Shown piece after piece: positions 1 to 64,000 of a stretch of 64,000 nucleotides of DNA. Numbering within the stretch: position 1 is the stretch's first letter; each line of letters opens with the position of its first letter. The notes beneath the pieces were generated by a model that was given only the letters and a program-made list of their open reading frames with translations, did no database searches and was not told the DNA's origin. The DNA is from Lysobacter spongiicola DSM 21749 (GTDB lineage: Bacteria > Pseudomonadota > Gammaproteobacteria > Xanthomonadales > Xanthomonadaceae), in contig NZ_FUXP01000004.1 in NCBI RefSeq assembly GCF_900167055.1, positions 1 through 64,000 on the forward strand. Reading direction: 5' to 3'. The position numbers and the translations under genes were made by a program.

Positions 1-241
1 CCAGCACCTGATCCACGATCCGTGGCGCTGTCGCGTGGGGACAGTGCCGCGGTCTCGAGGATCGATCGGTTAACCCGCCCGAACCTTCTTCCTTGAACCG
101 TTTCAGCCACTTGTACGCTGTTCGAACGCTCACGCCGGCGGCGTGTGCGGCTTCTTCCACGCGCAGGCCCTGAATCAAGATGCGGTCCACGAGCAGGGCT
201 CGACCGCGAGGGCTAAGGCGGGCATGTTTATGCAGGTTCAT
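1..241 (-). CDS. IS481-family transposase, N-terminal fragment (cut by window edge)
   Basis: Reading down from the ATG at 241-239 gives an open frame of 80 codons with no stop to the window edge. It begins MNLHKHARLSPRGRALLVDR and continues with a helix-turn-helix segment around residues 30-52 (EEAAHAAGVSVRTAYKWLKR), followed by GLTDRSSRPRHCP. This layout (leading MNLHKHARL, an HTH, then a DRSSRP motif) is characteristic of IS481-family transposases. The DDE catalytic core would lie beyond the window. No frameshift is visible in the part seen. Confidence 0.8.
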   Translation of the reverse strand, partial: MNLHKHARLSPRGRALLVDRILIQGLRVEEAAHAAGVSVRTAYKWLKRFKEEGSGGLTDRSSRPRHCPHATAPRIVDQVL

Positions 242-323
242 CCGGGGCTCCTGGAGGGGTGGCTGATTCGCACCTCCAGTCTTCCGGGACCACCCCGGAT
301 GAACAACCTACTGAGAGATCACA
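1..323 (-). mobile_element. IS481-like insertion sequence, one end only
   Basis: The first 241 bases encode, on the minus strand, the N-terminal part of an IS481-type transposase. Downstream of its start lies a block (about 282-323) that reads on the minus strand TGTGATCTCTCAGTAGGTTG and onwards, the form expected of the terminal inverted repeat of this IS family. The element ends in TGT/ACA near 323, and CTAG at 325-328 could be a target-site base group. The other end lies outside the window, so completeness and target duplication cannot be judged. The IS481 family name is inferred from the protein. Confidence 0.75.
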
Positions 324-340
324 CCTAGCCCCTGTATCCC

Positions 341-422
341 CTTGTAGGAGCGGCTTCAGCCGCGATCGTGAGCTCGGCGCGGGCATCCCTTTGCCGGATC
401 GCGACTTACGTCGCTCCTACAG
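341..422. repeat. Inverted-repeat element, TGTAGGAGCGGCTTCAGCCG type, copy 1
   Basis: The left arm (342-368) carries the TGTAGGAGCGGCTTCAGCCG core plus CGATCG. The right arm (396-422) is an imperfect reverse complement (GGATCGCGACTTACGTCGCTCC...). A second, cleaner copy sits at 13140-13216. Dispersed hairpin elements of this consensus are common between genes in Xanthomonadaceae and Pseudomonas. Here the right arm also supplies the TAG stop codon of the adjacent minus-strand gene (complement of 417-419). Confidence 0.75.
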
Positions 423-1040
423 TTGCAGGCCCCGGTCCGGACGGCGCAACCGCTTCACCTCGTCCGCCCCCAGCACCACCGGCTCGACCACGGGCGCGCC
501 CACCGCAGTGAAGAACGGTGACCGGCGATGTCCGCGGCGCAACCATTCGCCCGCGGTGATCGCCAGGATCCGCACAAGCGAAGCCGCCAGCCCGTGGCCG
601 GCGGGCTTGGTGTCCCCGGTCGCCGCCTCGGTATTCACCCGCGCCGCCACCGTTCCGAATGACGGCTGCAACGGCTGGCCCGCGAGGCAACTGTGCACCA
701 ACCCCACGAAACCGAGGCGCGGGTTCGCGGTGGTGTTGCCGACCGGTGTGCGGCAGCAGCCCGCGAACCAGCGCAGCATGCCGCCTTCGCCCAGCTTCAC
801 CACCGCCAGATGTTCGGCGCCCTGGTCGAAATGGACCCGCGACGCCGCCACCTGCACCACCTCCGTACCGCCCGCATCGTCCAGTACTTCCTCCGGCCGG
901 CCCAGGTAGCGCGCGAACGCCTGGCAACTGCGGCAGTGGCAGATCGCGCGGTTCGACATGCCCGGCAAGTCGACGTGGCCGCGCAATGCGCCGCAGCGGC
1001 ATGCCAGCGGGTGCCGGCCCATCTTCCCGTTGTTTTCCAT
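417..1040 (-). CDS. GFA-fold / DUF6151-like zinc-binding protein
   Basis: 207 residues. Paired cysteine motifs CRCG (Cys14, Cys16) and CHCRSCQ (Cys34, Cys36, Cys39), followed by a later WFAGCC pair near residue 95, match the zinc-binding layout of the GFA (glutathione-dependent formaldehyde-activating enzyme-like) fold. The C-terminal half (GHRRSPFF) resembles the DUF6151 branch. No substrate can be read from the sequence, and true formaldehyde activity should not be assumed. The stop codon is formed by the neighbouring inverted repeat. The gene stands alone, divergent from icd. Confidence 0.7.
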   Translation of the reverse strand: MENNGKMGRHPLACRCGALRGHVDLPGMSNRAICHCRSCQAFARYLGRPEEVLDDAGGTEVVQVAASRVHFDQGAEHLAVVKLGEGGMLRWFAGCCRTPVGNTTANPRLGFVGLVHSCLAGQPLQPSFGTVAARVNTEAATGDTKPAGHGLAASLVRILAITAGEWLRRGHRRSPFFTAVGAPVVEPVVLGADEVKRLRRPDRGLQL

Positions 1041-1145
1041 GTGGCGCCCCCGGTGCCGATGACCTCCCGATCCTACTTGCAGCCGGCCTCCTCCGCCCGC
1101 TCGTCACCAAACAACCATTCGCCACACCGTCATGACCCGCGATGA

Positions 1146-4488
<3,343 letters not shown>

Positions 4489-4540
4489 GGGGCAATGGTA
4501 CGACCTGCCGGCCACGGCGTCGCGCGGCGGCCGCTGGCGC

Positions 4541-6004
4541 CTAGCGCTGGATAAAGGGATGCGGGCGGCTGCGGAAGCGACGCACGCTGGAGAGCAGCAA
4601 CCCGCCCCCCACTGCGTAGACCACCACCCACAGCAGTGCCAGCACCAGCACGACAACCCCGCCGCCCTCCGCACGCAGGGCGTAGGCAATCGTCACCAGT
4701 GCGAGCAGCAGCACCGGCCCCGCCAGCAAGAGCATGCGCACGCCATCGAGCCGCTGGCCCGCGATCGGGCGGATGCAGCCAACCGCCGTCAGCAGCACCA
4801 GCCCGAGTCCCGACATCATCATCAACGCCAGCAGCTGCGGTCCGGTCCCCATGAGCAGACCGATGGCCAGCAGCATCGCCAGGATGATGGCGCAAGCCCA
4901 GGACGGCGACCACAGAACAGCGCGCAAGAGCTGCGCACGCTGCGCCGCGGGGTCACCGAAACCCGGCAGCAGGGCGAATTCGTCGGTCTCACCCGCAGAC
5001 TTGCGGTACATGCTTTCGAGCCGTTGGCCGTACATCACCACCAGGACCCCGCCACCACCGATCACGCCACCGACCAGCACGCCCGGATCACCACCTTCGC
5101 CCAGGCCCTGCAACAACAGGTAGAGCAGCGCGATCGCCCCGACGCCCAGTTGCACCAGAATCTGCGTGGCCGAAAGCGGCGCGAAGGGCGTGCCCAGCAG
5201 AGCGCGCATCGCCCGCACCGGCCGGGCCGGACCGGCGCCGGATGTCTGCCCCGCGGGCCACATCCAGTCCGGCAGCTGCTGGCTCTCGGCGCCACCGCTG
5301 AACCACCCGGCGCCCGCCAGCGCCCGGGGGCTGGAGGCCACCGCCGGCTGCCACCACACCGACGTGTCCGGGCGGTCGGCCTGAAGCGTCACGGAATGCC
5401 AGCGCCAGACGGCCAGTGCCAGCATCGGCGGTACCAGCCAGAAGACATCGGTGGCGTCAGGGCGCCACGCCGTCCAAAAATTGAGCGGCGGGCCCCAGCG
5501 CGTCCACAGCGCTCCGATCACCCCGATCAACAGAGGCGCGAAGCACAAGGCGAAGTAGATGATGCGCGGAAGCAGCGCCACGATCAGCCCGGCACAGGCG
5601 CCCACCGCCAGCACCGCCGTGGCCAGCATCGGATCCATGCCCACCGCGGCGAAGAGCATGCTCGGCAGCACGACCGACCCCAGCGTCACCACGGCAAGGG
5701 TGCCGCCGATGGCGCGGCCGACGCCCGGCATCCTGGCCTGCCGCGCTTCCGAGTGCAGCAGCACCAGCCGCGACACCCACACGCCCCACAACACCATCAC
5801 CGCGATACCCGTCAGGACCAGCGCGACAGGCGCCCGCTGGGGTGGTTCGAGGGTTGCGAGCACGAGTCCGGCGGCGACCACGAATGCCCCGCTCAGCAGC
5901 ACGGCCAGCGCCCGTTGCAGGAGGCTCGCGCCGTGGCGCAGCAGCAGCGCGCTGTGCCGGAGCTGCCCGCCGATACCGGGATTCCATGTGGGGGCGACGT
6001 TCAT
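4541..6004 (-). CDS. Multi-pass membrane protein, probable ABC transporter permease
   Basis: 487 residues, with many hydrophobic stretches (for example VLLSGAFVVAAGLVLATL, ILVQLGVGAIALLYLLLQGL, LLLAGPVLLLALVTIAYAL), predicting an integral inner-membrane protein with roughly ten or more segments. The start overlaps the stop of the ABC ATPase gene by 4 bp (ATGA), implying translational coupling. The regulator-ATPase-membrane protein order is that of YtrA-type operons, so a role as the permease partner is inferred from context. No ABC-2 signature was recognised by eye. Confidence 0.65.
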   Translation of the reverse strand: MNVAPTWNPGIGGQLRHSALLLRHGASLLQRALAVLLSGAFVVAAGLVLATLEPPQRAPVALVLTGIAVMVLWGVWVSRLVLLHSEARQARMPGVGRAIGGTLAVVTLGSVVLPSMLFAAVGMDPMLATAVLAVGACAGLIVALLPRIIYFALCFAPLLIGVIGALWTRWGPPLNFWTAWRPDATDVFWLVPPMLALAVWRWHSVTLQADRPDTSVWWQPAVASSPRALAGAGWFSGGAESQQLPDWMWPAGQTSGAGPARPVRAMRALLGTPFAPLSATQILVQLGVGAIALLYLLLQGLGEGGDPGVLVGGVIGGGGVLVVMYGQRLESMYRKSAGETDEFALLPGFGDPAAQRAQLLRAVLWSPSWACAIILAMLLAIGLLMGTGPQLLALMMMSGLGLVLLTAVGCIRPIAGQRLDGVRMLLLAGPVLLLALVTIAYALRAEGGGVVVLVLALLWVVVYAVGGGLLLSSVRRFRSRPHPFIQR

Positions 6005-6945
6005 TCGGCCACCTCCACGAACAGGTCCTCCAGCGACAGCACGTCAGCGCGGACCTCCGGTGCACTGGCCAGTGCCGGCCAGGCCGCATCCGCCTCGCGC
6101 AGGATCACCACCGAAAGCGCTCCGTCGGCCAATGCCCGGCGCGAGATCTCCCCCGGAACCCGCCCCACCAGTTGTGCAGCCGCGGAAGCCGGGATGCGCA
6201 GGCGGAGGTGGCACTCCTTCAAGGTGTCCAGTTCGACCTGCAGCAACGTGCGGCCCTCGTGCATGAAGGCGACGTGCGACGCCACGCGCTCCACATCCGA
6301 AACGATGTGGGTGGAGAACAGCACGCTGGTGCCCGACTCGCCGGCACGCTGGGCGATCTCCCGCAGCAGTTCGCGACGGGCCACCGGGTCCAGCGCCGCG
6401 GCCGGCTCGTCCAGCACCAGCAGGGAAGGCCGGCATGCGAGCGCCCGGATCAGCGCGACCCGTTGCCGCTCGCCCGGCGACATCCGCGCCAGCACCTTGT
6501 TGCGCGGCAGCGACCAGCGCTCCAGGGTCGCATCGACGAAAGCGGCATCCCACCGGGGATAGAAGCGGCCGACGAAATCCAGCATGTCGCCCACCTTCAA
6601 CCAGCCCAGTGCTTCGGGTTGCTGCGGCACGTAGGCAAGCCGCGCCTTGGCCTCGTCGTCGAGTTGCAGCGACGGGCGTCCCCAGATGCTGGCCTCGCCG
6701 GCGTCGGGCTGCACCAGCCCCAGCAGGCAGCGGATCAGCGTCGACTTGCCGGCGCCGTTGCGGCCGATCAGCCCGAGCACCGCACCGGGCTCCAGCTGCA
6801 GCGAAGCGCCATCGAGCACGCGCTGGCCGTCGTAGTGTTTATCGAGCCCGTGCACGCGGATCGGCCACTCCATTCCGGTGGGGTGCGCGGCAGTTGCGAC
6901 CGTGGTCGCGGGCAGGGGGGTGGTGACGAGTCGAGCGGTATTCAT
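6001..6945 (-). CDS. ABC transporter ATP-binding protein (YtrB/CcmA-like)
   Basis: 314 residues from the ATG at 6945, which overlaps the regulator stop as ATGA. Walker A is GRNGAGKST (61-69), the Q-loop lies near YVPQQP (105-110), the signature is MSPGERQRV (155-163) and Walker B is LLVLDEP (175-181), so the ATPase should be functional. About 28 extra residues precede the usual nucleotide-binding domain start. It probably powers export by the neighbouring membrane protein; the substrate cannot be told. Co-transcribed with the GntR regulator upstream. Confidence 0.85.
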   Translation of the reverse strand: MNTARLVTTPLPATTVATAAHPTGMEWPIRVHGLDKHYDGQRVLDGASLQLEPGAVLGLIGRNGAGKSTLIRCLLGLVQPDAGEASIWGRPSLQLDDEAKARLAYVPQQPEALGWLKVGDMLDFVGRFYPRWDAAFVDATLERWSLPRNKVLARMSPGERQRVALIRALACRPSLLVLDEPAAALDPVARRELLREIAQRAGESGTSVLFSTHIVSDVERVASHVAFMHEGRTLLQVELDTLKECHLRLRIPASAAAQLVGRVPGEISRRALADGALSVVILREADAAWPALASAPEVRADVLSLEDLFVEVAE

Positions 6946-7331
6946 GCGTGTTCCTCCATCCGTGACCGGAGCCGGGCGAGCACTTCGTCCGGCGGCAGTT
7001 CGAGTTCCTGGGCCTGGCGCGCGACCGCATCGAGCGCCGGTTCGATGAGTTGCCAACGGCGGCCCGTGGCAGGTCCCGCCGCGGCGCCGGGGGCGACCGC
7101 CATGCCCTTGCCACGCTGGCGTTCAAGCACGCCTTCGGCCTCCAGTTGGCTGTAGGCCTTGGAGACCGTCATGGGGTTGATGGCATGGGCCGCGGCGACA
7201 TCCCGCACCGAAGGCAGGGTGTCACCCGGGGCGAGCTGTCCGCCGGCCACCAGCCGCCGGACCTGCTCGGTGATCTGCCGATAGATCGGTTGCGCCGCGG
7301 CGGGTTCGATATGCAACAGGCTTGCGTCCAT
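6942..7331 (-). CDS. GntR-family transcriptional regulator, YtrA subfamily
   Basis: 129 residues from the ATG at 7331. A winged-helix domain occupies about residues 12-75 (PIYRQITEQVRRLVAGG, LPSVRDVAAAHAINPMTVSK), and only a short helical tail follows instead of a ligand-binding domain, which defines the YtrA subfamily. It leads an operon with an ABC ATPase, and the stop overlaps the next start. The chosen ATG sits inside the operator palindrome, so the mRNA may be leaderless; an in-frame ATG at 7355 would also fall in the palindrome. Autorepression of the operon is the expected regulation. Confidence 0.85.
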   Translation of the reverse strand: MDASLLHIEPAAAQPIYRQITEQVRRLVAGGQLAPGDTLPSVRDVAAAHAINPMTVSKAYSQLEAEGVLERQRGKGMAVAPGAAAGPATGRRWQLIEPALDAVARQAQELELPPDEVLARLRSRMEEHA

Positions 7332-7356
7332 GTGTATTACTACAACCATACACATG
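7329..7356. promoter_or_regulatory. Palindromic operator of the YtrA-like regulator
   Basis: Perfect inverted repeat with 9-bp arms: CATGTGTAT (7329-7337), a 10-bp spacer, then ATACACATG (7348-7356). The TGTAT...ATACA core is the kind of site bound by YtrA-type repressors. It overlaps the regulator's own start codon and lies about 75-100 bp ahead of the divergent methyltransferase gene, so it could control both directions. Binding is inferred. Confidence 0.7.
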
Positions 7357-7432
7357 GCGTTTGTCAAGCCTGGATCGCCCGGCCCGGTGAGTGGGGTAGG
7401 CTGGCGACTTTCCCCTGCAAGGAGCCACGCGC

Positions 7433-8320
7433 ATGAAACGTCTGCTGCTCGCGACACTGCTTCCCGCCCTGATGGTCGGCTGCGCCGATCCGGCCGCGGA
7501 TGCCGACCCGGCCGCCGCCGCGCCCACCGCCGGTGAGCAGGCTGCCGACCCCGTGGCCGATGCCGAAGCGGGTGATCCGCTGCTCGCGGCAGTGGCGGGC
7601 GAATGGCGTGACCCCTCCAACGTCGCCCGCGACGAATTCCGGCACCCGGTCGAGACCCTGCAGTTCTTCGGGCTGCAGCCGGACCAGACGGTGGTCGAGA
7701 TCACCCCCGGTGGTGGCTGGTACGCGGAGATCCTGGCGCCCTACCTGCGCGAGCACGGCCAGTACGTGGCGGCCGTGGTCGATCCGGGAGCGCTGGAGGA
7801 AGGTGGCGGGCGCGACTACCAGCAGCGTGCGAAGGACTCGCTCGAGCGCATGCTCGCCGCGGAGCCCGAGCAGTTCGACCGCGCCAACGTGGTCGCCTAC
7901 GACCCGGCCAATCCGGTGTTCGGCACGCCCGGCTCGGCCGACCTGGTGTTGACCTTCCGGAACGTGCACAACTGGCGCTCAGCCGGCAACGCCGAGGCGA
8001 TGTTCCGCGGCTTCTACGATGTCCTGAAACCCGGTGGCACCCTGGGCGTGGTGGAACATCGCGCTGCCGGGGAAGTGGCCGATGACGACGAGAGCGGTTA
8101 TGTCGGGGAATCGCAGGTGGTCGCGCTGGCCGAAGCGGCGGGCTTCGAGCCCGACGGCAGCAGCGAGGTCAATGCCAACCCGCGCGACACCCGCGACCAT
8201 CCCAATGGCGTGTGGACGCTGCCACCGAGCAACAACCATCGTGATGTCGACGACGGCAGCGTGTTCGAGCAGATCGGCGAAAGCGACCGCATGACGCTCC
8301 GGTTCCGCAAGCCGGGCTGA
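7433..8320 (+). CDS. Predicted lipoprotein with class I SAM-methyltransferase-like fold
   Basis: 295 residues. The N-terminus MKRLLLATLLPALMVGC carries a lipobox with Cys17, followed by an Ala/Asp/Pro-rich linker. From about residue 70 there is a class I methyltransferase-like domain, with motif I VVEITPGGGWYAEIL near 84-98 and LTFRNVHNW as a post-motif. Homologues of this type occur as secreted or lipidated proteins, but catalysis outside the cytoplasm would lack SAM, so the enzymatic role is uncertain. It diverges from the GntR operon and is followed after 10 bp by the pseudouridine synthase gene. Confidence 0.75.
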   Translation: MKRLLLATLLPALMVGCADPAADADPAAAAPTAGEQAADPVADAEAGDPLLAAVAGEWRDPSNVARDEFRHPVETLQFFGLQPDQTVVEITPGGGWYAEILAPYLREHGQYVAAVVDPGALEEGGGRDYQQRAKDSLERMLAAEPEQFDRANVVAYDPANPVFGTPGSADLVLTFRNVHNWRSAGNAEAMFRGFYDVLKPGGTLGVVEHRAAGEVADDDESGYVGESQVVALAEAAGFEPDGSSEVNANPRDTRDHPNGVWTLPPSNNHRDVDDGSVFEQIGESDRMTLRFRKPG

Positions 8321-8330
8321 GCGACGCACG

Positions 8331-8879
8331 GTGCTGGTCGCATTCAACAAGCCCTATGGCGTGCTGTGCCAGTTCACCGACCGTAGCCAACCGCCCCGCC
8401 CGACCCTGGCGGGGTTCGGCCTGCCGCCCGGCATCTATCCCGCCGGGCGGCTGGACCATGACAGCGAGGGCCTGTTGCTGCTGACCGACGATGGCCCGCT
8501 CGCCCACAGGCTCACCGACCCGCGGCACAAGCAACCCAAGGTCTACCAGGTGCAGGTGGAAGGCGTGCCCTCCGCCGCGTCGATCGCAGCACTCCAGGCC
8601 GGGGTGGAACTGAAGGACGGCATGACGCGTCCGGCCCGGGTCCGGATCATCGAGCCACCGTCGATCTGGCCCCGCGATCCGCCGGTGCGATTCCGCAAGA
8701 GCGTGCCCGACACCTGGTTGGAACTCGTGATCCGGGAAGGGCGCAATCGCCAGGTCCGGCGGATGACCGCTGCGGTGGGCCATCCTACGTTGAGGCTGGT
8801 AAGGGTGGGCATTGGACCGCACGGTTTGGGGCCGCTGCTTCCGGGGGAATGGCGGGAGTGCAGTCCGGCGCACGAGTAG
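8331..8879 (+). CDS. rluE: 23S rRNA pseudouridine synthase, RluE-like (RsuA/RluE family)
   Basis: 182 residues from a GTG start at 8331. The protein opens VLVAFNKPYGVLCQF, carries the catalytic motif GRLDHDSEGLLLLT with the presumed catalytic Asp42, and ends with the conserved REGRNRQVRRMTAAVGHPTL segment. It lacks an S4 domain, which together with its short length points to RluE rather than RsuA or RluB. Expected to convert a uridine in 23S rRNA to pseudouridine. Probably co-transcribed with the preceding gene (10-bp gap). Confidence 0.85.
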   Translation: MLVAFNKPYGVLCQFTDRSQPPRPTLAGFGLPPGIYPAGRLDHDSEGLLLLTDDGPLAHRLTDPRHKQPKVYQVQVEGVPSAASIAALQAGVELKDGMTRPARVRIIEPPSIWPRDPPVRFRKSVPDTWLELVIREGRNRQVRRMTAAVGHPTLRLVRVGIGPHGLGPLLPGEWRECSPAHE

Positions 8880-9007
8880 CGCGGGGGTGAATAATTCATG
8901 TTTGCGGACCGCGGTTCTCCATTGGCGGTTCACTTTCTGCTAACTTTTTCGGCTATTCAGCTTGGTTGCCGCCTGATGGAGGCCGCCCCCATTCCCAGCG
9001 GAACGCC

Positions 9008-10123
9008 ATGAACGCATCCTCCACTTCGCTAGGCAGGATCCTGGTCGTCGACGACCAGGCGGCAAACCTGCGGGTGGTGAGCGCATTGTTGTCGCGCCAG
9101 GGATATGAGGTCATCACCGCCGGCGGCGGCGAGGAAGCGATCACCCGGTATTGCGAGTCCGTCCCGGACCTGATCCTGCTCGACATGATGATGCCGGGTA
9201 TGGATGGGTTCGAAGTGCTGGCTGCGTTGCGCGAACAGGAACCGCCATTGCAGGTGCCGGTGGTGTTCGTCACGGCGGCGCACGATCGCGACCTGTTGCT
9301 GCGGGCATTCGACGCGGGGGTGGTGGACTACGTCACCAAGCCCTTCCTGCCGGAGGAGCTGCTGGCGCGGGTCAATGCGCACGTCGGCCTGAAGCTGACG
9401 CGCGACCGGCTCGAGCGGGTCGCACGCGAGCGCGAGGAACTGGTGAACCTGGTCGCCCACGACCTCAAGAACCCGCTTTCCAGTGTCCTGTTCGCCAGCG
9501 ACATCCTGCTCCAGGACGGGTGCAAGCCCGACCGGGTACCGCGTTACCTGCAGATGATCCATGAAAGCGCGGACGATGCGCTGGGATACATCCGCCACTA
9601 CCTGGAGAGCCAGGCCGGCGCGCGCGCCGATCGCGACAGCGAGGCGACATGTTCGCTGGGCGAGATCCTGGAGTGGCTGGTGCGGCGCTACGAATTCCAG
9701 CTCGACGCGCGTGGCATCCGGATCCAGCAGTCGGTACCGCCGGAGCATGCACGGGTGGCCATCGACGAGCGCGTGCTGCGCCAGCTCAGCGAGAACCTGG
9801 TCACCAACGCAATGAAGTACGCGCCCAACGGCGAACTGCTGCTCGCCGGCCGTGCCGGCGCCCCGGGCTACTGGCAGCTCGTGGTGGCCGATCGTGGCCC
9901 CGGCATCTCACCGCGCCAGCAGCGGGACCTGTTCAAGCCGTTTACCCGGCTGGAACAGGCCGACGACGGCATCTCCAGCGGGCTGGGCCTGTCGCTGGCC
10001 AAGCAGATCGTGGCCAATGCGGGCGGCCAGTTGTGGTACGAGGACCGCCCCGGCGGTGGGGCGGTCTTCGTGATCGAACTGCCCGCTGCGGCGGCCCCGG
10101 CGGACGTCGCCGCCCAGGCTTGA
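9008..10123 (+). CDS. Response regulator-sensor histidine kinase fusion
   Basis: 371 residues from the ATG at 9008; a TTG 14 codons upstream is less likely. An N-terminal receiver domain (about 9-125) has acidic residues DD15-16, phosphoacceptor Asp59 (LILLDMMMPG) and Lys111 (VTKPF). Next comes a HisKA helix with His151 (VAHDLKNPLSS), then a HATPase domain with an N-box (ENLVTNAMKYAP) and G-boxes (DRGPGIS, GLGLSLAKQI). No membrane segment, so it is cytosolic and probably receives phosphate from another kinase. No partner gene adjoins. Confidence 0.88.
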   Translation: MNASSTSLGRILVVDDQAANLRVVSALLSRQGYEVITAGGGEEAITRYCESVPDLILLDMMMPGMDGFEVLAALREQEPPLQVPVVFVTAAHDRDLLLRAFDAGVVDYVTKPFLPEELLARVNAHVGLKLTRDRLERVAREREELVNLVAHDLKNPLSSVLFASDILLQDGCKPDRVPRYLQMIHESADDALGYIRHYLESQAGARADRDSEATCSLGEILEWLVRRYEFQLDARGIRIQQSVPPEHARVAIDERVLRQLSENLVTNAMKYAPNGELLLAGRAGAPGYWQLVVADRGPGISPRQQRDLFKPFTRLEQADDGISSGLGLSLAKQIVANAGGQLWYEDRPGGGAVFVIELPAAAAPADVAAQA

Positions 10124-10160
10124 TGTTCCTGCCGGGCGTCGGCCGGGATGCGTTCCGGGA

Positions 10161-10514
10161 TCAGTTGGCGCCCGGGGTGTAGCTGGTTTCGGCCTGGCCG
10201 GCGGCACTGCCACTGGTCGGCTGCCGGGCGTCCACTCGGCGGGACTGGCCCTGGATCTCGTTCTTTTCAGCCTGGCGCGCCTTGCGGTGGGCCGCGTACC
10301 AGAGGATCCCGGCGCCGGCGACGGTCGCCGCGAGGATGGCGGGATTGCGCCGTGCGAACTTGCCCGCGACCCGCGCGCCGGTCTTCAGCGCGCCCAGGGT
10401 CATGCCGGTCTGGAGCAGGGTGCCAGCGCGCGAAGGCATGTGCTGGCGGAGGCTGCCCACCGCATTGCTGGCCAGGTCCATTGCACGGTGGGGTATCGTC
10501 TCGAGTCTGGTCAT
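10161..10514 (-). CDS. Small protein of unknown function with one membrane segment
   Basis: 117 residues. An amphipathic N-terminal half is followed by a probable transmembrane helix at about residues 60-77 (AILAATVAGAGILWYAA), then a basic stretch and a polar Ser/Gly/Gln-rich tail. Not recognised. It is an isolated minus-strand gene, separated from the kinase stop by 37 bp. Confidence 0.55.
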   Translation of the reverse strand: MTRLETIPHRAMDLASNAVGSLRQHMPSRAGTLLQTGMTLGALKTGARVAGKFARRNPAILAATVAGAGILWYAAHRKARQAEKNEIQGQSRRVDARQPTSGSAAGQAETSYTPGAN

Positions 10515-10603
10515 CGGTCTTGCCTGCGGCGGTTGAAGTGAGCGCCAGTGTGGCCAAGCCTCCGTTGAAGCAACGTGAGCCCGTCCACGGCGGGATCGGC
10601 TGC

Positions 10604-13114
10604 TCAGGTACCGCGTGGCTTGGCGCGGTGGGTGGCGCGCGCCGTCCAGGGGTCGTCGGGCCAGGGGTGCCGCGGGTAGCGCCCCTTCATCTCCTTCCTG
10701 ACCTCGGGGTAGGTGCGCTCCCAGAACCCGCGCAGGTCTGTGGTGACCTGCAGCGGGCGCCCGCCCGGAGACAGCAGGTGCAGGGTCAGCGGGATCCGTC
10801 CCTCGACGATGCGTGGCGTGTCCGCCAGTCCGAACAGTTCCTGCAGCTTGACCGCGAGCACCGGCGCCACCGGGCTGCCCGCAGCCTCATCGAAGCCATA
10901 CTCGACCGGCCGCTCCAGTCCCGAAGGCACCACCGTTCGCACCGGTGCCAGCACGTCGATCCGCTGCCTCGTCGCCCACGGAACCCGGGACTTCAACGCC
11001 TCGGCCAGCTCGGCCTCACTGATCGCGTCCAGGCGGCTCTTTCCCGACAAGGCCGGCTTCAACCATTCGTCCAGACCCGCCAGCAGCGCCGGACCCGACA
11101 TCTCGGGCAGTTCGAGCTCCGGGCACCACTGACGCAGGCATTGCACGCGCGCCCGCCACTGCCGCAGGGATGGGCCCCAGGGCAACGCGTCCAGGCCGAG
11201 CTGCCGTACCGCATCCACCAGGGCCTCCGGATAGCGTGACCTGTCGCTGGCGGCGACGGCGCGGCTGTCGATCACGATGCGGTCGAACCGGCGCTCGCGT
11301 ACCGCGCTGATCCGCCGCGCATCCATGTCCCAGACGACCCGCTCCTCCTCGACGAAACGCTCGGGCCAGTCACGTTCGAGGCGCGCCAGGTCGATCGGTG
11401 CGGCACGCAGGATCCGCGCGTCGCGCAGCTCATCGCGCAATTCGACCGCCACCAGCCACGGCTCGCCGAACATGCTGCTGTCTTCGGTGATCCGGGCGCT
11501 CCGCCCGTTGGCGAGCTGGTAGCGGTACGGGTCGGTGCGGTGCTGGAAGGCGATACGGTCCGGCCAGGCATGCGCCAGCAGGGCACCGAGCCGATGTGCG
11601 GCGGCTTCGGGCGGCGGCTGGCATTCGAGCCGCAGCCGGCGTCGCCACTGGCGCGCGGACTGGTCGACATGGGCCAGCGCCGGGCGGTTGGCATCGGCCC
11701 CGGCAGCCCGGGCGCTGCTCCGACCACGCCGGAAAGCCGCAAGGGCGTCCCACCGGGCGGCCAACGCATCCCCGCCATCGCGTAGCGGATCGCGTCCCTC
11801 CACCAGCGCTGCGAGATCGCAGGCCAGTGCCTGCTCGACAGGATCGTCCGCCGCCAGCAGCATCGCTGCCAGCCGGGGATGCGTACCGAGCGACAGCATC
11901 CGCCGTCCCAGCGGCGTCACCGCCCCGCCATCCAACGCTCCCAGACGTTGCAGCAGCTCAGTCGCAGCGGCCAGCGCCCCGGGCGGCGGCACGTCGACGA
12001 AGCGCAGGTCGGCATCGCCCCACGCCGCCAGCTCCAGCGCCAGCGCGGCCAGTTCCACCTGCGCGATCTCCGGCCGGCGCTGTGGCTCCAGTCGCTGGGA
12101 TTGCGGCCAGAGGCGGTAGGCCCAGCCCGCCGCGACGCGTCCGGCCCGGCCTGCCCGCTGGTCAGCGGAAGCCTGCGCGACATGCACCACGTCGAGCCGC
12201 GAAAAGCCGCTGTTGGGGTCGAATCGGGGGTCACGCGACAAGCCTGAATCGACCACCACCCGTACGCCCGGCAGGGTGACGCTGGACTCGGCCACGTTGG
12301 TCGCCAGCACCACCCGCCGGCGGCCGGCCGGGTCGGGCTGGAGGACATATGACTGCTGCTCCACCGGCATGTCGCCATGCAGGGTCAGCACCTGCGCCGC
12401 GTCTTGTTGCATGGTCAGCACCCGCTGTACCCGCCCGATCTCCCGCTGCCCGGGCAGGAACACCAGGATGTCGCCGGGATGCGCTGCGAGTGCGTGTTCA
12501 ACCGCCCGGCGGACATGGTGCTCGAGTTTTTCGTCCCGCCTCCCGGGGAAGTGCGACACCTGCACCGGGTAGCTGCGCCCCGCACTGGACAGGCGCGGCG
12601 CATCGAGGAAGTCCGACAGCCGCTGGCCATCGAGCGTGGCCGACATCAGCACGATCCGCAGGTCCTCGCGCAGCGACGCCTGCACGTCCAGCGCGAGCGC
12701 CAGGCCCAGGTCCGCCGCCAGGTGACGCTCGTGGAACTCGTCGAACAGGATTGCGCCGATGCCCTCGAGGGTCGGGTCGTCCTGGATCATGCGCGTCAGG
12801 ATGCCCTCGGTGACGACCTCGATGCGGGTGCGCCCGGACACCCGGTGGTCGAAGCGGATCCGGTAACCCACGCTGTCGCCAACGTTCTCGTCGCATTGGC
12901 TGGCCATGAAGCCCGCCGCCGCGCGGGCAGCGACCCGGCGCGGTTCCAGCATGATGATGCGACGGCCTTCCAGCCACGGCGCATCCAGCAATGCCGGCGG
13001 CACCCGCGTGGTCTTGCCCGCGCCCGGCGGGGCTTCGAGCACCAGCCGCGGATGGCGGACAAGGCTGGCACGGATGTCGGGCAACAGCTCGTCGATAGGG
13101 AAGCGGGAATCCAC
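10604..13114 (-). CDS. hrpB: ATP-dependent RNA helicase HrpB
   Basis: 836 residues from a GTG start at 13114. Walker A PPGAGKTT (29-36), the DEAH-box variant DEFH (125-128), LMSATLDG and the motif VI region QRAGRAGRVAAG identify a DEAH-box helicase, and the length and C-terminal domain match HrpB. The open frame continues upstream to 13249, but those codons lie in the inverted repeat at 13140-13216, so the start must be at or below 13114. The start is chosen by homology; no strong ribosome binding site is seen. Confidence 0.9.
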   Translation of the reverse strand: MDSRFPIDELLPDIRASLVRHPRLVLEAPPGAGKTTRVPPALLDAPWLEGRRIIMLEPRRVAARAAAGFMASQCDENVGDSVGYRIRFDHRVSGRTRIEVVTEGILTRMIQDDPTLEGIGAILFDEFHERHLAADLGLALALDVQASLREDLRIVLMSATLDGQRLSDFLDAPRLSSAGRSYPVQVSHFPGRRDEKLEHHVRRAVEHALAAHPGDILVFLPGQREIGRVQRVLTMQQDAAQVLTLHGDMPVEQQSYVLQPDPAGRRRVVLATNVAESSVTLPGVRVVVDSGLSRDPRFDPNSGFSRLDVVHVAQASADQRAGRAGRVAAGWAYRLWPQSQRLEPQRRPEIAQVELAALALELAAWGDADLRFVDVPPPGALAAATELLQRLGALDGGAVTPLGRRMLSLGTHPRLAAMLLAADDPVEQALACDLAALVEGRDPLRDGGDALAARWDALAAFRRGRSSARAAGADANRPALAHVDQSARQWRRRLRLECQPPPEAAAHRLGALLAHAWPDRIAFQHRTDPYRYQLANGRSARITEDSSMFGEPWLVAVELRDELRDARILRAAPIDLARLERDWPERFVEEERVVWDMDARRISAVRERRFDRIVIDSRAVAASDRSRYPEALVDAVRQLGLDALPWGPSLRQWRARVQCLRQWCPELELPEMSGPALLAGLDEWLKPALSGKSRLDAISEAELAEALKSRVPWATRQRIDVLAPVRTVVPSGLERPVEYGFDEAAGSPVAPVLAVKLQELFGLADTPRIVEGRIPLTLHLLSPGGRPLQVTTDLRGFWERTYPEVRKEMKGRYPRHPWPDDPWTARATHRAKPRGT

Positions 13115-13139
13115 CGGGGAAGGATACCGGCGGGGCTCT

Positions 13140-13216
13140 TGTAGGAGCGGCTTCAGCCGCGATCGGGGAAAGGTAAGGGCGAGCGGCTGACGATCGCGGC
13201 TGAAGCCGCTCCTACA
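13140..13216. repeat. Inverted-repeat element, TGTAGGAGCGGCTTCAGCCG type, copy 2
   Basis: Two perfectly complementary 26-bp arms (13140-13165 and 13191-13216) flank a 25-nt loop. The arm begins TGTAGGAGCGGCTTCAGCCG and ends CGATCG. It lies between the divergent hrpB and tatD genes. Such elements can fold as long hairpins and are mobilised in related genomes by REP-associated transposases; none is present in this window. Confidence 0.85.
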
Positions 13217-13269
13217 GGAACACGCGATTGGCGAAGTGCTTCGCAGCACCGTCGCCTAGAATGCCGGCC

Positions 13270-14061
13270 ATGGAATTGATCGACATCGGCGCCAACCTCA
13301 CCCACGACTCCTTCGACCACGACCGCGACGCGGTGATGCAGCGCGCGCGCGACGCCGGCATCGTGCAGATGGTGGTCACCGGCGCCAGCCGCGAGCACTC
13401 GCCGCAGGCAATGGCGCTGGCACGGGCGCATCCTGGCGAGCTTTTCGCCACCGCCGGCGTTCACCCGCACCACGCCATCGAATACACCGCCGAGTGCGAC
13501 GCCGAGATGCGCGCGCTGCACGCGCACCCGGAGGCGGTCGCCGTCGGCGAATGCGGACTGGACTACTTCCGTGATTTTTCGCCGCGACCTGCCCAGCGCC
13601 GCGCCTTCGAGCAGCAGTTGCAGATCGCGGTCGATACCGGCAAACCACTGTTCCTGCACCAGCGCGATGCGCATGAAGACTTCATGGCGGTGATGCGCAA
13701 CTTCGAAGGCCGGCTCGGTCCGGCTGTCGTGCATTGCTTCACCGGCAGCCGCGAGGAACTGTTCGACTACCTCGACCAGGACTGGCATGTCGGCATCACC
13801 GGCTGGCTCTGCGACGAGCGACGCGGCCAGCACCTGCGCGAGCTGGTACCCAACATCCCCGCCAACCGGCTGATGATCGAGACCGACGCCCCCTACCTGC
13901 TGCCCCGGACAGTGAAACCGGCGCCCTCGCATCGCCGCAACGAGCCGATGTACCTGGCGCACATCGTCGAGGAACTGGCGCGCGACCGGGGCGAAGACGC
14001 CGCGGTGACCGCAGCGAACAGCACGGCGACTGCCAGGGCGTTCTTCGGCCTAGGCAGCTAG
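13270..14061 (+). CDS. tatD: 3'-5' ssDNA/RNA exonuclease TatD
   Basis: 263 residues from the ATG at 13270. The protein follows TatD along its length: MELIDIGANLTHDSFDHDRD, TAGVHPHH, GECGLDYFRDFS, HCFTGSREE, GITGWLCDERRG and IETDAPYLLPR. The metal-binding His, Glu and Asp residues of the TIM-barrel hydrolase are all visible. Expected to act as a metal-dependent nuclease in the cytoplasm. In-frame ATGs upstream at 13261 and within the repeat flank are less likely starts. Confidence 0.92.
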   Translation: MELIDIGANLTHDSFDHDRDAVMQRARDAGIVQMVVTGASREHSPQAMALARAHPGELFATAGVHPHHAIEYTAECDAEMRALHAHPEAVAVGECGLDYFRDFSPRPAQRRAFEQQLQIAVDTGKPLFLHQRDAHEDFMAVMRNFEGRLGPAVVHCFTGSREELFDYLDQDWHVGITGWLCDERRGQHLRELVPNIPANRLMIETDAPYLLPRTVKPAPSHRRNEPMYLAHIVEELARDRGEDAAVTAANSTATARAFFGLGS

Positions 14062-14081
14062 GCGCGGCATCGGGCAGGCGC

Positions 14082-14435
14082 TCACTGCATCCCAGCTCCC
14101 GCAGCCTGGAGCAACGCTTCAAGTTGGGCGCACGTTGCCGACCGTTCCGCCTCCGACGCAGCCTCCCAGTTCGACCGGACTTCTGCTTCTGCAGCTGCGA
14201 ACGAGCTTTCAAAGCTACCCATGTCGAAGCCCTGCTCTGCGTGGCGTGCCTTCTGCCCCTGCTTGAGCCTGTCGAGCTCGGCCTGGGAGTAGTGCTTGCA
14301 CAGACGGGCCGTTTGATGCGCGGCGCCCCCGAGCTTCGCCAGCTGCGTACCCATATCCTCTTGGGCAGATACCGGTCCCGCACAGAGCATTCCCACTACG
14401 ACAAACGAAACGAGTGCTAAGGTTTTCCTATACAC
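14082..14435 (-). CDS. Small secreted two-cysteine helical protein (family copy A)
   Basis: 117 residues from a GTG at 14435, preceded by GGAGG at good spacing. An N-terminal signal peptide (about 1-24, ending VSA-Q) is followed by a charged helical domain with two cysteines 56 residues apart. The pattern is C-x5-AELDRL ... G-x5-FE ... ATCAQLEALL. The same pattern occurs in the lipoproteins at 28649-29104 and 29641-30090. Function unknown. It appears to be the last gene of the Tad-locus transcription unit, 142 bp after a lipoprotein gene. Confidence 0.65.
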   Translation of the reverse strand: MYRKTLALVSFVVVGMLCAGPVSAQEDMGTQLAKLGGAAHQTARLCKHYSQAELDRLKQGQKARHAEQGFDMGSFESSFAAAEAEVRSNWEAASEAERSATCAQLEALLQAAGAGMQ

Positions 14436-14577
14436 GGTGCTTCCTCCATACCTGCTGAGATACCGATATCTCTCACTTGCGGGATCCGGACGCGTCCACG
14501 CACCGTGACCCAACGAACATGCGACACGATGTTTGCTCCGCCTGGACATCGGGCTCGGAACCCGTCTGCTTCGAACG

Positions 14578-15384
14578 CTAGGGAGCGGTCGCGACATTGG
14601 GGATGTCGATCGGTTCGCCCCAGGCCGAGAAGTGGCTGACGGTCGATGACTCCAGGATCGGCGACTGCGAGGACGTGATCGCCTTGATGGGGAGGAAGGT
14701 GCTGTCCACCCATATCTTGAGCTGGGTGACGGTAATACCCGCCAGCTGGTAAGGCGCCGCACATCGGAATGCGAAAGCCTGGTAGTCGGAGAACTCGTCT
14801 CCCTCGACGGAGCTGAGCCCTTCGCTTACCCACTCGGGGCAGATGCCGTAGCCACCGGCGATGGCCGCCGGCTGCATGGTCGCCCGCAGCCCCCTCAAGG
14901 TGGCTGTTGCGATCCTGACCGCCGGATTCGATGAAGATTCGTCCTCCTGGAGCCAGTGCCCGTCCGGCCCCCGCGCCCAGCCGCCGCTATCGGTGACCAC
15001 CATGCGCATCGTATCGTTGCCGACCACCACCGTGAGTCGCGGCCGGAACTGGTATTGCGTAGTGGTGGTTTCCATCTCCGGCCCCTCCAGCACCATGACG
15101 CCGGTGCCCGCGGCAATCATCGCGGTGGCGATGCATTCGCCGAGCGCCGTACCCGCAACGATGGCGTCGGGATCGCGGCTGACCGTGCAGGCCGGATCGG
15201 CCTCACTGGAAGGCTCGGCTCCGGCGTCGTGGATACTCGCGCTATCTGCAACCCTCCGTGGAGACGGCGTCTCGCCCGTGTCATTGCACCCTCCCAAGAG
15301 CAGGACAAGCATTGAGGTAGTTGCAACGTAACCGAAACCTGGTCGAAGGATGCGGCGGGAGCTGGCGCGGTACTGCAAAAGCAT
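14578..15384 (-). CDS. Predicted lipoprotein of unknown function in the Tad locus
   Basis: 268 residues from the ATG at 15384. The signal sequence ends LLLGGC (Cys33 lipobox), followed by a Ser/Asp/Glu-rich linker. The C-terminal part is a compact domain with three or more cysteines (YGICPEW, FRCAAPYQ) and a segment WVDSTFLPIKAITSS resembling LolA/LppX-like lipoproteins in rhythm only. Not recognised as a family. It follows the OmpA lipoprotein gene by 49 bp on the same strand, so it is probably co-expressed. Confidence 0.6.
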   Translation of the reverse strand: MLLQYRASSRRILRPGFGYVATTSMLVLLLGGCNDTGETPSPRRVADSASIHDAGAEPSSEADPACTVSRDPDAIVAGTALGECIATAMIAAGTGVMVLEGPEMETTTTQYQFRPRLTVVVGNDTMRMVVTDSGGWARGPDGHWLQEDESSSNPAVRIATATLRGLRATMQPAAIAGGYGICPEWVSEGLSSVEGDEFSDYQAFAFRCAAPYQLAGITVTQLKIWVDSTFLPIKAITSSQSPILESSTVSHFSAWGEPIDIPNVATAP

Positions 15385-15433
15385 GGGTGCGTCCTTTCGT
15401 CGGGCGCTGGCAACGGTTCGCGGCCGGCGCAAA

Positions 15434-16483
15434 TTAGATTGCCACGAGCTCAACACGTCTGTTCCTGGCTTTTCCCGCTTCAGTAGCGTTGTCGGCCACT
15501 GGTTCGTCTTGACCAAAGCCCCTTGCCTGCAACCTGTCGGCGGAAACACCGCGTGCAGTAAGCGCCGCGACAACGGATGTCGCACGTTCTTCCGATAGCT
15601 GCTGGTTTCGCGCAGCGTCCCCGGTATCGTCGGTATGCCCGTTGACGGACAGCCTGAGCTCGGGGTCGTTTCTGAGCAACTCGGCCACCTGCTCAATCTG
15701 AGGTTTTGACTCTGGCAGGATCTCGGCCTTGTCGGTTGCGAAGTTGACCTCCAAGGCCACCTTCCCAAGGCTGTCGAGCTGCTGCTTGAGTTCGCTGGCA
15801 GGCAGTAAGGCTGCCGTCGGCTTGAAAGCTTCCGACTCGACCACCATCCAGGATCCACTGGCGGTATTGCCGACGAAGTGGAGCCAAATGTTGCGGTCAG
15901 CCCGGCGGACCAGCCAGGTCAGCACCTTTTCGTTGTAGATATCGCCACGGCCGGGGGAGTAGGCCTGTTCCTCACCCCACGCCTCGACCACCTCGTTTGG
16001 TGGTTTCGACTCGGTGACTTTCACCCCGCCGGCCTCCGAGACCTGATGGTCGAGGTTGCGGATCACTTCCAGGAGGGACCACCCCTTGCCGGGTTCAGCG
16101 TGAACAAAAGACTCGAAGATCCGACCTTCGACCCATTCAAGCCGGTCGCCGGTCCAGACTGCGACCCGGTCGAACTCGCGAACGGGGATCGGCTTGTTCG
16201 GATTGCCATAGCCAGCGGGCAAGGTGAAGTAGGGGAAGTCGCCGAGTGCGACCTCGGATACCGGAACCGCACCGACCTCGAATCCTTCAGGGGCGGCGGG
16301 CCCGGCGGCGGCGGCTTCGAGCACCGGCTCGACCGGCGCGGCGCCCGGAGCGGCGCCTTCGCGGGTTGGTCCGGCCGAGCGCTCCTCGCCACCAGGTCGG
16401 TCCCCGCCGCACGCGGCCACACCGAAGGAAGTCAGGACGGCGAGCAGCGCAGTGGCCAGGTGGCGCCGGGAAAACGGGTTCAT
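15434..16483 (-). CDS. OmpA-family lipoprotein (Tad-locus copy 1)
   Basis: 349 residues from the ATG at 16483, with AGGAG upstream. The lipobox is VAAC (Cys25), followed by an Ala/Glu/Pro-rich linker. The central domain is shared with the paralogue at 30212-31291 (VSEVALGDFPYFTLP, VAVWTGDRLEWVEGRIF). The C-terminal OmpA/MotB peptidoglycan-binding domain covers about 225-349 (VNFATDKAEILPES, VNGHTDDTGDA, FGQDEPVADNATEAGKARNR). It probably links the outer membrane to peptidoglycan around the pilus secretin. Located 25 bp after the preceding gene. Confidence 0.85.
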   Translation of the reverse strand: MNPFSRRHLATALLAVLTSFGVAACGGDRPGGEERSAGPTREGAAPGAAPVEPVLEAAAAGPAAPEGFEVGAVPVSEVALGDFPYFTLPAGYGNPNKPIPVREFDRVAVWTGDRLEWVEGRIFESFVHAEPGKGWSLLEVIRNLDHQVSEAGGVKVTESKPPNEVVEAWGEEQAYSPGRGDIYNEKVLTWLVRRADRNIWLHFVGNTASGSWMVVESEAFKPTAALLPASELKQQLDSLGKVALEVNFATDKAEILPESKPQIEQVAELLRNDPELRLSVNGHTDDTGDAARNQQLSEERATSVVAALTARGVSADRLQARGFGQDEPVADNATEAGKARNRRVELVAI

Positions 16484-16508
16484 CGGATGCAACTCCTTTT
16501 GGATCTGG

Positions 16509-17159
16509 TCATTTGGTTCTGCCATTGCGCGCGTCGGCCTCGGCTTGGTCGAGTGTCCTCGGAAGCTCGAAGAGGTCCGGCGACATCGGTGTGTGTTCCA
16601 CAGCAGTGACTTTGTATCCACGTACGTCGCCGCGGCCGGCCAGCCTCCCCTTGAATGCCAGCAGTAGGCCCGTTTGGGGATCCACCCACAAGGTGCCCGT
16701 GTCGGTGCCGTCAGGACCTCGTCCGTCCGCGTCGCGGTAGCGCCATTTCCGGACCAGGCGATTGGCGACCACATCGACCGATTCCGGCTCGCAACGCGCT
16801 GCCATGTCGGCACAGGGCGCCTCTGGATCCAGTCTGAAGGTTGTCCATCCGGGAGCAGGCACCGGCAATGCGACATCGCCACTGCGGCTGACCATCCATG
16901 CCTGCCGTGCGTCCGCTGTGGTGTCTGCCAGCAGATATCCGTCCTCACCGCTCCTCGATTCGAAATCGATGCGCAGGTGGGAGCCGGACAGGCGGATGGT
17001 CAGCGGCAGGATCTCAGTTTCGCGTACGGGGCCAATCCCCCGGGCCTCGGCGTGGAGTGTGACGTCGCGATGTGGGACATCGTCACTCGCAACGGCAGCG
17101 ACACCGGACGTGGCAATCCAGATGGACAGGCTGTACGCGACAAGAGCCGTACTCCGCAT
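16509..17159 (-). CDS. Secreted protein of unknown function, Tad locus
   Basis: 216 residues from the ATG at 17159, one base after the TadE-like stop codon. An N-terminal signal peptide covers about residues 1-24. The body is beta-rich (ILPLTIRLSGSHLRIDFES, GTLWVDPQTGLLLAFKGRL), with one Cys pair (PCADMAARC). The shape recalls DUF4412-like periplasmic proteins, but this is not a firm identification. Position between tadE and the OmpA lipoprotein gene suggests a periplasmic role in the pilus system. Confidence 0.6.
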   Translation of the reverse strand: MRSTALVAYSLSIWIATSGVAAVASDDVPHRDVTLHAEARGIGPVRETEILPLTIRLSGSHLRIDFESRSGEDGYLLADTTADARQAWMVSRSGDVALPVPAPGWTTFRLDPEAPCADMAARCEPESVDVVANRLVRKWRYRDADGRGPDGTDTGTLWVDPQTGLLLAFKGRLAGRGDVRGYKVTAVEHTPMSPDLFELPRTLDQAEADARNGRTK

Positions 17160-17160
17160 G

Positions 17161-17856
17161 TCAGCGCAACCCTGACGGTTTATCAAGGGGCGATTGCATT
17201 CGCACGATTGCGTAGGACTCGAGCCTCATGCGGCTGTAGTGACCGAGGGAGCAACGGAGATCCTGCCGCCAGGTGTCCCCCTCCGTGATCAATCGCGAGA
17301 AGCCGCCAATGACGCGGTCGACGAATGGCACGATCATCGGGTAGCAGTAGCGCACCCGGATCTTAAGGACGTTGGCATCTTGAACGCTCACGCCGCTGCT
17401 TCCCACCCGGTTATCGCGAAAGGCGAGATTATCGTTCGGCAAAGCTCGCCGACCATCCCATTGGCGCTCGGCGAACTCGTTCCAGGCTTGCCGGGTCGGG
17501 CTGACAATATCGATATCGCTGTACAACGCCACGTCCGCACCAGCTTTAGCCATCCCTTCAATGGCACCGCCTACTCCCGGCGAATCCGCATACAGCGGTG
17601 CCAGTCCCCGAATCAGCCCTTCACGAATTTCGCCGATGTCCGCCCCGTTCACCGCTCCACTCCGGGCAGCCTCAAGGGTGGCGTAGTCGAGCGTGGCCTT
17701 TGCCCGGTAGATGAGCATGAACTGGAATGCGGCCAACACCAGAAATAGAAAGGCAGGTACGACGATGATGAACTCCACCAGCGACTGACCTCGCTGCGAT
17801 CGACCAGCCGGACCCGCAGCTCCCGAAGGATTGATCACGTTTCGATCGGTTGCCAT
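17161..17856 (-). CDS. tadE: TadE-like pilus assembly protein
   Basis: 231 residues from the ATG at 17856. A class III prepilin-type segment GQSLVEFIIVVPAFLFLVLA has Glu at position +5 after the Gly, then a hydrophobic helix and a typical TadE continuation (YRAKATLDYATLEAARSGAV). The C-terminal domain is periplasmic. In Tad systems TadE is a minor pseudopilin processed by TadV. It overlaps the DUF192 gene by 22 bp and precedes an unknown secreted protein gene. Confidence 0.85.
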   Translation of the reverse strand: MATDRNVINPSGAAGPAGRSQRGQSLVEFIIVVPAFLFLVLAAFQFMLIYRAKATLDYATLEAARSGAVNGADIGEIREGLIRGLAPLYADSPGVGGAIEGMAKAGADVALYSDIDIVSPTRQAWNEFAERQWDGRRALPNDNLAFRDNRVGSSGVSVQDANVLKIRVRYCYPMIVPFVDRVIGGFSRLITEGDTWRQDLRCSLGHYSRMRLESYAIVRMQSPLDKPSGLR

Positions 17857-18155
17857 TGCAGCACCTCTCCTCTTACCGGGGCGATCCGCGACAGACCGCC
17901 GGCGCGAAGTTCGACAGTGGCGTACGCCCCACGCTGGCCACATGTTCGCCAAGGCGACAGATCTTCTCGCCACCCGAGCACCTCGCCGTCACGGCCAAGG
18001 AACAACACGTCCAGCGGGTACGCCATCCAGAAGGTATGCACCGAGTTGCACGGAGACAGCCACAGGCCTTCGGCGGCGTCACCGGCCAAGGGGCGGCGAC
18101 CCAGCAGTCCGCGCAGTCGCTGCCACCAGCGATCAGCGCGCCACATCCGCGGCAC
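17835..18155 (-). CDS. DUF192 family protein
   Basis: 106 residues from a GTG at 18155, about 10 bp after GGAGG; ATG at 18146 is an alternative. The conserved DUF192 core is present: SPCNSVHTFWMAYPLDVLFL, then REDLSPWRTC and AYATVELRAGG. The function of DUF192 proteins is not established. It sits between tadC and tadE in the pilus operon. The open frame continues far upstream as an antisense-phase shadow of tadC and should not be annotated as one long gene. Confidence 0.75.
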   Translation of the reverse strand: MPRMWRADRWWQRLRGLLGRRPLAGDAAEGLWLSPCNSVHTFWMAYPLDVLFLGRDGEVLGWREDLSPWRTCGQRGAYATVELRAGGLSRIAPVRGEVLQWQPIET

Positions 18156-18190
18156 GACACACTGTCCTCCACGGCTGAGGCGGCCGGCTC

Positions 18191-19081
18191 TCAAAGGATC
18201 CCCTGTTGCTTCATCTGCAGGTAGATGAAGTACGCCAGCACCAGGAAGATCAGCGGGAAGAAAAACATCACCAGCGGCAGCATCATCTTGACCGGCGCTT
18301 CCAGCGCCAGCTTCTCGGCACGCAGAAAGCGCTCCTCCCGTCGCTGGCCAGCCTGCGCGCGCAAGGCATCGCTCAGGCTCGCACCTACGCGGTCGGCCTG
18401 GATCAGGGAACTGGTGAAGTTCGAGATCTGGGAGATATCCATGCGGTCCGCCATGCGCCGCAGCGCCTCCGCGCGCGGCAGTCCGGCACGCAGGTCCCGC
18501 AGCATTCGCGCGAACTCCTGCCCGAGCGGCCCTGCCGGCCCCTTCTGGACGGCCTGCTCGATTGCACCTGTGATATTCAGTCCAGCCTCCACCGCCATGG
18601 TGATGAAGTCCAGATAGGTCGGCAGGTCCCTGATGACGTGCTTGCGACGCAAGTTGCGCTTCTCGCTGAGCCACAAGGTGGGATACATCCACCCGAGCGG
18701 TGCACCGAAGACCAGGCACATCAGAAGGGTCGGAAGACTCGCGCGACCCAGCATCATGACCAGCAACGCAAAGAACAGCGAAACGATGACGGCCGCGACC
18801 AGCCGCAGCCCATAAAGGCTCTCCGGTGTCAGCACGTAGTCCTGGCCGGCCGACTGCAGGGCTCGATGGGTTTTTTCCAGTTGCGCGGATTTCAACCGCG
18901 GCGCGATCGCCAGCGTGGTCGCGGTTACCAGCGGCCAGATCAGCTGTAGACCCTTGGGCAGCGGATCCTGGAAATAGCGGTCTTCCGCCGGTACCTGTTG
19001 CAGGAGGCCACGTGTGGCCACCATCGCCAAGCCCACTGCGGCGGCGGCGGAGAACGCAACGAGGATAAGCAACATGTTCAT
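18191..19081 (-). CDS. tadC: TadC-like pilus assembly inner-membrane protein
   Basis: 296 residues. An N-terminal hydrophobic segment, a second region around 85-130, and a C-terminal pair (VKMMLPLVMFFFPLIFLVLA) surround a cytoplasmic type II secretion F domain (about 135-265: DLPTYLDFITMAVEAGLNIT, EALRRMADRMDISQISNFTS). This is the GspF-like platform protein that pairs with TadB under the TadA ATPase. Its start overlaps the tadB stop as ATGA. Confidence 0.88.
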   Translation of the reverse strand: MNMLLILVAFSAAAAVGLAMVATRGLLQQVPAEDRYFQDPLPKGLQLIWPLVTATTLAIAPRLKSAQLEKTHRALQSAGQDYVLTPESLYGLRLVAAVIVSLFFALLVMMLGRASLPTLLMCLVFGAPLGWMYPTLWLSEKRNLRRKHVIRDLPTYLDFITMAVEAGLNITGAIEQAVQKGPAGPLGQEFARMLRDLRAGLPRAEALRRMADRMDISQISNFTSSLIQADRVGASLSDALRAQAGQRREERFLRAEKLALEAPVKMMLPLVMFFFPLIFLVLAYFIYLQMKQQGIL

Positions 19082-19926
19082 ATGTCAATCGTCATGATCT
19101 TGCGGCACATGCGGTAGCCCAGATATTCCATCACCGCGCAGATCCCGATTACCGACCAGCCGATTGGGGTGTGGAACATCGGGCGCATGGTCTCGGGATA
19201 GGCAAAGGCAAGGAAGGCCACCATGGCGACCGGGAGCATCGCCATGACGATCCCCTGCAGCCGTCCCTGCGATGTCAGCGCCTTGACCTTGCCTTCCATG
19301 ATCAGCCTGCGCCGCAGCGTCTCGGCAAGGATCGTGAGGCTTTCGGCGAGGTTGCCGCCAACCTCTCTGGAAATCTGTACCGCAGAGACGAAAAGTTTGA
19401 CGTCCTGCACCGGCACGCGTTCGGCAAAGTGGTCGAGTGCCTCTTCGGTCTTCACTCCCATGCGCTGCTCCCGCAGCACCAGCGCGAGCTCCTGCGCCAA
19501 CGGGGGCATGCCATCGGCGACCATCGCCTCCATCGCCGGTCCGAAGCCGACACCGGCCTTCATGCTGCCGGCAAGCATGAGCAGGCCATCCGGCAGTTGC
19601 TCCTGGATCCTGTCTATCCGCCGCTGACGCATCCATACGTAGATCTTGCGCGGCAGAATGGCCAGCAGGAGCAGGGTTGCCACCGGTAGCAGCAGGTTAC
19701 CGGTGCCGATCCACAGGATCAGGGGCACCAGGACGAGCACGGCCATGTTGATCGCGAACAGGCTGCCGGTGTCCATGAACATGAACATGTCCGCCAGGTT
19801 TATTCGTGCCTGATTGACGAAGCTCTCCTGATAGCGATGCATGAAGCGTTCGCCGGCCTGTACAGCGACGACGCCGGCGGCAGCAACCCCCAGGAAGACC
19901 AGCACCCCGATCAGCCACACGTTCAT
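19078..19926 (-). CDS. tadB: TadB-like pilus assembly inner-membrane protein
   Basis: 282 residues. Hydrophobic segments lie near the N-terminus (LIGVLVFLGVAAAGVVAV), around 50-90 and at the C-terminus (VMAMLPVAMVAFLAFAY). The type II secretion F domain covers about 115-240 (QLPDGLLMLAGSMKAGVGFG, SREVGGNLAESLTILAETLR). With TadC it forms the inner-membrane platform. It overlaps tadA by 4 bp upstream and tadC by 4 bp downstream, so the three are tightly coupled. Confidence 0.88.
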   Translation of the reverse strand: MNVWLIGVLVFLGVAAAGVVAVQAGERFMHRYQESFVNQARINLADMFMFMDTGSLFAINMAVLVLVPLILWIGTGNLLLPVATLLLLAILPRKIYVWMRQRRIDRIQEQLPDGLLMLAGSMKAGVGFGPAMEAMVADGMPPLAQELALVLREQRMGVKTEEALDHFAERVPVQDVKLFVSAVQISREVGGNLAESLTILAETLRRRLIMEGKVKALTSQGRLQGIVMAMLPVAMVAFLAFAYPETMRPMFHTPIGWSVIGICAVMEYLGYRMCRKIMTIDI

Positions 19927-21632
19927 GCGGCAGTCCCGGGCTTTCGGAAGATCTCAAGATCGACCGGCACGCCCCGGTCCGCGAGCTCTTCGTAGAACTC
20001 GGGCACGGCACCGGTGGCAACGAAATCACCTTCAACCTTGCCGCCCGCACCGGCATGGTTGCGCGCTCGAAATAGAAACACATCCTGCATCTGGATGGTT
20101 CCACTCTCCAGACCGGTAATTTCGGTAATGTGGCTGACCTTGCGCGAGCCACAGGGGTAGCGACGCTGGTGCACGATCAGATCCACGGCAGATGAGATCT
20201 GCTCGCGTACCACCGTCATTGGCAGGTCCATGGACGACATCAGCACCATGACCTCCAGCCGGGAGAGCGCCTCACGCGGGTTATTGGCATGGGCGGTGGT
20301 GAGTGAGCCTTCGTGGCCAGTGTTCATCGCCTGCAGCATGTCCAGCGCTTCGCCACCGCGGCACTCGCCTACGACAACCCGGTCCGGTCTCATGCGAAGT
20401 GCGTTCTTGACCAGATCCCGAATGGTGATCTGGCCCTTGCCCTCAAGGTTGGGCGGCCGCGCCTCCAGGGCAACGAGGTTGGGCTGCACCAGCTTCAATT
20501 CGGCGGCGTCCTCGATGGTGACGATGCGTTCGTGCTCCGGGATGAAGTTCGACAGGATGTTGAGCAACGTGGTCTTGCCTGATCCGGTTCCTCCGGTAAC
20601 CACGATGTTGCGCCGCTCGCGCACCGCGATGGTGAGGAACTCGAGCATTTCCCTGTTCAACGATCCGTAGGTGAGCAGGTCTTCGCCGGTAAGCTTGCGT
20701 TTGGCGAACTTTCGGATGCTGATGCTGGCGCCCCGCAAAGCCACCGGCGGAATGATCGCGTTGACACGCGAACCGTCTTTCAGCCGCGCGTCCACCATCG
20801 GAGAGCTTTCGTCGATCCTGCGGCCCAGCGGAGTCACGATGCGCTCGATCGCCGACAGCACCGCCCGCTCACTCGTAAAACACACCTCCGACTTTTCGAT
20901 GCGGCCGTTGCGCTCGATGTATATCTGGTCGAACGCGTTGACCATGATCTCCGTGACCGTGTTGTCCTCGATCAGGTCCTCCAGCGGGCCCAGGCCAATT
21001 GCTTCGTCCAGCACCTGTTTTGCCAACCGACGCGGATTGATGGTCTTGGGCAGATCCGCGAACTCCCGGGCCATGATCTCGTCGATGAGCTTCATTGTGG
21101 CTTCGCGGAGTGCGTCGTCACTCAGGCTGCGCACGTCCAGGCGACGCAGGTCCATCTGCTTGACCAGGGCACCGTGCACGCGTGCGCGCCAGACGCTCAT
21201 CTCGGGAGGCAGGTCGGCAGCGCGTGCGATTTCGCGGGAGTCCGATACCACCACGTGCTCCTGCGCGGGTGCGACCGCAGCAGGCATCGGAGCCACCGGT
21301 TCGTTCGCCGCCACGGCCGGCGCGCTTCGTCGCTGGTCTTCGTTCAGGACGCGGATCCTGTATTCGCCGATTTCGACCAGGTCGTTCCCAGTCAGAGGAC
21401 CGTGGGTGGTCTTCACCTTCTGTCCGTTAACCAGCACTGAGGCGCGGCCGCCACCAAGCGACTCGATGAATATGCCGTCTTCCATCCGCTTGAGTGCCGC
21501 GTGGCGGCTGCCGATGTTCCAGCCTTGCAGGACGACAAGGTTGCCGTCACTCCGACCGATTCCACACTCCCGATGGAGGCAGCGCACCTCGCGGGGGTCC
21601 CGGTTACCGGTTTCGATCAGAACATTGAACAT
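19923..21632 (-). CDS. tadA: TadA/CpaF pilus ATPase with N-terminal FHA domain
   Basis: 569 residues. The N-terminal ~97 residues form a forkhead-associated domain (GIGR at 24-27, SRH at 42-44, NGQ at 69-71, ending [11 protein letters not shown]). After a Pro/Ala linker comes a CpaF-type secretion ATPase with Walker [10 protein letters not shown] (347-355), the Asp/His box region and [15 protein letters not shown]. The ATPase should drive Flp assembly, and the FHA part would bind phosphothreonine. The fusion is unusual against the plain Caulobacter/Aggregatibacter ATPase. The gene lies 8 bp after the secretin gene. Confidence 0.9.
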
Positions 21633-21640
21633 GCGCCCAC

Positions 21641-23155
21641 CTACTGTTGGAGCTTGCGACCGAACTCGCCTTCGAACGACTCGCGGATCTGGTGGCCCTG
21701 CTCGATACGATCGAGGTTTTCCGCCGAAGCGGGATCCACGGTGCGGGGTGTGACAAAAACCACCAGATCGGTCTTGTTCGCGCGGAACTGATCAGAACGG
21801 AAAAGCCGTCCCAGGATCGGGATCTCGCCCAGGATCGGGAACTTGTCAGCCGACTTCGCGGCATTGATATCGGTAAGTCCGGAGATGACGATCGTTTCGC
21901 CATTGCGGACATTGAACTCCGAACGGGTCCGCCTGGTCAGGAAGCCGGGAATGCCCGCCACGGTGATGCTGGGGTCGATGCGGCTGACCTCGGCCATCAT
22001 TGTGGTGAGGATCTCGTTGGATCCGTTCACCACCGGGGAGATTTCGAGCTTGATGCCGTACTCCTTGAACTCCACTTGGGTCTGGCCGAACAGGGAGGAC
22101 ACCGGGATCGGGAGTTCCCCACCCACCAGGAAATCGGCCTCGCCCCCACTGCGCGCGCTCAGGTGGGGCGACGCCAGCGCGTAGGCCTTGCCCTGGTTGA
22201 CCAGGAGGTTGATGCGCGAAGTGATCGACGTAGCGAGCCCGAAGGCGGTCCGGATCGGATTGGCCATCCCGGCGAACTCATCGTCGTCAAAAGGGCTTCC
22301 GTCCGGAAGTACACGGAACTCCGATGAAGACGAGTCGTAGAGTGCTCCAGCATTCGGGCCATCGATCCGGCTGTCCCAGCGGATGCCGAGTTCTTCCAGC
22401 GCGTTGCGGTCGAACTCCATGATCTGGACGTCCATCATCACCATCGGTCGCATGCCAACGGCGTCGACGCTGCCGAGGTTGACGATGCTCGGGTAGACCT
22501 CGCGCATCTGCTCAATGCGGGACCACTCCCCTTGGCTGATGTCTTGGCCGGTCACCACGACGTTTCCACCAACGATTGAAACCCGGGCGTTGCTGGCGGG
22601 GCTTAGGGTCGACTGCAGCACCCGGGCCGCCTGCCCAAGATTGTCACCGACGATGGTGACGGGTATCTCGCGCTGGCTGCCGTCCTGGAACCAGAGATGC
22701 AATGCAGAGTTGCCAGGCTCGATGGCGATGATGACAAGCTCCCGGCTGCCGAGCGTCTTCACCTCCAGCAGCTTCCCGCTACCCACTGCGACGCGGCGCA
22801 GCGGGGCGTGCACCTCATGCACCACCACCTGCCCCCCATAGAGAGTGAGTTCCTCAGGAAGCAGGCCCTGGCGACCGCCGCCGGCCGCCGAAATCGGCGA
22901 ATGCCCCTGAGTATCCCAAGCCTCGATTTCACTGTTCTCCAGCACGTAGCTCGCGCTTGCGCGCGGGCTCGGCGGTTCCTTGCTTGGTTGCGCGTCGCGC
23001 AGCATCGACTGCGCTTCCGTGACGCTCCGGGGTGGCGACGGTGCTCCATCTTCCTGTCCGGTAGAGGTCGCCGCTGCACCCCCACTCGATATCAGAATCA
23101 TTGATACCAGCACCCACCCACCGGCCTTCCCCTTGGCCACCTTCAGTCGCTTCAA
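21641..23155 (-). CDS. cpaC: CpaC/RcpA outer-membrane secretin
   Basis: 504 residues with an N-terminal signal peptide. The N-terminal pilus/BON-like region (EELTLYGGQVVVHEVHAPLR and following) precedes a type II/III secretin domain (about 300-490), with EFKEYGIKLEISPVV, IDPSITVAGIPGFLTRRTRS and VRNGETIVISGL. It would form the outer-membrane pore for the Flp pilus. The start at 23155 overlaps the cpaB stop by 4 bp. Confidence 0.9.
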   Translation of the reverse strand: MKRLKVAKGKAGGWVLVSMILISSGGAAATSTGQEDGAPSPPRSVTEAQSMLRDAQPSKEPPSPRASASYVLENSEIEAWDTQGHSPISAAGGGRQGLLPEELTLYGGQVVVHEVHAPLRRVAVGSGKLLEVKTLGSRELVIIAIEPGNSALHLWFQDGSQREIPVTIVGDNLGQAARVLQSTLSPASNARVSIVGGNVVVTGQDISQGEWSRIEQMREVYPSIVNLGSVDAVGMRPMVMMDVQIMEFDRNALEELGIRWDSRIDGPNAGALYDSSSSEFRVLPDGSPFDDDEFAGMANPIRTAFGLATSITSRINLLVNQGKAYALASPHLSARSGGEADFLVGGELPIPVSSLFGQTQVEFKEYGIKLEISPVVNGSNEILTTMMAEVSRIDPSITVAGIPGFLTRRTRSEFNVRNGETIVISGLTDINAAKSADKFPILGEIPILGRLFRSDQFRANKTDLVVFVTPRTVDPASAENLDRIEQGHQIRESFEGEFGRKLQQ

Positions 23156-23925
23156 CTTCCACCCCCGATAATGAATTCCACACCGCCCCCCCGGCGCGAC
23201 ACCGGACGAGGTGCCCCCCGCAGGAGTTCACTTTCCGTCAGCCCCTCGAGCTCGAATGCGGTCGCATCCTCGCGCTGACGCAACAGCACGCGCAGGTCGC
23301 CGGCTTTGTCGGCGACCGTCAGCCGTTCCGCCTGCTTGGGCTGGAGCTCCAAGGTCATGGTGGAGAAGCCCAGCCCGCCTTCGTCATTGGAGAGTTCCTC
23401 TCCGACGCGGGTTCCGGTCGCGAGGACGCCTATGTCCTCCAGCAGGGGCATCACGCGCGTATTCCCACCGTCCTCCTCGACCGACATCAAAATGTCGACG
23501 CGATCGCCCGGCGTAACCATGCCCGAGATCGAATTCGTCTCGTCGACCTGCAGCGTGTAGCCAACCCGTCCCTCGCCAATGACACGGGAGAACTGGTCGT
23601 ACAACGGCACCAGCGCCGCGCCCGGCAAGGGCGCGCCCTCACGCACAGGGGCGCGTAGCATCCGGCCCATCAGCTCCGTGTAATTGTCAGGGGTGACCGC
23701 GCCTGCCGGCACGAAGTCGACCGGAACTTCGCGAACCGCGAGGTCCTCCTCGTTGATCACCGTACCGATGTCCATGTCGCGCTTCGGCACCGCGACGGGA
23801 ACCATCTCCGTGTCCGCGTCACGCGTGCGTTCCTCCACTTCGGCGCGGATGTAGCCAACTGCGGCGACCGCGGCGACAAGTCCGAGCAGCGCTGCCACTC
23901 CGATGTAGAGGAAATTCTTGTTCAT
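23152..23925 (-). CDS. cpaB: CpaB/RcpC pilus assembly protein
   Basis: 257 residues from the ATG at 23925. One N-terminal membrane anchor (FLYIGVAALLGLVAAVAAVG) is followed by a SAF domain (about 45-110: VPVAVPKRDMDIGTVINEED, AVREVPVDFVPAGAV) and a C-terminal RcpC domain (TPGDRVDILMSVEEDGG). CpaB works with the secretin in the periplasm. The open frame further upstream overlaps the small pilin gene and is not part of it. Confidence 0.88.
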   Translation of the reverse strand: MNKNFLYIGVAALLGLVAAVAAVGYIRAEVEERTRDADTEMVPVAVPKRDMDIGTVINEEDLAVREVPVDFVPAGAVTPDNYTELMGRMLRAPVREGAPLPGAALVPLYDQFSRVIGEGRVGYTLQVDETNSISGMVTPGDRVDILMSVEEDGGNTRVMPLLEDIGVLATGTRVGEELSNDEGGLGFSTMTLELQPKQAERLTVADKAGDLRVLLRQREDATAFELEGLTESELLRGAPRPVSRRGGGVEFIIGGGS

Positions 23926-23951
23926 TGTTGGCATGAGCAGATCCGTAATGA

Positions 23952-24146
23952 CTAGGGCAGGGGCACTTCGATCCAGGACATCGCAATCACGTCGACGAAC
24001 GCGATATAGGCGTCCCGCACGGCTTGGACGAGTTCCAGGATGATGTTCGGATTGGCCACGATCACCAGCACCACGAACACCAGCAGCACGGTGTACTCCA
24101 CCAGTCCCTGCCCGGCCTGACGGCGACCTCCCCTCGGGTGGCACAT
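23952..24146 (-). CDS. Second Flp-like small pilin
   Basis: 64 residues from the ATG at 24146, which has AAGGGGG eight bases upstream; ATG at 24164 would add six residues. A basic leader is followed by GQGLVEYTVLLVFVVLVIVA, the Flp pattern G-x4-EY plus a hydrophobic helix, and a short C-terminal tail. This matches class III prepilins such as Flp, but it is separate from the main flp gene at 28145-28414. It may be a minor pilin. The gene is 28 bp after an unknown secreted protein gene and ahead of cpaB. Confidence 0.75.
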   Translation of the reverse strand: MCHPRGGRRQAGQGLVEYTVLLVFVVLVIVANPNIILELVQAVRDAYIAFVDVIAMSWIEVPLP

Positions 24147-24174
24147 CCGATGATCCCCCTTCATCGTGTCTATC

Positions 24175-24840
24175 TCATTGCCCGGACTGGTTCGCCACCA
24201 CCACGGTGGCGTCCCCGTCGCGCTGTATCGCCAAGGACAACTGCTGGCCGCCGCGGCTGAACTCCACAAGACAGCTGCTGGCCATTACCGAGCAGCCGGG
24301 GCCCTGTGGCTTCCACTCATCCGCCGCCAAGCGGCTACGGTAGAAAAGATAGTTCTGGCTGGGGCTGAGGGTGTTCCGCAGCGCGAGCGTGCGCGGCTTT
24401 CCCGACAGGTCGAGATACTGGATATCGCTCAAGACCTCGGTGTTGGCCGGCCGCGCCAGCCAGGTTCCCGGCGGGTGGTCAGGCTTCGTGGCTCGTGCAT
24501 CCATGATGCCGACCGTTGCCTCGGTACCGCCCCCCATGCTTTCGATCTGCACCGTAATGTAGTGACGCCCGTCAAAGTGGCCCAGGACCGTGGCGGTGCC
24601 GAGTTCGTTTTCAACCACTTCCCCTGCCCAACGTTTGCGATAGAACTGTTTCACTTCGTCGACGCGGGCGCGTGTGCGGAACTTGCTGGTGCTCATCGGC
24701 AATCCGTTGAACAACATGTTTTCGGCAACGTCGATGGCGTCGGCGTCCTCCGGCAGCGGCACGTCTGGCCAGTCGGCGGCCGAAAGCGGCAGTGCTACAA
24801 CGACCAAAGCACAAGCCAGCCAATCAGGGACGCGGCGCAT
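24175..24840 (-). CDS. Secreted protein of unknown function, Tad locus
   Basis: 221 residues from the ATG at 24840, overlapping the preceding TadE-like gene by 17 bp. A signal peptide (about 1-22, ending PLSA-A) is followed by an alpha/beta domain (VDEVKQFYRKRWAGEVVENE, LGHFDGRHYITVQIESMGGG, GTEATVGIMDA) and a C-terminal part with two cysteines (PGCSVMASSC). Not recognised. Conserved position within the pilus operon suggests a periplasmic accessory role. Confidence 0.65.
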   Translation of the reverse strand: MRRVPDWLACALVVVALPLSAADWPDVPLPEDADAIDVAENMLFNGLPMSTSKFRTRARVDEVKQFYRKRWAGEVVENELGTATVLGHFDGRHYITVQIESMGGGTEATVGIMDARATKPDHPPGTWLARPANTEVLSDIQYLDLSGKPRTLALRNTLSPSQNYLFYRSRLAADEWKPQGPGCSVMASSCLVEFSRGGQQLSLAIQRDGDATVVVANQSGQ

Positions 24841-25675
24841 AACGTTCCAGCCGGTTCTTCGGCACCACGTCCGGTTCGATGTGGCCGATGTCGAGCTCGT
24901 CGAGCACGCCGAGCACGGGGATGACATCCGGGATGTTGACCTCGGGGAGCTTCCCATCCAGATATGACGTTGGCACCAGCGAACGGACCTGAGCGAGTAC
25001 GCTGCGTTCGTGGGGAGAACGACCCTTGCCTCCGCCGGCGGCATTCCATGGATCCGTGAGCAGCACCTGGTGCGATTGCATTTGCAGGTTGATATTGTCG
25101 AAGGGCGCGAGATAGGCGGCCGGCCGACCATCCGAAGTGCGCAGGTTCTGTGGGTTGAGCTGTATCCGGGTACGGATCAGGCCGTTGCTGTTGGGAGGAA
25201 ATTCTCCCGGCGCTTTCTCGAGCATCTCGAAGACGTCGTCCATCACACCCGGGGCGCCGGTGTTTCCGTACGGCTGCAGCCGCACGTCGGCGCGACGCAG
25301 CAACGGCTGGTTGCTGAAGGTGTTGAGGAAGACATCCGGGAGCGGCGAGTTCGCCGGGGGTGCCGTGGGCCGGCTGTTGATTGGCTCTTCTGCCGGCGCG
25401 AAGTGCCGGATCAGCAGTTGCTGTTGCATCTGTGCCCGCTGGGGGACTCCGTAGTCCTTGTGGACCGTTGCCTCCCACGCGGCAGCCCGGGCCATCTGCT
25501 CGCCTTTGTGCTGCAGATGTACGTACTTGGCCAGCACCGGTACCAAAAGGAACAGCGGTACCAGCACAGCGCCCATCACTGCGACTTCAGTAAGGGACTG
25601 CCCCTTCTGTAACCGGCGTCGCCGGGGCTTACTTCTGCCCCCTGCGCACAAGCCGGGCATGATGCCAGGACTCAT
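24824..25675 (-). CDS. TadE-like pseudopilin, long form
   Basis: 283 residues. A basic N-terminus (SKPRRRRLQKGQ) is followed by GQSLTEVAVMGAVLVPLFLL, a class III pilin-like segment with Glu at +5. The continuation YVHLQHKGEQMARAAAWEAT is typical of TadE-like proteins. The large periplasmic remainder has no recognised domain. It overlaps the upstream lipoprotein gene by 4 bp. Confidence 0.75.
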   Translation of the reverse strand: MSPGIMPGLCAGGRSKPRRRRLQKGQSLTEVAVMGAVLVPLFLLVPVLAKYVHLQHKGEQMARAAAWEATVHKDYGVPQRAQMQQQLLIRHFAPAEEPINSRPTAPPANSPLPDVFLNTFSNQPLLRRADVRLQPYGNTGAPGVMDDVFEMLEKAPGEFPPNSNGLIRTRIQLNPQNLRTSDGRPAAYLAPFDNINLQMQSHQVLLTDPWNAAGGGKGRSPHERSVLAQVRSLVPTSYLDGKLPEVNIPDVIPVLGVLDELDIGHIEPDVVPKNRLERYAPRP

Positions 25676-26553
25676 GGCCTCCCACCTTCAGGAGGTGAAT
25701 ATGCAGCGGAATCCAAGGTGCTGCCGACGGTGAAAGCCAGAGTGCGGATCCGGCAGCCATCGCCATCCACCGGTTCCTGCGTCAGGATGATCGATCCGAG
25801 ATTGGATTCGATCGTGCGTCCCGGGCTGCAACCCTCCCCGGTGTCGTGGTCGTCGAACCCAAAGGCGCGGCCTCCAGACCAGAGGCACTGCTCGATCGGC
25901 CCCCTCTCTCCGTCCCCCCGCCATGCCCGACACGGATGCCCCGCGGCTTGAGACGTGCCCAAAGGGCTGAACCCCCCGCGTGGACCGCTTGGCGGATCAA
26001 GGGGATATCGTGGCGGAATCTCAGCGCCAGCGGACATTCCCGGATCCGGGTCGATGCCGGCGCCGCTCGTGGGCTCACCCAGTTCACGGCTCATTCCCAT
26101 GGAACCGTCCATGTAGCTGTAGCGTCCCTGGTGCTTGAGCCGGAACAGGCAACTTCCAGCCGATGCATCACCATCCAGGGCCAGCTTCCACTCATCGTCG
26201 CGGATCACTTCCAGCTGCGGAGAAATCCACATCCTCACGCGGGTGGTTCCCAAGCGCTCGAGCTCGGCACTGGTCAGCTCGTTGATGGGCCAGTCAGTCA
26301 TGCGGCAATTCTCCAGCGCAAACTGGTAGTCCTGTCTCGCTTCGTTCTTGCCATTGACAATCCGCTCCTGGACCTGGTCGAGGTGGATGGGCGGCCAGTC
26401 GACTACGGCCCCATCATCCGCCGTCGCCATGGAAACCGAAATCGCGCTGGCCTGGCTCTCCGCCGCGGGCCCATCGGCGCATGCGGCGACCATGGCTGTG
26501 AGCGCCATGGCCAGGATCCACGTCCCGGGGTCTCCGACTCGGCGCTGAGTCAC
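25672..26553 (-). CDS. Predicted lipoprotein of unknown function, Tad locus
   Basis: 293 residues. The signal sequence has the lipobox VAAC (Cys25), then a long polar domain with cysteine residues (ENCRMTDWP, AGSCLFRLK, QCLWSGG, GEGCSPG) and a Pro/Gly-rich central part. Not recognised. Both its start and stop overlap the neighbouring TadG-like and TadE-like genes by 4 bp, so it is an integral member of the operon. Confidence 0.65.
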   Translation of the reverse strand: MTQRRVGDPGTWILAMALTAMVAACADGPAAESQASAISVSMATADDGAVVDWPPIHLDQVQERIVNGKNEARQDYQFALENCRMTDWPINELTSAELERLGTTRVRMWISPQLEVIRDDEWKLALDGDASAGSCLFRLKHQGRYSYMDGSMGMSRELGEPTSGAGIDPDPGMSAGAEIPPRYPLDPPSGPRGGFSPLGTSQAAGHPCRAWRGDGERGPIEQCLWSGGRAFGFDDHDTGEGCSPGRTIESNLGSIILTQEPVDGDGCRIRTLAFTVGSTLDSAAYSPPEGGRP

Positions 26554-28019
26554 AACACACCTCCGGCAAGACCCAGACTGTTACGCACGGCCGCTGGTGT
26601 CTCGATCAGGCGAGCCTGCCAGTAGGGGCTGAAAAGGCTGCCCCACTCGCGCATGCCGTCATCCCGCCTGAAGAGGTTCAGCGTCGGCGGCCGCTCAAAA
26701 TAGACTTCCGCCGACGCCAAAGTCGAAAGCTGCCGGGTCTGTTCGCGGAGTTCCATCCGCCCGCTGGAGAGACCTACGGTGCTGCTGGTGCGCGCCTCGC
26801 GCATGTCGAGCGTCGCCTCCACAGTGAAGACAGGGCCAGAGCCCGGAGTGCCCTTCTGGCCAGGCTTAAGGTCGTGATAGTCACGAAGTCCCCGGTAACC
26901 AGTGAAGTAAGCGTCTTTGGCCTTGCCGCCATGCAGTGACACATTCGGATCACCTGCCGCGAGCTCGGTGATGTAGCTCCTCGGGTTCATTCCGCCATAG
27001 ATGCCGTAGCGCCTGTTGTCGAACGGCGAACGCCACCCCCGGTTGTTGTTGAAGCCCGGCAGGAAACGCTGGTTCTGGTATCTGTCGACCGCCTGTGCAC
27101 CACCCCAGCCAACGGGAAGTTCGATGTCCCCGCCCAGCCACCTGGGCAGATCGATCTTGATCTGCATGGTGTCCATTGCCACCCAGCGGTCGTAATTGAC
27201 CATGTCGGTCCCGCCGTAGGTGGCGAACTTGACGGGACCGGGAGTTGACTGGCCGCGGTTCCAGCTGAACCGATCGCGCGATTGCATCACCACGTTGCGG
27301 TAGCGATTGAAAGGCTCGCTCTGACCGAAACGCGGCAACCTGTGGAAATCGATGAAATTGCTTTGGGATGCGACCAGTTGACTCCCCAGAACAGTGGCTC
27401 CAAGCGCAGTCAGACGCGCCTGATCGACATTGGCTTTGATTATCTCGTTGGCAGTGAAGATCGCATCCGCCTTGGAGACTGCCGTAATCGCGGTTATCGC
27501 AACGTAGGCCCAGAGTCGGTTGAACTCGTCCAGCACCGTGATCGCGGCCTGGATCGCCTGACGCGCCGGTCCCCGGATCGATTTCAGCGTCTGATCCGCA
27601 ATCTTGAAGGCAGTGGCCAGTATTCGCGCAGGTATGGCTACCGGCGGAAATGGGATGCTGCCCAAAGTCTCGAAAAAGGTCTTGAGGATGAAGGACGCAG
27701 TATTGAGATGGTTCAACCACGAATAGAGGCTGACGAACTGGGCCACGGCCACCTCGTTGGCTACGCGCCCACGATTCATGTACGCCGCGAGGTTCCAGGC
27801 GCGGGCGTTCTGGACCGCCACGCTATAGGCGGCCGCATCCGCGGCGTTGGTCAACTGCACCTTGCGATGTACGACCTGCCCGGTGTTGAACAGGAGCACG
27901 GTGCCCACCGCGAGCACGAGCAGGAACACCATGCCCAGTACGAGCGCCTGGCCTCGGTGCTTGCGGGTGCCGGGAGCAGTACGATTCCGATTCGATAGCA
28001 GTGCTTGCACGCCCATCAC
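26550..28019 (-). CDS. tadG: TadG-like pilus assembly protein
   Basis: 489 residues. A basic leader is followed by GQALVLGMVFLLVLAVGTVL, a TadE/TadG-type helix lacking the +5 Glu, then the typical TadG continuation (KVQLTNAADAAAYSVAVQNA, AYMNRGRVANEVAVAQFVSL). The long periplasmic part has no recognised domain. It is separated from flp by 125 bp containing a strong hairpin, and its stop overlaps the next gene by 4 bp. Confidence 0.8.
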   Translation of the reverse strand: MMGVQALLSNRNRTAPGTRKHRGQALVLGMVFLLVLAVGTVLLFNTGQVVHRKVQLTNAADAAAYSVAVQNARAWNLAAYMNRGRVANEVAVAQFVSLYSWLNHLNTASFILKTFFETLGSIPFPPVAIPARILATAFKIADQTLKSIRGPARQAIQAAITVLDEFNRLWAYVAITAITAVSKADAIFTANEIIKANVDQARLTALGATVLGSQLVASQSNFIDFHRLPRFGQSEPFNRYRNVVMQSRDRFSWNRGQSTPGPVKFATYGGTDMVNYDRWVAMDTMQIKIDLPRWLGGDIELPVGWGGAQAVDRYQNQRFLPGFNNNRGWRSPFDNRRYGIYGGMNPRSYITELAAGDPNVSLHGGKAKDAYFTGYRGLRDYHDLKPGQKGTPGSGPVFTVEATLDMREARTSSTVGLSSGRMELREQTRQLSTLASAEVYFERPPTLNLFRRDDGMREWGSLFSPYWQARLIETPAAVRNSLGLAGGVL

Positions 28020-28076
28020 CTCTCACAGCGTCGACGCGCCGGCACCGCCTGCGGTCGGAGAATTCGGCTGGGAAGA

Positions 28077-28126
28077 GGGGCGCCGCCCTCGGGCGGCGGC
28101 CCCATGCTCGGTGCCGGAAAGCACCG
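28077..28126. other. Hairpin pair between flp and tadG
   Basis: A GC-rich stem (28077-28088 with 28091-28103, core GCCGCCC/GGGCGGC) is followed by a second stem-loop (GGTGC...GCACC, about 28111-28125). Neither is followed by a T-run on the minus strand, so they look like an RNA-stabilising or attenuating structure rather than a simple terminator. The place fits uncoupling of abundant pilin from lower-level assembly genes. Confidence 0.5.
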
Positions 28127-28144
28127 GTACGGCGGCATGAAGGC

Positions 28145-28414
28145 TTACTTGTTGTTGTAAGCGTCCATTCCCTTGGTCTTGTCTGCTTCCGTCTGCGCCT
28201 CGTTGGCCGTGTTCTTGGCGCGGTTCATCGATTGGGTCGCACTCTGGCCGGAAAGCTCCTTGGCCATGCCGGCGACACCACTTCGGACTGTGCCGCCAAA
28301 GGCGGTAATGCCGGCGATGGCTGCGATTGCGATGAGGGCGGTGATGATGATGTACTCGGTCATGCCTTGGCCGCGCTGGCGGCCGGCACCGAAACGGCGC
28401 TGCTTGATCTGCAT
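28145..28414 (-). CDS. flp: Flp-type pilin
   Basis: 89 residues. A short basic leader ends in GQGMTEYIIITALIAIAAIA, the class III prepilin pattern G-x4-EY plus a hydrophobic helix. The mature tail (TAFGGTVRSGVAGMAKELSG, ending NNK) is short and polar. It is the first gene of the Tad operon, so it is likely the major pilin. Cleavage would require a TadV prepilin peptidase, which is not in this window. Confidence 0.88.
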   Translation of the reverse strand: MQIKQRRFGAGRQRGQGMTEYIIITALIAIAAIAGITAFGGTVRSGVAGMAKELSGQSATQSMNRAKNTANEAQTEADKTKGMDAYNNK

Positions 28415-28567
28415 TGGGTGATCTCCCTGCGTGATGGTTCGACTCGGAACTTCCTTCCTGCATCACCCCGGTGACGTTTCACGTCGCTTTATGTCAACCT
28501 AGGGCGTGTCGGAGCCTACAACGGGCGGACCCTAAGTCAACGCCAGCTAAATGACAGTGCCGTGTTT

Positions 28568-28583
28568 TGTGATTTATGTCACG
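28568..28583. promoter_or_regulatory. CRP/Clp-type binding site candidate upstream of flp
   Basis: TGTGA-TTTATG-TCACG, matching the CRP-family consensus TGTGA-N6-TCACA at 9 of 10 positions. It lies about 155-170 bp ahead of the flp start codon and 65 bp after the stop of the upstream lipoprotein gene. In xanthomonads the CRP homologue Clp recognises this sequence. A TTGACA hexamer on the minus strand around 28493-28498 could be the -35, but no good -10 follows. Confidence 0.5.
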
Positions 28584-28648
28584 AAAAATGGCGCATTCAG
28601 GTAGCGGATCGCGGGTTTGGTCACATTTTGTCGTGGGGTGACACGGAC

Positions 28649-29104
28649 TCACTCCAGACTCTCGAGGGTCGATTCGCACGTGTCTGCGCGTCGGGCCGCT
28701 GCCATGGCGACATCGTCGATCTCGACCCGCCGGGCCGCGATCGGCAGCGCTTCCTTGAGCTGGCGCTCGAACTCCTCGGTGGAAGTACCCATTGCCTCGG
28801 CCTGCTTGCTCTGCGCAGCAAGATGAGCCTCCAATTGCGTCTCGGTCGCTCCACAGGCAGCCGCGTACGCATGGGTGGTAGCGGCGGCACCCGCCCAACC
28901 GAGGTCAACCAGCTTGGCGTCCAGCGCGGCAGCGTCGCCTTCGGGCGCGGCCGAAGCGCTTTCGTTCATTGTGGACTCGGGTGCGGTTTCGCCCAGAGGT
29001 GCCCGGGCACCCAGGTCGTAACTCGGTTCTTTGCCTGGGCTGCATGCGGCAACAGCGGCAACCACCAGTGCGGTAGCCAAGGACTTAGAGCGAAACAGGG
29101 ACAT
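28649..29104 (-). CDS. Small two-cysteine lipoprotein (family copy B)
   Basis: 151 residues from the ATG at 29104, with AAAGGAG upstream. Signal sequence and lipobox VAAC (about Cys21) are followed by a Pro/Glu/Ala linker. The helical domain has C-x5-QLEAHL ... FERQLKEAL ... DTCESTLESLE, the pattern shared with the proteins at 14082-14435 and 29641-30090. Function unknown. It lies upstream of flp on the same strand, after the decayed permease fragment. Confidence 0.65.
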   Translation of the reverse strand: MSLFRSKSLATALVVAAVAACSPGKEPSYDLGARAPLGETAPESTMNESASAAPEGDAAALDAKLVDLGWAGAAATTHAYAAACGATETQLEAHLAAQSKQAEAMGTSTEEFERQLKEALPIAARRVEIDDVAMAAARRADTCESTLESLE

Positions 29105-29197
29105 ACGGACTCCTTTCGTCTGGGTGTGGATCGCGCGGCGGGCAGCGGCCCGCAGCACTGCCCCATCATACGAACAGGATTCCGTGAAGCGCAGCTA

Positions 29198-29605
29198 TCA
29201 ACTACGCAGTCTTAATTCCGCGCATGGGCAACCAAAATCCCAGCAGCACCCCGGGCCCAAGCATCATCACGCGGCGAGCCAAAGCGGCACGTCGCTTATC
29301 CCGAACATGCCGCAGCGGAAGGCACTGACCATCTAGAAGACAGGTTGGCACGGGTCAACACGCCTCGGCCCAGTGCGGCAGCGGCGTGGCCGAGTAGAAC
29401 ACGCCGCCGAAGTGGTCGGTAGGAGTCAGGATGAACATTGACACGATCGCAATGTCGTCGGACTTTTGGCGAACCCAGCACTGAAGAAACCCGTTGGGCA
29501 CAGATCACCACACCCCGGAACACATCAGACAAGGTCAAGAAGAGACCTGCACCTCGGTGAACACGATGCGATCAGCAGCAAAGCGGCGAGGGATGTACCA
29601 GCCAG
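29198..29605 (-). pseudogene. Decayed duplicate of the ABC-2 permease 3' end
   Basis: This 0.4-kb stretch, otherwise without a gene, aligns base by base with the 3' end of the intact permease gene at 31377-31790, starting at the same stop-codon position (TCA at 29198-29200). Examples of shared runs are GTAGAACACGCCGCCGA-like and GGTCAGGATGAA-like segments. Identity by eye is roughly 75-80%. The copy has a TAC-to-TAG nonsense change (complement near 29334), a nearby single-base deletion and further indels, so it cannot be translated. The remaining 5' part of the gene is not visible. Confidence 0.85.
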
Positions 29606-29640
29606 CTTTCTAATGCTCCAGTCGTGCGGAATCCGAGGCT

Positions 29641-30090
29641 CTACCGGCTCCAGCGATCGGGCGCCTGCTCAAGCGCGGCACAGCTCTCGGCTACCTCGGT
29701 CGGCGAGAGAGAGTCAACTTGGACCTTGGCCGCGTCCGCCGCTCGTTCGAATGAGCCCGCATTCCCGCCGTCCGCGACAAACCGAATCCTTGCTTCCGCT
29801 AGCTCCGCTTGAAGCTCGGACGAGCTCGCGGTCCCGCACTTTTCAGCCATCAAACTCATCCCCAGGGCCACCTGCAGCATCTCCGTCCCGGCGAGCTCCC
29901 CCGCATCGCTTTCAGAGCGGGCGGCAGTGACCGCCTGAGCCGAGGCGACTGGTGTCGCAGGGCCGGCGGCAGAAGATACTTCTGTGTCTGACCGCGACCC
30001 ACTGTTTTCGGAGCCACTGCAGCCGACGACCGCTAATGCGATAAAGGCGCAGAAGGAAAGTTCGAACGCGGGTGTCTGGCGTCGTTTCAT
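29641..30090 (-). CDS. Small two-cysteine lipoprotein (family copy C)
   Basis: 149 residues from the ATG at 30090. The lipobox is AVVGC (about Cys24), followed by a Ser/Ala linker. The helical domain has C-x5-SELQAEL ... GSFERAADAA ... ESCAALEQA, and the spacing from the first Cys to FE is identical to that in the protein at 14082-14435. Unknown function. No clear ribosome binding site. It follows the OmpA lipoprotein gene at 30212 by 121 bp. Confidence 0.6.
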   Translation of the reverse strand: MKRRQTPAFELSFCAFIALAVVGCSGSENSGSRSDTEVSSAAGPATPVASAQAVTAARSESDAGELAGTEMLQVALGMSLMAEKCGTASSSELQAELAEARIRFVADGGNAGSFERAADAAKVQVDSLSPTEVAESCAALEQAPDRWSR

Positions 30091-30211
30091 AGCGGGTTCT
30101 AGGATAGATGTGAGCGGAGGAGGACAGTACCAGAGGGGGGAACTGCAAGCGGAGCAGGTCACTTGTTGCCTCCTGGTGGCCAACTGGGGCGTGAGGCACG
30201 GTGGCTGCGGC

Positions 30212-31291
30212 CTATATCCGCACCAGCTCCACCCGCCGGTTCTTCGCCTTGCCTGCTTCGGTGGCATTGTCGGCTACCGGTTCGCTCTGGCCAAAGCCTT
30301 GCGTCTGCAGCCGCGACGGGTCGATGCCTTCGGCCGTCAGGGCCGCAGCCACCGATGCGGCGCGCGCTTCGGAGAGCTGCTGGTTGTGTGCCGCATCGCC
30401 GCTGTCATCGGTGTGCCCGTTGATCGAGAGCTTCAGGTCCGGGTGCGCCTGCAGAAGGGCCAGTACCTGCTCGATCTGGGGCTGCGACTCCGGGAGGATC
30501 TCAGCCCTGTCGGTGGCGAAGTTCACCTGCAGCGCGACCTTGCCATCGGCATCAAGCTGCTGCTTGAGCTCGCCCGCCGGCAGCAGGGTCACAGTCGGAA
30601 CCAACGCCTGGGTTTCCCCGACTATGAAACCCGCAACGCGCCTGCTCTGGCAGACGCGAATCCATATTTCGCGATCTTCCCGCCGGATGACGAACACCTG
30701 TGCAGGATCATGTGCCCAGCATTTGCTTTCGAGATCGTACTGCCGCATGAGCGATTGGATCGCCTTTGCTTCGCGCTCCTGCTTTGGCTCTTCACCCTGG
30801 AAAATTTCTACACCGCCTGCGGACTTGATCGCCTGTTCCAGGTCACGTGCCACCTGCAGCGAAGAAAACTGTTTGCCGCTGTCGCGCTCGCGCCGGATGC
30901 CGGTGGCGTACACGCGACCCTCAATGGTTTCGTATCGGTCACCGGTCCAGAACGCGACTTGTGCGAAGTCGAGGCGCACAGTGTTCAGCGGATCCTCTCG
31001 ATGGCCTTCAGGGATCGAGAAGTAGGGAAACTCGCCCAGCGAAACCTCCGATATCGGCACGCTTTCGATCGTGAAACCGGATTCATCCGGATCTACATCG
31101 TTTCGCGAATCGTCATCGGTTGCCGCAGCAGCCACGTTTGCGGTGCCCTCAGGCGCTACATCGGACTCAGGCGCCTCAGCTCCGGCGGTTGCCGCCGCGG
31201 TCGAAGAATCGTCACCGCTACAGGCAGATAGCATGGAAGCGAAGGCGATGCCCAGCACAAGCGGACGAAGCAGGGAAAGGCGACGGATCAT
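30212..31291 (-). CDS. OmpA-family lipoprotein (copy 2)
   Basis: 359 residues. The lipobox is LSAC (Cys24), followed by an acidic Ala-rich linker. The central domain parallels that of the protein at 15434-16483 (VPISEVSLGEFPYFSIPEGH, VAFWTGDRYETIEGRVY). The C-terminal OmpA domain has VNFATDRAEILPES, INGHTDDSGDA and FGQSEPVADNATEAGKAKNR. This copy has additional cysteines (SKCWAHDP, RVCQSRR). It probably binds peptidoglycan. It lies 85 bp after the intact ABC permease gene. Confidence 0.85.
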   Translation of the reverse strand: MIRRLSLLRPLVLGIAFASMLSACSGDDSSTAAATAGAEAPESDVAPEGTANVAAAATDDDSRNDVDPDESGFTIESVPISEVSLGEFPYFSIPEGHREDPLNTVRLDFAQVAFWTGDRYETIEGRVYATGIRRERDSGKQFSSLQVARDLEQAIKSAGGVEIFQGEEPKQEREAKAIQSLMRQYDLESKCWAHDPAQVFVIRREDREIWIRVCQSRRVAGFIVGETQALVPTVTLLPAGELKQQLDADGKVALQVNFATDRAEILPESQPQIEQVLALLQAHPDLKLSINGHTDDSGDAAHNQQLSEARAASVAAALTAEGIDPSRLQTQGFGQSEPVADNATEAGKAKNRRVELVRI

Positions 31292-31376
31292 TCAGGCACT
31301 CCTCGATCGGTTCGGATGTTCCGGCCCGGAGTGCTGCGTCGGCGCGCCCTCCATGGCGAGCCGCGACGATATCAGA

Positions 31377-32144
31377 TCAGCTGCGCAGCCCGACCCCGCG
31401 CTTGAGCAGCCACAACCCCAGCGCCCCGAGCACCACGACGAACCCGAGCATCAGCACGTAGGCGATCCAGAGCGGCACGTCGCTGACCCCGAGCAGGCCA
31501 TAGCGGAATGCATTGACCATGTAGAAGATCGGGTTGGCGTGGGTCATCGCCTCGGCCCAGTCCGGCAGCAGCTTGACCGAATAGAACACGCCGCCGAGGT
31601 AGGTCAGCGGGGTCAGGATGAAGGTCGGCACGATCGCGATGTCGTCGAACTTCTTGGCGAACACGGCGTTGACGAAGCCGGCCAGGGCGAAGATCACCGC
31701 GCCAAGGAAGACCGTGGTCAGGGTCACGAACGGATGCGGGATTTGTACTTCGGTGAACAGCGAGGCGATCAGCAGCACGATCGCGCCGACCGCCAGCCCG
31801 CGTGCGACCGCGCCGGTCACGTAGCCCAGCAGGATCACCCAGTTCGGCATCGGGCTGACCAGCAGCTCCTCGACATGGCGGCCGAACTTGGCGCCGAAGA
31901 AGCTCGACGAGATATTGCCGTAGCTGTTCTGGATGATGCTCATCATCACCAGCCCCGGCACGATGAAGTCCATGTAGTCGATGCCGTCCATGGTCCCGAT
32001 CCGGGAGCCGATCAGGCCGCCGAAGATCAGGAAGTACAGGGTCATGGTGATGGCGGGTGGCACCAGCGTCTGCGCCCAGATGCGCAGGATGCGGTGGACT
32101 TCGCGACGGGCGACGGTGCCCAGGGCGACCAGGTTGCGGTTCAT
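31377..32144 (-). CDS. ABC-2 type transporter permease
   Basis: 255 residues with six predicted membrane segments and the ABC-2 (DrrB/NodJ-like) pattern (MTLYFLIFGGLIGSRIG, FIVPGLVMMSIIQNSYGNIS, FGAKFGRHVEELLVSPMPNW, FILTPLTYLGGVFYSV). It pairs with the ATPase gene just upstream, which it overlaps by 4 bp. The family exports polysaccharides, drugs or other small molecules; the substrate is not evident. A degenerate copy of its 3' end lies at 29198-29605. Confidence 0.9.
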   Translation of the reverse strand: MNRNLVALGTVARREVHRILRIWAQTLVPPAITMTLYFLIFGGLIGSRIGTMDGIDYMDFIVPGLVMMSIIQNSYGNISSSFFGAKFGRHVEELLVSPMPNWVILLGYVTGAVARGLAVGAIVLLIASLFTEVQIPHPFVTLTTVFLGAVIFALAGFVNAVFAKKFDDIAIVPTFILTPLTYLGGVFYSVKLLPDWAEAMTHANPIFYMVNAFRYGLLGVSDVPLWIAYVLMLGFVVVLGALGLWLLKRGVGLRS

Positions 32145-33172
32145 GCCTGGCCTCCTGCGCTCGTGCCGGTGCGGGTGTTGTCGGGCACCTGGGCCGGGCC
32201 GGGGTCATCAGGCGCGGCATCGCCGGCGGCGACCATGCGCACGAACAGCTCCTCCAGCCGGTTGGACTTGGTGCGCATCGAGCGCACGCGGATGCCGGCC
32301 TGGTCGAGCACGCCAAAGACCCGGTTGAGATCCATCGCTCGCGGCATCTCGATGTCCAGCGTGTGGTCGTCGCGTGCGACCACGATGGTGCCTTCGATGT
32401 CCGGCAGTTGAGCCGGCAGCTCGCCGTCGATGTCCAGCACGAAACCTTCGACATCGAGCCTGGCGAGCAACTGCCGCATCGGGCCCTGGGCGACGATGGT
32501 GCCGCGGTCGATGATGGCAAGGTTGCGACAGAGGTATTCCGCCTCCTCCAGGTAGTGGGTGGTCAGGATGATGGTGGTGCCGGCGGCGTTGATCTCGCGC
32601 AGGGTCTGCCACATGCCGCGGCGGATCTCGATGTCGACGCCGGCGGTGGGTTCGTCAAGGATCAGCAGGCGTGGGCGCGTCATCATCGCCCTCGCGATCA
32701 TCAGCCTTCGCTTCATGCCGCCCGACAGGGTGCGGCTCATCATGCGCGCCTTGTCCCACAGCTGGGCGCGCTTGAGCTCCTCCTCCGCACGCACTATCGC
32801 CTCGTCACGGGACACGCCGTAGAAGCCGGCGTAGTTGACCAGGATGTCCAGCGGCTGCTCGAAGGTGTTGAAGTTGATCTCCTGCGGGACCAGTCCGATC
32901 ATCCGCATCGCCGCCGAGCGGTCGCGGCGCAGGTCGATGCCATGCACCTGGACCGAGCCGGAAGTCAGGTTGACCAGCGAGCTGACGATGCCGATCAGGG
33001 TGCTCTTGCCGGCACCGTTGGGGCCGAGCAGTGCGAAAAAGTCGCCTTCGGCCACGTCGAGCGAGACGCCCTTGAGCGCCTCGACCTTGTTGTCGTAGGT
33101 CTTGCGCAGGTCGCGGATCGACAGCGCCGGCACGGCAGGCGCCGTGGACGGGCTCGCCTGGTTCTGTGTCAT
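32141..33172 (-). CDS. ABC transporter ATP-binding protein (ABC-2 partner)
   Basis: 343 residues from the ATG at 33172. Walker A GPNGAGKST (50-58), signature LSGGMKRRL (149-157) and Walker B LLILDEP (169-175). A C-terminal extension of about 90 residues follows the nucleotide-binding domain, as in DrrA-like exporters. The open frame continues far upstream to 34987 through the reverse strand of other genes; that part is not coding. It diverges from the ferredoxin reductase gene. Confidence 0.9.
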   Translation of the reverse strand: MTQNQASPSTAPAVPALSIRDLRKTYDNKVEALKGVSLDVAEGDFFALLGPNGAGKSTLIGIVSSLVNLTSGSVQVHGIDLRRDRSAAMRMIGLVPQEINFNTFEQPLDILVNYAGFYGVSRDEAIVRAEEELKRAQLWDKARMMSRTLSGGMKRRLMIARAMMTRPRLLILDEPTAGVDIEIRRGMWQTLREINAAGTTIILTTHYLEEAEYLCRNLAIIDRGTIVAQGPMRQLLARLDVEGFVLDIDGELPAQLPDIEGTIVVARDDHTLDIEMPRAMDLNRVFGVLDQAGIRVRSMRTKSNRLEELFVRMVAAGDAAPDDPGPAQVPDNTRTGTSAGGQA

Positions 33173-33361
33173 CGGGTCGAAGCCTTTGGTGTGGAGCGTG
33201 CAGAGCCGTCGGCGGAAGCCGCCCGGCGATCCCGGTAGTATAGGCGGCCTGATGGCCGCGGCCGGGTCGCGTGTCGCCACGCTGTGTTCCAGCGCGGTAC
33301 GCCAGCGGGCCTTTCGCCCGCTCCGCCGGCACGGTCGCCCACTTTGCAAGGCCCCTGTTCC

Positions 33362-34129
33362 GTGGCGATCCAGCACTTCCCGCTCAAGCTCGTGTCCCGT
33401 CGCATGCTCGCGCCCGCCGTCGGGCACTACGTGTTCGTCCGCGACGATGGCCAGCCGCTGGATTTCATCCCCGGCCAGTTCATCCAGGTGCACTTCACCT
33501 ACGCCGACGGCACCCCGACCAAGCGCAGCTATTCGCTGGCCACCATCCACGACCACGCCATGGAGCCGGGCGAGGCGGTCGAGATCGCGGTGAGCTACGT
33601 GCCGGGCGGCGCGGCGACTGCGCTGTTCGAGGGCCTGGAGATTGGCGAGACGGTAGATGCGAGCGGTCCGTTCGGCCGCTTTTGCCTGATGCCCGCCGAC
33701 GACAACCGGCGCTACCTGCTGATCGCTACCGGCACCGGCGTCACCCCGTACCGTTCGATGCTGCCGCTGCTGGAGCAGGCGATCGTCGAGCGGGGCGTGG
33801 AGGTCGTGCTCCTGCAGGGCGCACGCAACCCGGATGAGCTGCTGTACGGCGACGAGTTCCGGGCCTTCGCGGAACGCTTCCCGCGGAACTTCCGGTTCAT
33901 GCCCTGCTTCTCCCGCGAGCTGCCCGAGCCCGGCTCGGCACAGGCGCATGCGGATGTGCGCCACGGCTACGTCCAGCAGTTCCTGCAGGAGTTCGCGCCG
34001 GATCCCGCAGGCGACATCGCTTATCTGTGCGGCAATCCGAACATGGTCGATGCCTGTTTCGAGGCGCTCAAGGAGTCGGGGCTGGAGATGCGCCGGGTAC
34101 GGCGCGAGAAGTACGTCTCCTCCAAGTAG
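33362..34129 (+). CDS. fpr: Ferredoxin--NADP+ reductase
   Basis: 255 residues from a GTG at 33362. FAD-binding motif RSYSLAT (about 54-60), NADP-binding GTGVTPYRSML (about 122-132), CGNPNMVD and the C-terminal KYVSSK are those of bacterial FNR (Fpr). It moves electrons between NADPH and ferredoxin or flavodoxin in the cytoplasm. Upstream in-frame ATG codons would add a Pro-rich stretch without homology, so the GTG is preferred. Confidence 0.9.
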   Translation: MAIQHFPLKLVSRRMLAPAVGHYVFVRDDGQPLDFIPGQFIQVHFTYADGTPTKRSYSLATIHDHAMEPGEAVEIAVSYVPGGAATALFEGLEIGETVDASGPFGRFCLMPADDNRRYLLIATGTGVTPYRSMLPLLEQAIVERGVEVVLLQGARNPDELLYGDEFRAFAERFPRNFRFMPCFSRELPEPGSAQAHADVRHGYVQQFLQEFAPDPAGDIAYLCGNPNMVDACFEALKESGLEMRRVRREKYVSSK

Positions 34130-34216
34130 CGCCGACGCATCACCTTTGTCACGTTCCACGCCCGGTTCCCGTCTGTCATCCTGACGGGCAATCGCCGTCG
34201 CGAGAAAAGGGGCACC

Positions 34217-35731
34217 ATGCGAACCTGCGTACTCACCACCGCCGTCGTGGCGGCCCTGCTGTTGGCCGGATGCAACGGCACGGCGGAGGGGCCGACGCGC
34301 GTCGGCAGCCACCATTTCGGCAGCATCCCGATGGAGCCCTGTTCGCTCCCGGGCAGTGGCGGCCAGCCGCCGACGGAAGCCCAGTGCGGCACCCTGGAGG
34401 TACCCGAGGACCACGCCCGTCCCGATGGACGCCGTATCAGCCTCAACATCGCCTGGTTGCCCGCCAACAGCGGCAAGGGCGGCGGCACCGACGACCCGGT
34501 CATCTTCCTTGCCGGTGGCCCCGGCCAGGCCGCTACCGAACACGCGGCCACCGCCAAGGCGACGCTGGTCGAGGCGGGCAAGCAGCGCGACATCATCCTG
34601 GTGGACCAACGCGGCACGGGCGCGTCCAATCCGCTGGACTGCCTCGACGCGGGCGGACAGCCGATGTCGATGCAGGCCATCGAATCGCCCGATGCCGCGA
34701 CGATGGCGGAGTTCGCGGCCGAGTGTGCGGCGGGCATGGGCGAACGCGCCGACCCGCGGCTGTACACCACCACCGACGCCGTGCAGGACCTTGACCTGGT
34801 TCGCCAGGCCATCGGCGCCGCACAGGTCAACCTGATCGGCGTCTCCTATGGCACCCGCGTGGCACAGCAGTACGCCAGCACCTATCCGGAGCACACGCGT
34901 GCACTGGTGCTCGACGGCGTGGCGCCCAACGACCTGGTGGTCGGCGGCGAGTTCGCCCGGACGCTCGAGGATGCGCTGGCACTGCAATCGGAGAAATGCC
35001 GCGAAGTGCCCGCTTGCGCGCAGCGCTATCCACGGGACATGCGCGCGCAGCTGCGCACCGTGATGGAGCGGCTGGAGGCAGAACCGGTCGAAGTCGACTT
35101 CCGTGACCCCAGCACCGGCGAACTCAAGCGCGACACCGTCACCGCCGATGCCGTCGGCGGCCTGACCTTCATGTTTTCCTATGCGCCGCAGACGGCGTCA
35201 TTGCTGCCGTTGGTGATCGACGAGGCGGCACACGGACGCTACGCCCCGCTGATGTCGCTGTTGCAGATGGGCAGCGACCAGATGGAAGACCAGATGACCC
35301 GCGGCATGCAGTGGTCGGTGCTGTGCGCGGAGGATGCCGGCCGCTACCGCCCGGACGACATGGCGGCCGACACGATCATCGGCTCCGGCGTCGCCGAGTC
35401 CTTCTTCGCCCCCTGCAGGTCGTGGCCGCACGGCACCGCACCGGAAGGCTTTCATGCACCTTTCGAATCGGAAATTCCGGTCCTGCTGCTCTCCGGCGAG
35501 CTCGATCCGGTCACCCCGCCGCGCTATGGCGAACAGGTGGTGGCCAATCTCCCCAACGGGCGCCACCTGGTGCTGCGCGGGCAGGGCCACAACGTCTCCT
35601 GGGTGGGCTGCACGCCCAAGCTCATCGGGCAGTACTTCGAAGAACCCGACGTGGATGCACTGGATACCACCTGCCTGGACACGCTGAGCTACGTGCCGCC
35701 GTTCCTGCATTTCAACGGGTGGTCGCCGTGA
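34217..35731 (+). CDS. Alpha/beta hydrolase, TAP-like peptidase lipoprotein
   Basis: 504 residues. The signal sequence has lipobox LAGC (Cys19). The alpha/beta-hydrolase fold has an oxyanion region LAGGPGQ (98-104), nucleophile Ser210 in GVSYGT, Asp430 (LSGELDP) and His458 (GQGHNV). The TAP-like C-terminal region identifies a tripeptidyl/prolyl aminopeptidase-type enzyme acting in the periplasm or outer membrane. It is followed by an ABC transporter pair on the same strand. Confidence 0.88.
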   Translation: MRTCVLTTAVVAALLLAGCNGTAEGPTRVGSHHFGSIPMEPCSLPGSGGQPPTEAQCGTLEVPEDHARPDGRRISLNIAWLPANSGKGGGTDDPVIFLAGGPGQAATEHAATAKATLVEAGKQRDIILVDQRGTGASNPLDCLDAGGQPMSMQAIESPDAATMAEFAAECAAGMGERADPRLYTTTDAVQDLDLVRQAIGAAQVNLIGVSYGTRVAQQYASTYPEHTRALVLDGVAPNDLVVGGEFARTLEDALALQSEKCREVPACAQRYPRDMRAQLRTVMERLEAEPVEVDFRDPSTGELKRDTVTADAVGGLTFMFSYAPQTASLLPLVIDEAAHGRYAPLMSLLQMGSDQMEDQMTRGMQWSVLCAEDAGRYRPDDMAADTIIGSGVAESFFAPCRSWPHGTAPEGFHAPFESEIPVLLLSGELDPVTPPRYGEQVVANLPNGRHLVLRGQGHNVSWVGCTPKLIGQYFEEPDVDALDTTCLDTLSYVPPFLHFNGWSP

Positions 35732-35795
35732 TCACCGTTCATCTCTCTTTCCACCGACAGCACGACGGATCGGATCGATCCATCCGGAGCCCGCG

Positions 35796-36538
<743 letters not shown>

Positions 36539-36542
<4 letters not shown>

Positions 36543-37750
36543 GCAAGCCAACGAACCGTCGCCGGGCACCCGGCACCTTCGCCACCCTGTGGTCGGTGGC
36601 CCGCAAGGAACTGCGCGACTTCGCCCGTGATCGCCGGACGCTGGCCCTGACCCTGCTGATGGGCCCGCTGCTGTACCCGGCGATCATGCTCGGCATCGGC
36701 GCGATGGCCGAGAACCGGGCCCGGACGCAGCTGGACAAGGAGCTGGAGGTCCCCGTCCTGGGCGCCGAGAATGCGCCCAACCTGGTGGCCTTCCTCGCCA
36801 GCCACGGGATCAAGGCGACCCCGCCTCCGGAGAACATCGAGTCTGCCATCCAGTCGCAGGAAGTCGACGTCGCACTGTCGATCTCCGACTCGTTCGGCGA
36901 GGAATGGGCTGCGGGGCGTCCCGCACCGGTCGAACTGATCCACGACAGCACCCAGCGCAACGCGGAGATCCCGGTGCAACGGGTGAAGGTGGCGCTGCAG
37001 GGTTACGCCGACCAGGTGGGCGCGCTGCGGCTGTACGCCCGAGGCATCGATGCCACCATCACCCGGCCGGTTTCGCTCGGCAGCCGCGACCTGGCCACGC
37101 CGGAGGCCAAGCGTGGCGCACTGCTCGCCCTGCTGCTGCCCTACCTGCTGATCCTGATGTCGTTCCTGGGCGGCGCCTACCTGATCATGGACGTCACCGC
37201 GGGCGAGCGTGAGCGGCAATCGCTGGAGCCGCTGCTGGCTACGCCGGCAACCCGTGGGGCGATTGTCAGCGGCAAGATCGCCGCGGCCGGGCTGGTCGGC
37301 ATCACTTCGCTGCTGCTGACCCTCCTGGCGTTCAAGCTCAGTGCACAGTTGTCCACCGGCATGGCGGAGATGCTCGACGTGCGCTTCGTGGCGATCGGAA
37401 AGCTGCTGCTCATCCTGCTGCCGATGCTGTTCATCGGTACCACGCTGCTGACGTTCCTCTCGGCTGCATCGCGTAGCATGAAGGAAGCACAGAGCCACAT
37501 GACCTGGCTGATGCTGCTTCCGATGTTGCCGATCATGCTGCTGGCGGTGAACCCGCTGAAGTCGGAGATGTGGCAGTTCGCGGTGCCGTTCCTGGCCCAG
37601 AACCAGATGATTCTGAAGGTGATCCGGGCCGAACCGATCGCCCCGGACGTCTGGGCGGTCTACCTGGCGTCGGGGCTGGGTCTGGCGGCACTGCTCTGGT
37701 ACGCAGCCGTCCGGCGATACGGGCAGGAAAAGCTCGCGATCTCGGGCTGA
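36539..37750 (+). CDS. natB: ABC-2 permease, NatB-like
   Basis: 403 residues. The first membrane helix (RTLALTLLMGPLLYPAIML) is followed by a large extracytoplasmic domain (about 60-185) and a C-terminal group of helices (ALLALLLPYLLILMSFLGGA, LVGITSLLLTLLAF, LLLILLPMLFIGTTLLTF). The layout matches ABC-2 type exporters such as NatB. It is coupled to the ATPase by ATGA overlap and ends ahead of a bidirectional terminator. Confidence 0.85.
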
Positions 37751-37763
37751 AGGCAAAAGAAAA

Positions 37764-37787
37764 GAGCCCGGCGTTGCCGGGCTCCTT
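37764..37787 (-). terminator. Intrinsic terminator between natB and the TonB-domain lipoprotein gene
   Basis: Stem GAGCCCGGC (37764-37772) with GCCGGGCTC (37776-37784) and a 3-nt loop. On the minus strand it is followed by TTTTCTTTT, making it a strong terminator for the lipoprotein gene. On the plus strand it is followed only by CTTCT, so it is weaker for natB. Confidence 0.85.
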
Positions 37788-37800
37788 CTGCGCGACCAGT

Positions 37801-38835
37801 CTATCGGGTCGGATCGAACCCGATCGTCCGCCGTGTCGTAACTGCCGCCGAGATGGGCTGGAAGCGCCACCGTTGGACCGCATCCAAGGCAGCGCGATCA
37901 AAGATGCGCGGTGGATCCGAGCGAACGACGCGTGCCGAAGTCACTGCGCCATTCGTTCCGACGGTAAATTCAACCTGCACCTCGCCCGAAGTACCCGCTC
38001 GCAAAGCGTCCCGCGGGAACGTGGGCGCAGGAGTGGACAGCGGCCGCAGATCGGCGGCAGTAGGTTGTGCCGCCGCCGTGGTACGCGCAGCCTGCTGCTG
38101 TGCTGCCCGACGCTCCGCCGCTTCCCGTTCTGCGGCCGCGGCCGCATTGGCGGCGGCGACCCTGGCCGCCTCTTCCTCGGCGGCTTGCTGCTCCGCCAGT
38201 TGCTGCGCGGCTTCTTCCTGCTGGCGGCGCTGGTCGGCCAGGCGCTGGCGCTCCAGTTCCGCCTGCTGTGCCGCCTGCTGTTCGGCGGTGACGACCTCGC
38301 GTTCCGCACGCTCTTCCGCCGCCTGCTGGCGGGCATCGATGTTGCTCTTCAAACGCGAGAGCGCCGGATGCGAGGGCTCTGCCTTCTCAAGCAGCGCGGC
38401 CAGTCGTCGTGCTTCGCTGAAGTCGTCGCGCGCGATGCTCTGCTCGGTGGCGATGACGGTCATCGGCAGCAGGTCGGTCAGGGCGCTGGATACCGAAGCA
38501 TCCCCCTCCGACTTGTCACGCAGGGCGAGGTAGTACTCGACGGCGTTATCGCCAGCCGGAGCGTAAAGTCGATTCTCGGCATAGGCCGCGCGAGCCGCCT
38601 GGCGCAGCTCGTCCTCGCCGAGCGCGTTGACGCTGTCGGCGACGGCCGTCTCGGGCGTGGGTGCGGGTTCGGACGCGGCCGGTGCGGTGGCCGGCGCGGT
38701 GCCCAGTGCCGCCTGGTCCGATGCGGCATCGTCGCCGCCACAGGCGGAAAGCGCCAGACCGGCAGCGAGTGCAAGCGACAGGCGTGAAACGGCGGCAAGC
38801 CGGCGCGGATGCCGGTCTTTGATCTTGGTGTTCAT
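37801..38835 (-). CDS. Lipoprotein with coiled coil and TonB C-terminal domain
   Basis: 344 residues from the ATG at 38835. The signal sequence has lipobox LSAC (about Cys29) with Gly at +2, suggesting outer-membrane sorting. A region of about residues 120-250 is rich in Ala, Gln, Glu and Arg (QQAAEERAEREVVTAEQQAA) and should form a long coiled coil. The C-terminal ~85 residues are a TonB domain (FPRDALRAGTSGEVQVEFTV, AALDAVQRWRFQPI). An inner-membrane anchor, as in classical TonB, is missing. Function unclear. Confidence 0.75.
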   Translation of the reverse strand: MNTKIKDRHPRRLAAVSRLSLALAAGLALSACGGDDAASDQAALGTAPATAPAASEPAPTPETAVADSVNALGEDELRQAARAAYAENRLYAPAGDNAVEYYLALRDKSEGDASVSSALTDLLPMTVIATEQSIARDDFSEARRLAALLEKAEPSHPALSRLKSNIDARQQAAEERAEREVVTAEQQAAQQAELERQRLADQRRQQEEAAQQLAEQQAAEEEAARVAAANAAAAAEREAAERRAAQQQAARTTAAAQPTAADLRPLSTPAPTFPRDALRAGTSGEVQVEFTVGTNGAVTSARVVRSDPPRIFDRAALDAVQRWRFQPISAAVTTRRTIGFDPTR

Positions 38836-38973
38836 GTAGAGCTCCCCTGAAGTGCGACCTGCTGGGCACACATGCACAAGTTCGCGAGAGCGCGGTGCTC
38901 TTGTCAAGCGCGGCCGCCGGAGCCTGCCACACCACGCACCACCACCGACGCCAAATGTGACTGTCATCACACT

Positions 38974-40329
38974 CTATTTGCCGATGCAGAAGCTCGAAAA
39001 GATGCTGCCCAGGAGATCATCGGCGCGAACCACGCCGGTGATCTCTCCCAGCGTGTCATGGGCCGCCCGTAACGCCTCCGCCGCGAGGTCAAGCGATTCA
39101 AGCTCCAAGTGTCGTGCCGCCTGCGCCAGCTCGACGGCGCTGCGGCGCAGTGCATCCACGTGGCGGGTGCGCGCGGTGAAGCTGCCTTCGGTGCTTGAAG
39201 GCGCGCCCCCTGCGAGTGCCGCCAGTGCCTTGCGCACTTCCTCCAGCCCCTGGCCGGTCAGGGCCGACACCGCGAGGTGGCGATCGGTTCCGCCATCGGC
39301 AACAGCGGCCGCCTCGCCATCGGTGAGGTCGATCTTGTTGTGCAGCCACAGCCGCGCCGGGACGCCTGCGATCGAATCGGCGATCACGCTGGTACCGCCG
39401 GTGACATCACGGGCATCGAGCACGATGATCGCCAGGTCGGCCCTATCCAGCTCGGACCGGGCGCGGCGCATGCCTTCCCGTTCGATGCTGTCGCCACCGT
39501 CGCGCAAGCCAGCGGTATCCACCAGCGTCAGTTCCACGCCATCAACCCGCACGACTTCCTGCAACAGGTCGCGGGTGGTGCCGGCAACGTCAGTGACGAT
39601 GGCACGGTCGACGCCGGCGAGCGCGTTGAGCAGCGAACTTTTTCCAGCGTTGGGTGGCCCGACGATGACCGCGTGCAGTCCGTCGCGCAGGCGCCGCCCC
39701 CGCTCAGCTTCGAGCATGAGCTGGTCGAGGTCGATCCGCAGGTGGACCAGCCGCCGTCTGAGCCCGTCACCGCCCAGCGTCTCCAGCGACTCGTCGGCGA
39801 AGTCGATCGCCGCTTCGACATGGACCCGGACCGCCAGCAGGCCTTCGGCGATGGCATCGATCCGGCGCGAGAAATCGCCTTCCAGGGTCCGTCGGGCGGC
39901 GCGGGCGGCGCGGATGTCGCCCGCGGCGATCAGATCGGCGACCGCCTCGGCCTGGGCGAGGTCCAGCCTGCCTTCCAGGAAAGCGCGTTCACTGAACTCG
40001 CCCGGGCGTGCGTGCCTTGCCCCCAACTCAAGGCACCGGCCCAGCAGCGCCCGCAGGACCGCCACGCCACCGTGGCCCTGCAGCTCGACCACGTCTTCAC
40101 CGGTGTAGCTGGCCGGCCCCGGGAAGAAAAGCGCGATACCGTCGTCGAGCACTTCGTCGTCCGCATCGTGGAACCGCACGTGGTGCGCACGCCGCGCCGC
40201 CAACGGGCGCCCGCAGATCCGTTCGCCGATGTCCCGGGATCCGGGGCCCGACAGGCGCACGATGCCGATGCCGCCGGCACCCGGTGCCGTGGCGATCGCT
40301 GCGATGGTGTCGCGGTGGGATGGCTGCAT
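38974..40329 (-). CDS. mnmE: tRNA modification GTPase MnmE
   Basis: 451 residues from the ATG at 40329 (an upstream ATG at 40362 lies in the terminator). The N-terminal folate-binding domain ([20 protein letters not shown]), G1 motif GPPNAGKS (224-231), DTAG, and the C-terminal FCIGK with its conserved cysteine are complete. With MnmG it adds the cmnm5 group to wobble uridine of some tRNAs. Conserved neighbour of yidC, 78 bp apart. Confidence 0.95.
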
Positions 40330-40358
40330 GTCGTTATCGTCGCAGATGGGGCACCAAT

Positions 40359-40387
40359 GCAAAGCCCGCCACGAGGGCGGGCTTTGC
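40359..40387 (-). terminator. Terminator-like hairpin after yidC
   Basis: A perfect 12-bp stem, GCAAAGCCCGCC (40359-40370) with GGCGGGCTTTGC (40376-40387), and a 5-nt loop. It sits between the yidC stop (40408) and the mnmE start (40329). The stem contains its own TTT run; the tail on the minus strand is ATTGG, so termination may be partial. Confidence 0.7.
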
Positions 40388-40407
40388 GGCGAAACCGGGT
40401 GGGACGG

Positions 40408-42123
40408 TCAGGCCTTGACCGGCGCCTCGCTGTACTTCCTGATCATCCACCATTGCTGGAGCAGTCCAAGGCCGGCATTGGTCACCCAGTACAGCACCAG
40501 GCCCGCCGGGAAGAAGGCGAACATCACGCCCATGACCAGCGGCATCAGCTGCATCATCTTCTGCTGCATCGGGTCGATGCCGGCCATCGGGTTGAGCTTC
40601 TGCGTCGCCCACAACAGTGCCATGTTGATGATCGGCAGCACAAAGTAGGGATCACGCGCGGTCAGGTCCTGGATCCAGAGGATCCACGGCGCATGGCGCA
40701 GCTCGACCGACTCCGACAGCATCCAGTACAGGGCCAGGAACACCGGCATCTGTACCAACAGCGGCAGGCAGCCACCGACGGGATTGATCTTCTCCTTCTT
40801 GTACAGCTCCATCATCGCCTGCTGGAGCTTCTGGCGATCGTCGCCATAGCGCTCCTTCAACTGCGCCATCCGCGGCTGGAACTTGCGCATCTTCGCCATC
40901 GACTTGTACTGCGCCGCCGACAGCGGGTACATCAGCAGCTTGATCACCAGCACCAGTCCGACGATCGCCCAGCCCCAGTTGCCGAGCAGGTCGTGCAGGT
41001 TCTCGAGCACCCAGAAGAGCCAGCCGGCCAGGGTAGCCATGATGCTGAAGCGGCTGAAATCGACCGCTCGCTCCAGCCCCGGCACCTGTTGGGCCTGGAT
41101 CTGGCTGACCAGTTTCGGGCCCACCCACAACCGTGCCTCGGTGGCGGCCGAACCTCCCGAAGGCGCCTGCAGGCCCGGGCCCAGCGAACGGATCAGGTAG
41201 TGGCTGCGACCGTTGTCGCTCGGGGTGGCCAGGGAGAACGTGGTGGTGTCGCCGGGCTGCGGAATCCAGGCACCGAAGAAGTGATGCTGGAGGAACGCGA
41301 TCCAGCCGCCGGTGACCTGCCGGTTGAGCGGGCCGTCCTCGACGAATTCGTCATACGGGCGGCGCTCGTACTTCTCCCCGGGGCTGTACCACGCCGCGCC
41401 CTGGAAACTGTACTGCTCGACGCTCATCGGCCCGGACTTCTCCAGCGCCCGCGGCACGCGGCTGAGCTGGCGATAGACAAAACCCTGCCAGGGCTCGTTG
41501 CTGCGGTTGATCACCTCATCGCGCACCTGCACCACGTACTCGCCGCGGTTGAAGGTGAACGTCCGGCGGATGGTGACGCCTTCGCTGCCGGTCCAGCGGA
41601 ACGGGACCACCACCTGTTCTTCGCCAGGATCCAGCTTGAGGTCCGCGCCCGCCGGGATCGCTTCGCGATCGAGGGTGAAGCCGTTCTGGTGGGTCGGCGC
41701 GCGCCCGCTGTTACTGACCCATCCGCTCTGGGCGACGAAGTAGTTGGCGGGGTCCTGCGTGAACAGCCTGACCGGCGGGCTGTCCTCGTCGGCCGTGCTC
41801 GGATAGCGCAGGAGATCGGCGCGACGAACCTCGCCTCCGTCCAGCACGACGCGCAGCACGTCGGTGACGACCGCCACCGCCTGGGGCGCCGCGGTTGTCG
41901 TCTGTGACGAACCACTGGCTGGCACCCCGGCAGGGGGAGCGGTCATGACAGGTGCCGCGGGAACCTGTCCGTCCAGCGACGGGTCCAGGTCCGGGATGCT
42001 GCCTTCGCTACTCGTCGTGGCGGGCGCCGGCGGCGGGGCCACGGACTCCTTGTTCCATTCCATCCAGAGGAGGGTCGCCACCATCACCCAGGCGAAAAGA
42101 AGGAATAAGCGGGTCTGGTTCAT
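40408..42123 (-). CDS. yidC: Membrane protein insertase YidC
   Basis: 571 residues. An N-terminal anchor (RLFLLFAWVMVATLLWMEW) is followed by a Pro/Ala/Thr-rich linker, the large periplasmic P1 domain (about 90-350), and the C-terminal insertase core with NWGWAIVGLVLVIKLLMYPL, GGCLPLLVQMPVFLALYWML and VMFAFFPAGLVLYWVTN. It inserts proteins into the inner membrane, with or without Sec. The start overlaps the rnpA stop by 4 bp, as in the usual rpmH-rnpA-yidC order. No separate yidD gene is seen between them. Confidence 0.95.
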   Translation of the reverse strand: MNQTRLFLLFAWVMVATLLWMEWNKESVAPPPAPATTSSEGSIPDLDPSLDGQVPAAPVMTAPPAGVPASGSSQTTTAAPQAVAVVTDVLRVVLDGGEVRRADLLRYPSTADEDSPPVRLFTQDPANYFVAQSGWVSNSGRAPTHQNGFTLDREAIPAGADLKLDPGEEQVVVPFRWTGSEGVTIRRTFTFNRGEYVVQVRDEVINRSNEPWQGFVYRQLSRVPRALEKSGPMSVEQYSFQGAAWYSPGEKYERRPYDEFVEDGPLNRQVTGGWIAFLQHHFFGAWIPQPGDTTTFSLATPSDNGRSHYLIRSLGPGLQAPSGGSAATEARLWVGPKLVSQIQAQQVPGLERAVDFSRFSIMATLAGWLFWVLENLHDLLGNWGWAIVGLVLVIKLLMYPLSAAQYKSMAKMRKFQPRMAQLKERYGDDRQKLQQAMMELYKKEKINPVGGCLPLLVQMPVFLALYWMLSESVELRHAPWILWIQDLTARDPYFVLPIINMALLWATQKLNPMAGIDPMQQKMMQLMPLVMGVMFAFFPAGLVLYWVTNAGLGLLQQWWMIRKYSEAPVKA

Positions 42124-42647
42124 GGTGTCCGGCAGGCTCGACCGGCGCCGGGACCCGGCGCGGGATCATTGGGAGGGGAGTCGTCGGTTCGACTCGGCGC
42201 GGGCATTGTGCCGGCCACTGCCGGTCCGGGCAACGCGGCTGCCGCGGGAGACAGTGCACCTGCGCGCTTCAGCAGGTTGAAGAATGCCTGGCGCAACTGG
42301 TCGGCGTCCTGTGCACTCGCACCGGGACGCGCAACCACGACATAGTCGCCATCGCGCAGGAACCCGCGCCGCTGGCGGAAGGCTTCGCGCAGGACGCGCT
42401 TTACCCGGTTGCGGCCGACGGCACGGCGGTCCACCTTTCGCGACACGGCCAGGCCCAGGCGTACCCCACCGGCGGAATCCGGAACAGGCATGGGCGTGGT
42501 TGGCTCTCCGGAATCATCCACCGCAGCGGGCGGCGTCCAATGAAGGGCCAGCACGGGCAACGCGACCCGACGGCCCTGCTTGAATATGCGGTCGAAGTCC
42601 GGACGCGCGCGTACCCGCGCGGTGCGCGGGAACCGGTGGGTCGTCAT
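42120..42647 (-). CDS. rnpA: Ribonuclease P protein component
   Basis: 175 residues, longer than the usual ~120. The core is FPRTARVRARPDFDRIFKQG and the RNR motif AVGRNRVKRVLREAFR, which contacts the RNA subunit. Two additions stand out: a Pro/Ala/Asp-rich insert after residue about 38 and a C-terminal Pro/Ala/Gly tail of about 45 residues that overlaps the yidC start. Acts in tRNA 5' maturation. Located 48 bp after rpmH. Confidence 0.95.
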   Translation of the reverse strand: MTTHRFPRTARVRARPDFDRIFKQGRRVALPVLALHWTPPAAVDDSGEPTTPMPVPDSAGGVRLGLAVSRKVDRRAVGRNRVKRVLREAFRQRRGFLRDGDYVVVARPGASAQDADQLRQAFFNLLKRAGALSPAAAALPGPAVAGTMPAPSRTDDSPPNDPAPGPGAGRACRTP

Positions 42648-42695
42648 CGTGGGAAAGACGGCGGTGTCAGTGGACCGCCGCCGCAGGTCCGGCGC

Positions 42696-42836
42696 TTACG
42701 CGCAGAGACGCTTGCGGCCCTTGGCGCGGCGACGCGCCAGGATCTTGCGGCCGTCGGCGGTCGCCATGCGGGCACGGAAGCCGTGGTCGCGCTTGCGCTT
42801 GAGGTTGCTGGGCTGGTAGGTGCGCTTGGTGGCCAT
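42696..42836 (-). CDS. rpmH: 50S ribosomal protein L34
   Basis: 46 residues starting [20 protein letters not shown] and ending [14 protein letters not shown], the complete L34 sequence pattern. The start at 42836 is set by the conserved N-terminus; the frame runs 17 codons upstream without homology. First gene of the leftward rpmH-rnpA-yidC-mnmE group, divergent from dnaA. Confidence 0.97.
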
Positions 42837-43076
42837 GCGGGGCGGCTCTGCGGTTACGGCGGAAAAGACCGGCAAGTCTAACGACATGCCCGGCGACAGG
42901 TCAACTGCCGCGGATGCGCCGCCTTATGTGGCGTAGTCCGCGTGGCTCCTCGCCCGCCACGGATGGACCGCCCGCGCATGCTAGTCTGGTCGACCCCCTG
43001 ATCATCCGTGGCTCGCGTCGCCTGCGTGGCGCACGGGCGGCGCATGCACAAGCACGATTTCAAGCACACGAACCCT

Positions 43077-44408
43077 ATGGACGCCTGGCCCCGCTGCCTA
43101 GAACGCCTCGAAGCCGAGTTCCCGGCCGAGGACGTCCACACCTGGCTCAAACCACTCCAAGCCAGCCGCCACGACCGCGGAATGGTGCTGTACGCGCCCA
43201 ACGCATTCGTGGTGGAACACGTCCGCGAGCGGTACCTCGACCGGATCCGGGAACTGCTCGCCCATTTCGCCGGCAGCGACGAGGTCAGCCTCGAAGTCGG
43301 TTCGATGCCGCGCGCGCCCACCACCCCGGCGGCGACGCCGGTCGCGGCCGGGCGTCCGGTTCCGGCAGCTGCCGTCGAAGCATTCAACGGGCATCTGGAC
43401 AGCCACTACACCTTCGACAACTTCGTCGAGGGCCGCAGCAACCAGCTGGGCCGCGCCGCCGCATGGCAGGCCGCGCTCAAACCGGGCGAGCGGGCCCACA
43501 ACCCGCTGCTGCTCTACGGCGGCACCGGGCTGGGCAAGACCCACCTGATGTTCGCCGCCGGCAACGCCATGCGCCAGGCCAATCCCGGCACCCGGGTGAT
43601 GTACCTGCGCAGCGAACAGTTCTTCAGCGCGATGATGAAGGCGCTGCAGGAAAAGGCGATGGACGGGTTCAAGCGCCAGTTCCAGCAGGTCGACGCACTG
43701 CTGATCGACGACATCCAGTTCTTCGCCGGCAAGGACCGCACGCAGGAGGAGTTCTTCCACACCTTCAATGCGCTGTTCGATGGCAAGCAGCAGATCATCC
43801 TGACCTGCGATCGCTATCCGCGCGAAGTCGAGGGGCTGGAACCCCGACTCAAGTCGCGCCTGGCCTGGGGGCTGAGCGTTGCGATCGAGCCACCGGATTT
43901 CGAGACGCGCGCCCAGATCGTCCTGTCCAAGGCCGCCGAACGCGGCGCGGCCATCCCGGAGGAAGTCGCATTCCTGCTGGCCAAGAAGATGCGTTCGAAC
44001 GTGCGTGACCTGGAGGGGGCACTGAACACCCTCACGGCACGGGCCAACTTCACCGGGCGCACCATTACGCCCGAGTTTGCCCAGGAAACGCTGCGCGACC
44101 TGTTGCGCGCACAGCAGCACTCCGTCGGCATCCCCAACATCCAGAAGACCGTGGCAGACTACTACGGCCTGCAGATCAAGGACTTGCTGTCCAAACGCCG
44201 CACCCGCTCACTCGCCCGACCGCGGCAGATGGCGATGGCGCTGACCAAGGAGTTGACCGAGCACAGCCTGCCCGAGATCGGCGATGCATTTGCCGGCCGT
44301 GACCACACCACGGTGCTACACGCATGCCGGCAGATCCGGACGTTGATGGAAACCGACGGAAAGCTGCACGAAGACTGGGACAAGTTGATCAGGAAACTCA
44401 GCGAATGA
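43077..44408 (+). CDS. dnaA: Chromosomal replication initiator protein DnaA
   Basis: 443 residues from the ATG at 43077, set by the family start [20 protein letters not shown]; an ATG at 43044 would add 11 residues. The domain I/II region is short, the AAA+ core has Walker [10 protein letters not shown] and Walker [10 protein letters not shown], and the DNA-binding domain IV has [16 protein letters not shown]. It binds DnaA boxes at the origin, here probably in the gap right after the gene. Confidence 0.97.
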
Positions 44409-44643
44409 AACGTGTGGGCGGATGCGGGACAAGTTGTGGACAAGTGGGTCCGCGGCGGTAGCCAGAAAAGTTGTCCACAGGTTGTCCCGCTGCCGGGACC
44501 TGGGTTGTACAGAGTTTTGCCTGCACCTTATATTCTTGTATTTCAGTGGGTTACGTGAGTTTTCCCGCGGTTTCGCCAGCACCACCACCACCATGCTTTT
44601 GATTTATTCCACTCTTTTGTATTGGGCATAGGGGAAGGACCGA
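44409..44643. other. Probable replication origin (oriC), dnaA-dnaN intergenic region
   Basis: The 235-bp gap contains two DnaA-box-like 9-mers TTGTCCACA, one on each strand (44435-44443 reversed, 44471-44479 forward). Each is joined to a weaker TTGTCCCGC-like box, forming a 20-bp inverted pair (44424-44443 and 44471-44490, 18 of 20 bases complementary). An A/T-rich stretch follows (44528-44550 and 44593-44633), which could serve as the unwinding element. Gene strand bias also switches here. No strict TTATCCACA box is present. Confidence 0.7.
44505..44534 (+). promoter_or_regulatory. Candidate dnaN promoter
   Basis: TTGTAC (44505-44510) and TATATT (44529-44534) with an 18-bp spacer, about 110 bp ahead of dnaN and inside the origin region. 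The spacing and -10 are good, the -35 is fair. Its closeness to the DnaA boxes would couple dnaN expression to DnaA. Confidence 0.45.
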
Positions 44644-45744
44644 ATGCGTTTCAGCCTGCAACGAGAAGTGTTCCTCAAGCCGTTGGCCCAGGTCGTCAAC
44701 GTGGTCGAACGGCGCCAGACCCTCCCGGTGCTGGCCAATCTGCTGGCCCAGGTCAAGGACGGCCAGCTGTCGCTGACCGGAACCGACCTCGAGGTCGAGA
44801 TGGTCTCCCGGGTGCTGGTCGAGGATGCCGAGGACGGTGAGACCACGATCCCGGCGCGGAAGCTGTTCGACATCATCCGCGCCTTGCCCGATGGCAGCCG
44901 GATCAGCGTCAGCCAATCCGGCGAGAAGATCACGGTGTCGGCCGGACGCTCGCGGTTCACCCTCGCCAGTCTGCCCGCGAACGATTTCCCCTCGGTGGAT
45001 GAGGTGGAAGCGACGGAGCGGGTCCGGGTATCGGAAGCCACACTGAAGGAGCTGATCGAACGTACCGCGTTCGCCATGGCCCAGCAGGATGTCCGGTATT
45101 ACCTCAACGGGCTGTTGTTCGACCTGCGCGAAGACACCCTGCGCTGCGTCGCGACCGACGGCCACCGCTTGGCCCTGTGCGAAGCGGCTTACGAGGGAAG
45201 CACCCAGACCAAGCGGCAGATCATCGTTCCGCGCAAGGGTGTGACCGAGCTGCAGCGTCTGCTGGAAGGCGGCGATCGGGAGCTGGAGCTGGAAATGGGA
45301 CGCGGCCACATCAGGGTCAAGCGCGACGACGTCACCTTTACCAGCAAGCTCATTGACGGCCGCTTCCCGGATTACGAAGCCGTTATCCCGATTGGGGCCG
45401 ACAAGGAGGTAAGGATCGATCGCGAGGTGCTGCGGGCGTCCCTGCAGCGTGCCGCCATCCTGTCCAACGAGAAGTACCGCGGTGTCCGCATCGAGGTCTC
45501 ACCTGGCCAGCTTAAGATCAGTGCCCACAACCCGGAGCAGGAAGAGGCGCAGGAGGAGGTTGAAGCCGACACCAGGGTCGACGACCTTGCGGTGGGCTTC
45601 AACGTCAACTACCTGCTGGATGCGCTGACCGCCCTGCGGGAAGAGCAGGTGGTCCTGGCGCTGAGGGATGCCAATTCTTCCGCGCTCGTGCGTGAAGCCA
45701 CCAACGACAAATGCCGCCACGTGGTCATGCCGCTGCGGCTGTAA
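44644..45744 (+). CDS. dnaN: DNA polymerase III beta subunit (sliding clamp)
   Basis: 366 residues, the standard clamp length. It begins MRFSLQREVFLKPLAQVVNV and ends HVVMPLRL, with three repeated clamp domains and KRRQTLPVLANLL-like motifs near the start. AGGGGAAGG stands before the ATG. It tethers polymerase III to DNA. Followed by a parS-like site and a hairpin before recF. Confidence 0.97.
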   Translation: MRFSLQREVFLKPLAQVVNVVERRQTLPVLANLLAQVKDGQLSLTGTDLEVEMVSRVLVEDAEDGETTIPARKLFDIIRALPDGSRISVSQSGEKITVSAGRSRFTLASLPANDFPSVDEVEATERVRVSEATLKELIERTAFAMAQQDVRYYLNGLLFDLREDTLRCVATDGHRLALCEAAYEGSTQTKRQIIVPRKGVTELQRLLEGGDRELELEMGRGHIRVKRDDVTFTSKLIDGRFPDYEAVIPIGADKEVRIDREVLRASLQRAAILSNEKYRGVRIEVSPGQLKISAHNPEQEEAQEEVEADTRVDDLAVGFNVNYLLDALTALREEQVVLALRDANSSALVREATNDKCRHVVMPLRL

Positions 45745-45760
45745 CGTTCCACGTGGAACA
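45745..45760. promoter_or_regulatory. parS-like site 1 (dnaN-recF gap)
   Basis: CGTTCCACGTGGAACA, 15 of 16 bases of the ParB-binding consensus TGTTCCACGTGGAACA found in Pseudomonas-type bacteria. It starts at the third base of the gap, right behind the dnaN stop codon. One of three such sites within 1.2 kb. Confidence 0.8.
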
Positions 45761-45768
45761 CGCCCCCA

Positions 45769-45803
45769 GATCGCGCCCGGCCTGTTCCGGGCGTGATCGT
45801 TTC
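45769..45803 (+). terminator. Terminator-like hairpin between dnaN and recF
   Basis: Stem GATCGCGCCCGG (45769-45780) with CCGGGCGTGATC (45787-45798), 12 pairs including one G-T, a 6-nt loop, then GTTTCT. It is a moderate intrinsic terminator that may reduce recF relative to dnaN. Confidence 0.55.
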
Positions 45804-45828
45804 TGGATTTCGAACCTGAGACACGCGG

Positions 45829-46926
45829 ATGTACCTGACCAGGCTTGATATCCGGAACTTTCGCGGCTTTGAGCAAACGCGATTGGCTCCAGAGCCCGGC
45901 TTCAATCTGATCACGGGCGGCAATGGCGCGGGAAAGACAACGCTCCTGGAGGCCATGCACCTGATGTCCTACGGGCGCAGTTTTCGTGGGCGGGTGCGCG
46001 ATGGACTGGTCCGCGGTGGGACCGATCAACTTGAAGTCTTCGTGGAGTGGCGGGTCGGGGACCCCGCCACGGATCGGGAGGTGTCCCATCGAGCGGGGCT
46101 GCGTCACAGCGGGAGCCGCTGGGAAGGCCGGCTTGACGGCCAGGATGTTTCCAATCTGGGTGAGCTGTGCGCCGCTCTATCGGTGGTGTCGTTCGAGCCT
46201 GGCAGCCACGCCCTGGTCACTGGGCCGGCTGAAGTCCGCCGCCGGTTCGTGGACTGGGGTTTGTTCCACGTGGAACCAGGGTTTCTTCCGCTGTGGCGCC
46301 GCTACGCGCGGGCCCTCAAACAGCGAAACGCGCTCCTGAAGGCGAGGGCCCCAATGAGGCACTTCGAGCCATGGGATGCTGAGCTGGTCCTGGCGGGCGA
46401 AGCCCTCGACAGCTACAGGGCGTCCTATATCCATGAGATCGCCGCCCTTTTTTCCGAGCTGGTTTCCGTATGTGCTCCTTCGCTGGGGCGGACCTGCCTG
46501 GAACATGTCCCTGGGTGGCGGCGCGAGGAGGTGTCCCTGGCCGATGCACTCCTGCTATCCCGGGACCGCGACCTGCTGACAGGTCACACCTCCGTGGGCC
46601 CCCATCGTGCCGACTGGCGCATCTGCCTTGCCTCCCTGCCGGGGCGCGAGGCGCTATCCCGCGGCCAGGCCAAACTGATTGCGCTCGCTGCGTTGCTCAG
46701 CCAGGCGGAGCATCAGGCCGCGAAGCGCGGAAGCTGGCCCGTTTTTCTTCTGGATGATCTTGGCTCGGAACTCGACCGAGCCCACCGGGAGCGGGTGCTG
46801 GGCCGTGTGCTGGCCTATGGCGCCCAGATATTTGTCACCGGGACCGAAGCAGACGTTCCCGGCCTCACCGGCATCGAGCACCCCGTGTTCCACGTGGAAC
46901 ATGGCAGCGTTCAACGGCTTCAATGA
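45829..46926 (+). CDS. recF: DNA replication and repair protein RecF
   Basis: 365 residues. Walker A GGNGAGKTT (about 28-36), the RecF motif DWGLFHVEPGFLPLWRRYAR, signature LSRGQAKLIALAALLSQA and Walker B FLLDDLGSELD. It acts in recombinational gap repair. The coding sequence contains two parS-like palindromes at the DNA level. Confidence 0.95.
   Translation: MYLTRLDIRNFRGFEQTRLAPEPGFNLITGGNGAGKTTLLEAMHLMSYGRSFRGRVRDGLVRGGTDQLEVFVEWRVGDPATDREVSHRAGLRHSGSRWEGRLDGQDVSNLGELCAALSVVSFEPGSHALVTGPAEVRRRFVDWGLFHVEPGFLPLWRRYARALKQRNALLKARAPMRHFEPWDAELVLAGEALDSYRASYIHEIAALFSELVSVCAPSLGRTCLEHVPGWRREEVSLADALLLSRDRDLLTGHTSVGPHRADWRICLASLPGREALSRGQAKLIALAALLSQAEHQAAKRGSWPVFLLDDLGSELDRAHRERVLGRVLAYGAQIFVTGTEADVPGLTGIEHPVFHVEHGSVQRLQ
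46262..46277. promoter_or_regulatory. parS-like site 2 (inside recF)
   Basis: TGTTCCACGTGGAACC, one of the two sequence forms of Pseudomonas parS. It encodes the conserved RecF FHVEP, so protein constraint and ParB binding may coincide. Confidence 0.75.
46886..46901. promoter_or_regulatory. parS-like site 3 (3' end of recF)
   Basis: TGTTCCACGTGGAACA, a perfect 16-bp palindrome identical to the parS consensus, near the recF 3' end and about 140 bp before gyrB. Confidence 0.85.
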
Positions 46927-46933
46927 GTGCGTC

Positions 46934-46966
46934 CCCCGGAGCTCCGGGGAGGCCGCCTGTTATACT
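46934..46966 (+). promoter_or_regulatory. gyrB upstream palindrome and candidate -10
   Basis: CCCCGGAGCTCCGGGG (46934-46949) is a perfect 16-bp palindrome just after the recF stop. A good -10 hexamer TATACT (46961-46966) follows 11 bp later, 72 bp before the gyrB start. No recognisable -35 lies at 17 bp, so the palindrome occupies that position. It could be a small terminator stem for recF or an operator. Confidence 0.4.
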
Positions 46967-46980
46967 TCCACTACATATAA

Positions 46981-49512
<2,532 letters not shown>

Positions 49513-49629
49513 TCGACCTGGATCCGCCGCGACGCTCGGAAACCCTCCGAGGCGGGCCAATTGACGGCCTGTTCATCATCGCGGGACTACAAAAAGGCTC
49601 CGGTTCGAGATCCTCAAGGAGTCACCACG

Positions 49630-50433
49630 ATGAAGCGCCTGCTCCTGGGCCTGGCGGTCGCGTCCGTCGTCGCCGCCTGTGCCACCACCACCTCCCCCAC
49701 TGGCAGGACCCAGCAGGTCGGGGCCGTGTCCCAGCAGGACCTGGACCGGATGGGGGCACAGGCCTTCGCCAAGTACAAGGCGGAACTCCCGCAGAGCCGT
49801 GATTCCTCGCAGGTGGCGTACGTGAGGTGCGTGGTCAACGCCATCGCGCGTGAGCTGCCCGCGGGCTGGCAGGCGAACTGGGAAACGGCGGTCTTCGTCG
49901 ATGAATCTCCCAATGCCTTCGCGCTCCCCGGGGGCCGGGTCGGGGTCAACACGGGAATCTTCACCGTGGCCAGGAACCAGGACCAGCTCGCCGGCGTGCT
50001 CGCCCACGAAATCGGCCACGTCGTTGCCCGTCACCATGACGAGCGGGTGACGCGGCAGATGGGCGCACAGGCCGGGCTGGGCATCATCGGTGCGCTGGTG
50101 GGCTCGCAATACGGCTCCAGCGCGGCGCAGACCACCCAGCAGCTGGGTGGCGCAGCGGTGCAGACGGCCTTCCTGCTACCCAACAACCGGACCCAGGAAA
50201 GCGAAGCGGACGTCGTTGGACAACAATTGATGGCCAAGGCCGGCTTCGATCCGCAGGGCGCGGTATCCCTGTGGCAGAACATGATCCAGGCCGGCGGGAA
50301 CCGGGCCCCGGAGTTCCTGTCGACGCATCCGGACCCCCAGAATCGCATCGCCGAACTGCGTGCGCGTGCCGACGGATTGACGCCGACCTACCAGCAGGCG
50401 CGTGCCGCCGGGCGCACGCCCAACTGCCGCTAA
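49630..50433 (+). CDS. M48-family metalloprotease lipoprotein (LoiP/BepA-like)
   Basis: 267 residues from the ATG at 49630. The lipobox is VAAC (Cys17). Zinc motif HEIGH (126-130) and the downstream ESEADVVG glutamate give the M48 catalytic site. It is periplasmic, probably anchored to a membrane, and would trim or degrade envelope proteins. Conserved neighbour of gyrB and the ton genes in Xanthomonas-like genomes, which is synteny knowledge rather than something tested here. Confidence 0.88.
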   Translation: MKRLLLGLAVASVVAACATTTSPTGRTQQVGAVSQQDLDRMGAQAFAKYKAELPQSRDSSQVAYVRCVVNAIARELPAGWQANWETAVFVDESPNAFALPGGRVGVNTGIFTVARNQDQLAGVLAHEIGHVVARHHDERVTRQMGAQAGLGIIGALVGSQYGSSAAQTTQQLGGAAVQTAFLLPNNRTQESEADVVGQQLMAKAGFDPQGAVSLWQNMIQAGGNRAPEFLSTHPDPQNRIAELRARADGLTPTYQQARAAGRTPNCR

Positions 50434-50544
50434 CCACGAAACAGCAATCTACACAAGGCGTTACGTAGTGAAGCGACTTTCTGCTAGGTTGCTCCCCTTC
50501 CATTCTTCACGTCGCCTCCAGCTCCAGCGGAGGATGAGGTTTCC

Positions 50545-51735
50545 ATGAAAAATTCCGCGAATAGAACCCGCATGCTCTCCGTGGCTGTGGCGGCCGTCCT
50601 CATCACTGTAATGGGGACCACCGCCGCGCAGTCCGATCGCCGGTCCAGGGATCGGGCAAAGGAGCAAGTTGCCGACAAGGCTCCCGCCTTCCCCGAAGCC
50701 ACCCGGGAAGAGCCGGATACCAAGACCAGTCGAGATTCCGCTCGCAAGCTGCAGAACATGGTGGACCTGTACAACGAACAGAAGCTTGACGAGGCGTTGG
50801 CGGTCTCCAGGGAAATCAGTGCATCGGACGAGTCGAGCAATTACGACAAGGCGGTTGCGGCACAGATGGCGGCACAGGTCGCCTATGCCAACGAAGACAT
50901 GGAAGCCGCTGCAGAGAACTTTGCGAGGGTGGTCGAGTTGGATGCCTTGGACAACGAGAACCACTACACAATGATGCTGAATCTGGCACAGCTCCAGCAG
51001 CATCTTGGCCAGCTTGAAGAGTCCATTGCCACGTTCGACCGCTTCTTCGAGGAGACCGGGAGCAAGCCGGCGGAGGCGACCATGCTGAAGGGACAAGCCC
51101 TGCTGAAGCTTGGTCGCCACGAGGAGGCCATCGCGGCCATGCAAGAGGCTATCGCCGCCGCGGAACAGCCGGATCCTTCCTGGCAGGCACTTCTGATGCA
51201 GGCGCATGCTGAGACCGGCAATGCAGGCGAGGCAGTTCGAATGGCCGAGCAGGTTGCTGCAGCCAAACCGGACGACAAGCGTGCCCAGCTGAACCTGGCG
51301 GCTGTCTATCAGCAGGCGGACATGGCCGACAAGGCGACCGCTGTGCTGGAGCGCCTGCGTGAGTCCGGCAAGCTGGACCAAGCCTCTGAATACCAGCAGT
51401 TGTACGCGACTTACGCGAACATCGAGGGCCGCGAACAGGACACGATCGCCGTGATCGAGGAAGGACTGGCCAAGGGCGTTCTCAAACCCGACTTCAACAC
51501 CCAGATCGCACTCGCACAGGCGAACTACTTTTCCGGAAACGTCGATGCCGGCATCGCTGCTTACCAGAAGGCTGCTCCCCTGGACAGCGACGGAAGCACG
51601 TACCTCAACCTTGCGAAGATTCTCCTCAACGAGGGGCGCACCGCCGAGGCGAAAACAGCAGCACAGAAAGCGAAGGCCAAGGGACTGACCGACCCGCAGG
51701 CGGCAGAGGCGATCCTCGGTCGAGCAGGCGGATGA
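50545..51735 (+). CDS. Secreted tetratricopeptide-repeat protein
   Basis: 396 residues. An N-terminal signal peptide (MLSVAVAAVLITVMGTTAAQ) is followed by a basic linker and about eight TPR-like helix pairs between residues 70 and 390 (for example EAAAENFARVVELDALDNEN, ALLKLGRHEEAIAAMQEAIA, AGIAAYQKAAPLD). Likely a periplasmic scaffold. Its position directly before tonB suggests an accessory role in TonB-dependent uptake, but this is inference. Confidence 0.85.
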   Translation: MKNSANRTRMLSVAVAAVLITVMGTTAAQSDRRSRDRAKEQVADKAPAFPEATREEPDTKTSRDSARKLQNMVDLYNEQKLDEALAVSREISASDESSNYDKAVAAQMAAQVAYANEDMEAAAENFARVVELDALDNENHYTMMLNLAQLQQHLGQLEESIATFDRFFEETGSKPAEATMLKGQALLKLGRHEEAIAAMQEAIAAAEQPDPSWQALLMQAHAETGNAGEAVRMAEQVAAAKPDDKRAQLNLAAVYQQADMADKATAVLERLRESGKLDQASEYQQLYATYANIEGREQDTIAVIEEGLAKGVLKPDFNTQIALAQANYFSGNVDAGIAAYQKAAPLDSDGSTYLNLAKILLNEGRTAEAKTAAQKAKAKGLTDPQAAEAILGRAGG

Positions 51736-51762
51736 CTGTGTCACGAAACCGGCCGTTGCCAC

Positions 51763-51791
51763 TTGGTACCGGCAGTGCGGTTTGGTATATC
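51763..51791 (+). promoter_or_regulatory. Candidate promoter of the ton operon
   Basis: TTGGTA (51763-51768) and TATATC (51786-51791) with a 17-bp spacer, about 90 bp before tonB. No Fur-type box is apparent in the gap. Confidence 0.4.
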
Positions 51792-51883
51792 CTAGGAGGT
51801 TCCCGCCACCGATACACGGCAGGAACCATTAAGGCCCGCGGTGCTTCAGAGCGCCCGGCATCCCCTCCCGAGCTGACGGCGCA

Positions 51884-52552
<669 letters not shown>

Positions 52553-52656
52553 TGCCGGCGAAGATCCTTTACGGATTCACACCCCCGGGTCGAAGTTGAG
52601 TCACAGTTGCTTCATTCGTTAGTCCCTTTCTTCCACGACATCCAAAGGTAAGCGTC

Positions 52657-53406
52657 ATGCTTCAGGAAACCACCACCGCCGCTGCTGGAGGCAACAACGC
52701 CGAAGCTTTCCAGCAGATGAGCTTCTCCCACATGATCACCCAGTTCGACACCGTCGCCTGGATCGTGTTCCTCACGCTGGTTCTCTTCTCGGTCCTGTCG
52801 GTGTACTGGATCGTGGTCAACATGATCAAGAACGCGCGCCTGCGCTCCACCTCCGATCGGGTGATGAGCACGTTCTGGGAAACTCCCAATGGCCAGGACG
52901 CCATCCGCTACATGGAAGAGCAGAAGCGCAGCGAGCCGTTCTCGAAGATCGCGCTCGATGCCGCCCAGGCAGCCGCCCACCACCAGCGCCATGAAGGTTC
53001 GCGCCTGGTCGAGTCGCTGAACCGCTCGGAGTTCGTGGACCGCGCCCTGCGCCAGGCCGTGACCCGCGAGTCGATGCGTCTCGAGAACGGCCTGACGCTG
53101 CTGGCAACCGTCGGCGCCACCGCGCCGTTCGTTGGACTGCTCGGTACCGTTTGGGGCATCTACCACGCCCTGATCCGCATCGGTGCCACCGGCAACGCGT
53201 CGATCGACGCCGTGGCGGGTCCGGTCGGCGAGGCGCTGATCATGACCGCGTTCGGTCTGTTCGTCGCCATCCCGGCGGTGCTGGCGTTCAACTTCTTCAC
53301 CCGCACCAACCGGGTGACGAACAACAAGATGGACACCTTCGCCCACGACCTGCACGACTTCTTCGCCACCGGCTCGCGCGTCGGCGAAGTCGGCAAGCCG
53401 CAGTAA
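52657..53406 (+). CDS. exbB: Biopolymer transport protein ExbB (MotA/TolQ/ExbB)
   Basis: 249 residues with three membrane helices at about 33-57, 147-172 and 193-216 (VAWIVFLTLVLFSVLSVYWI, LLATVGATAPFVGLLGTVWG, LIMTAFGLFVAIPAVLAFNF) and the conserved ExbB TVGATAPFVGLLGTVWGI motif. It forms the pentameric proton channel of the Ton system. Second gene of the operon, 104 bp after tonB. Confidence 0.92.
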   Translation: MLQETTTAAAGGNNAEAFQQMSFSHMITQFDTVAWIVFLTLVLFSVLSVYWIVVNMIKNARLRSTSDRVMSTFWETPNGQDAIRYMEEQKRSEPFSKIALDAAQAAAHHQRHEGSRLVESLNRSEFVDRALRQAVTRESMRLENGLTLLATVGATAPFVGLLGTVWGIYHALIRIGATGNASIDAVAGPVGEALIMTAFGLFVAIPAVLAFNFFTRTNRVTNNKMDTFAHDLHDFFATGSRVGEVGKPQ

Positions 53407-53440
53407 GCGTCCATCCAACAGGTTCAGTCGGAGTTCGGAA

Positions 53441-53866
53441 ATGGCCTTCAGTTCAGGCAACAACAGCGGCGGACCCATGGCGGACATCAACGTCACGCCG
53501 CTGGTCGACGTGATGCTGGTGCTCCTGATCATCTTCATGATCACGGCGCCCTTGATGTCGCACAAAATCCAGGTCGACCTGCCCGAAGCCAATCTGGACC
53601 GGAAGGAAGACCTGGCTCCGGAGGTCCCGCCGATCACCCTGGCGATCGAAGCCGACGGCTCGTTGTACTGGAACGACGAGCCCATTGATGCGGGACTGCT
53701 CGAGAGCCGGCTCTCGGTGGAGGCGCAGAAGACACCGCAGCCACAGATCAACGTGCGCGGTGACAAGACGACCAAGTATCGCTTCGTTCGCGAGGTGATG
53801 GACGTCGCCCAGGCCCAGGGCATGCGCAAGGTCGGATTCGTGGCGATCAAGGATCGCTCCAACTAA
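53441..53866 (+). CDS. exbD: Biopolymer transport protein ExbD, copy 1
   Basis: 141 residues. The start [20 protein letters not shown] contains the membrane helix with the proton-carrying Asp. The C-terminal periplasmic domain has EADGSLYWNDEPID and KTTKYRFVREVMDVAQAQG. Works with ExbB and TonB. A second exbD copy follows after 15 bp. Confidence 0.92.
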   Translation: MAFSSGNNSGGPMADINVTPLVDVMLVLLIIFMITAPLMSHKIQVDLPEANLDRKEDLAPEVPPITLAIEADGSLYWNDEPIDAGLLESRLSVEAQKTPQPQINVRGDKTTKYRFVREVMDVAQAQGMRKVGFVAIKDRSN

Positions 53867-53881
53867 ACCGGAGAACACAGC

Positions 53882-54292
53882 ATGGCTTTCAGTTCAAACT
53901 CCGGCGGCGGCGCGATGAGCGACATCAACGTGACACCGTTGGTGGACGTGCTCCTAGTGCTCCTGATCATCTTCATGGTCACCGCGCCGATCGCGTCGTA
54001 TCCGATCGAGGTCAACCTTCCGCAGCGCTCTACTGTTCCACCACCGCTGACCGAGCCGCCGCCGCCAGTGCGCCTGCGGATCGATGCGGCCGGACAGATC
54101 TACTGGAACGACTCGCTGTACCCGCTGTCCACGATTTCCAACATGATGCTGATGGAGGTCCAGAAGGATCCGACCAACCAGCCGCAGCTGGAGATCGACA
54201 CCAACGAGGACGCGGATTACGGCACGCTTGCCAAGGTACTCGCCGCGGCAAAGAACGCGGACATGAAAAAGATCGGTTTCGTACAGGACTGA
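53882..54292 (+). CDS. exbD2: Biopolymer transport protein ExbD, copy 2
   Basis: 136 residues. [20 protein letters not shown] repeats the ExbD membrane helix and Asp. The periplasmic part differs from copy 1 ([40 protein letters not shown]). Paired exbD genes next to tonB and exbB are known from Xanthomonas, where the second copy has its own role; no function is assumed here. Confidence 0.9.
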
Positions 54293-54317
54293 TCGACGAC
54301 GCTTACCGTCTTTGGAA

Positions 54318-54344
54318 ACGCCGCCTCCGGGCGGCGTTTTTTTT
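54318..54344 (+). terminator. Intrinsic terminator of the ton operon
   Basis: Stem ACGCCGCC (54318-54325) with GGCGGCGT (54330-54337), loop TCCG, followed by an eight-T run. The T-run includes the stop codon (54343-54345) of the convergent pdxJ gene. Confidence 0.9.
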
Positions 54345-55116
54345 ATCCCGCTGCTTCGAGGATGTCGATGTAGCGCCGGACGGTCCGGTCCAACCCTTCG
54401 TAAAGCGCTTCGCCAATCAATGCGTGACCGATCGATACCTCCTCGATAGGGGCGACAGTGGCGAGAAAGGCGCCGAGGTTGTCTTGGCTGAGGTCGTGGC
54501 CGGCGTTCAGTTGCAGCCCCGCCCGCGTAGCGAGTCCGGCATAGCGGGCGAAGCGTTCCAGCATCGGTGCCGCGCCGCCTCGCGAGTAGGTATCGGCGAA
54601 CGGACCGGTATAGAGCTCAAGCCGGTCAGCGCCAATGGCGGCAGCTCTCCCCACCTGTTCTTCCTGCATCCCGCTGGCTCCATCGGCGTCGGCGAACAGG
54701 CTGACGCGGCAGCCCAGGGACTTCAGGTGGGCGACGATCGGAACCAGGCTGGCCCCGTCACGAACGAAATCGAAGCCGTGGTCGGAGGTGATCTGCCCGT
54801 CACTGTCGGGCACCAGCGTCGCCTGCGCCGGCCGGACTTCTTCACAGAGCGCGAGGAATCCCGGATAGCCTTCGCGCGGAGGCGCAAAAGGATTGCCTTC
54901 GAGGTTGAACTCGACGCGGCGCGACCGCGTGAGTTCCGCCAGCGCCCGCACGTCATCGGCACGTACGTGGCGGGCATCGGGACGGGGATGTACGGTGATC
55001 CCGTGCGCACCTGCATCCAGGCAGGCAGTGGCCGCGCGCACGATGTCGGGCTCACTGCCTCCGCGGGAGTTGCGCAGCACCGCGATCTTGTTGACGTTGA
55101 CGCTCAGGACGGTCAT
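54343..55116 (-). CDS. pdxJ: Pyridoxine 5'-phosphate synthase
   Basis: 257 residues. [53 protein letters not shown] and [12 protein letters not shown] match PdxJ. It makes pyridoxine 5'-phosphate from deoxyxylulose phosphate and 3-amino-2-oxopropyl phosphate in vitamin B6 synthesis. Convergent with the ton operon. Confidence 0.95.
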
Positions 55117-55155
55117 GCGCGCAGTCTACCCAGACGCGCAGCATCAGTCCCGCGG

Positions 55156-55404
55156 TTACGGCTGGCGCGGATCCACGGCCTTGCGCGCTTCCGCCTGCTC
55201 CCGCATCCGTCGCAGTACTTCCGGGTCGACCATCATTGATTCGTCGCGGCTGCGGCTGCCGACCCGCCGTGCCAGGAGCTGCATCAGCCCGGTGAGCCCG
55301 AGCACCAGCGAAACCAGCAGGCAGAACACCAGCAGTCCGACGGAGGTGGTTCGGAAAGCGATGACCAGGGCGGCAAGGGAAGCCAGGAACAGCAACCACG
55401 GCAT
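55156..55404 (-). CDS. Small membrane protein of unknown function
   Basis: 82 residues from the ATG at 55404, preceded by CGGAG. Two membrane helices (about 2-20 and 24-44), then a charged tail (DESMMVDPEVLRRMREQAEA). Not recognised. Probably co-transcribed with pdxJ, 39 bp ahead of it. Confidence 0.55.
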   Translation of the reverse strand: MPWLLFLASLAALVIAFRTTSVGLLVFCLLVSLVLGLTGLMQLLARRVGSRSRDESMMVDPEVLRRMREQAEARKAVDPRQP

Positions 55405-55502
55405 GACGGGCTCCGGAACGGGCAATGGCGGGCGAAACGAGTCTACCGGGGCGTCGCGCCTCCCGACCATCCGCCGGGGCCGCCGCAAGCGCCGTCGATC
55501 GG

Positions 55503-56939
55503 TCAGAGCAGCGGCGACACGACCCGGGCGAGCGCTTCGGGCAGGCGCGATCGCCAGAGCGGCCGGTCACGATCGTTGCGCACGAGCTGGCAGCTCCCGC
55601 ACTCCGCCTCGATCAGTTCAGCCAACGAGGCGACCAGGTCGCGGTCCCGGAACAGTACGGAAATCTCGAAGTTCAGGCGGAAGCTGCGGTGGTCGAAGTT
55701 GGCACTTCCGAGGATGGCGAGGTCGTCGTCGCACAGAAGCGCCTTGCTGTGCAGCATCCGCGGCCCGTACTCGTAGATCCGCACGCCGGCCGCGAGCAGC
55801 GCGTCGAAATACGAACGGGCGGCATAGGTGACCAGCCGGCTGTCGCTGAGCTTGGGCACCAGCAGCCGGACGTCCAGTCCGCCGAGTGCCGCCGAGGTCA
55901 GCGCCATCATCGCCGCTTCCCCCGGGACGAAGTACGGCGTCATCAGCCACACACGACGCTGGGCGGCATGGATCGCACCCACGTGCAGGCGGTGGATCGG
56001 CTCCCATGAGGTATCCGGGCCGGACACAAGCACCTGCGCCGACACCGGGCCCGGACCGCCTCCACCGCGCGGCAACTTCGGCGGCGGCTGGCCGGTGGCG
56101 TAGACCCAGTCTTCGATGAAGACCAACTGCAGTGTGTCCACCACCTCGCCCTCGAGCCGCAGATGCAGGTCGCGGTAGGCATCCGCACGCAGCCGCTCGT
56201 CCTGCTCGTCGGTGATGTTGATGCCCCCGGTAAAGGCCACCTTCCCGTCGATCACCACGATCTTTCGGTGGGTCCGCAGGTTGAGCCATGGCCGCTTCCA
56301 GAACCAGCGCAGGCGCATCGGGTGGAACCAGGCCACCTCGCCGCCGGCCTCCAGCAGCGGGCGAAGGAAGCGCCGCGACACCTTGCCCGAGCCGACCGCA
56401 TCCAGCAGCAGCCGGACCGTCACCCCGGCGCGCGCGCGCTCCACCAGCCGGTCCAGCAGCGCCTGCCCGGTCCGGTCGGGAAGGAAAATGTAGTACTCGA
56501 GGTGGATGTGCGCGGTCGCGGCGTCCACCGCGGCCAGCAGTTGCTCGTACTTTGCCGCACCGTCTACCAGCAGCGTCACTGACGTCGCGGTGTTGGGTGG
56601 CAGGCCGGTCGACGCCTGCCCGAGCCGCGCCAGCTCGATCGTCTCTGCATCGGGCTCCATGCCCGGCGGTGGGGGCGGCAGTGCGGCCCGGGCCCGCACC
56701 CGGCGCAACCGCTGGCGCTGGATCTTCTGCGGGCCCAGGAAGTAGTAGATCAGGAAGCCGAGGTAAGGCAGCGCCGCCAGACTGATCAGCCAGCTGATCG
56801 TGGCCGCCGGATGTCGCTTCTGCAGCACGATCATCATGCCCAGGCCGAGCAGGTAGGCGATCCAGCCGGCTGCCAGCAGGAACTTGATGTGATCGATCGA
56901 GAGCAGGTCGCGCCACAGGTCGATCAGGCCGTCGGGCAT
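55503..56939 (-). CDS. cls: Cardiolipin synthase (PLD family)
   Basis: 478 residues. Two N-terminal membrane segments (FLLAAGWIAYLLGLGMMIVL and following) precede two phospholipase D motifs, HRKIVVIDGKVAFTGGIN and HSKALLCDDDLAILGSANFD, as in bacterial cardiolipin synthases. It transfers a phosphatidyl group between phosphatidylglycerol molecules. Divergent from the radical SAM gene. Confidence 0.9.
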   Translation of the reverse strand: MPDGLIDLWRDLLSIDHIKFLLAAGWIAYLLGLGMMIVLQKRHPAATISWLISLAALPYLGFLIYYFLGPQKIQRQRLRRVRARAALPPPPPGMEPDAETIELARLGQASTGLPPNTATSVTLLVDGAAKYEQLLAAVDAATAHIHLEYYIFLPDRTGQALLDRLVERARAGVTVRLLLDAVGSGKVSRRFLRPLLEAGGEVAWFHPMRLRWFWKRPWLNLRTHRKIVVIDGKVAFTGGINITDEQDERLRADAYRDLHLRLEGEVVDTLQLVFIEDWVYATGQPPPKLPRGGGGPGPVSAQVLVSGPDTSWEPIHRLHVGAIHAAQRRVWLMTPYFVPGEAAMMALTSAALGGLDVRLLVPKLSDSRLVTYAARSYFDALLAAGVRIYEYGPRMLHSKALLCDDDLAILGSANFDHRSFRLNFEISVLFRDRDLVASLAELIEAECGSCQLVRNDRDRPLWRSRLPEALARVVSPLL

Positions 56940-57009
56940 CCGGTTTTCAACCCTGAATGATTAAGGGACATCGCTTGCTGTGCGACGCGGCCCGCCTAGG
57001 CTACGGCGC

Positions 57010-58098
57010 ATGGAAGACGCCCGCAAAGCCCAAGTGCCCATCAAGGGCCGCGGCGCCGCCTCGAAAGTGGCGGGACGGTTCGGGAACACACGTGCTGTGG
57101 GGACCGACGATGGTTGGGGCTCCGTGTACGAAGACCTGGCCGAGACCCCCCGCCTGCAGACCGTGGTGACCGAGGAGCGCGCGCGCAGCGTCATCACCCG
57201 CAATGACTCTCCGGACATCGGCTTCAGCCAGTCGGTCAATCCCTACCGGGGATGCGAGCACGGCTGCGTCTATTGTTTCGCCCGGCCGTCCCATGCGTAC
57301 CTGGATCTGTCGCCCGGCCTGGACTTCGAAAGCCGGTTGTTCGCCAAGACCAATGCCGCCGAGCGACTGCGGGTGGAGCTTGCCAGGCCCGGTTATCGTC
57401 CGTCCCCGATCGCGCTGGGGATCAACACGGATGCCTACCAGCCCATCGAACGCCGCTACGAAGTGACCCGGGAAGTGCTGCAGGTACTGGCGGACTGCCG
57501 GCACCCGGTGAGCTTCGTCACCAAGAGCGCCATGATCGAGCGCGACCTGGAACTGCTGGCGGGCATGGCGGCGAAGGGGCTGGTTACCGTCTACTTCTCC
57601 ATCACCACGCTCGACAACCGGCTGGCGTCCCGGATGGAACCCCGGGCCTCGGCGCCCCATGCGAAGCTGCGCGCGATGCGGTCGCTGGCCGATGCCGGGG
57701 TGCCCGTGGGGGTGATGGTCGCGCCGGTGGTCCCGATGATCACCGACAACGAGATGGAGGCGATCCTCGAAGCCTCACGCGAACACGGTGCGCGCGCCGC
57801 GGGCTACGTGCTCTTGCGGTTGCCGCACGAGCTCAAGCAGGTGTGGCGCGAGTGGCTGGAACTGCACTATCCGGACCGTGCCGCGCATGTCATGAGCCTG
57901 CTCAGGCAGATGCGCGGCGGCAAGGACTACGACAGCAACTTCGGCAGCCGGATGCGGGGAGAAGGGCCATTCGCGGACCTGATCGGCCAGCGTTTCCGCA
58001 AGGCCCACCGGCGCCTGGGGTTCGGGCGGCTGCCGGCGCTGGATTGCAGCCGCTTCGCGCCGCCACGGGTGCCCTCGCCGCAGGGCGAACTGTTCTGA
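57010..58098 (+). CDS. Radical SAM protein, PA0069 family
   Basis: 362 residues from the ATG at 57010. Radical SAM cluster motif C82-x3-C86-x2-C89 (CEHGCVYC), then GINTDAYQPIERRY, TKSAMIERDLELL and MRGGKDYDSNFGSRM. The family resembles SplB-like and Rv2578c-type proteins; substrate unknown. The start is taken from the family N-terminus MEDARKAQVPIKGRGA-like pattern. Confidence 0.88.
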   Translation: MEDARKAQVPIKGRGAASKVAGRFGNTRAVGTDDGWGSVYEDLAETPRLQTVVTEERARSVITRNDSPDIGFSQSVNPYRGCEHGCVYCFARPSHAYLDLSPGLDFESRLFAKTNAAERLRVELARPGYRPSPIALGINTDAYQPIERRYEVTREVLQVLADCRHPVSFVTKSAMIERDLELLAGMAAKGLVTVYFSITTLDNRLASRMEPRASAPHAKLRAMRSLADAGVPVGVMVAPVVPMITDNEMEAILEASREHGARAAGYVLLRLPHELKQVWREWLELHYPDRAAHVMSLLRQMRGGKDYDSNFGSRMRGEGPFADLIGQRFRKAHRRLGFGRLPALDCSRFAPPRVPSPQGELF

Positions 58099-58113
58099 TC
58101 CGGCGCAGCGTAC

Positions 58114-59940
58114 CTAGCCCATCCCCGGCAACATCGGTCCGTCGAGCCAGATCCAGCGCGTCATCCATGCGGAGACGAGCGCGATCATCATGGTCAGGGG
58201 CACGCCGATACGCATGAAATCGCCGAAACGATAGCCACCGGGGCCCAGGATCAACAGGTTGCCGTGGTGTCCGATCGGCGTGAGGAAGGCCACCACCGCG
58301 CCAAGCGCGGTACACACCACCAGTGGTGTGGGGCTGATCCCCATCGATTGACCCAGATGCACCGCGATCGGGCCCAGCAGCACCACCGTGGCCGAATCGG
58401 ACAACACCTGGGTCAGCAGCGCCGCCAGCCCGAACAGCACCAGCAGTATCGCCAGTACCGGCCAGCCCGCCACCATCTTCTCCAGGCCGCCGGCCAGCAT
58501 GCCCGCGGTACCCGTCTGTTCCATCGCGATGCCCAGCGGGATCACGCCGGCGATCATCACGAACACGCGTACGTCGATCTCCCGGTAGGCCTGCCCGATG
58601 TCCACGCAGCGTGTGGCGACCACCGCCACCGCGCCCAGCAGGAAAGCCAGCGGCACCGGCAGCCAGCCGGTCACGGCCGCAAGGATGGTGGCGCCCAGGA
58701 TGGACAGGGCGAGTGGCGCCCGGACCCGTCGCTTGGCCTCGCCCGCGAACGGCACCAGCATCAGGAAGCCGTGGTGGGTGGCGAGTTCGGCGAACCGCGA
58801 AGGCTTGCCCCACAGGACCAGCAGGTCGCCCTCGCGCAGGCGCGCATCGGCCAGGCGACGCGCGACGTGGCCCTCGCGGCGCCACAGGCCGGCGATGACC
58901 GCCTTGAAGTGGTGCGAGAAATCCAGCTCGCGGATGCTGCGCCCGATGAACTCCGAGCCCGGCGCCACCACCGCCTGCACGAGCTGGGCCTCGCCTTCCC
59001 CGTCTTCGTCATCGTCCTTTCCGCCGAACCTCGCGATGGCGTACAGCTCCAGCCCGGGATCGTCGTGCAGCGACGCCAGCGCATCCGCGGAGGCTTCCAC
59101 CAGCAGCACGTCGCCGCTGATCAGCGGGCTCTGCGGCCCCAAGTCACGCCGAAGGCGGTCGTCACGCATCCAGCCGACCAGGCGGAAGCGGTCGCCGAGC
59201 GCCTTCTCCAGTTCCGCAAGCGGGCGGGTACTCCAGCGCGATCCTTCCACCACGAGCAGCTCGGTGCGGTAGCGATCCAGCCGCAGGTAACCGTCATCAC
59301 CGCTGCCGGCGCCGCGCTTGGGCAGCAGCCAGCGCGCCAGCAGCATGTAGACCACGCCGATGATCACCAGTGCGATACCGATCGGCGTGATCGAGAAGAT
59401 GCCAAGCCCCTCGGCGCCTGTCCGCTCCAGCAGGTTGTCGGCGAGCAGGAATGCGGGCGCGCTGACCAGCGTCAGGCAGGTGCCGAGCGATGCCGCCAGC
59501 GACATCGGCATCAACAGCCGGGAAGCCGACAACCCGTGTTCGCGGGCGAACCGGGTCAGGATCGGCATCATCATCGCGGTCACCATCACGTGGTGGGTGA
59601 AGGACGCCATCGCCGCCACCGCGGGCATGGTCACCGCGATCGAGCGGGCCTCGCTCCTGCCCGAGGCGCGCCCGATCCACTGGCCGACATGTTCGGTGAT
59701 GCCGGTCGCACCGAGGGCTCCGGAGATCACGAACACCGCGGCGACGATAATCGCGGGCTCGCTGGCAAAACCCGACAGCGCCTCCTGTTCGTCCAGGATC
59801 CCGGTCAGCACCAGTGCGAGCAGGATCAGCATCGCGCTGACATCCACCCGCACCCGCTCGCTGATGAACAGGTACAGCCCGCCGGCCAGGATCAGCAGGA
59901 AGACCAGTTGCTGCAGGGTGATCGGGAGCATCTCCATCAT
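58114..59940 (-). CDS. SLC13-family permease with TrkA-C domains
   Basis: 608 residues. Multiple membrane helices in two halves (LPITLQQLVFLLILAGGLYL, AIIVAAVFVISGALGATGIT, AVAAMASFTHHVMVTAMMMP; then ILGATILAAVTGWLPVPLAF, VFMIAGVIPLGIAMEQTGTA) flank two RCK_C/TrkA-C regulatory domains at about 210-380. The family carries dicarboxylates, sulfate or other anions with Na+; substrate undetermined. Divergent from the PAS kinase. Confidence 0.85.
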   Translation of the reverse strand: MMEMLPITLQQLVFLLILAGGLYLFISERVRVDVSAMLILLALVLTGILDEQEALSGFASEPAIIVAAVFVISGALGATGITEHVGQWIGRASGRSEARSIAVTMPAVAAMASFTHHVMVTAMMMPILTRFAREHGLSASRLLMPMSLAASLGTCLTLVSAPAFLLADNLLERTGAEGLGIFSITPIGIALVIIGVVYMLLARWLLPKRGAGSGDDGYLRLDRYRTELLVVEGSRWSTRPLAELEKALGDRFRLVGWMRDDRLRRDLGPQSPLISGDVLLVEASADALASLHDDPGLELYAIARFGGKDDDEDGEGEAQLVQAVVAPGSEFIGRSIRELDFSHHFKAVIAGLWRREGHVARRLADARLREGDLLVLWGKPSRFAELATHHGFLMLVPFAGEAKRRVRAPLALSILGATILAAVTGWLPVPLAFLLGAVAVVATRCVDIGQAYREIDVRVFVMIAGVIPLGIAMEQTGTAGMLAGGLEKMVAGWPVLAILLVLFGLAALLTQVLSDSATVVLLGPIAVHLGQSMGISPTPLVVCTALGAVVAFLTPIGHHGNLLILGPGGYRFGDFMRIGVPLTMMIALVSAWMTRWIWLDGPMLPGMG

Positions 59941-60057
59941 GGGCGGTATTGTGAGCTACAACGCCAGCTGTACGCGTGGGCGCGGCCCCCGCCCAATGCA
60001 CCGGCCCGTCACGGAGCGGGCCGATACACTTGCGGCTGGATCTCCACCGGCAGGACC

Positions 60058-61176
60058 ATGCACGCTGCGGCACCAACGGGTGACGACTGTTTCCGCCTCG
60101 CGATGGCCGCTTCGGGCATCGGGATGGCGATCGTGGAACTCGATGGGCGCTGGCGGGAGGTGAACCCGGCGGCGGAGCGGCTGCTGGGCCGTGACGCTTC
60201 CGAGCTGGCCGGGCGGCAGGTCTTCGAAGTCATCCACCGTGACGACGTGGAAGCGGCGCGCGAGGCGCTGGAAGGCCTGGTGCAGGGGCGTAGCGAAGTC
60301 ATCGATGCGCCCCGCCGTTACCTGCATCGCGACGGCGAAGTCGTGTGGGTGCATACCAATGCCGCCGCATTGCGCGACGCCTCCGGGCAGCCCCAGCTGC
60401 TGGTGGTGCAACTGCGTGACATCAGCCGTGAGCGCCAGGCGCAGGCGGTACTGCAGGCGGACGCCACCGATCGCGCGGCCGCCCTGGACGTCTCCAACCA
60501 GCACCTGCAGATGTTCGCCGACTCGGTGGCCCACGACCTGCGTGCGCCGCTGCGTTCGATCGAGAGCTTTTCGGCGATGCTCGACCAGCGCATCGGCGAG
60601 AGCCTCGATCCCACCAGCCGCGACCACCTGGACCGCATCCGCGCCGCCGCAACGCGCATGAGCGGTCTGCTGTCGGCGCTGGGGGAGCTTTCACATGCCA
60701 CCCGGGCCGAGCTGAAGCCCGGCCCGGTGGACCTGACCCTGCTGGCCGAGTGGGCCGTGGCCGAGCTGCGGGAGGCCGAGCCGGAGCGTGACGCGGAAGT
60801 GCGGATCGCGCCGGGCCTGGCCGCCCATGGCGACGAGCGCCTGCTCAAGCTGGCGATCGCGCAGCTGCTTTCCAACGCGTGGAAATTCTCGCGGCAACGC
60901 GACCGGGTGTTCATCGAGGTGGTCGGCGGCCCTGGAGCCGACGGGGTCCGGCTGACGGTCCGGGACGCCGGCTGTGGTTTCGACATGCGTTATGCTCACA
61001 AGCTGTTCCAGCCGTTCCAGCGCCTGCACGGCGCCGACGAGGGTGCCGGCCACGGGCTGGGGCTGGCAATCGCACAACGGGTGGTGGAGCGCCACGGCGG
61101 ACGGATGAGCGCGGCCTCCGAGCCGGGCTTGGGAAGCACGTTCCACATGGATCTCCCTCCGCCGCCCGACTACTAG
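60058..61176 (+). CDS. PAS-domain sensor histidine kinase
   Basis: 372 residues from the ATG at 60058. A PAS domain at about 12-123 (VELDGRWREVNPAAERLLGR, HRDGEVVWVHTNAAAL) is followed by a HisKA helix with His159 (VAHDLRAPLRS) and a HATPase with N-box AQLLSNAWKFSR and GHGLGLAIAQRV. No membrane segments, so it is cytosolic. It is 9 bp ahead of its partner response regulator. Confidence 0.9.
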   Translation: MHAAAPTGDDCFRLAMAASGIGMAIVELDGRWREVNPAAERLLGRDASELAGRQVFEVIHRDDVEAAREALEGLVQGRSEVIDAPRRYLHRDGEVVWVHTNAAALRDASGQPQLLVVQLRDISRERQAQAVLQADATDRAAALDVSNQHLQMFADSVAHDLRAPLRSIESFSAMLDQRIGESLDPTSRDHLDRIRAAATRMSGLLSALGELSHATRAELKPGPVDLTLLAEWAVAELREAEPERDAEVRIAPGLAAHGDERLLKLAIAQLLSNAWKFSRQRDRVFIEVVGGPGADGVRLTVRDAGCGFDMRYAHKLFQPFQRLHGADEGAGHGLGLAIAQRVVERHGGRMSAASEPGLGSTFHMDLPPPPDY

Positions 61177-61185
61177 GTACTGCTG

Positions 61186-61620
61186 ATGCACAAGGACATC
61201 CTGCTGGTCGAGGACAACCCCGACGACGTCGAGCTCACCCGCATCGCCTTCCAGGAGGCGAAGATCGCCAACCGTCTGGTGGTGGTGGGCGACGGCGCCG
61301 AAGCGCTGGACTACCTGTTCGGTCGTGGCAAGCACGAAGGCCGTGACGTCTCCGACCTGCCGTCCATCGTCCTGCTGGACCTGAACCTGCCCAAGGTGGA
61401 CGGGCGCGAAGTCCTGCAGGCCATCCGCGCCGACGAGGCGACCCGCACGCTGCCGGTGGTGGTGCTGACCACCAGCACCGAGCCGTTCGATGTCGAGGCC
61501 AGCTATGCGCTCGGCGTCAACAGCTATATCCAGAAGCCGGTGGACTTCGAACAGTTCGTCTGGGCGGTCAAGCAGGTGGGGCTGTACTGGCTGGTGCTGA
61601 ACCACCCGCGCACCGCGTAG
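61186..61620 (+). CDS. Single-domain response regulator (Rcp1-like)
   Basis: 144 residues. Receiver with ED9-10 acidic pair, phosphoacceptor Asp65 (VLLDLNLPKVDG) and KP at about 117-118 (IQKPVDF), and the extended loop YLFGRGKHEG seen in Rcp1-type regulators that pair with PAS/phytochrome-like kinases. No output domain, so phosphate is probably passed on or used by protein contact. Stop lies 17 bp from the convergent oxygenase stop. Confidence 0.9.
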   Translation: MHKDILLVEDNPDDVELTRIAFQEAKIANRLVVVGDGAEALDYLFGRGKHEGRDVSDLPSIVLLDLNLPKVDGREVLQAIRADEATRTLPVVVLTTSTEPFDVEASYALGVNSYIQKPVDFEQFVWAVKQVGLYWLVLNHPRTA

Positions 61621-61637
61621 GCGGTTGCCGAACGGGC

Positions 61638-62366
61638 TCAGGCGGTCGCGAACAGTTTTTCCGCACGCTGGAACAGGATCCAGCTGGTGGCGATGACCTT
61701 GTCCCCATCGACCGGGCGATTGCCGCGATGGGTGTGGGTGAAGGCCGCCGGGGCGATCAGCAGCGAGCCGGCGCGCGGCGTGATCTTCCGTTGCTGGTAC
61801 AGGAACTCGGTCTCGCCGGCCTGGAAGCCGTCGTTGAGGTAGATCGTCCACAGCAGGTGCCGGTGCAGTGTTTCCGCGGAAGGGTCGCGCGGGTACAGCT
61901 CGCAGTGCCAGTACGGGTATCCGCCGCGGCCGCCGGCGTAGCGCTGCAGGTTGATGCCTCCCGGACGCAGGACGGTCTGCACCACCGGCGCCAGCGCCGC
62001 ATCGTCCATCGACTGCAGGCGCTCGGGCGTCAACCGGTGCCGCTGTCCTTCCGCGCCCGGCACTTCCAGCATGAGCGGGCCGATCAATGCGTGCGGGTAA
62101 CGCCGCAGGTACCGCAACAGCCCACCGAATACGGCCTGGTTGAGGATTCCCTCGGCTTCCCGCCATTCCGGCCGCCCACTGATGGTCAGGTCCAGGCTGT
62201 CCTTGAGGTCGGTATGGACGCCGCCGCCGACCTGGCCGGGGCGGGCATGGGTACTGGCGTCGAACAGCCCGACCAGCTGGCGGCAGCTGGCGGCATCCAG
62301 CGCCCCGGCTTCGACGTGGATGAAATCACCCGGATCCGCGGGCGGCGCCTGCGTTGTCTTCTCCAT
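61638..62366 (-). CDS. 2-oxoglutarate/Fe(II)-dependent oxygenase
   Basis: 242 residues from the ATG at 62366, with GAAAGGATC upstream. Iron ligands are probably His154 and Glu156 (YWHCELYP) and a later His within THTHRG (211-213), and GETEFLY precedes the second half of the double-stranded beta helix. Substrate unknown; such proteins hydroxylate proteins or small molecules. It diverges from the secreted-protein operon across a 304-bp gap. Confidence 0.8.
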   Translation of the reverse strand: MEKTTQAPPADPGDFIHVEAGALDAASCRQLVGLFDASTHARPGQVGGGVHTDLKDSLDLTISGRPEWREAEGILNQAVFGGLLRYLRRYPHALIGPLMLEVPGAEGQRHRLTPERLQSMDDAALAPVVQTVLRPGGINLQRYAGGRGGYPYWHCELYPRDPSAETLHRHLLWTIYLNDGFQAGETEFLYQQRKITPRAGSLLIAPAAFTHTHRGNRPVDGDKVIATSWILFQRAEKLFATA

Positions 62367-62670
62367 GATCCTTTCCCGGTCGCAACCAGCGACATGGTCG
62401 CACGGCCGGCGTCCGCGCCGGACCATACGCCACCGTTGTACAGCTCTGTCCCCCGGTGGTGCCCCGGGTGTTACATCGGAGCCGGGGCCAATGGACACGC
62501 GGCTTTCACGGCCGGCCCGGGCCCGGCCAGTCAGCGAGGTGATACAGCCGTGAAACACATACCTGTGGCGCCCCGGTCGCGTAAAAAACGCAACTCCATG
62601 ATTTAAAAAGGAATCCGAGGTTGGCACGCGGCATGCGTTGGTCCCTGCACACGATTCGCAGGACATCTCC
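62367..62670. promoter_or_regulatory. 304-bp divergent regulatory gap
   Basis: The gap contains no ORF with protein character. The left 220 bp are GC-rich with several inverted GGCCGG-type runs. The part from about 62580 is A/T-richer (GTAAAAAACGC, CATGATTTAAAAAGG) and leads to a sigma-54 type promoter at 62622-62637. An enhancer-binding site is expected upstream, but no clear palindrome for it was identified. Confidence 0.6.
62622..62637 (+). promoter_or_regulatory. Sigma-54 (-24/-12) promoter candidate
   Basis: TGGCAC-GCGGC-ATGCG, against the RpoN consensus TGGCAC-N5-TTGCW: the full -24 half and the invariant GC of the -12 half at correct spacing (9 of 11 consensus positions). A start site near 62648 would give a leader of about 23 nt to the ATG at 62671. 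Confidence 0.65.
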
Positions 62671-63210
62671 ATGGCCGTCTCCATCCGCCCGTTCCACTGC
62701 ATCCCGGTCGCCTTTGTCGCCGGTCTGCTGCTCACTGCCCCTCCGGCCTCCGCTTCCGGCGGGCGCCAGGGCGTGCATGCCGTGGGCGGGGAGATGGTGA
62801 TCCTCCGTGACGTATCCGCACGGCCCGCCTACCGCCCCGCCCCCCCGGGCATGGCGCTGATCGTCGACCCGTCCCCGGTCAACGAAATCAACATGATGCT
62901 CGGCCTGGGCGAGATGTCCGACGCGGAATACGCGGAGATCGGCGCCGGCAGTGGACCCGACCTCGGCCCCGGCGGCCATGCCCCCACCACCATGGTGGAG
63001 CGGGTGGCCGGCGGAGCGATCAACGGCAGTCTGGGACGCGTGACCGACCGGGGCGGGATTCTTTCCGGAACCGGCATGACCGGCGCCATGAGCGCGCCGA
63101 TGGGCGCGATGGGCAACACCACCCGCGGCATCGGCGACCACGTCAAGGGCGCGCTGTCCCAGTTCCCCCTGTTCACCCAGCCCGCCACCAGCGGCGCCCC
63201 GGGGGGCTGA
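62671..63210 (+). CDS. Secreted protein of unknown function, first gene of sigma-54 operon
   Basis: 179 residues from the ATG at 62671, with AGGA six bases upstream. A signal peptide (about 1-29: PVAFVAGLLLTAPPASASG) precedes a Gly/Met/Pro-rich low-complexity domain (AINGSLGRVTDRGGILSGTG, MTGAMSAPMGAMGNTTRGIG) and one acidic segment (LGLGEMSDAEYAEIGAG). Not recognised. The next gene begins one base after its stop. Confidence 0.6.
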   Translation: MAVSIRPFHCIPVAFVAGLLLTAPPASASGGRQGVHAVGGEMVILRDVSARPAYRPAPPGMALIVDPSPVNEINMMLGLGEMSDAEYAEIGAGSGPDLGPGGHAPTTMVERVAGGAINGSLGRVTDRGGILSGTGMTGAMSAPMGAMGNTTRGIGDHVKGALSQFPLFTQPATSGAPGG

Positions 63211-63211
63211 G

Positions 63212-63865
63212 ATGAACCTGCGACACCTGCCCCGCAACTGCGCAGCGGTCCTCGCGCTGTGTGCCGGCGCGATCGTGGTGCCGCCGGCCGACGCCCAGGC
63301 CCCGCCGGACGAGTACGACCGCATGCTCGGTTACCTCGCCGACACCCGCATCGACGGCAACGCCCTGGCGGGAGCCAATGGCGCCATCGCGATCAACCAG
63401 GCAGCCGGGGATCTCAACCGCCAGGCCAACCTGCGCTCGATCGCGAGCGGCCGGCATGCATCGGCCGACGTGCGCGCGGCCCAGCACCAGGTCGCGGACC
63501 GCCACGACAGCCCTTCCGAGGCATCCGCCGTGATCGGCGGTCGCGCGCTCGATGGCGCCAGCGGCCTGGCCTCGATCAACCAGGCCAGCGGCAGCGGCAA
63601 CAGCGAAATGAACGTGGTCGCGGTGACGCTGGCCACCCAGGGCATGCGCGAGGCAGACGACGGGAATGCACCCGCCGCCTCCCCCGCGTCGGCAGGGGGG
63701 CAGCCCCCGCTGAACCGGACGCCGGCGAAGGCCGGCCTCCGCCACGTCGCGGTGGAGGCCACCGCGCTGCACGGATTCAGCGGAGTGCTGCAACTCAATC
63801 AGGTCGCGGGCGCCGGAAACGCCACCGGGAACCAGCTCGGGCTGTCCATCCAGGGCGGCCCGTAG
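63212..63865 (+). CDS. Secreted repeat protein, amyloid/adhesin-like
   Basis: 217 residues with a signal peptide (about 1-28, ending ADA-Q). Three imperfect repeats at about 49-78, 110-139 and 183-213: ALAGANGAIAINQAAGDLNR, ALDGASGLASINQASGSGNS and ALHGFSGVLQLNQVAGAGNA, each continuing to a second Asn. The common core is ALxGxSGxxxxNQxxGxGNxxxN. Regularly spaced Asn, Gln and Gly with alternating hydrophobic residues resemble curli and FapB/FapC repeats. The functional-amyloid assignment is inference. Confidence 0.65.
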   Translation: MNLRHLPRNCAAVLALCAGAIVVPPADAQAPPDEYDRMLGYLADTRIDGNALAGANGAIAINQAAGDLNRQANLRSIASGRHASADVRAAQHQVADRHDSPSEASAVIGGRALDGASGLASINQASGSGNSEMNVVAVTLATQGMREADDGNAPAASPASAGGQPPLNRTPAKAGLRHVAVEATALHGFSGVLQLNQVAGAGNATGNQLGLSIQGGP

Positions 63866-63922
63866 GACGCCCGCGACCCTTCGTCCAACAGTGGTACCAC
63901 CAAGAGAGAGAGAGGAAACACC

Positions 63923-64000
63923 ATGAACAGCACCATCAGGAAGACCGGACTCGCACTGGCTGTCGCCGCACTCGCGGCCAGCCCGGCGGCCTTCGCGCAG
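63923..64000 (+). CDS. Secreted protein, N-terminal fragment (cut by window end)
   Basis: 26 codons from the ATG at 63923, with the purine-rich GAGAGAGAGAGGAAA upstream: MNSTIRKTGLALAVAALAAS then PAAFAQ, a typical signal peptide ending AFA-Q. The mature protein lies beyond the window. Position suggests the next product, perhaps the main structural component, of the sigma-54 operon. Confidence 0.7.
   Translation, partial: MNSTIRKTGLALAVAALAASPAAFAQ

Follow-up and report, generated by a model that had tools for sequence, protein, structure and literature searches.

The window, the whole analysed stretch of 64,000 nucleotides, carries a Tad pilus locus together with genes for small two-cysteine proteins and OmpA lipoproteins. 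Rfam and tRNA scans across it gave no match. The features are as follows.

14082..14435, minus strand: P0002, small two-cysteine protein with a GTG start codon; cysteines C46/C102 (C22/C78 once the cleavable signal is removed), AF2 model
14580..15384, minus strand: unnamed lipoprotein of 267 residues between OmpA_a and P0002; no Pfam match, lipobox read by eye
15434..16948, minus strand: OmpA_a, open reading frame of a lipoprotein with an OmpA domain (PF00691, E 8.6e-23); true start probably internal
17161..17973, minus strand: TadE-like minor pilin (PF07811, E 1.2e-10)
18191..19081, minus strand: TadC-like protein, named by position and relatives; without NCBIfam match
19078..19926, minus strand: TadB (PF00482, E 6.9e-15)
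19923..21632, minus strand: TadA ATPase with N-terminal FHA domain (PF00437, E 1.9e-64; PF00498, E 1.3e-6)
21641..23155, minus strand: RcpA secretin (PF00263, E 2.3e-36; best PDB match 8jvb, E 3.9e-80)
23152..24144, minus strand: CpaB/RcpC (PF16976, E 1.2e-22)
26550..28019, minus strand: TadG-like protein (PF13400, E 2.8e-7)
28145..28414, minus strand: flp pilin, named by position and relatives; PF04964 below cut-off (E 0.0085)
28649..29104, minus strand: P0003, small two-cysteine lipoprotein adjoining flp; C84/C143, AF2 model
29218..29580, minus strand: degenerate duplicate of the ABC-2 permease gene's 3' end, matching 31396-31777 at 75% identity across 385 columns (E 3e-65)
29641..30090, minus strand: P0004, small two-cysteine lipoprotein about 125 bp past an OmpA lipoprotein gene; C85/C137, compared by hhalign
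30212..31291, minus strand: OmpA_b, lipoprotein with an OmpA domain (PF00691, E 5.8e-23); lipobox read by eye
31377..32144, minus strand: ABC-2 permease (ABC2), a conserved neighbour that served as unbiased anchor (PF01061, E 1.3e-36)

The coordinates given in the first-pass annotation for the three small genes are correct, and all three are read from the minus strand. They encode proteins of 117 (P0002), 151 (P0003) and 149 residues (P0004). Ribosome sites read by eye are GGAGG before the GTG of P0002 and AAGGAG for P0003; for P0004 a clear site was not found by eye. The two cysteines are 56, 59 and 52 residues apart, respectively, as in the range of 52-59 first described. The distance from the first cysteine to the FE pair, 29, 28 and 29 residues, is likewise equal to within one residue. 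The flanking motifs as first written are not exact: in place of C-x5-EL, P0002 and P0004 have C-x6-EL and P0003 has C-x5-QL, and TC-x-LE is TCAQLE in P0002, TCESTLE in P0003 and SCAALE in P0004. Export of all three proteins, two as lipoproteins, is predicted from sequence, in agreement with the earlier description. The signal of P0002 is of the cleavable type (VSA/Q), and lipoboxes are present in P0003 (VAA/C) and P0004 (VVG/C). P0003 and P0004 would carry a lipid anchor and some 50 residues of linker, and P0002 would be soluble in the periplasm. A lipobox was found by regular expression in 26/38 family members (two doubtful, one probably missed); P0002 and about one third of members are without a lipidation signal.

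The three proteins belong to one divergent, unnamed family of exported proteins with two invariant cysteines, and the three copies in the window are divergent paralogues. The shared pattern by itself proved little, because pairwise BLASTP among P0002, P0003 and P0004 gave E values of 24, 73 and 0.63, none significant. Homology was detected through common relatives and by the profile-profile comparison that the first-pass annotation had proposed. A relative on contig 39 of genome G027 is matched by both P0002 (2.9e-7) and P0004 (3.6e-4). In hhalign the P0002 group matches the P0003 group (91%, E 9e-7) and P0004 (94.6%, E 7e-8); the match of the P0003 group to P0004 is weak (32%, E 5e-4, 39 columns). 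Both cysteines are invariant in 33/33 alignment rows. Their spacing across 47 members is 52-59, with a mode of 56. Alignment A6 omits L074 (G318, a first-round match) as doubtful, L054 as truncated, and the near-duplicates L059, L060 and L072. The absence of a named family was borne out: the three proteins and 33 members had no Pfam or NCBIfam match above cut-off, and PDB searches by sequence gave no convincing match. Sub-threshold Pfam/NCBIfam matches to COQ7 (0.005-0.012), DUF2385 (0.036, best of three members) and MCR_0457 (0.038, best of two members) are put down to chance. The decayed permease copy at 29218..29580 is probably the scar left by insertion of OmpA_b and P0004, which would have arrived as one cassette.

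The family occurs in 36/297 genomes of the host's bacterial family by profile searches. The weak genomes G142, G167, G194 and G241 are counted within the 36; G231 was a weak first-round match, absent from the later round. The proposed link to tad loci is an enrichment, RcpC being present in 21/36 family-positive genomes vs 27/261 others, but it is not exclusive, since 15/36 positive genomes are without RcpC. In 19/21 genomes with both, the distance to rcpC is 5.3-14.0 kb for each of the 25 copies; in the remaining two, the small gene and rcpC are on separate contigs. Two types of Tad locus were distinguished: type A, having an ATPase with FHA domain, no TadD and no TadZ, and type B, the TadD/TadZ subtype. 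TadD and TadZ are present at 0 type-A loci and at 16/17 type-B loci, the 17th being a 6-kb contig piece. The small gene is found at 19/28 type-A loci vs 0/17 type-B loci, so that Tad-linked copies are confined to the TadD-less subtype. Nine of the 28 type-A loci are without a copy. Six such loci, inspected by eye from ABC2 to flp for a hidden, very divergent copy, gave no convincing open reading frame.

AF2 models of P0002 (pLDDT 94.6, pTM 0.82) and P0003 (pLDDT 93.3, pTM 0.83) are four-helix bundles of high confidence, in keeping with the helical proteins first described. The first cysteine is the first residue past helix 1 and the second is residue eight of helix 4 in both models. The pair is predicted to sit at the positions of the OutS disulfide, where helix 1 ends and in the second turn of helix 4, and may form a disulfide. 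PulS/OutS pilotins (PF09691; PDB 3UTK, 4A56, 6HCG chain P) similarly have a four-helix domain of about 90 residues with cysteines at these places, and the predicted shape of the small proteins resembles it; the pilotin fold is one of nested hairpins. Cysteine spacing is 54-55 in PulS/OutS vs 52-59 in the small-protein family. A lipid and linker, as in P0003 and P0004, and a secretin gene close by are further likenesses.

The pilotin hypothesis had been set down ahead of any fold search. Foldseek of P0002 against the PDB ranked OutS first and PulS second and seventh. Neither model had a match at E 1e-3 (best 2.0), and pilotins were not found in the P0003 list to E 10. VIA, in which pilotins head the list for both models, aligned P0002 with OutS, PulS and PulS (Z 7.5/7.0/7.0, 83/93 residues) and P0003 with PulS at ranks 1 and 3 (Z 6.3/6.1, 82 residues); Z below 13 is common among helical bundles, and unrelated PNPase and viral ORF140 equal the pilotins in Z for both models. 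Anchored on the cysteine, the helix 1 alignment to pilotins is the best of 13 registers (p 0.011), and Q at C-15, the position of OutS Q46, is found in 18/47 members. Around the second cysteine, similarity to PulS/OutS is not above shuffles (p 0.24). In hhalign against PulS/OutS the probability is 0.3-1.3%, not significant, and the score is above column shuffles (p 0.003-0.018). Similarity to PulS/OutS is favoured by shuffle controls alone, Foldseek E values and profile-profile scores being non-significant; a distant homology may exist. PF09691 was not found in genome G000 or in 185 class genomes. It was absent from the matches listed for P0002, P0003 and P0004 and from the listing for 33 members to E 1 (25 of 26 families). 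The small proteins further differ from PulS/OutS in sitting with Tad and not with type II secretion, in having several copies per locus, and in P0002-type members without lipid, whereas OutS requires its lipid. Multiple copies at one locus would be unusual for a pilotin. The small proteins are not classed as PulS/OutS members.

The preferred reading, tentative and somewhat short of an even chance, is that the small proteins are periplasmic, resemble PulS/OutS and hold a disulfide bond, and that they probably help a TadD-less secretin in the manner of pilotins. The domain of the family would be small, made of four helices stabilised by the disulfide, and built like the type II pilotins of PulS/OutS kind. 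P0003 and P0004 would be tethered to a membrane through lipid and linker, and P0002 would be free in the periplasm. The small protein would bind the RcpA secretin of the TadD-less Tad and pilot it. The C-terminal tail of RcpA has 33 residues and by eye is probably helical; in the six closest type-A loci that lack the small gene, this tail shows no obvious difference from that of gene-bearing relatives. In P. aeruginosa, RcpA is piloted by TadD, a TPR protein that has 11 helices and binds the last four residues of the secretin (PMC10499894). The proposed role, piloting a Tad secretin, is the same, but TadD is an 11-helix TPR protein missing from type-A loci; no TPR match was found in P0002, P0003 or P0004, and the models of the first two are four-helix bundles.

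A less likely alternative makes the small protein a partner of the OmpA lipoprotein, with an accessory role in the envelope: it would stabilise or regulate this peptidoglycan-bound protein, with or without Tad and with no secretin contact. The first-pass annotation had linked the family to OmpA lipoprotein genes, and at the ABC2 anchor the small gene is indeed present in 7/8 OmpA loci (4/5 for loci without Tad). P0004 and OmpA_b apparently came in together, and in genus g28, where Tad is lacking, the small gene is retained, some species also having OmpA. The link is incomplete: of 12 loci with the small gene at the anchor, 5 lack an adjoining OmpA gene, and type-A loci L164, L169, L176, L184 and L188 keep the OmpA gene and lack the small gene.

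Rated level with it is a general, free-standing periplasmic protein, YacC-like, that happens to be carried at a recombination-prone chromosomal site of Tad insertion. Several lineages retain the gene after Tad loss; 15/36 positive genomes have it without RcpC, and both states occur within genera g10, g46 and g51. In a second bacterial family the gene is found in 10/61 genomes around G682; the copies examined are soluble, with no Tad gene nearby. In four close species that lack Tad, dN/dS is 0.03-0.29, which shows that selection acts without it. YacC of E. coli K-12 (PF09691, E 2.5e-9) is a precedent: a soluble two-cysteine protein with a spacing of 55, standing alone, although its sequence has no significant relation to the small proteins and its genomic context is unrelated. 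This PulS/OutS-family protein did not pilot the GspD secretin (PMC3542185). Against a free-standing protein, the host genus has the gene in its 3 Tad-bearing genomes and it was not found in the other 7, and two or three copies around a single Tad locus recur (G000, G005, G112, G164, G185). A chance pattern among unrelated small helical proteins, compatible with the BLASTP values, is very improbable and already contradicted by the common relatives, the profile-profile scores and the same fold in the P0002 and P0003 models. An HdeA-like acid chaperone was a further candidate considered.

It is possible, though rather doubtful, that in FHA-type (Kil-like) Tad systems without TadD the secretin is piloted by a disulfide protein of PulS/OutS fold, often as a lipidated and soluble pair, which would also be a candidate for the pilotin that Kil reportedly lacks. 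The Tad-like Kil predation system of Myxococcus xanthus, likened by description only, has an ATPase-FHA fusion and no TadD, and no pilotin is named for it in the accessible part of the source (PMC8460266). Kil clusters of Myxococcus include two lipoproteins predicted for the outer membrane.

Of the pilotins on which many secretins depend, the TPR protein TadD is the sole one characterised for Tad in the cited literature. An entire Tad subtype in the host's bacterial family is without TadD, and the small-protein family is a testable candidate for the missing part. If the reading is true, the pilotin fold of type II secretion is at work in a Tad system. If the role differs, selection still acts on this envelope family, which has no name and whose frequent partner is an OmpA lipoprotein gene.

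The window lies on contig 17 of a 3.1-Mb genome. Three small two-cysteine exported proteins are encoded there, all on the minus strand and placed as the first-pass annotation had claimed; residue counts, cysteine spacing and Cys-to-FE distance also agree with its reading. The short motifs it gave deviate from the actual sequences by one or two residues. Features used here are:

14082..14435, minus strand, P0002, small two-cysteine exported protein
15434..16948, minus strand, OmpA_a (ORF), lipoprotein with OmpA domain
19923..21632, minus strand, TadA, ATPase with FHA domain
21641..23155, minus strand, RcpA, Tad secretin
23152..24144, minus strand, RcpC (CpaB/RcpC)
28649..29104, minus strand, P0003, small two-cysteine exported protein
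29218-29580, between P0004 and P0003, decayed duplicate of the ABC-2 permease gene 3' end, 75% identity
29641..30090, minus strand, P0004, small two-cysteine exported protein
30212..31291, minus strand, OmpA_b, lipoprotein with OmpA domain
31377..32144, minus strand, ABC2, ABC-2 permease gene

The three proteins belong to a real family, without a name in the libraries searched; its gene is called the small gene below. Pairwise BLASTP did not connect them to each other. Single-protein searches of 100 genomes each gave few homologues, in 4, 3 and 2 genomes with the own genome included; the four are those of P0003, whose G001 match is 37 residues of the signal region only. One G027 protein was matched by P0002 and also by P0004. 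Profile-profile comparison joined the P0002 group to the P0003 group (E 9e-7) and to P0004 (E 7e-8), and joined the P0003 group to P0004 weakly. Among 297 genomes of the same bacterial family, an eight-sequence profile matched 33; a 33-sequence profile, with both cysteines invariant, matched 36, its negatives being soft because at most 17 candidates were scored per genome. Sequences that built a profile match it by construction.

AlphaFold models of P0002 and P0003, built from 15-sequence alignments, are confident four-helix bundles, P0003 with one extra short helix in front. In both, the first cysteine directly follows bundle helix 1 and the second occupies position eight of the final helix, a placement like that of the Cys61-Cys115 disulfide of the type II secretion pilotin OutS (PMC3276575). 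The pilotin hypothesis was recorded ahead of the fold searches. Foldseek placed OutS first and PulS second for P0002, though at E 2.0 and 2.8, and its matches to E 10 for P0003 included no pilotin. VIA placed pilotins at ranks 1, 3 and 4 for P0002 (Z 7.5, 7.0, 7.0) and at ranks 1 and 3 for P0003 (Z 6.3, 6.1), scores equalled by PNPase or a viral protein and of a size frequent among helical bundles, as the tool warns. The hhalign match of the family to PulS/OutS was not significant, yet its score exceeded that of column shuffles, with p 0.003-0.010 for the global and 0.007-0.018 for the local comparison, and the global alignment set both cysteines in register; helix 1 taken alone had p 0.011 and the second Cys region p 0.24. 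Distant homology to PulS/OutS is therefore plausible rather than established.

An unbiased test of the Tad link used the permease as anchor in 80 named loci. The small gene is present in 12: in 5/5 where Tad genes lie on the downstream side of the permease and in 7/75 of the others, one of these seven (L085) stopping at a contig end soon past the small gene. Tad genes lie upstream of the permease in L118, and the small gene was not found in that stretch.

RcpC was above cut-off in 48 of the 297 genomes, 21 of them also with the small gene. Typing covered the loci of 45 (all except G124, G055 and G218). Type A comprises 28 loci with RcpA closer to that of the window; neither TadD nor TadZ was found in their stretches, and the FHA part of TadA is present wherever the TadA start fell inside the stretch read (G139 and G252 being outside coverage). 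G252 was assigned from TadA, TadB and TadC; G033, G114 and G115 are distant members, RcpA 31-40% identical. Type B comprises 17 loci without an FHA match, 16 with TadD and TadZ and the remaining one a short contig piece; TPR matches were obtained in the one TadD scanned. The small gene occurs in 19/28 type-A loci versus 0/17 type-B loci (Fisher p 3e-6, not a true probability, since the species are related). Across 31 whole genomes, a clear TadD (at least 47% identity) turned up in just four type-B genomes and in G101. G101 has two Tad loci: on contig 5 a type-A locus that includes the small gene, and on contig 7 another rcpC, 6.8 kb from a TadD ortholog.

Among well-aligning loci the type-A RcpA tail spans 33-40 residues and by eye resembles an amphipathic helix; its type-B counterpart has 44 residues, is rich in proline and terminates in GFSR. 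TadD binds the final four RcpA residues, and the RcpA S-domain is coil (PMC10499894); OutS binds 18 secretin residues, which turn helical (PMC3276575). According to PMC8460266, the Myxococcus Kil system likewise has an FHA-ATPase and no TadD. By far the best PDB match of the window's RcpA (21641-23155) is secretin 8jvb/9wfd (E 3.9e-80).

The minus-strand order is ABC transporter pair, OmpA_b, P0004, P0003, flp, Tad genes, OmpA_a, a 267-aa lipoprotein and P0002. The decayed permease duplicate is a recombination scar, and the relatives G005 and G009 possess ABC2, P0003 and flp, and lack OmpA_b and P0004; these two genes therefore seem to have been inserted later, with part of the permease gene duplicated in the process. 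Within the Tad locus, tadC and tadE flank a DUF192 gene (17838-18134, minus strand; PF02643 E 1.9e-12). Two more unnamed exported proteins, at 25672-26553 and 16509-17186, are conserved in type-A loci, with no Pfam match and no convincing PDB match. At 13135-13220, in the gap that separates the hrpB helicase gene from the TatD-like gene, a short element is present in inverted copies (by eye), as CTGTAGGAGCGGCTTCAGCCGCGATCG and as its reverse complement; the element looks like a REP-type repeat.

The small gene also persists without Tad. In L091, L110, L112 and L136 it is followed by tatD and hrpB and no Tad genes intervene, an arrangement that looks like loss of Tad. It is also retained in genus g28 (7 genomes), where RcpC is absent. 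The dN/dS of the domain in g28 is 0.03-0.29 among four close species and 0.38-0.66 in more distant pairs; the small gene is therefore under selection there. It adjoins OmpA and a gene resembling panE in some g28 species. Partnership with the OmpA lipoprotein is a serious rival to the pilotin-like role.

An order sample of 200 genomes gave 4 positives, all within the window's own family. A class sample of 229 gave three matches beyond the own genome, strong only in G682 (E 1e-16); 10 of 61 genomes around G682 have the small gene, and the proteins there retain both cysteines and, judged by eye, carry a plain signal. No Tad genes were found near these copies in nine stretches of 12-40 kb; the family is therefore not bound to Tad. 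A general role, like that of the E. coli PulS/OutS-family member YacC, is likewise a serious rival. YacC itself failed to pilot the GspD secretin (PMC3542185), which cautions against inferring function from fold.

A literature search, with most subscription journals outside its coverage, found no report of a PulS/OutS-type pilotin (PF09691) in Tad systems. The best-supported character of the family is that of a PulS/OutS-like disulfide domain. The role with the best support, assigned tentatively, would here be pilotin-like help to a Tad secretin that lacks TadD.

Follow-up and report, generated by a model that had tools for sequence, protein, structure and literature searches.

The closest described counterpart of the locus analyzed here is the fap system of Pseudomonas (P. 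fluorescens UK4 and PF07, P. aeruginosa PAO1), which consists of six genes in an order that the two loci have in common. The published minimal Fap repeat is G-x4-N-x3-G-x6-N (PMC3792158), and one published definition of a fap system requires four or more fap homologs in close proximity (PMC6173800). In P. fluorescens PF07, the -24/-12 promoter of fapA-E has been mapped by 5'-RACE, rpoN and brfA mutants demonstrate that both RpoN and BrfA are required for fap, and brfA is the adjacent gene in reverse orientation downstream of fapF (PMC9207406). BrfA is an enhancer-binding protein and a c-di-GMP sensor (PMC13101488). The presence of fap genes in Stenotrophomonas and Rhodanobacter has been reported earlier by Dueholm et al. 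(PMC3792158). A more distant parallel is the curli (csg) system, in which a repeat-containing amyloid, together with a nucleator subunit, likewise leaves the cell via a dedicated outer-membrane channel.

Gene content and order

The window, i.e., the 64,000 nucleotides of Lysobacter spongiicola DSM 21749 DNA that were originally analyzed, represents the beginning of a contig of 235,908 bases, on which the sequence was read past position 64000. An earlier note on the window described three successive signal-peptide proteins near its end, and these are indeed present, with start codons at 62671, 63212 and 63923 and signal-like N-terminal segments in all three; the third open reading frame crosses the window end, so that only two genes are complete inside. 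The same note pointed to the downstream sequence as the place where a C39-type peptidase or an outer-membrane exporter might be found, and both are encoded there, in the form of FapD and FapF. The complete gene order is fapA-fapB-fapC-fapD-fapE-fapF, followed by a convergent gene for a sigma-54 activator (Table 1). The best NCBIfam match of each of the six proteins is its own Fap family, the weakest being that of FapA, and all six homologs are clustered, compared with the minimum of four in the published definition (PMC6173800). For comparison, 80 loci were assembled, 79 from one scan and the window's own, and the fapABCDEF order is preserved in every one of them.

Table 1. Features of the Lysobacter spongiicola fap locus (positions on the contig, which coincide with those of the window up to 64000)
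Feature	Position	Strand	Description
Half-site GTGTTAC	62468..62474	.	At -153, in the register of the full distal palindrome of relatives; putative degenerate distal site
Candidate enhancer (UAS) palindrome	62539..62558	.	GTGATACAGCCGTGAAACAC; 82 bp before the -24 element; 1 mismatch to STGTWWC-N6-GWWACAS; putative function
-24/-12 (sigma-54) promoter of the fap operon	62621..62637	+	TTGGCACGCGGCATGCG, as TTGGCACG-N5-TGC; predicted start near 62648
fapA	62671..63210	+	179 aa; proposed periplasmic chaperone; NCBIfam chaperone_FapA, E 3.9e-7, sole family match; syntenic in 80/80 loci
fapB	63212..63865	+	217 aa; minor amyloid subunit, putative nucleator; NCBIfam FapB, E 2.2e-25
fapC	63923..64000 in the window, continues to 65428	+	501 aa; major fibre subunit; NCBIfam FapC, E 2.1e-45
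fapD	65547-66248	+	C39 peptidase; NCBIfam FapD, E 2.9e-79
fapE	66259-67038	+	259 aa; NCBIfam FapE, E 6.3e-29
fapF	67067-68491	+	474 aa; outer-membrane exporter; NCBIfam FapF, E 3.4e-110
brfA-like sigma-54 activator gene	69859-68525	-	Adjoins fapF, convergent

These observations make it nearly certain that a Lysobacter-like gammaproteobacterium here carries the complete fapABCDEF operon, with predicted BrfA-type, RpoN-dependent control and an amyloid fibre as the predicted product. The Fap system is already described, from Pseudomonas, and is ordinary among the relatives of Lysobacter and Stenotrophomonas. The earlier note was wrong in seeing no match between the gene set and fap: it judged from two complete genes and the beginning of fapC, inside which the window ends. 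The apparent novelty of what is a standard fap operon arose from this edge, a false lead that the downstream sequence corrects.

Repeats, structures and catalytic residues

As in Pseudomonas, the locus encodes a FapC with three repeats, a C39 peptidase and a FapF barrel exporter. The three imperfect Asn/Gln/Gly repeats that had been noticed in the second, 217-residue protein, FapB, turn out to be exactly three copies of the minimal Fap repeat, at residues 57, 118 and 191, and FapC also contains exactly three. A comparison of FapC with the solved FapC fibrils (PDB 9nqd and 9u4u) gives an E value of 3e-11, and the predicted FapC fold has the 9u4u fibril as its top PDB match (probability 1.00, E 3.7e-3), in a low-confidence model with a mean pLDDT of 55, in which most of the repeat region is at 60-80 and residues 1-182 are below 50. 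Residues 157-473 of FapF align with the solved FapF barrel, 5o65 (E 1.9e-80). FapD matches the Pfam C39 family (E 1.7e-19), and all 80 homologs compared retain the C39 catalytic residues Cys62, His146 and Asp162. Taken together, the protein sequences support the prediction that the product of the operon is a secreted functional amyloid.

Compared to Pseudomonas FapC, the 501-residue protein has a long Asn/Thr-rich N-terminal extension and lacks the CxxC motif. This extension of about 180 residues is predicted to be disordered (residues 26-182). FapC is shorter in the Dyella and Rhodanobacter relatives.

Alternative interpretations

The original proposal of an undescribed amyloid or adhesin system fares differently in its two parts: the amyloid part agrees with the Fap family matches and the repeats, whereas the claim of novelty fails against a standard fap operon. 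That the system is unrelated to both fap and curli might seem to be suggested by the lack of a Pfam family for FapA and FapB and by the scores of the six proteins, none of which reaches the curated NCBIfam equivalog cut-off, a database threshold that is not a defining biological feature and is apparently tuned to closer kin of the Pseudomonas proteins. The FapF cut-off, however, is passed in none of the 77 genomes with a FapF match among the 198 genomes of the family that were scanned, so that the low scores are best explained by divergence of this lineage from Pseudomonas. Given the presence of every one of the six Fap families in the canonical order, the 80 syntenic loci and the matches of FapF and FapC to solved Fap structures, this reading, which the downstream genes led us to reject, retains a negligible probability; the profile search that had been suggested for the 217-residue protein, with its FapB match, also speaks against novelty. 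Curli was rejected as well: none of the proteins has a Csg family among its Pfam or NCBIfam matches, as the earlier note had judged by eye, and the exporter and the repeats are of the Fap type. A C39/FapF export cluster of the Fil type (NCBIfam FilB/FilC, “putative pilus system”) would account for the matches of FapD to pilus_FilB (1.1e-31) and of FapF to pilus_FilC (2.7e-21), but the Fap models match the same two proteins far better (2.9e-79 and 3.4e-110, respectively), and the locus additionally encodes the FapB and FapC repeats and FapE. With its weaker match, the Fil-type assignment was rejected and appears extremely improbable.

It is also conceivable that the operon is a genuine fap operon the product of which is not an amyloid in this lineage, e.g., a non-fibrous surface adhesin. 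The predicted disorder of the FapC extension and the missing CxxC motif are compatible with such a change, but the three repeats have kept their key Gly, Asn and Gln positions without change in 29 homologs, and the size of FapC is known to vary widely among genera through its non-core regions (PMC3792158). A non-amyloid product thus seems very unlikely.

The sigma-54 promoter and the adjacent activator

The -24/-12 promoter proposed in the earlier note is confirmed: its score is not reached in any of 200 shuffles of the upstream region, and about 34 bp separate the end of the element from the fapA start codon (62671). An equivalent element precedes fapA in all 80 loci, with p<0.05 in 79 of these. 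The protein encoded by the convergent gene next to fapF combines a VpsR-type N-terminal domain (Pfam, 3.7e-5), a Sigma54_activat AAA+ domain (7.1e-71) and a Fis-type HTH domain, and contains the GAFTGA and Walker A motifs. Both the position and the domain type of this gene agree with those of P. fluorescens brfA, and the locus thus shows the complete layout of BrfA-type control as known from Pseudomonas (PMC9207406), namely, a -24/-12 element before fapA and an adjacent gene for an enhancer-binding protein, convergent and located after fapF. The element found in all relatives and the dedicated activator gene support the earlier idea of sigma-54 control, so that fap is predicted to be regulated by RpoN together with the adjacent activator, by extrapolation from the mutant phenotypes in P. 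fluorescens.

The Lysobacter spongiicola genome encodes two rpoN genes on separate contigs, one at position 291111 and the other at 48552. Upstream of the operon lie genes for a 2OG-Fe(II) oxygenase (61638-62366, minus strand) and a single-domain response regulator (61186-61620, plus strand), with no evident link to fap.

The activator gene was identified in 79 of the 80 loci, convergent and downstream in 61 and divergent and upstream in 18; the remaining locus is on a short contig that contains no activator gene. The 18 loci with the divergent gene upstream of fapA belong to the S. maltophilia group and represent a relocation within the family. Control of fap of the RpoN/BrfA type seems to be widespread, in the Xanthomonadales and in a copy from Aeromonas, and therefore the regulatory model that was derived from a single P. 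fluorescens strain probably applies broadly, Stenotrophomonas included.

A conserved palindrome upstream of the promoter

Strong palindromes upstream of the -24 element were found by explicit dyad counting, which replaced an unsupervised (EM) motif search that had settled on the AT-rich flank of the promoter. The pattern STGTWWC-N6-GWWACAS is present in the 80 fapA upstream regions in 41 cases exactly, in 59 with at most one mismatch and in 77 with at most two, compared to shuffle expectations of 0, 0 and 1.5, respectively. Relative to the -24 element, the copies are concentrated at -150 to -154, -161 to -168 and -70 to -82, with spacings of approximately one helical turn. The rest of the same loci (1.33 Mb) contains no exact copy and two copies with one mismatch. 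The pattern was derived from these very loci, and a genome-wide scan provides a partly independent control: among 23 exact sites in the 198 family genomes, 9 adjoin a fap operon by coordinates (working labels of the genomes: G169, G109, G055, G185, G010, G113, G145, G195 and G029), and the other 14 are about as many as a reversed control pattern yields. The copy in the window is one of three one-mismatch sites in its genome. In the fap locus of Aeromonas caviae, the palindrome is absent, though the -24/-12 element and the activator gene are present.

The palindrome is a candidate BrfA enhancer to which the activator might bind. Autoregulation of the activator gene through the same palindrome was considered and rejected, given that none of 59 regions upstream of this gene contains the palindrome at two or fewer mismatches.

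A hairpin between fapC and fapD

The 118-base gap between fapC and fapD is predicted to form two hairpins in tandem (contig 65456-65524), the second of which has 14 perfect pairs (z -4.1). Among 18 relatives, 9 of the 18 predicted pairs are altered on both sides with pairing kept. The T run after the hairpin is short, which makes a pure intrinsic terminator doubtful; partial termination or protection of the 3' end of the fapABC message would be compatible with these features. The hairpin could determine how much fibre subunit is made relative to the export machinery. Both the palindrome and the hairpin appear to be conserved and to have received little study, and they may be new. We would give roughly even chances to the combined hypothesis that the palindrome, at its helix-phased positions, is a lineage-wide enhancer of a c-di-GMP-responsive, BrfA-type fap switch and that the covarying hairpin provides for an excess of fibre subunits over the export machinery. 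The precise candidate enhancer sequence and the RNA element are open to testing by mutation.

Proposed mechanism

Under the model transferred from Pseudomonas, RpoN-polymerase would bind the -24/-12 element, and transcription would be switched on, probably at high c-di-GMP, by the product of the neighbouring gene, a BrfA-type enhancer-binding protein that would bind the upstream palindromes. FapA-F would then cross the inner membrane via Sec, with FapA acting as a chaperone and FapD, the C39 cysteine peptidase, processing or licensing the substrates; FapF would export unfolded chains of FapB, FapC and FapE, and FapC, probably nucleated by FapB, would polymerize to form amyloid fibres in the biofilm matrix. 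For Sec export, secretion through FapF, nucleation by FapB and the roles of FapA and FapD, the model follows the Pseudomonas literature (PMC6173800).

Distribution among relatives

The relatives come mainly from Stenotrophomonas, Lysobacter, Luteimonas, Pseudoxanthomonas, Xanthomonas, Dyella, Rhodanobacter and Frateuria, and the FapF of Lysobacter sp. A03, the closest of them, is 77% identical. The fap operons of Stenotrophomonas, Xanthomonas, Lysobacter, Luteimonas, Pseudoxanthomonas, Dyella and Rhodanobacter are direct orthologs (51-77% identity in FapF) that share synteny, promoter and palindrome, and differ in the 18 loci with a divergent upstream activator gene. Many genomes of the family, but not that of Lysobacter spongiicola, encode a second, distant FapF-like paralog (E of about 1e-44), and these paralogs may belong to Fil-like export clusters. 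A Stenotrophomonas-like fap operon is also found in a record titled Bacillus subtilis SK7B5, which is probably a case of contamination or mislabelling.
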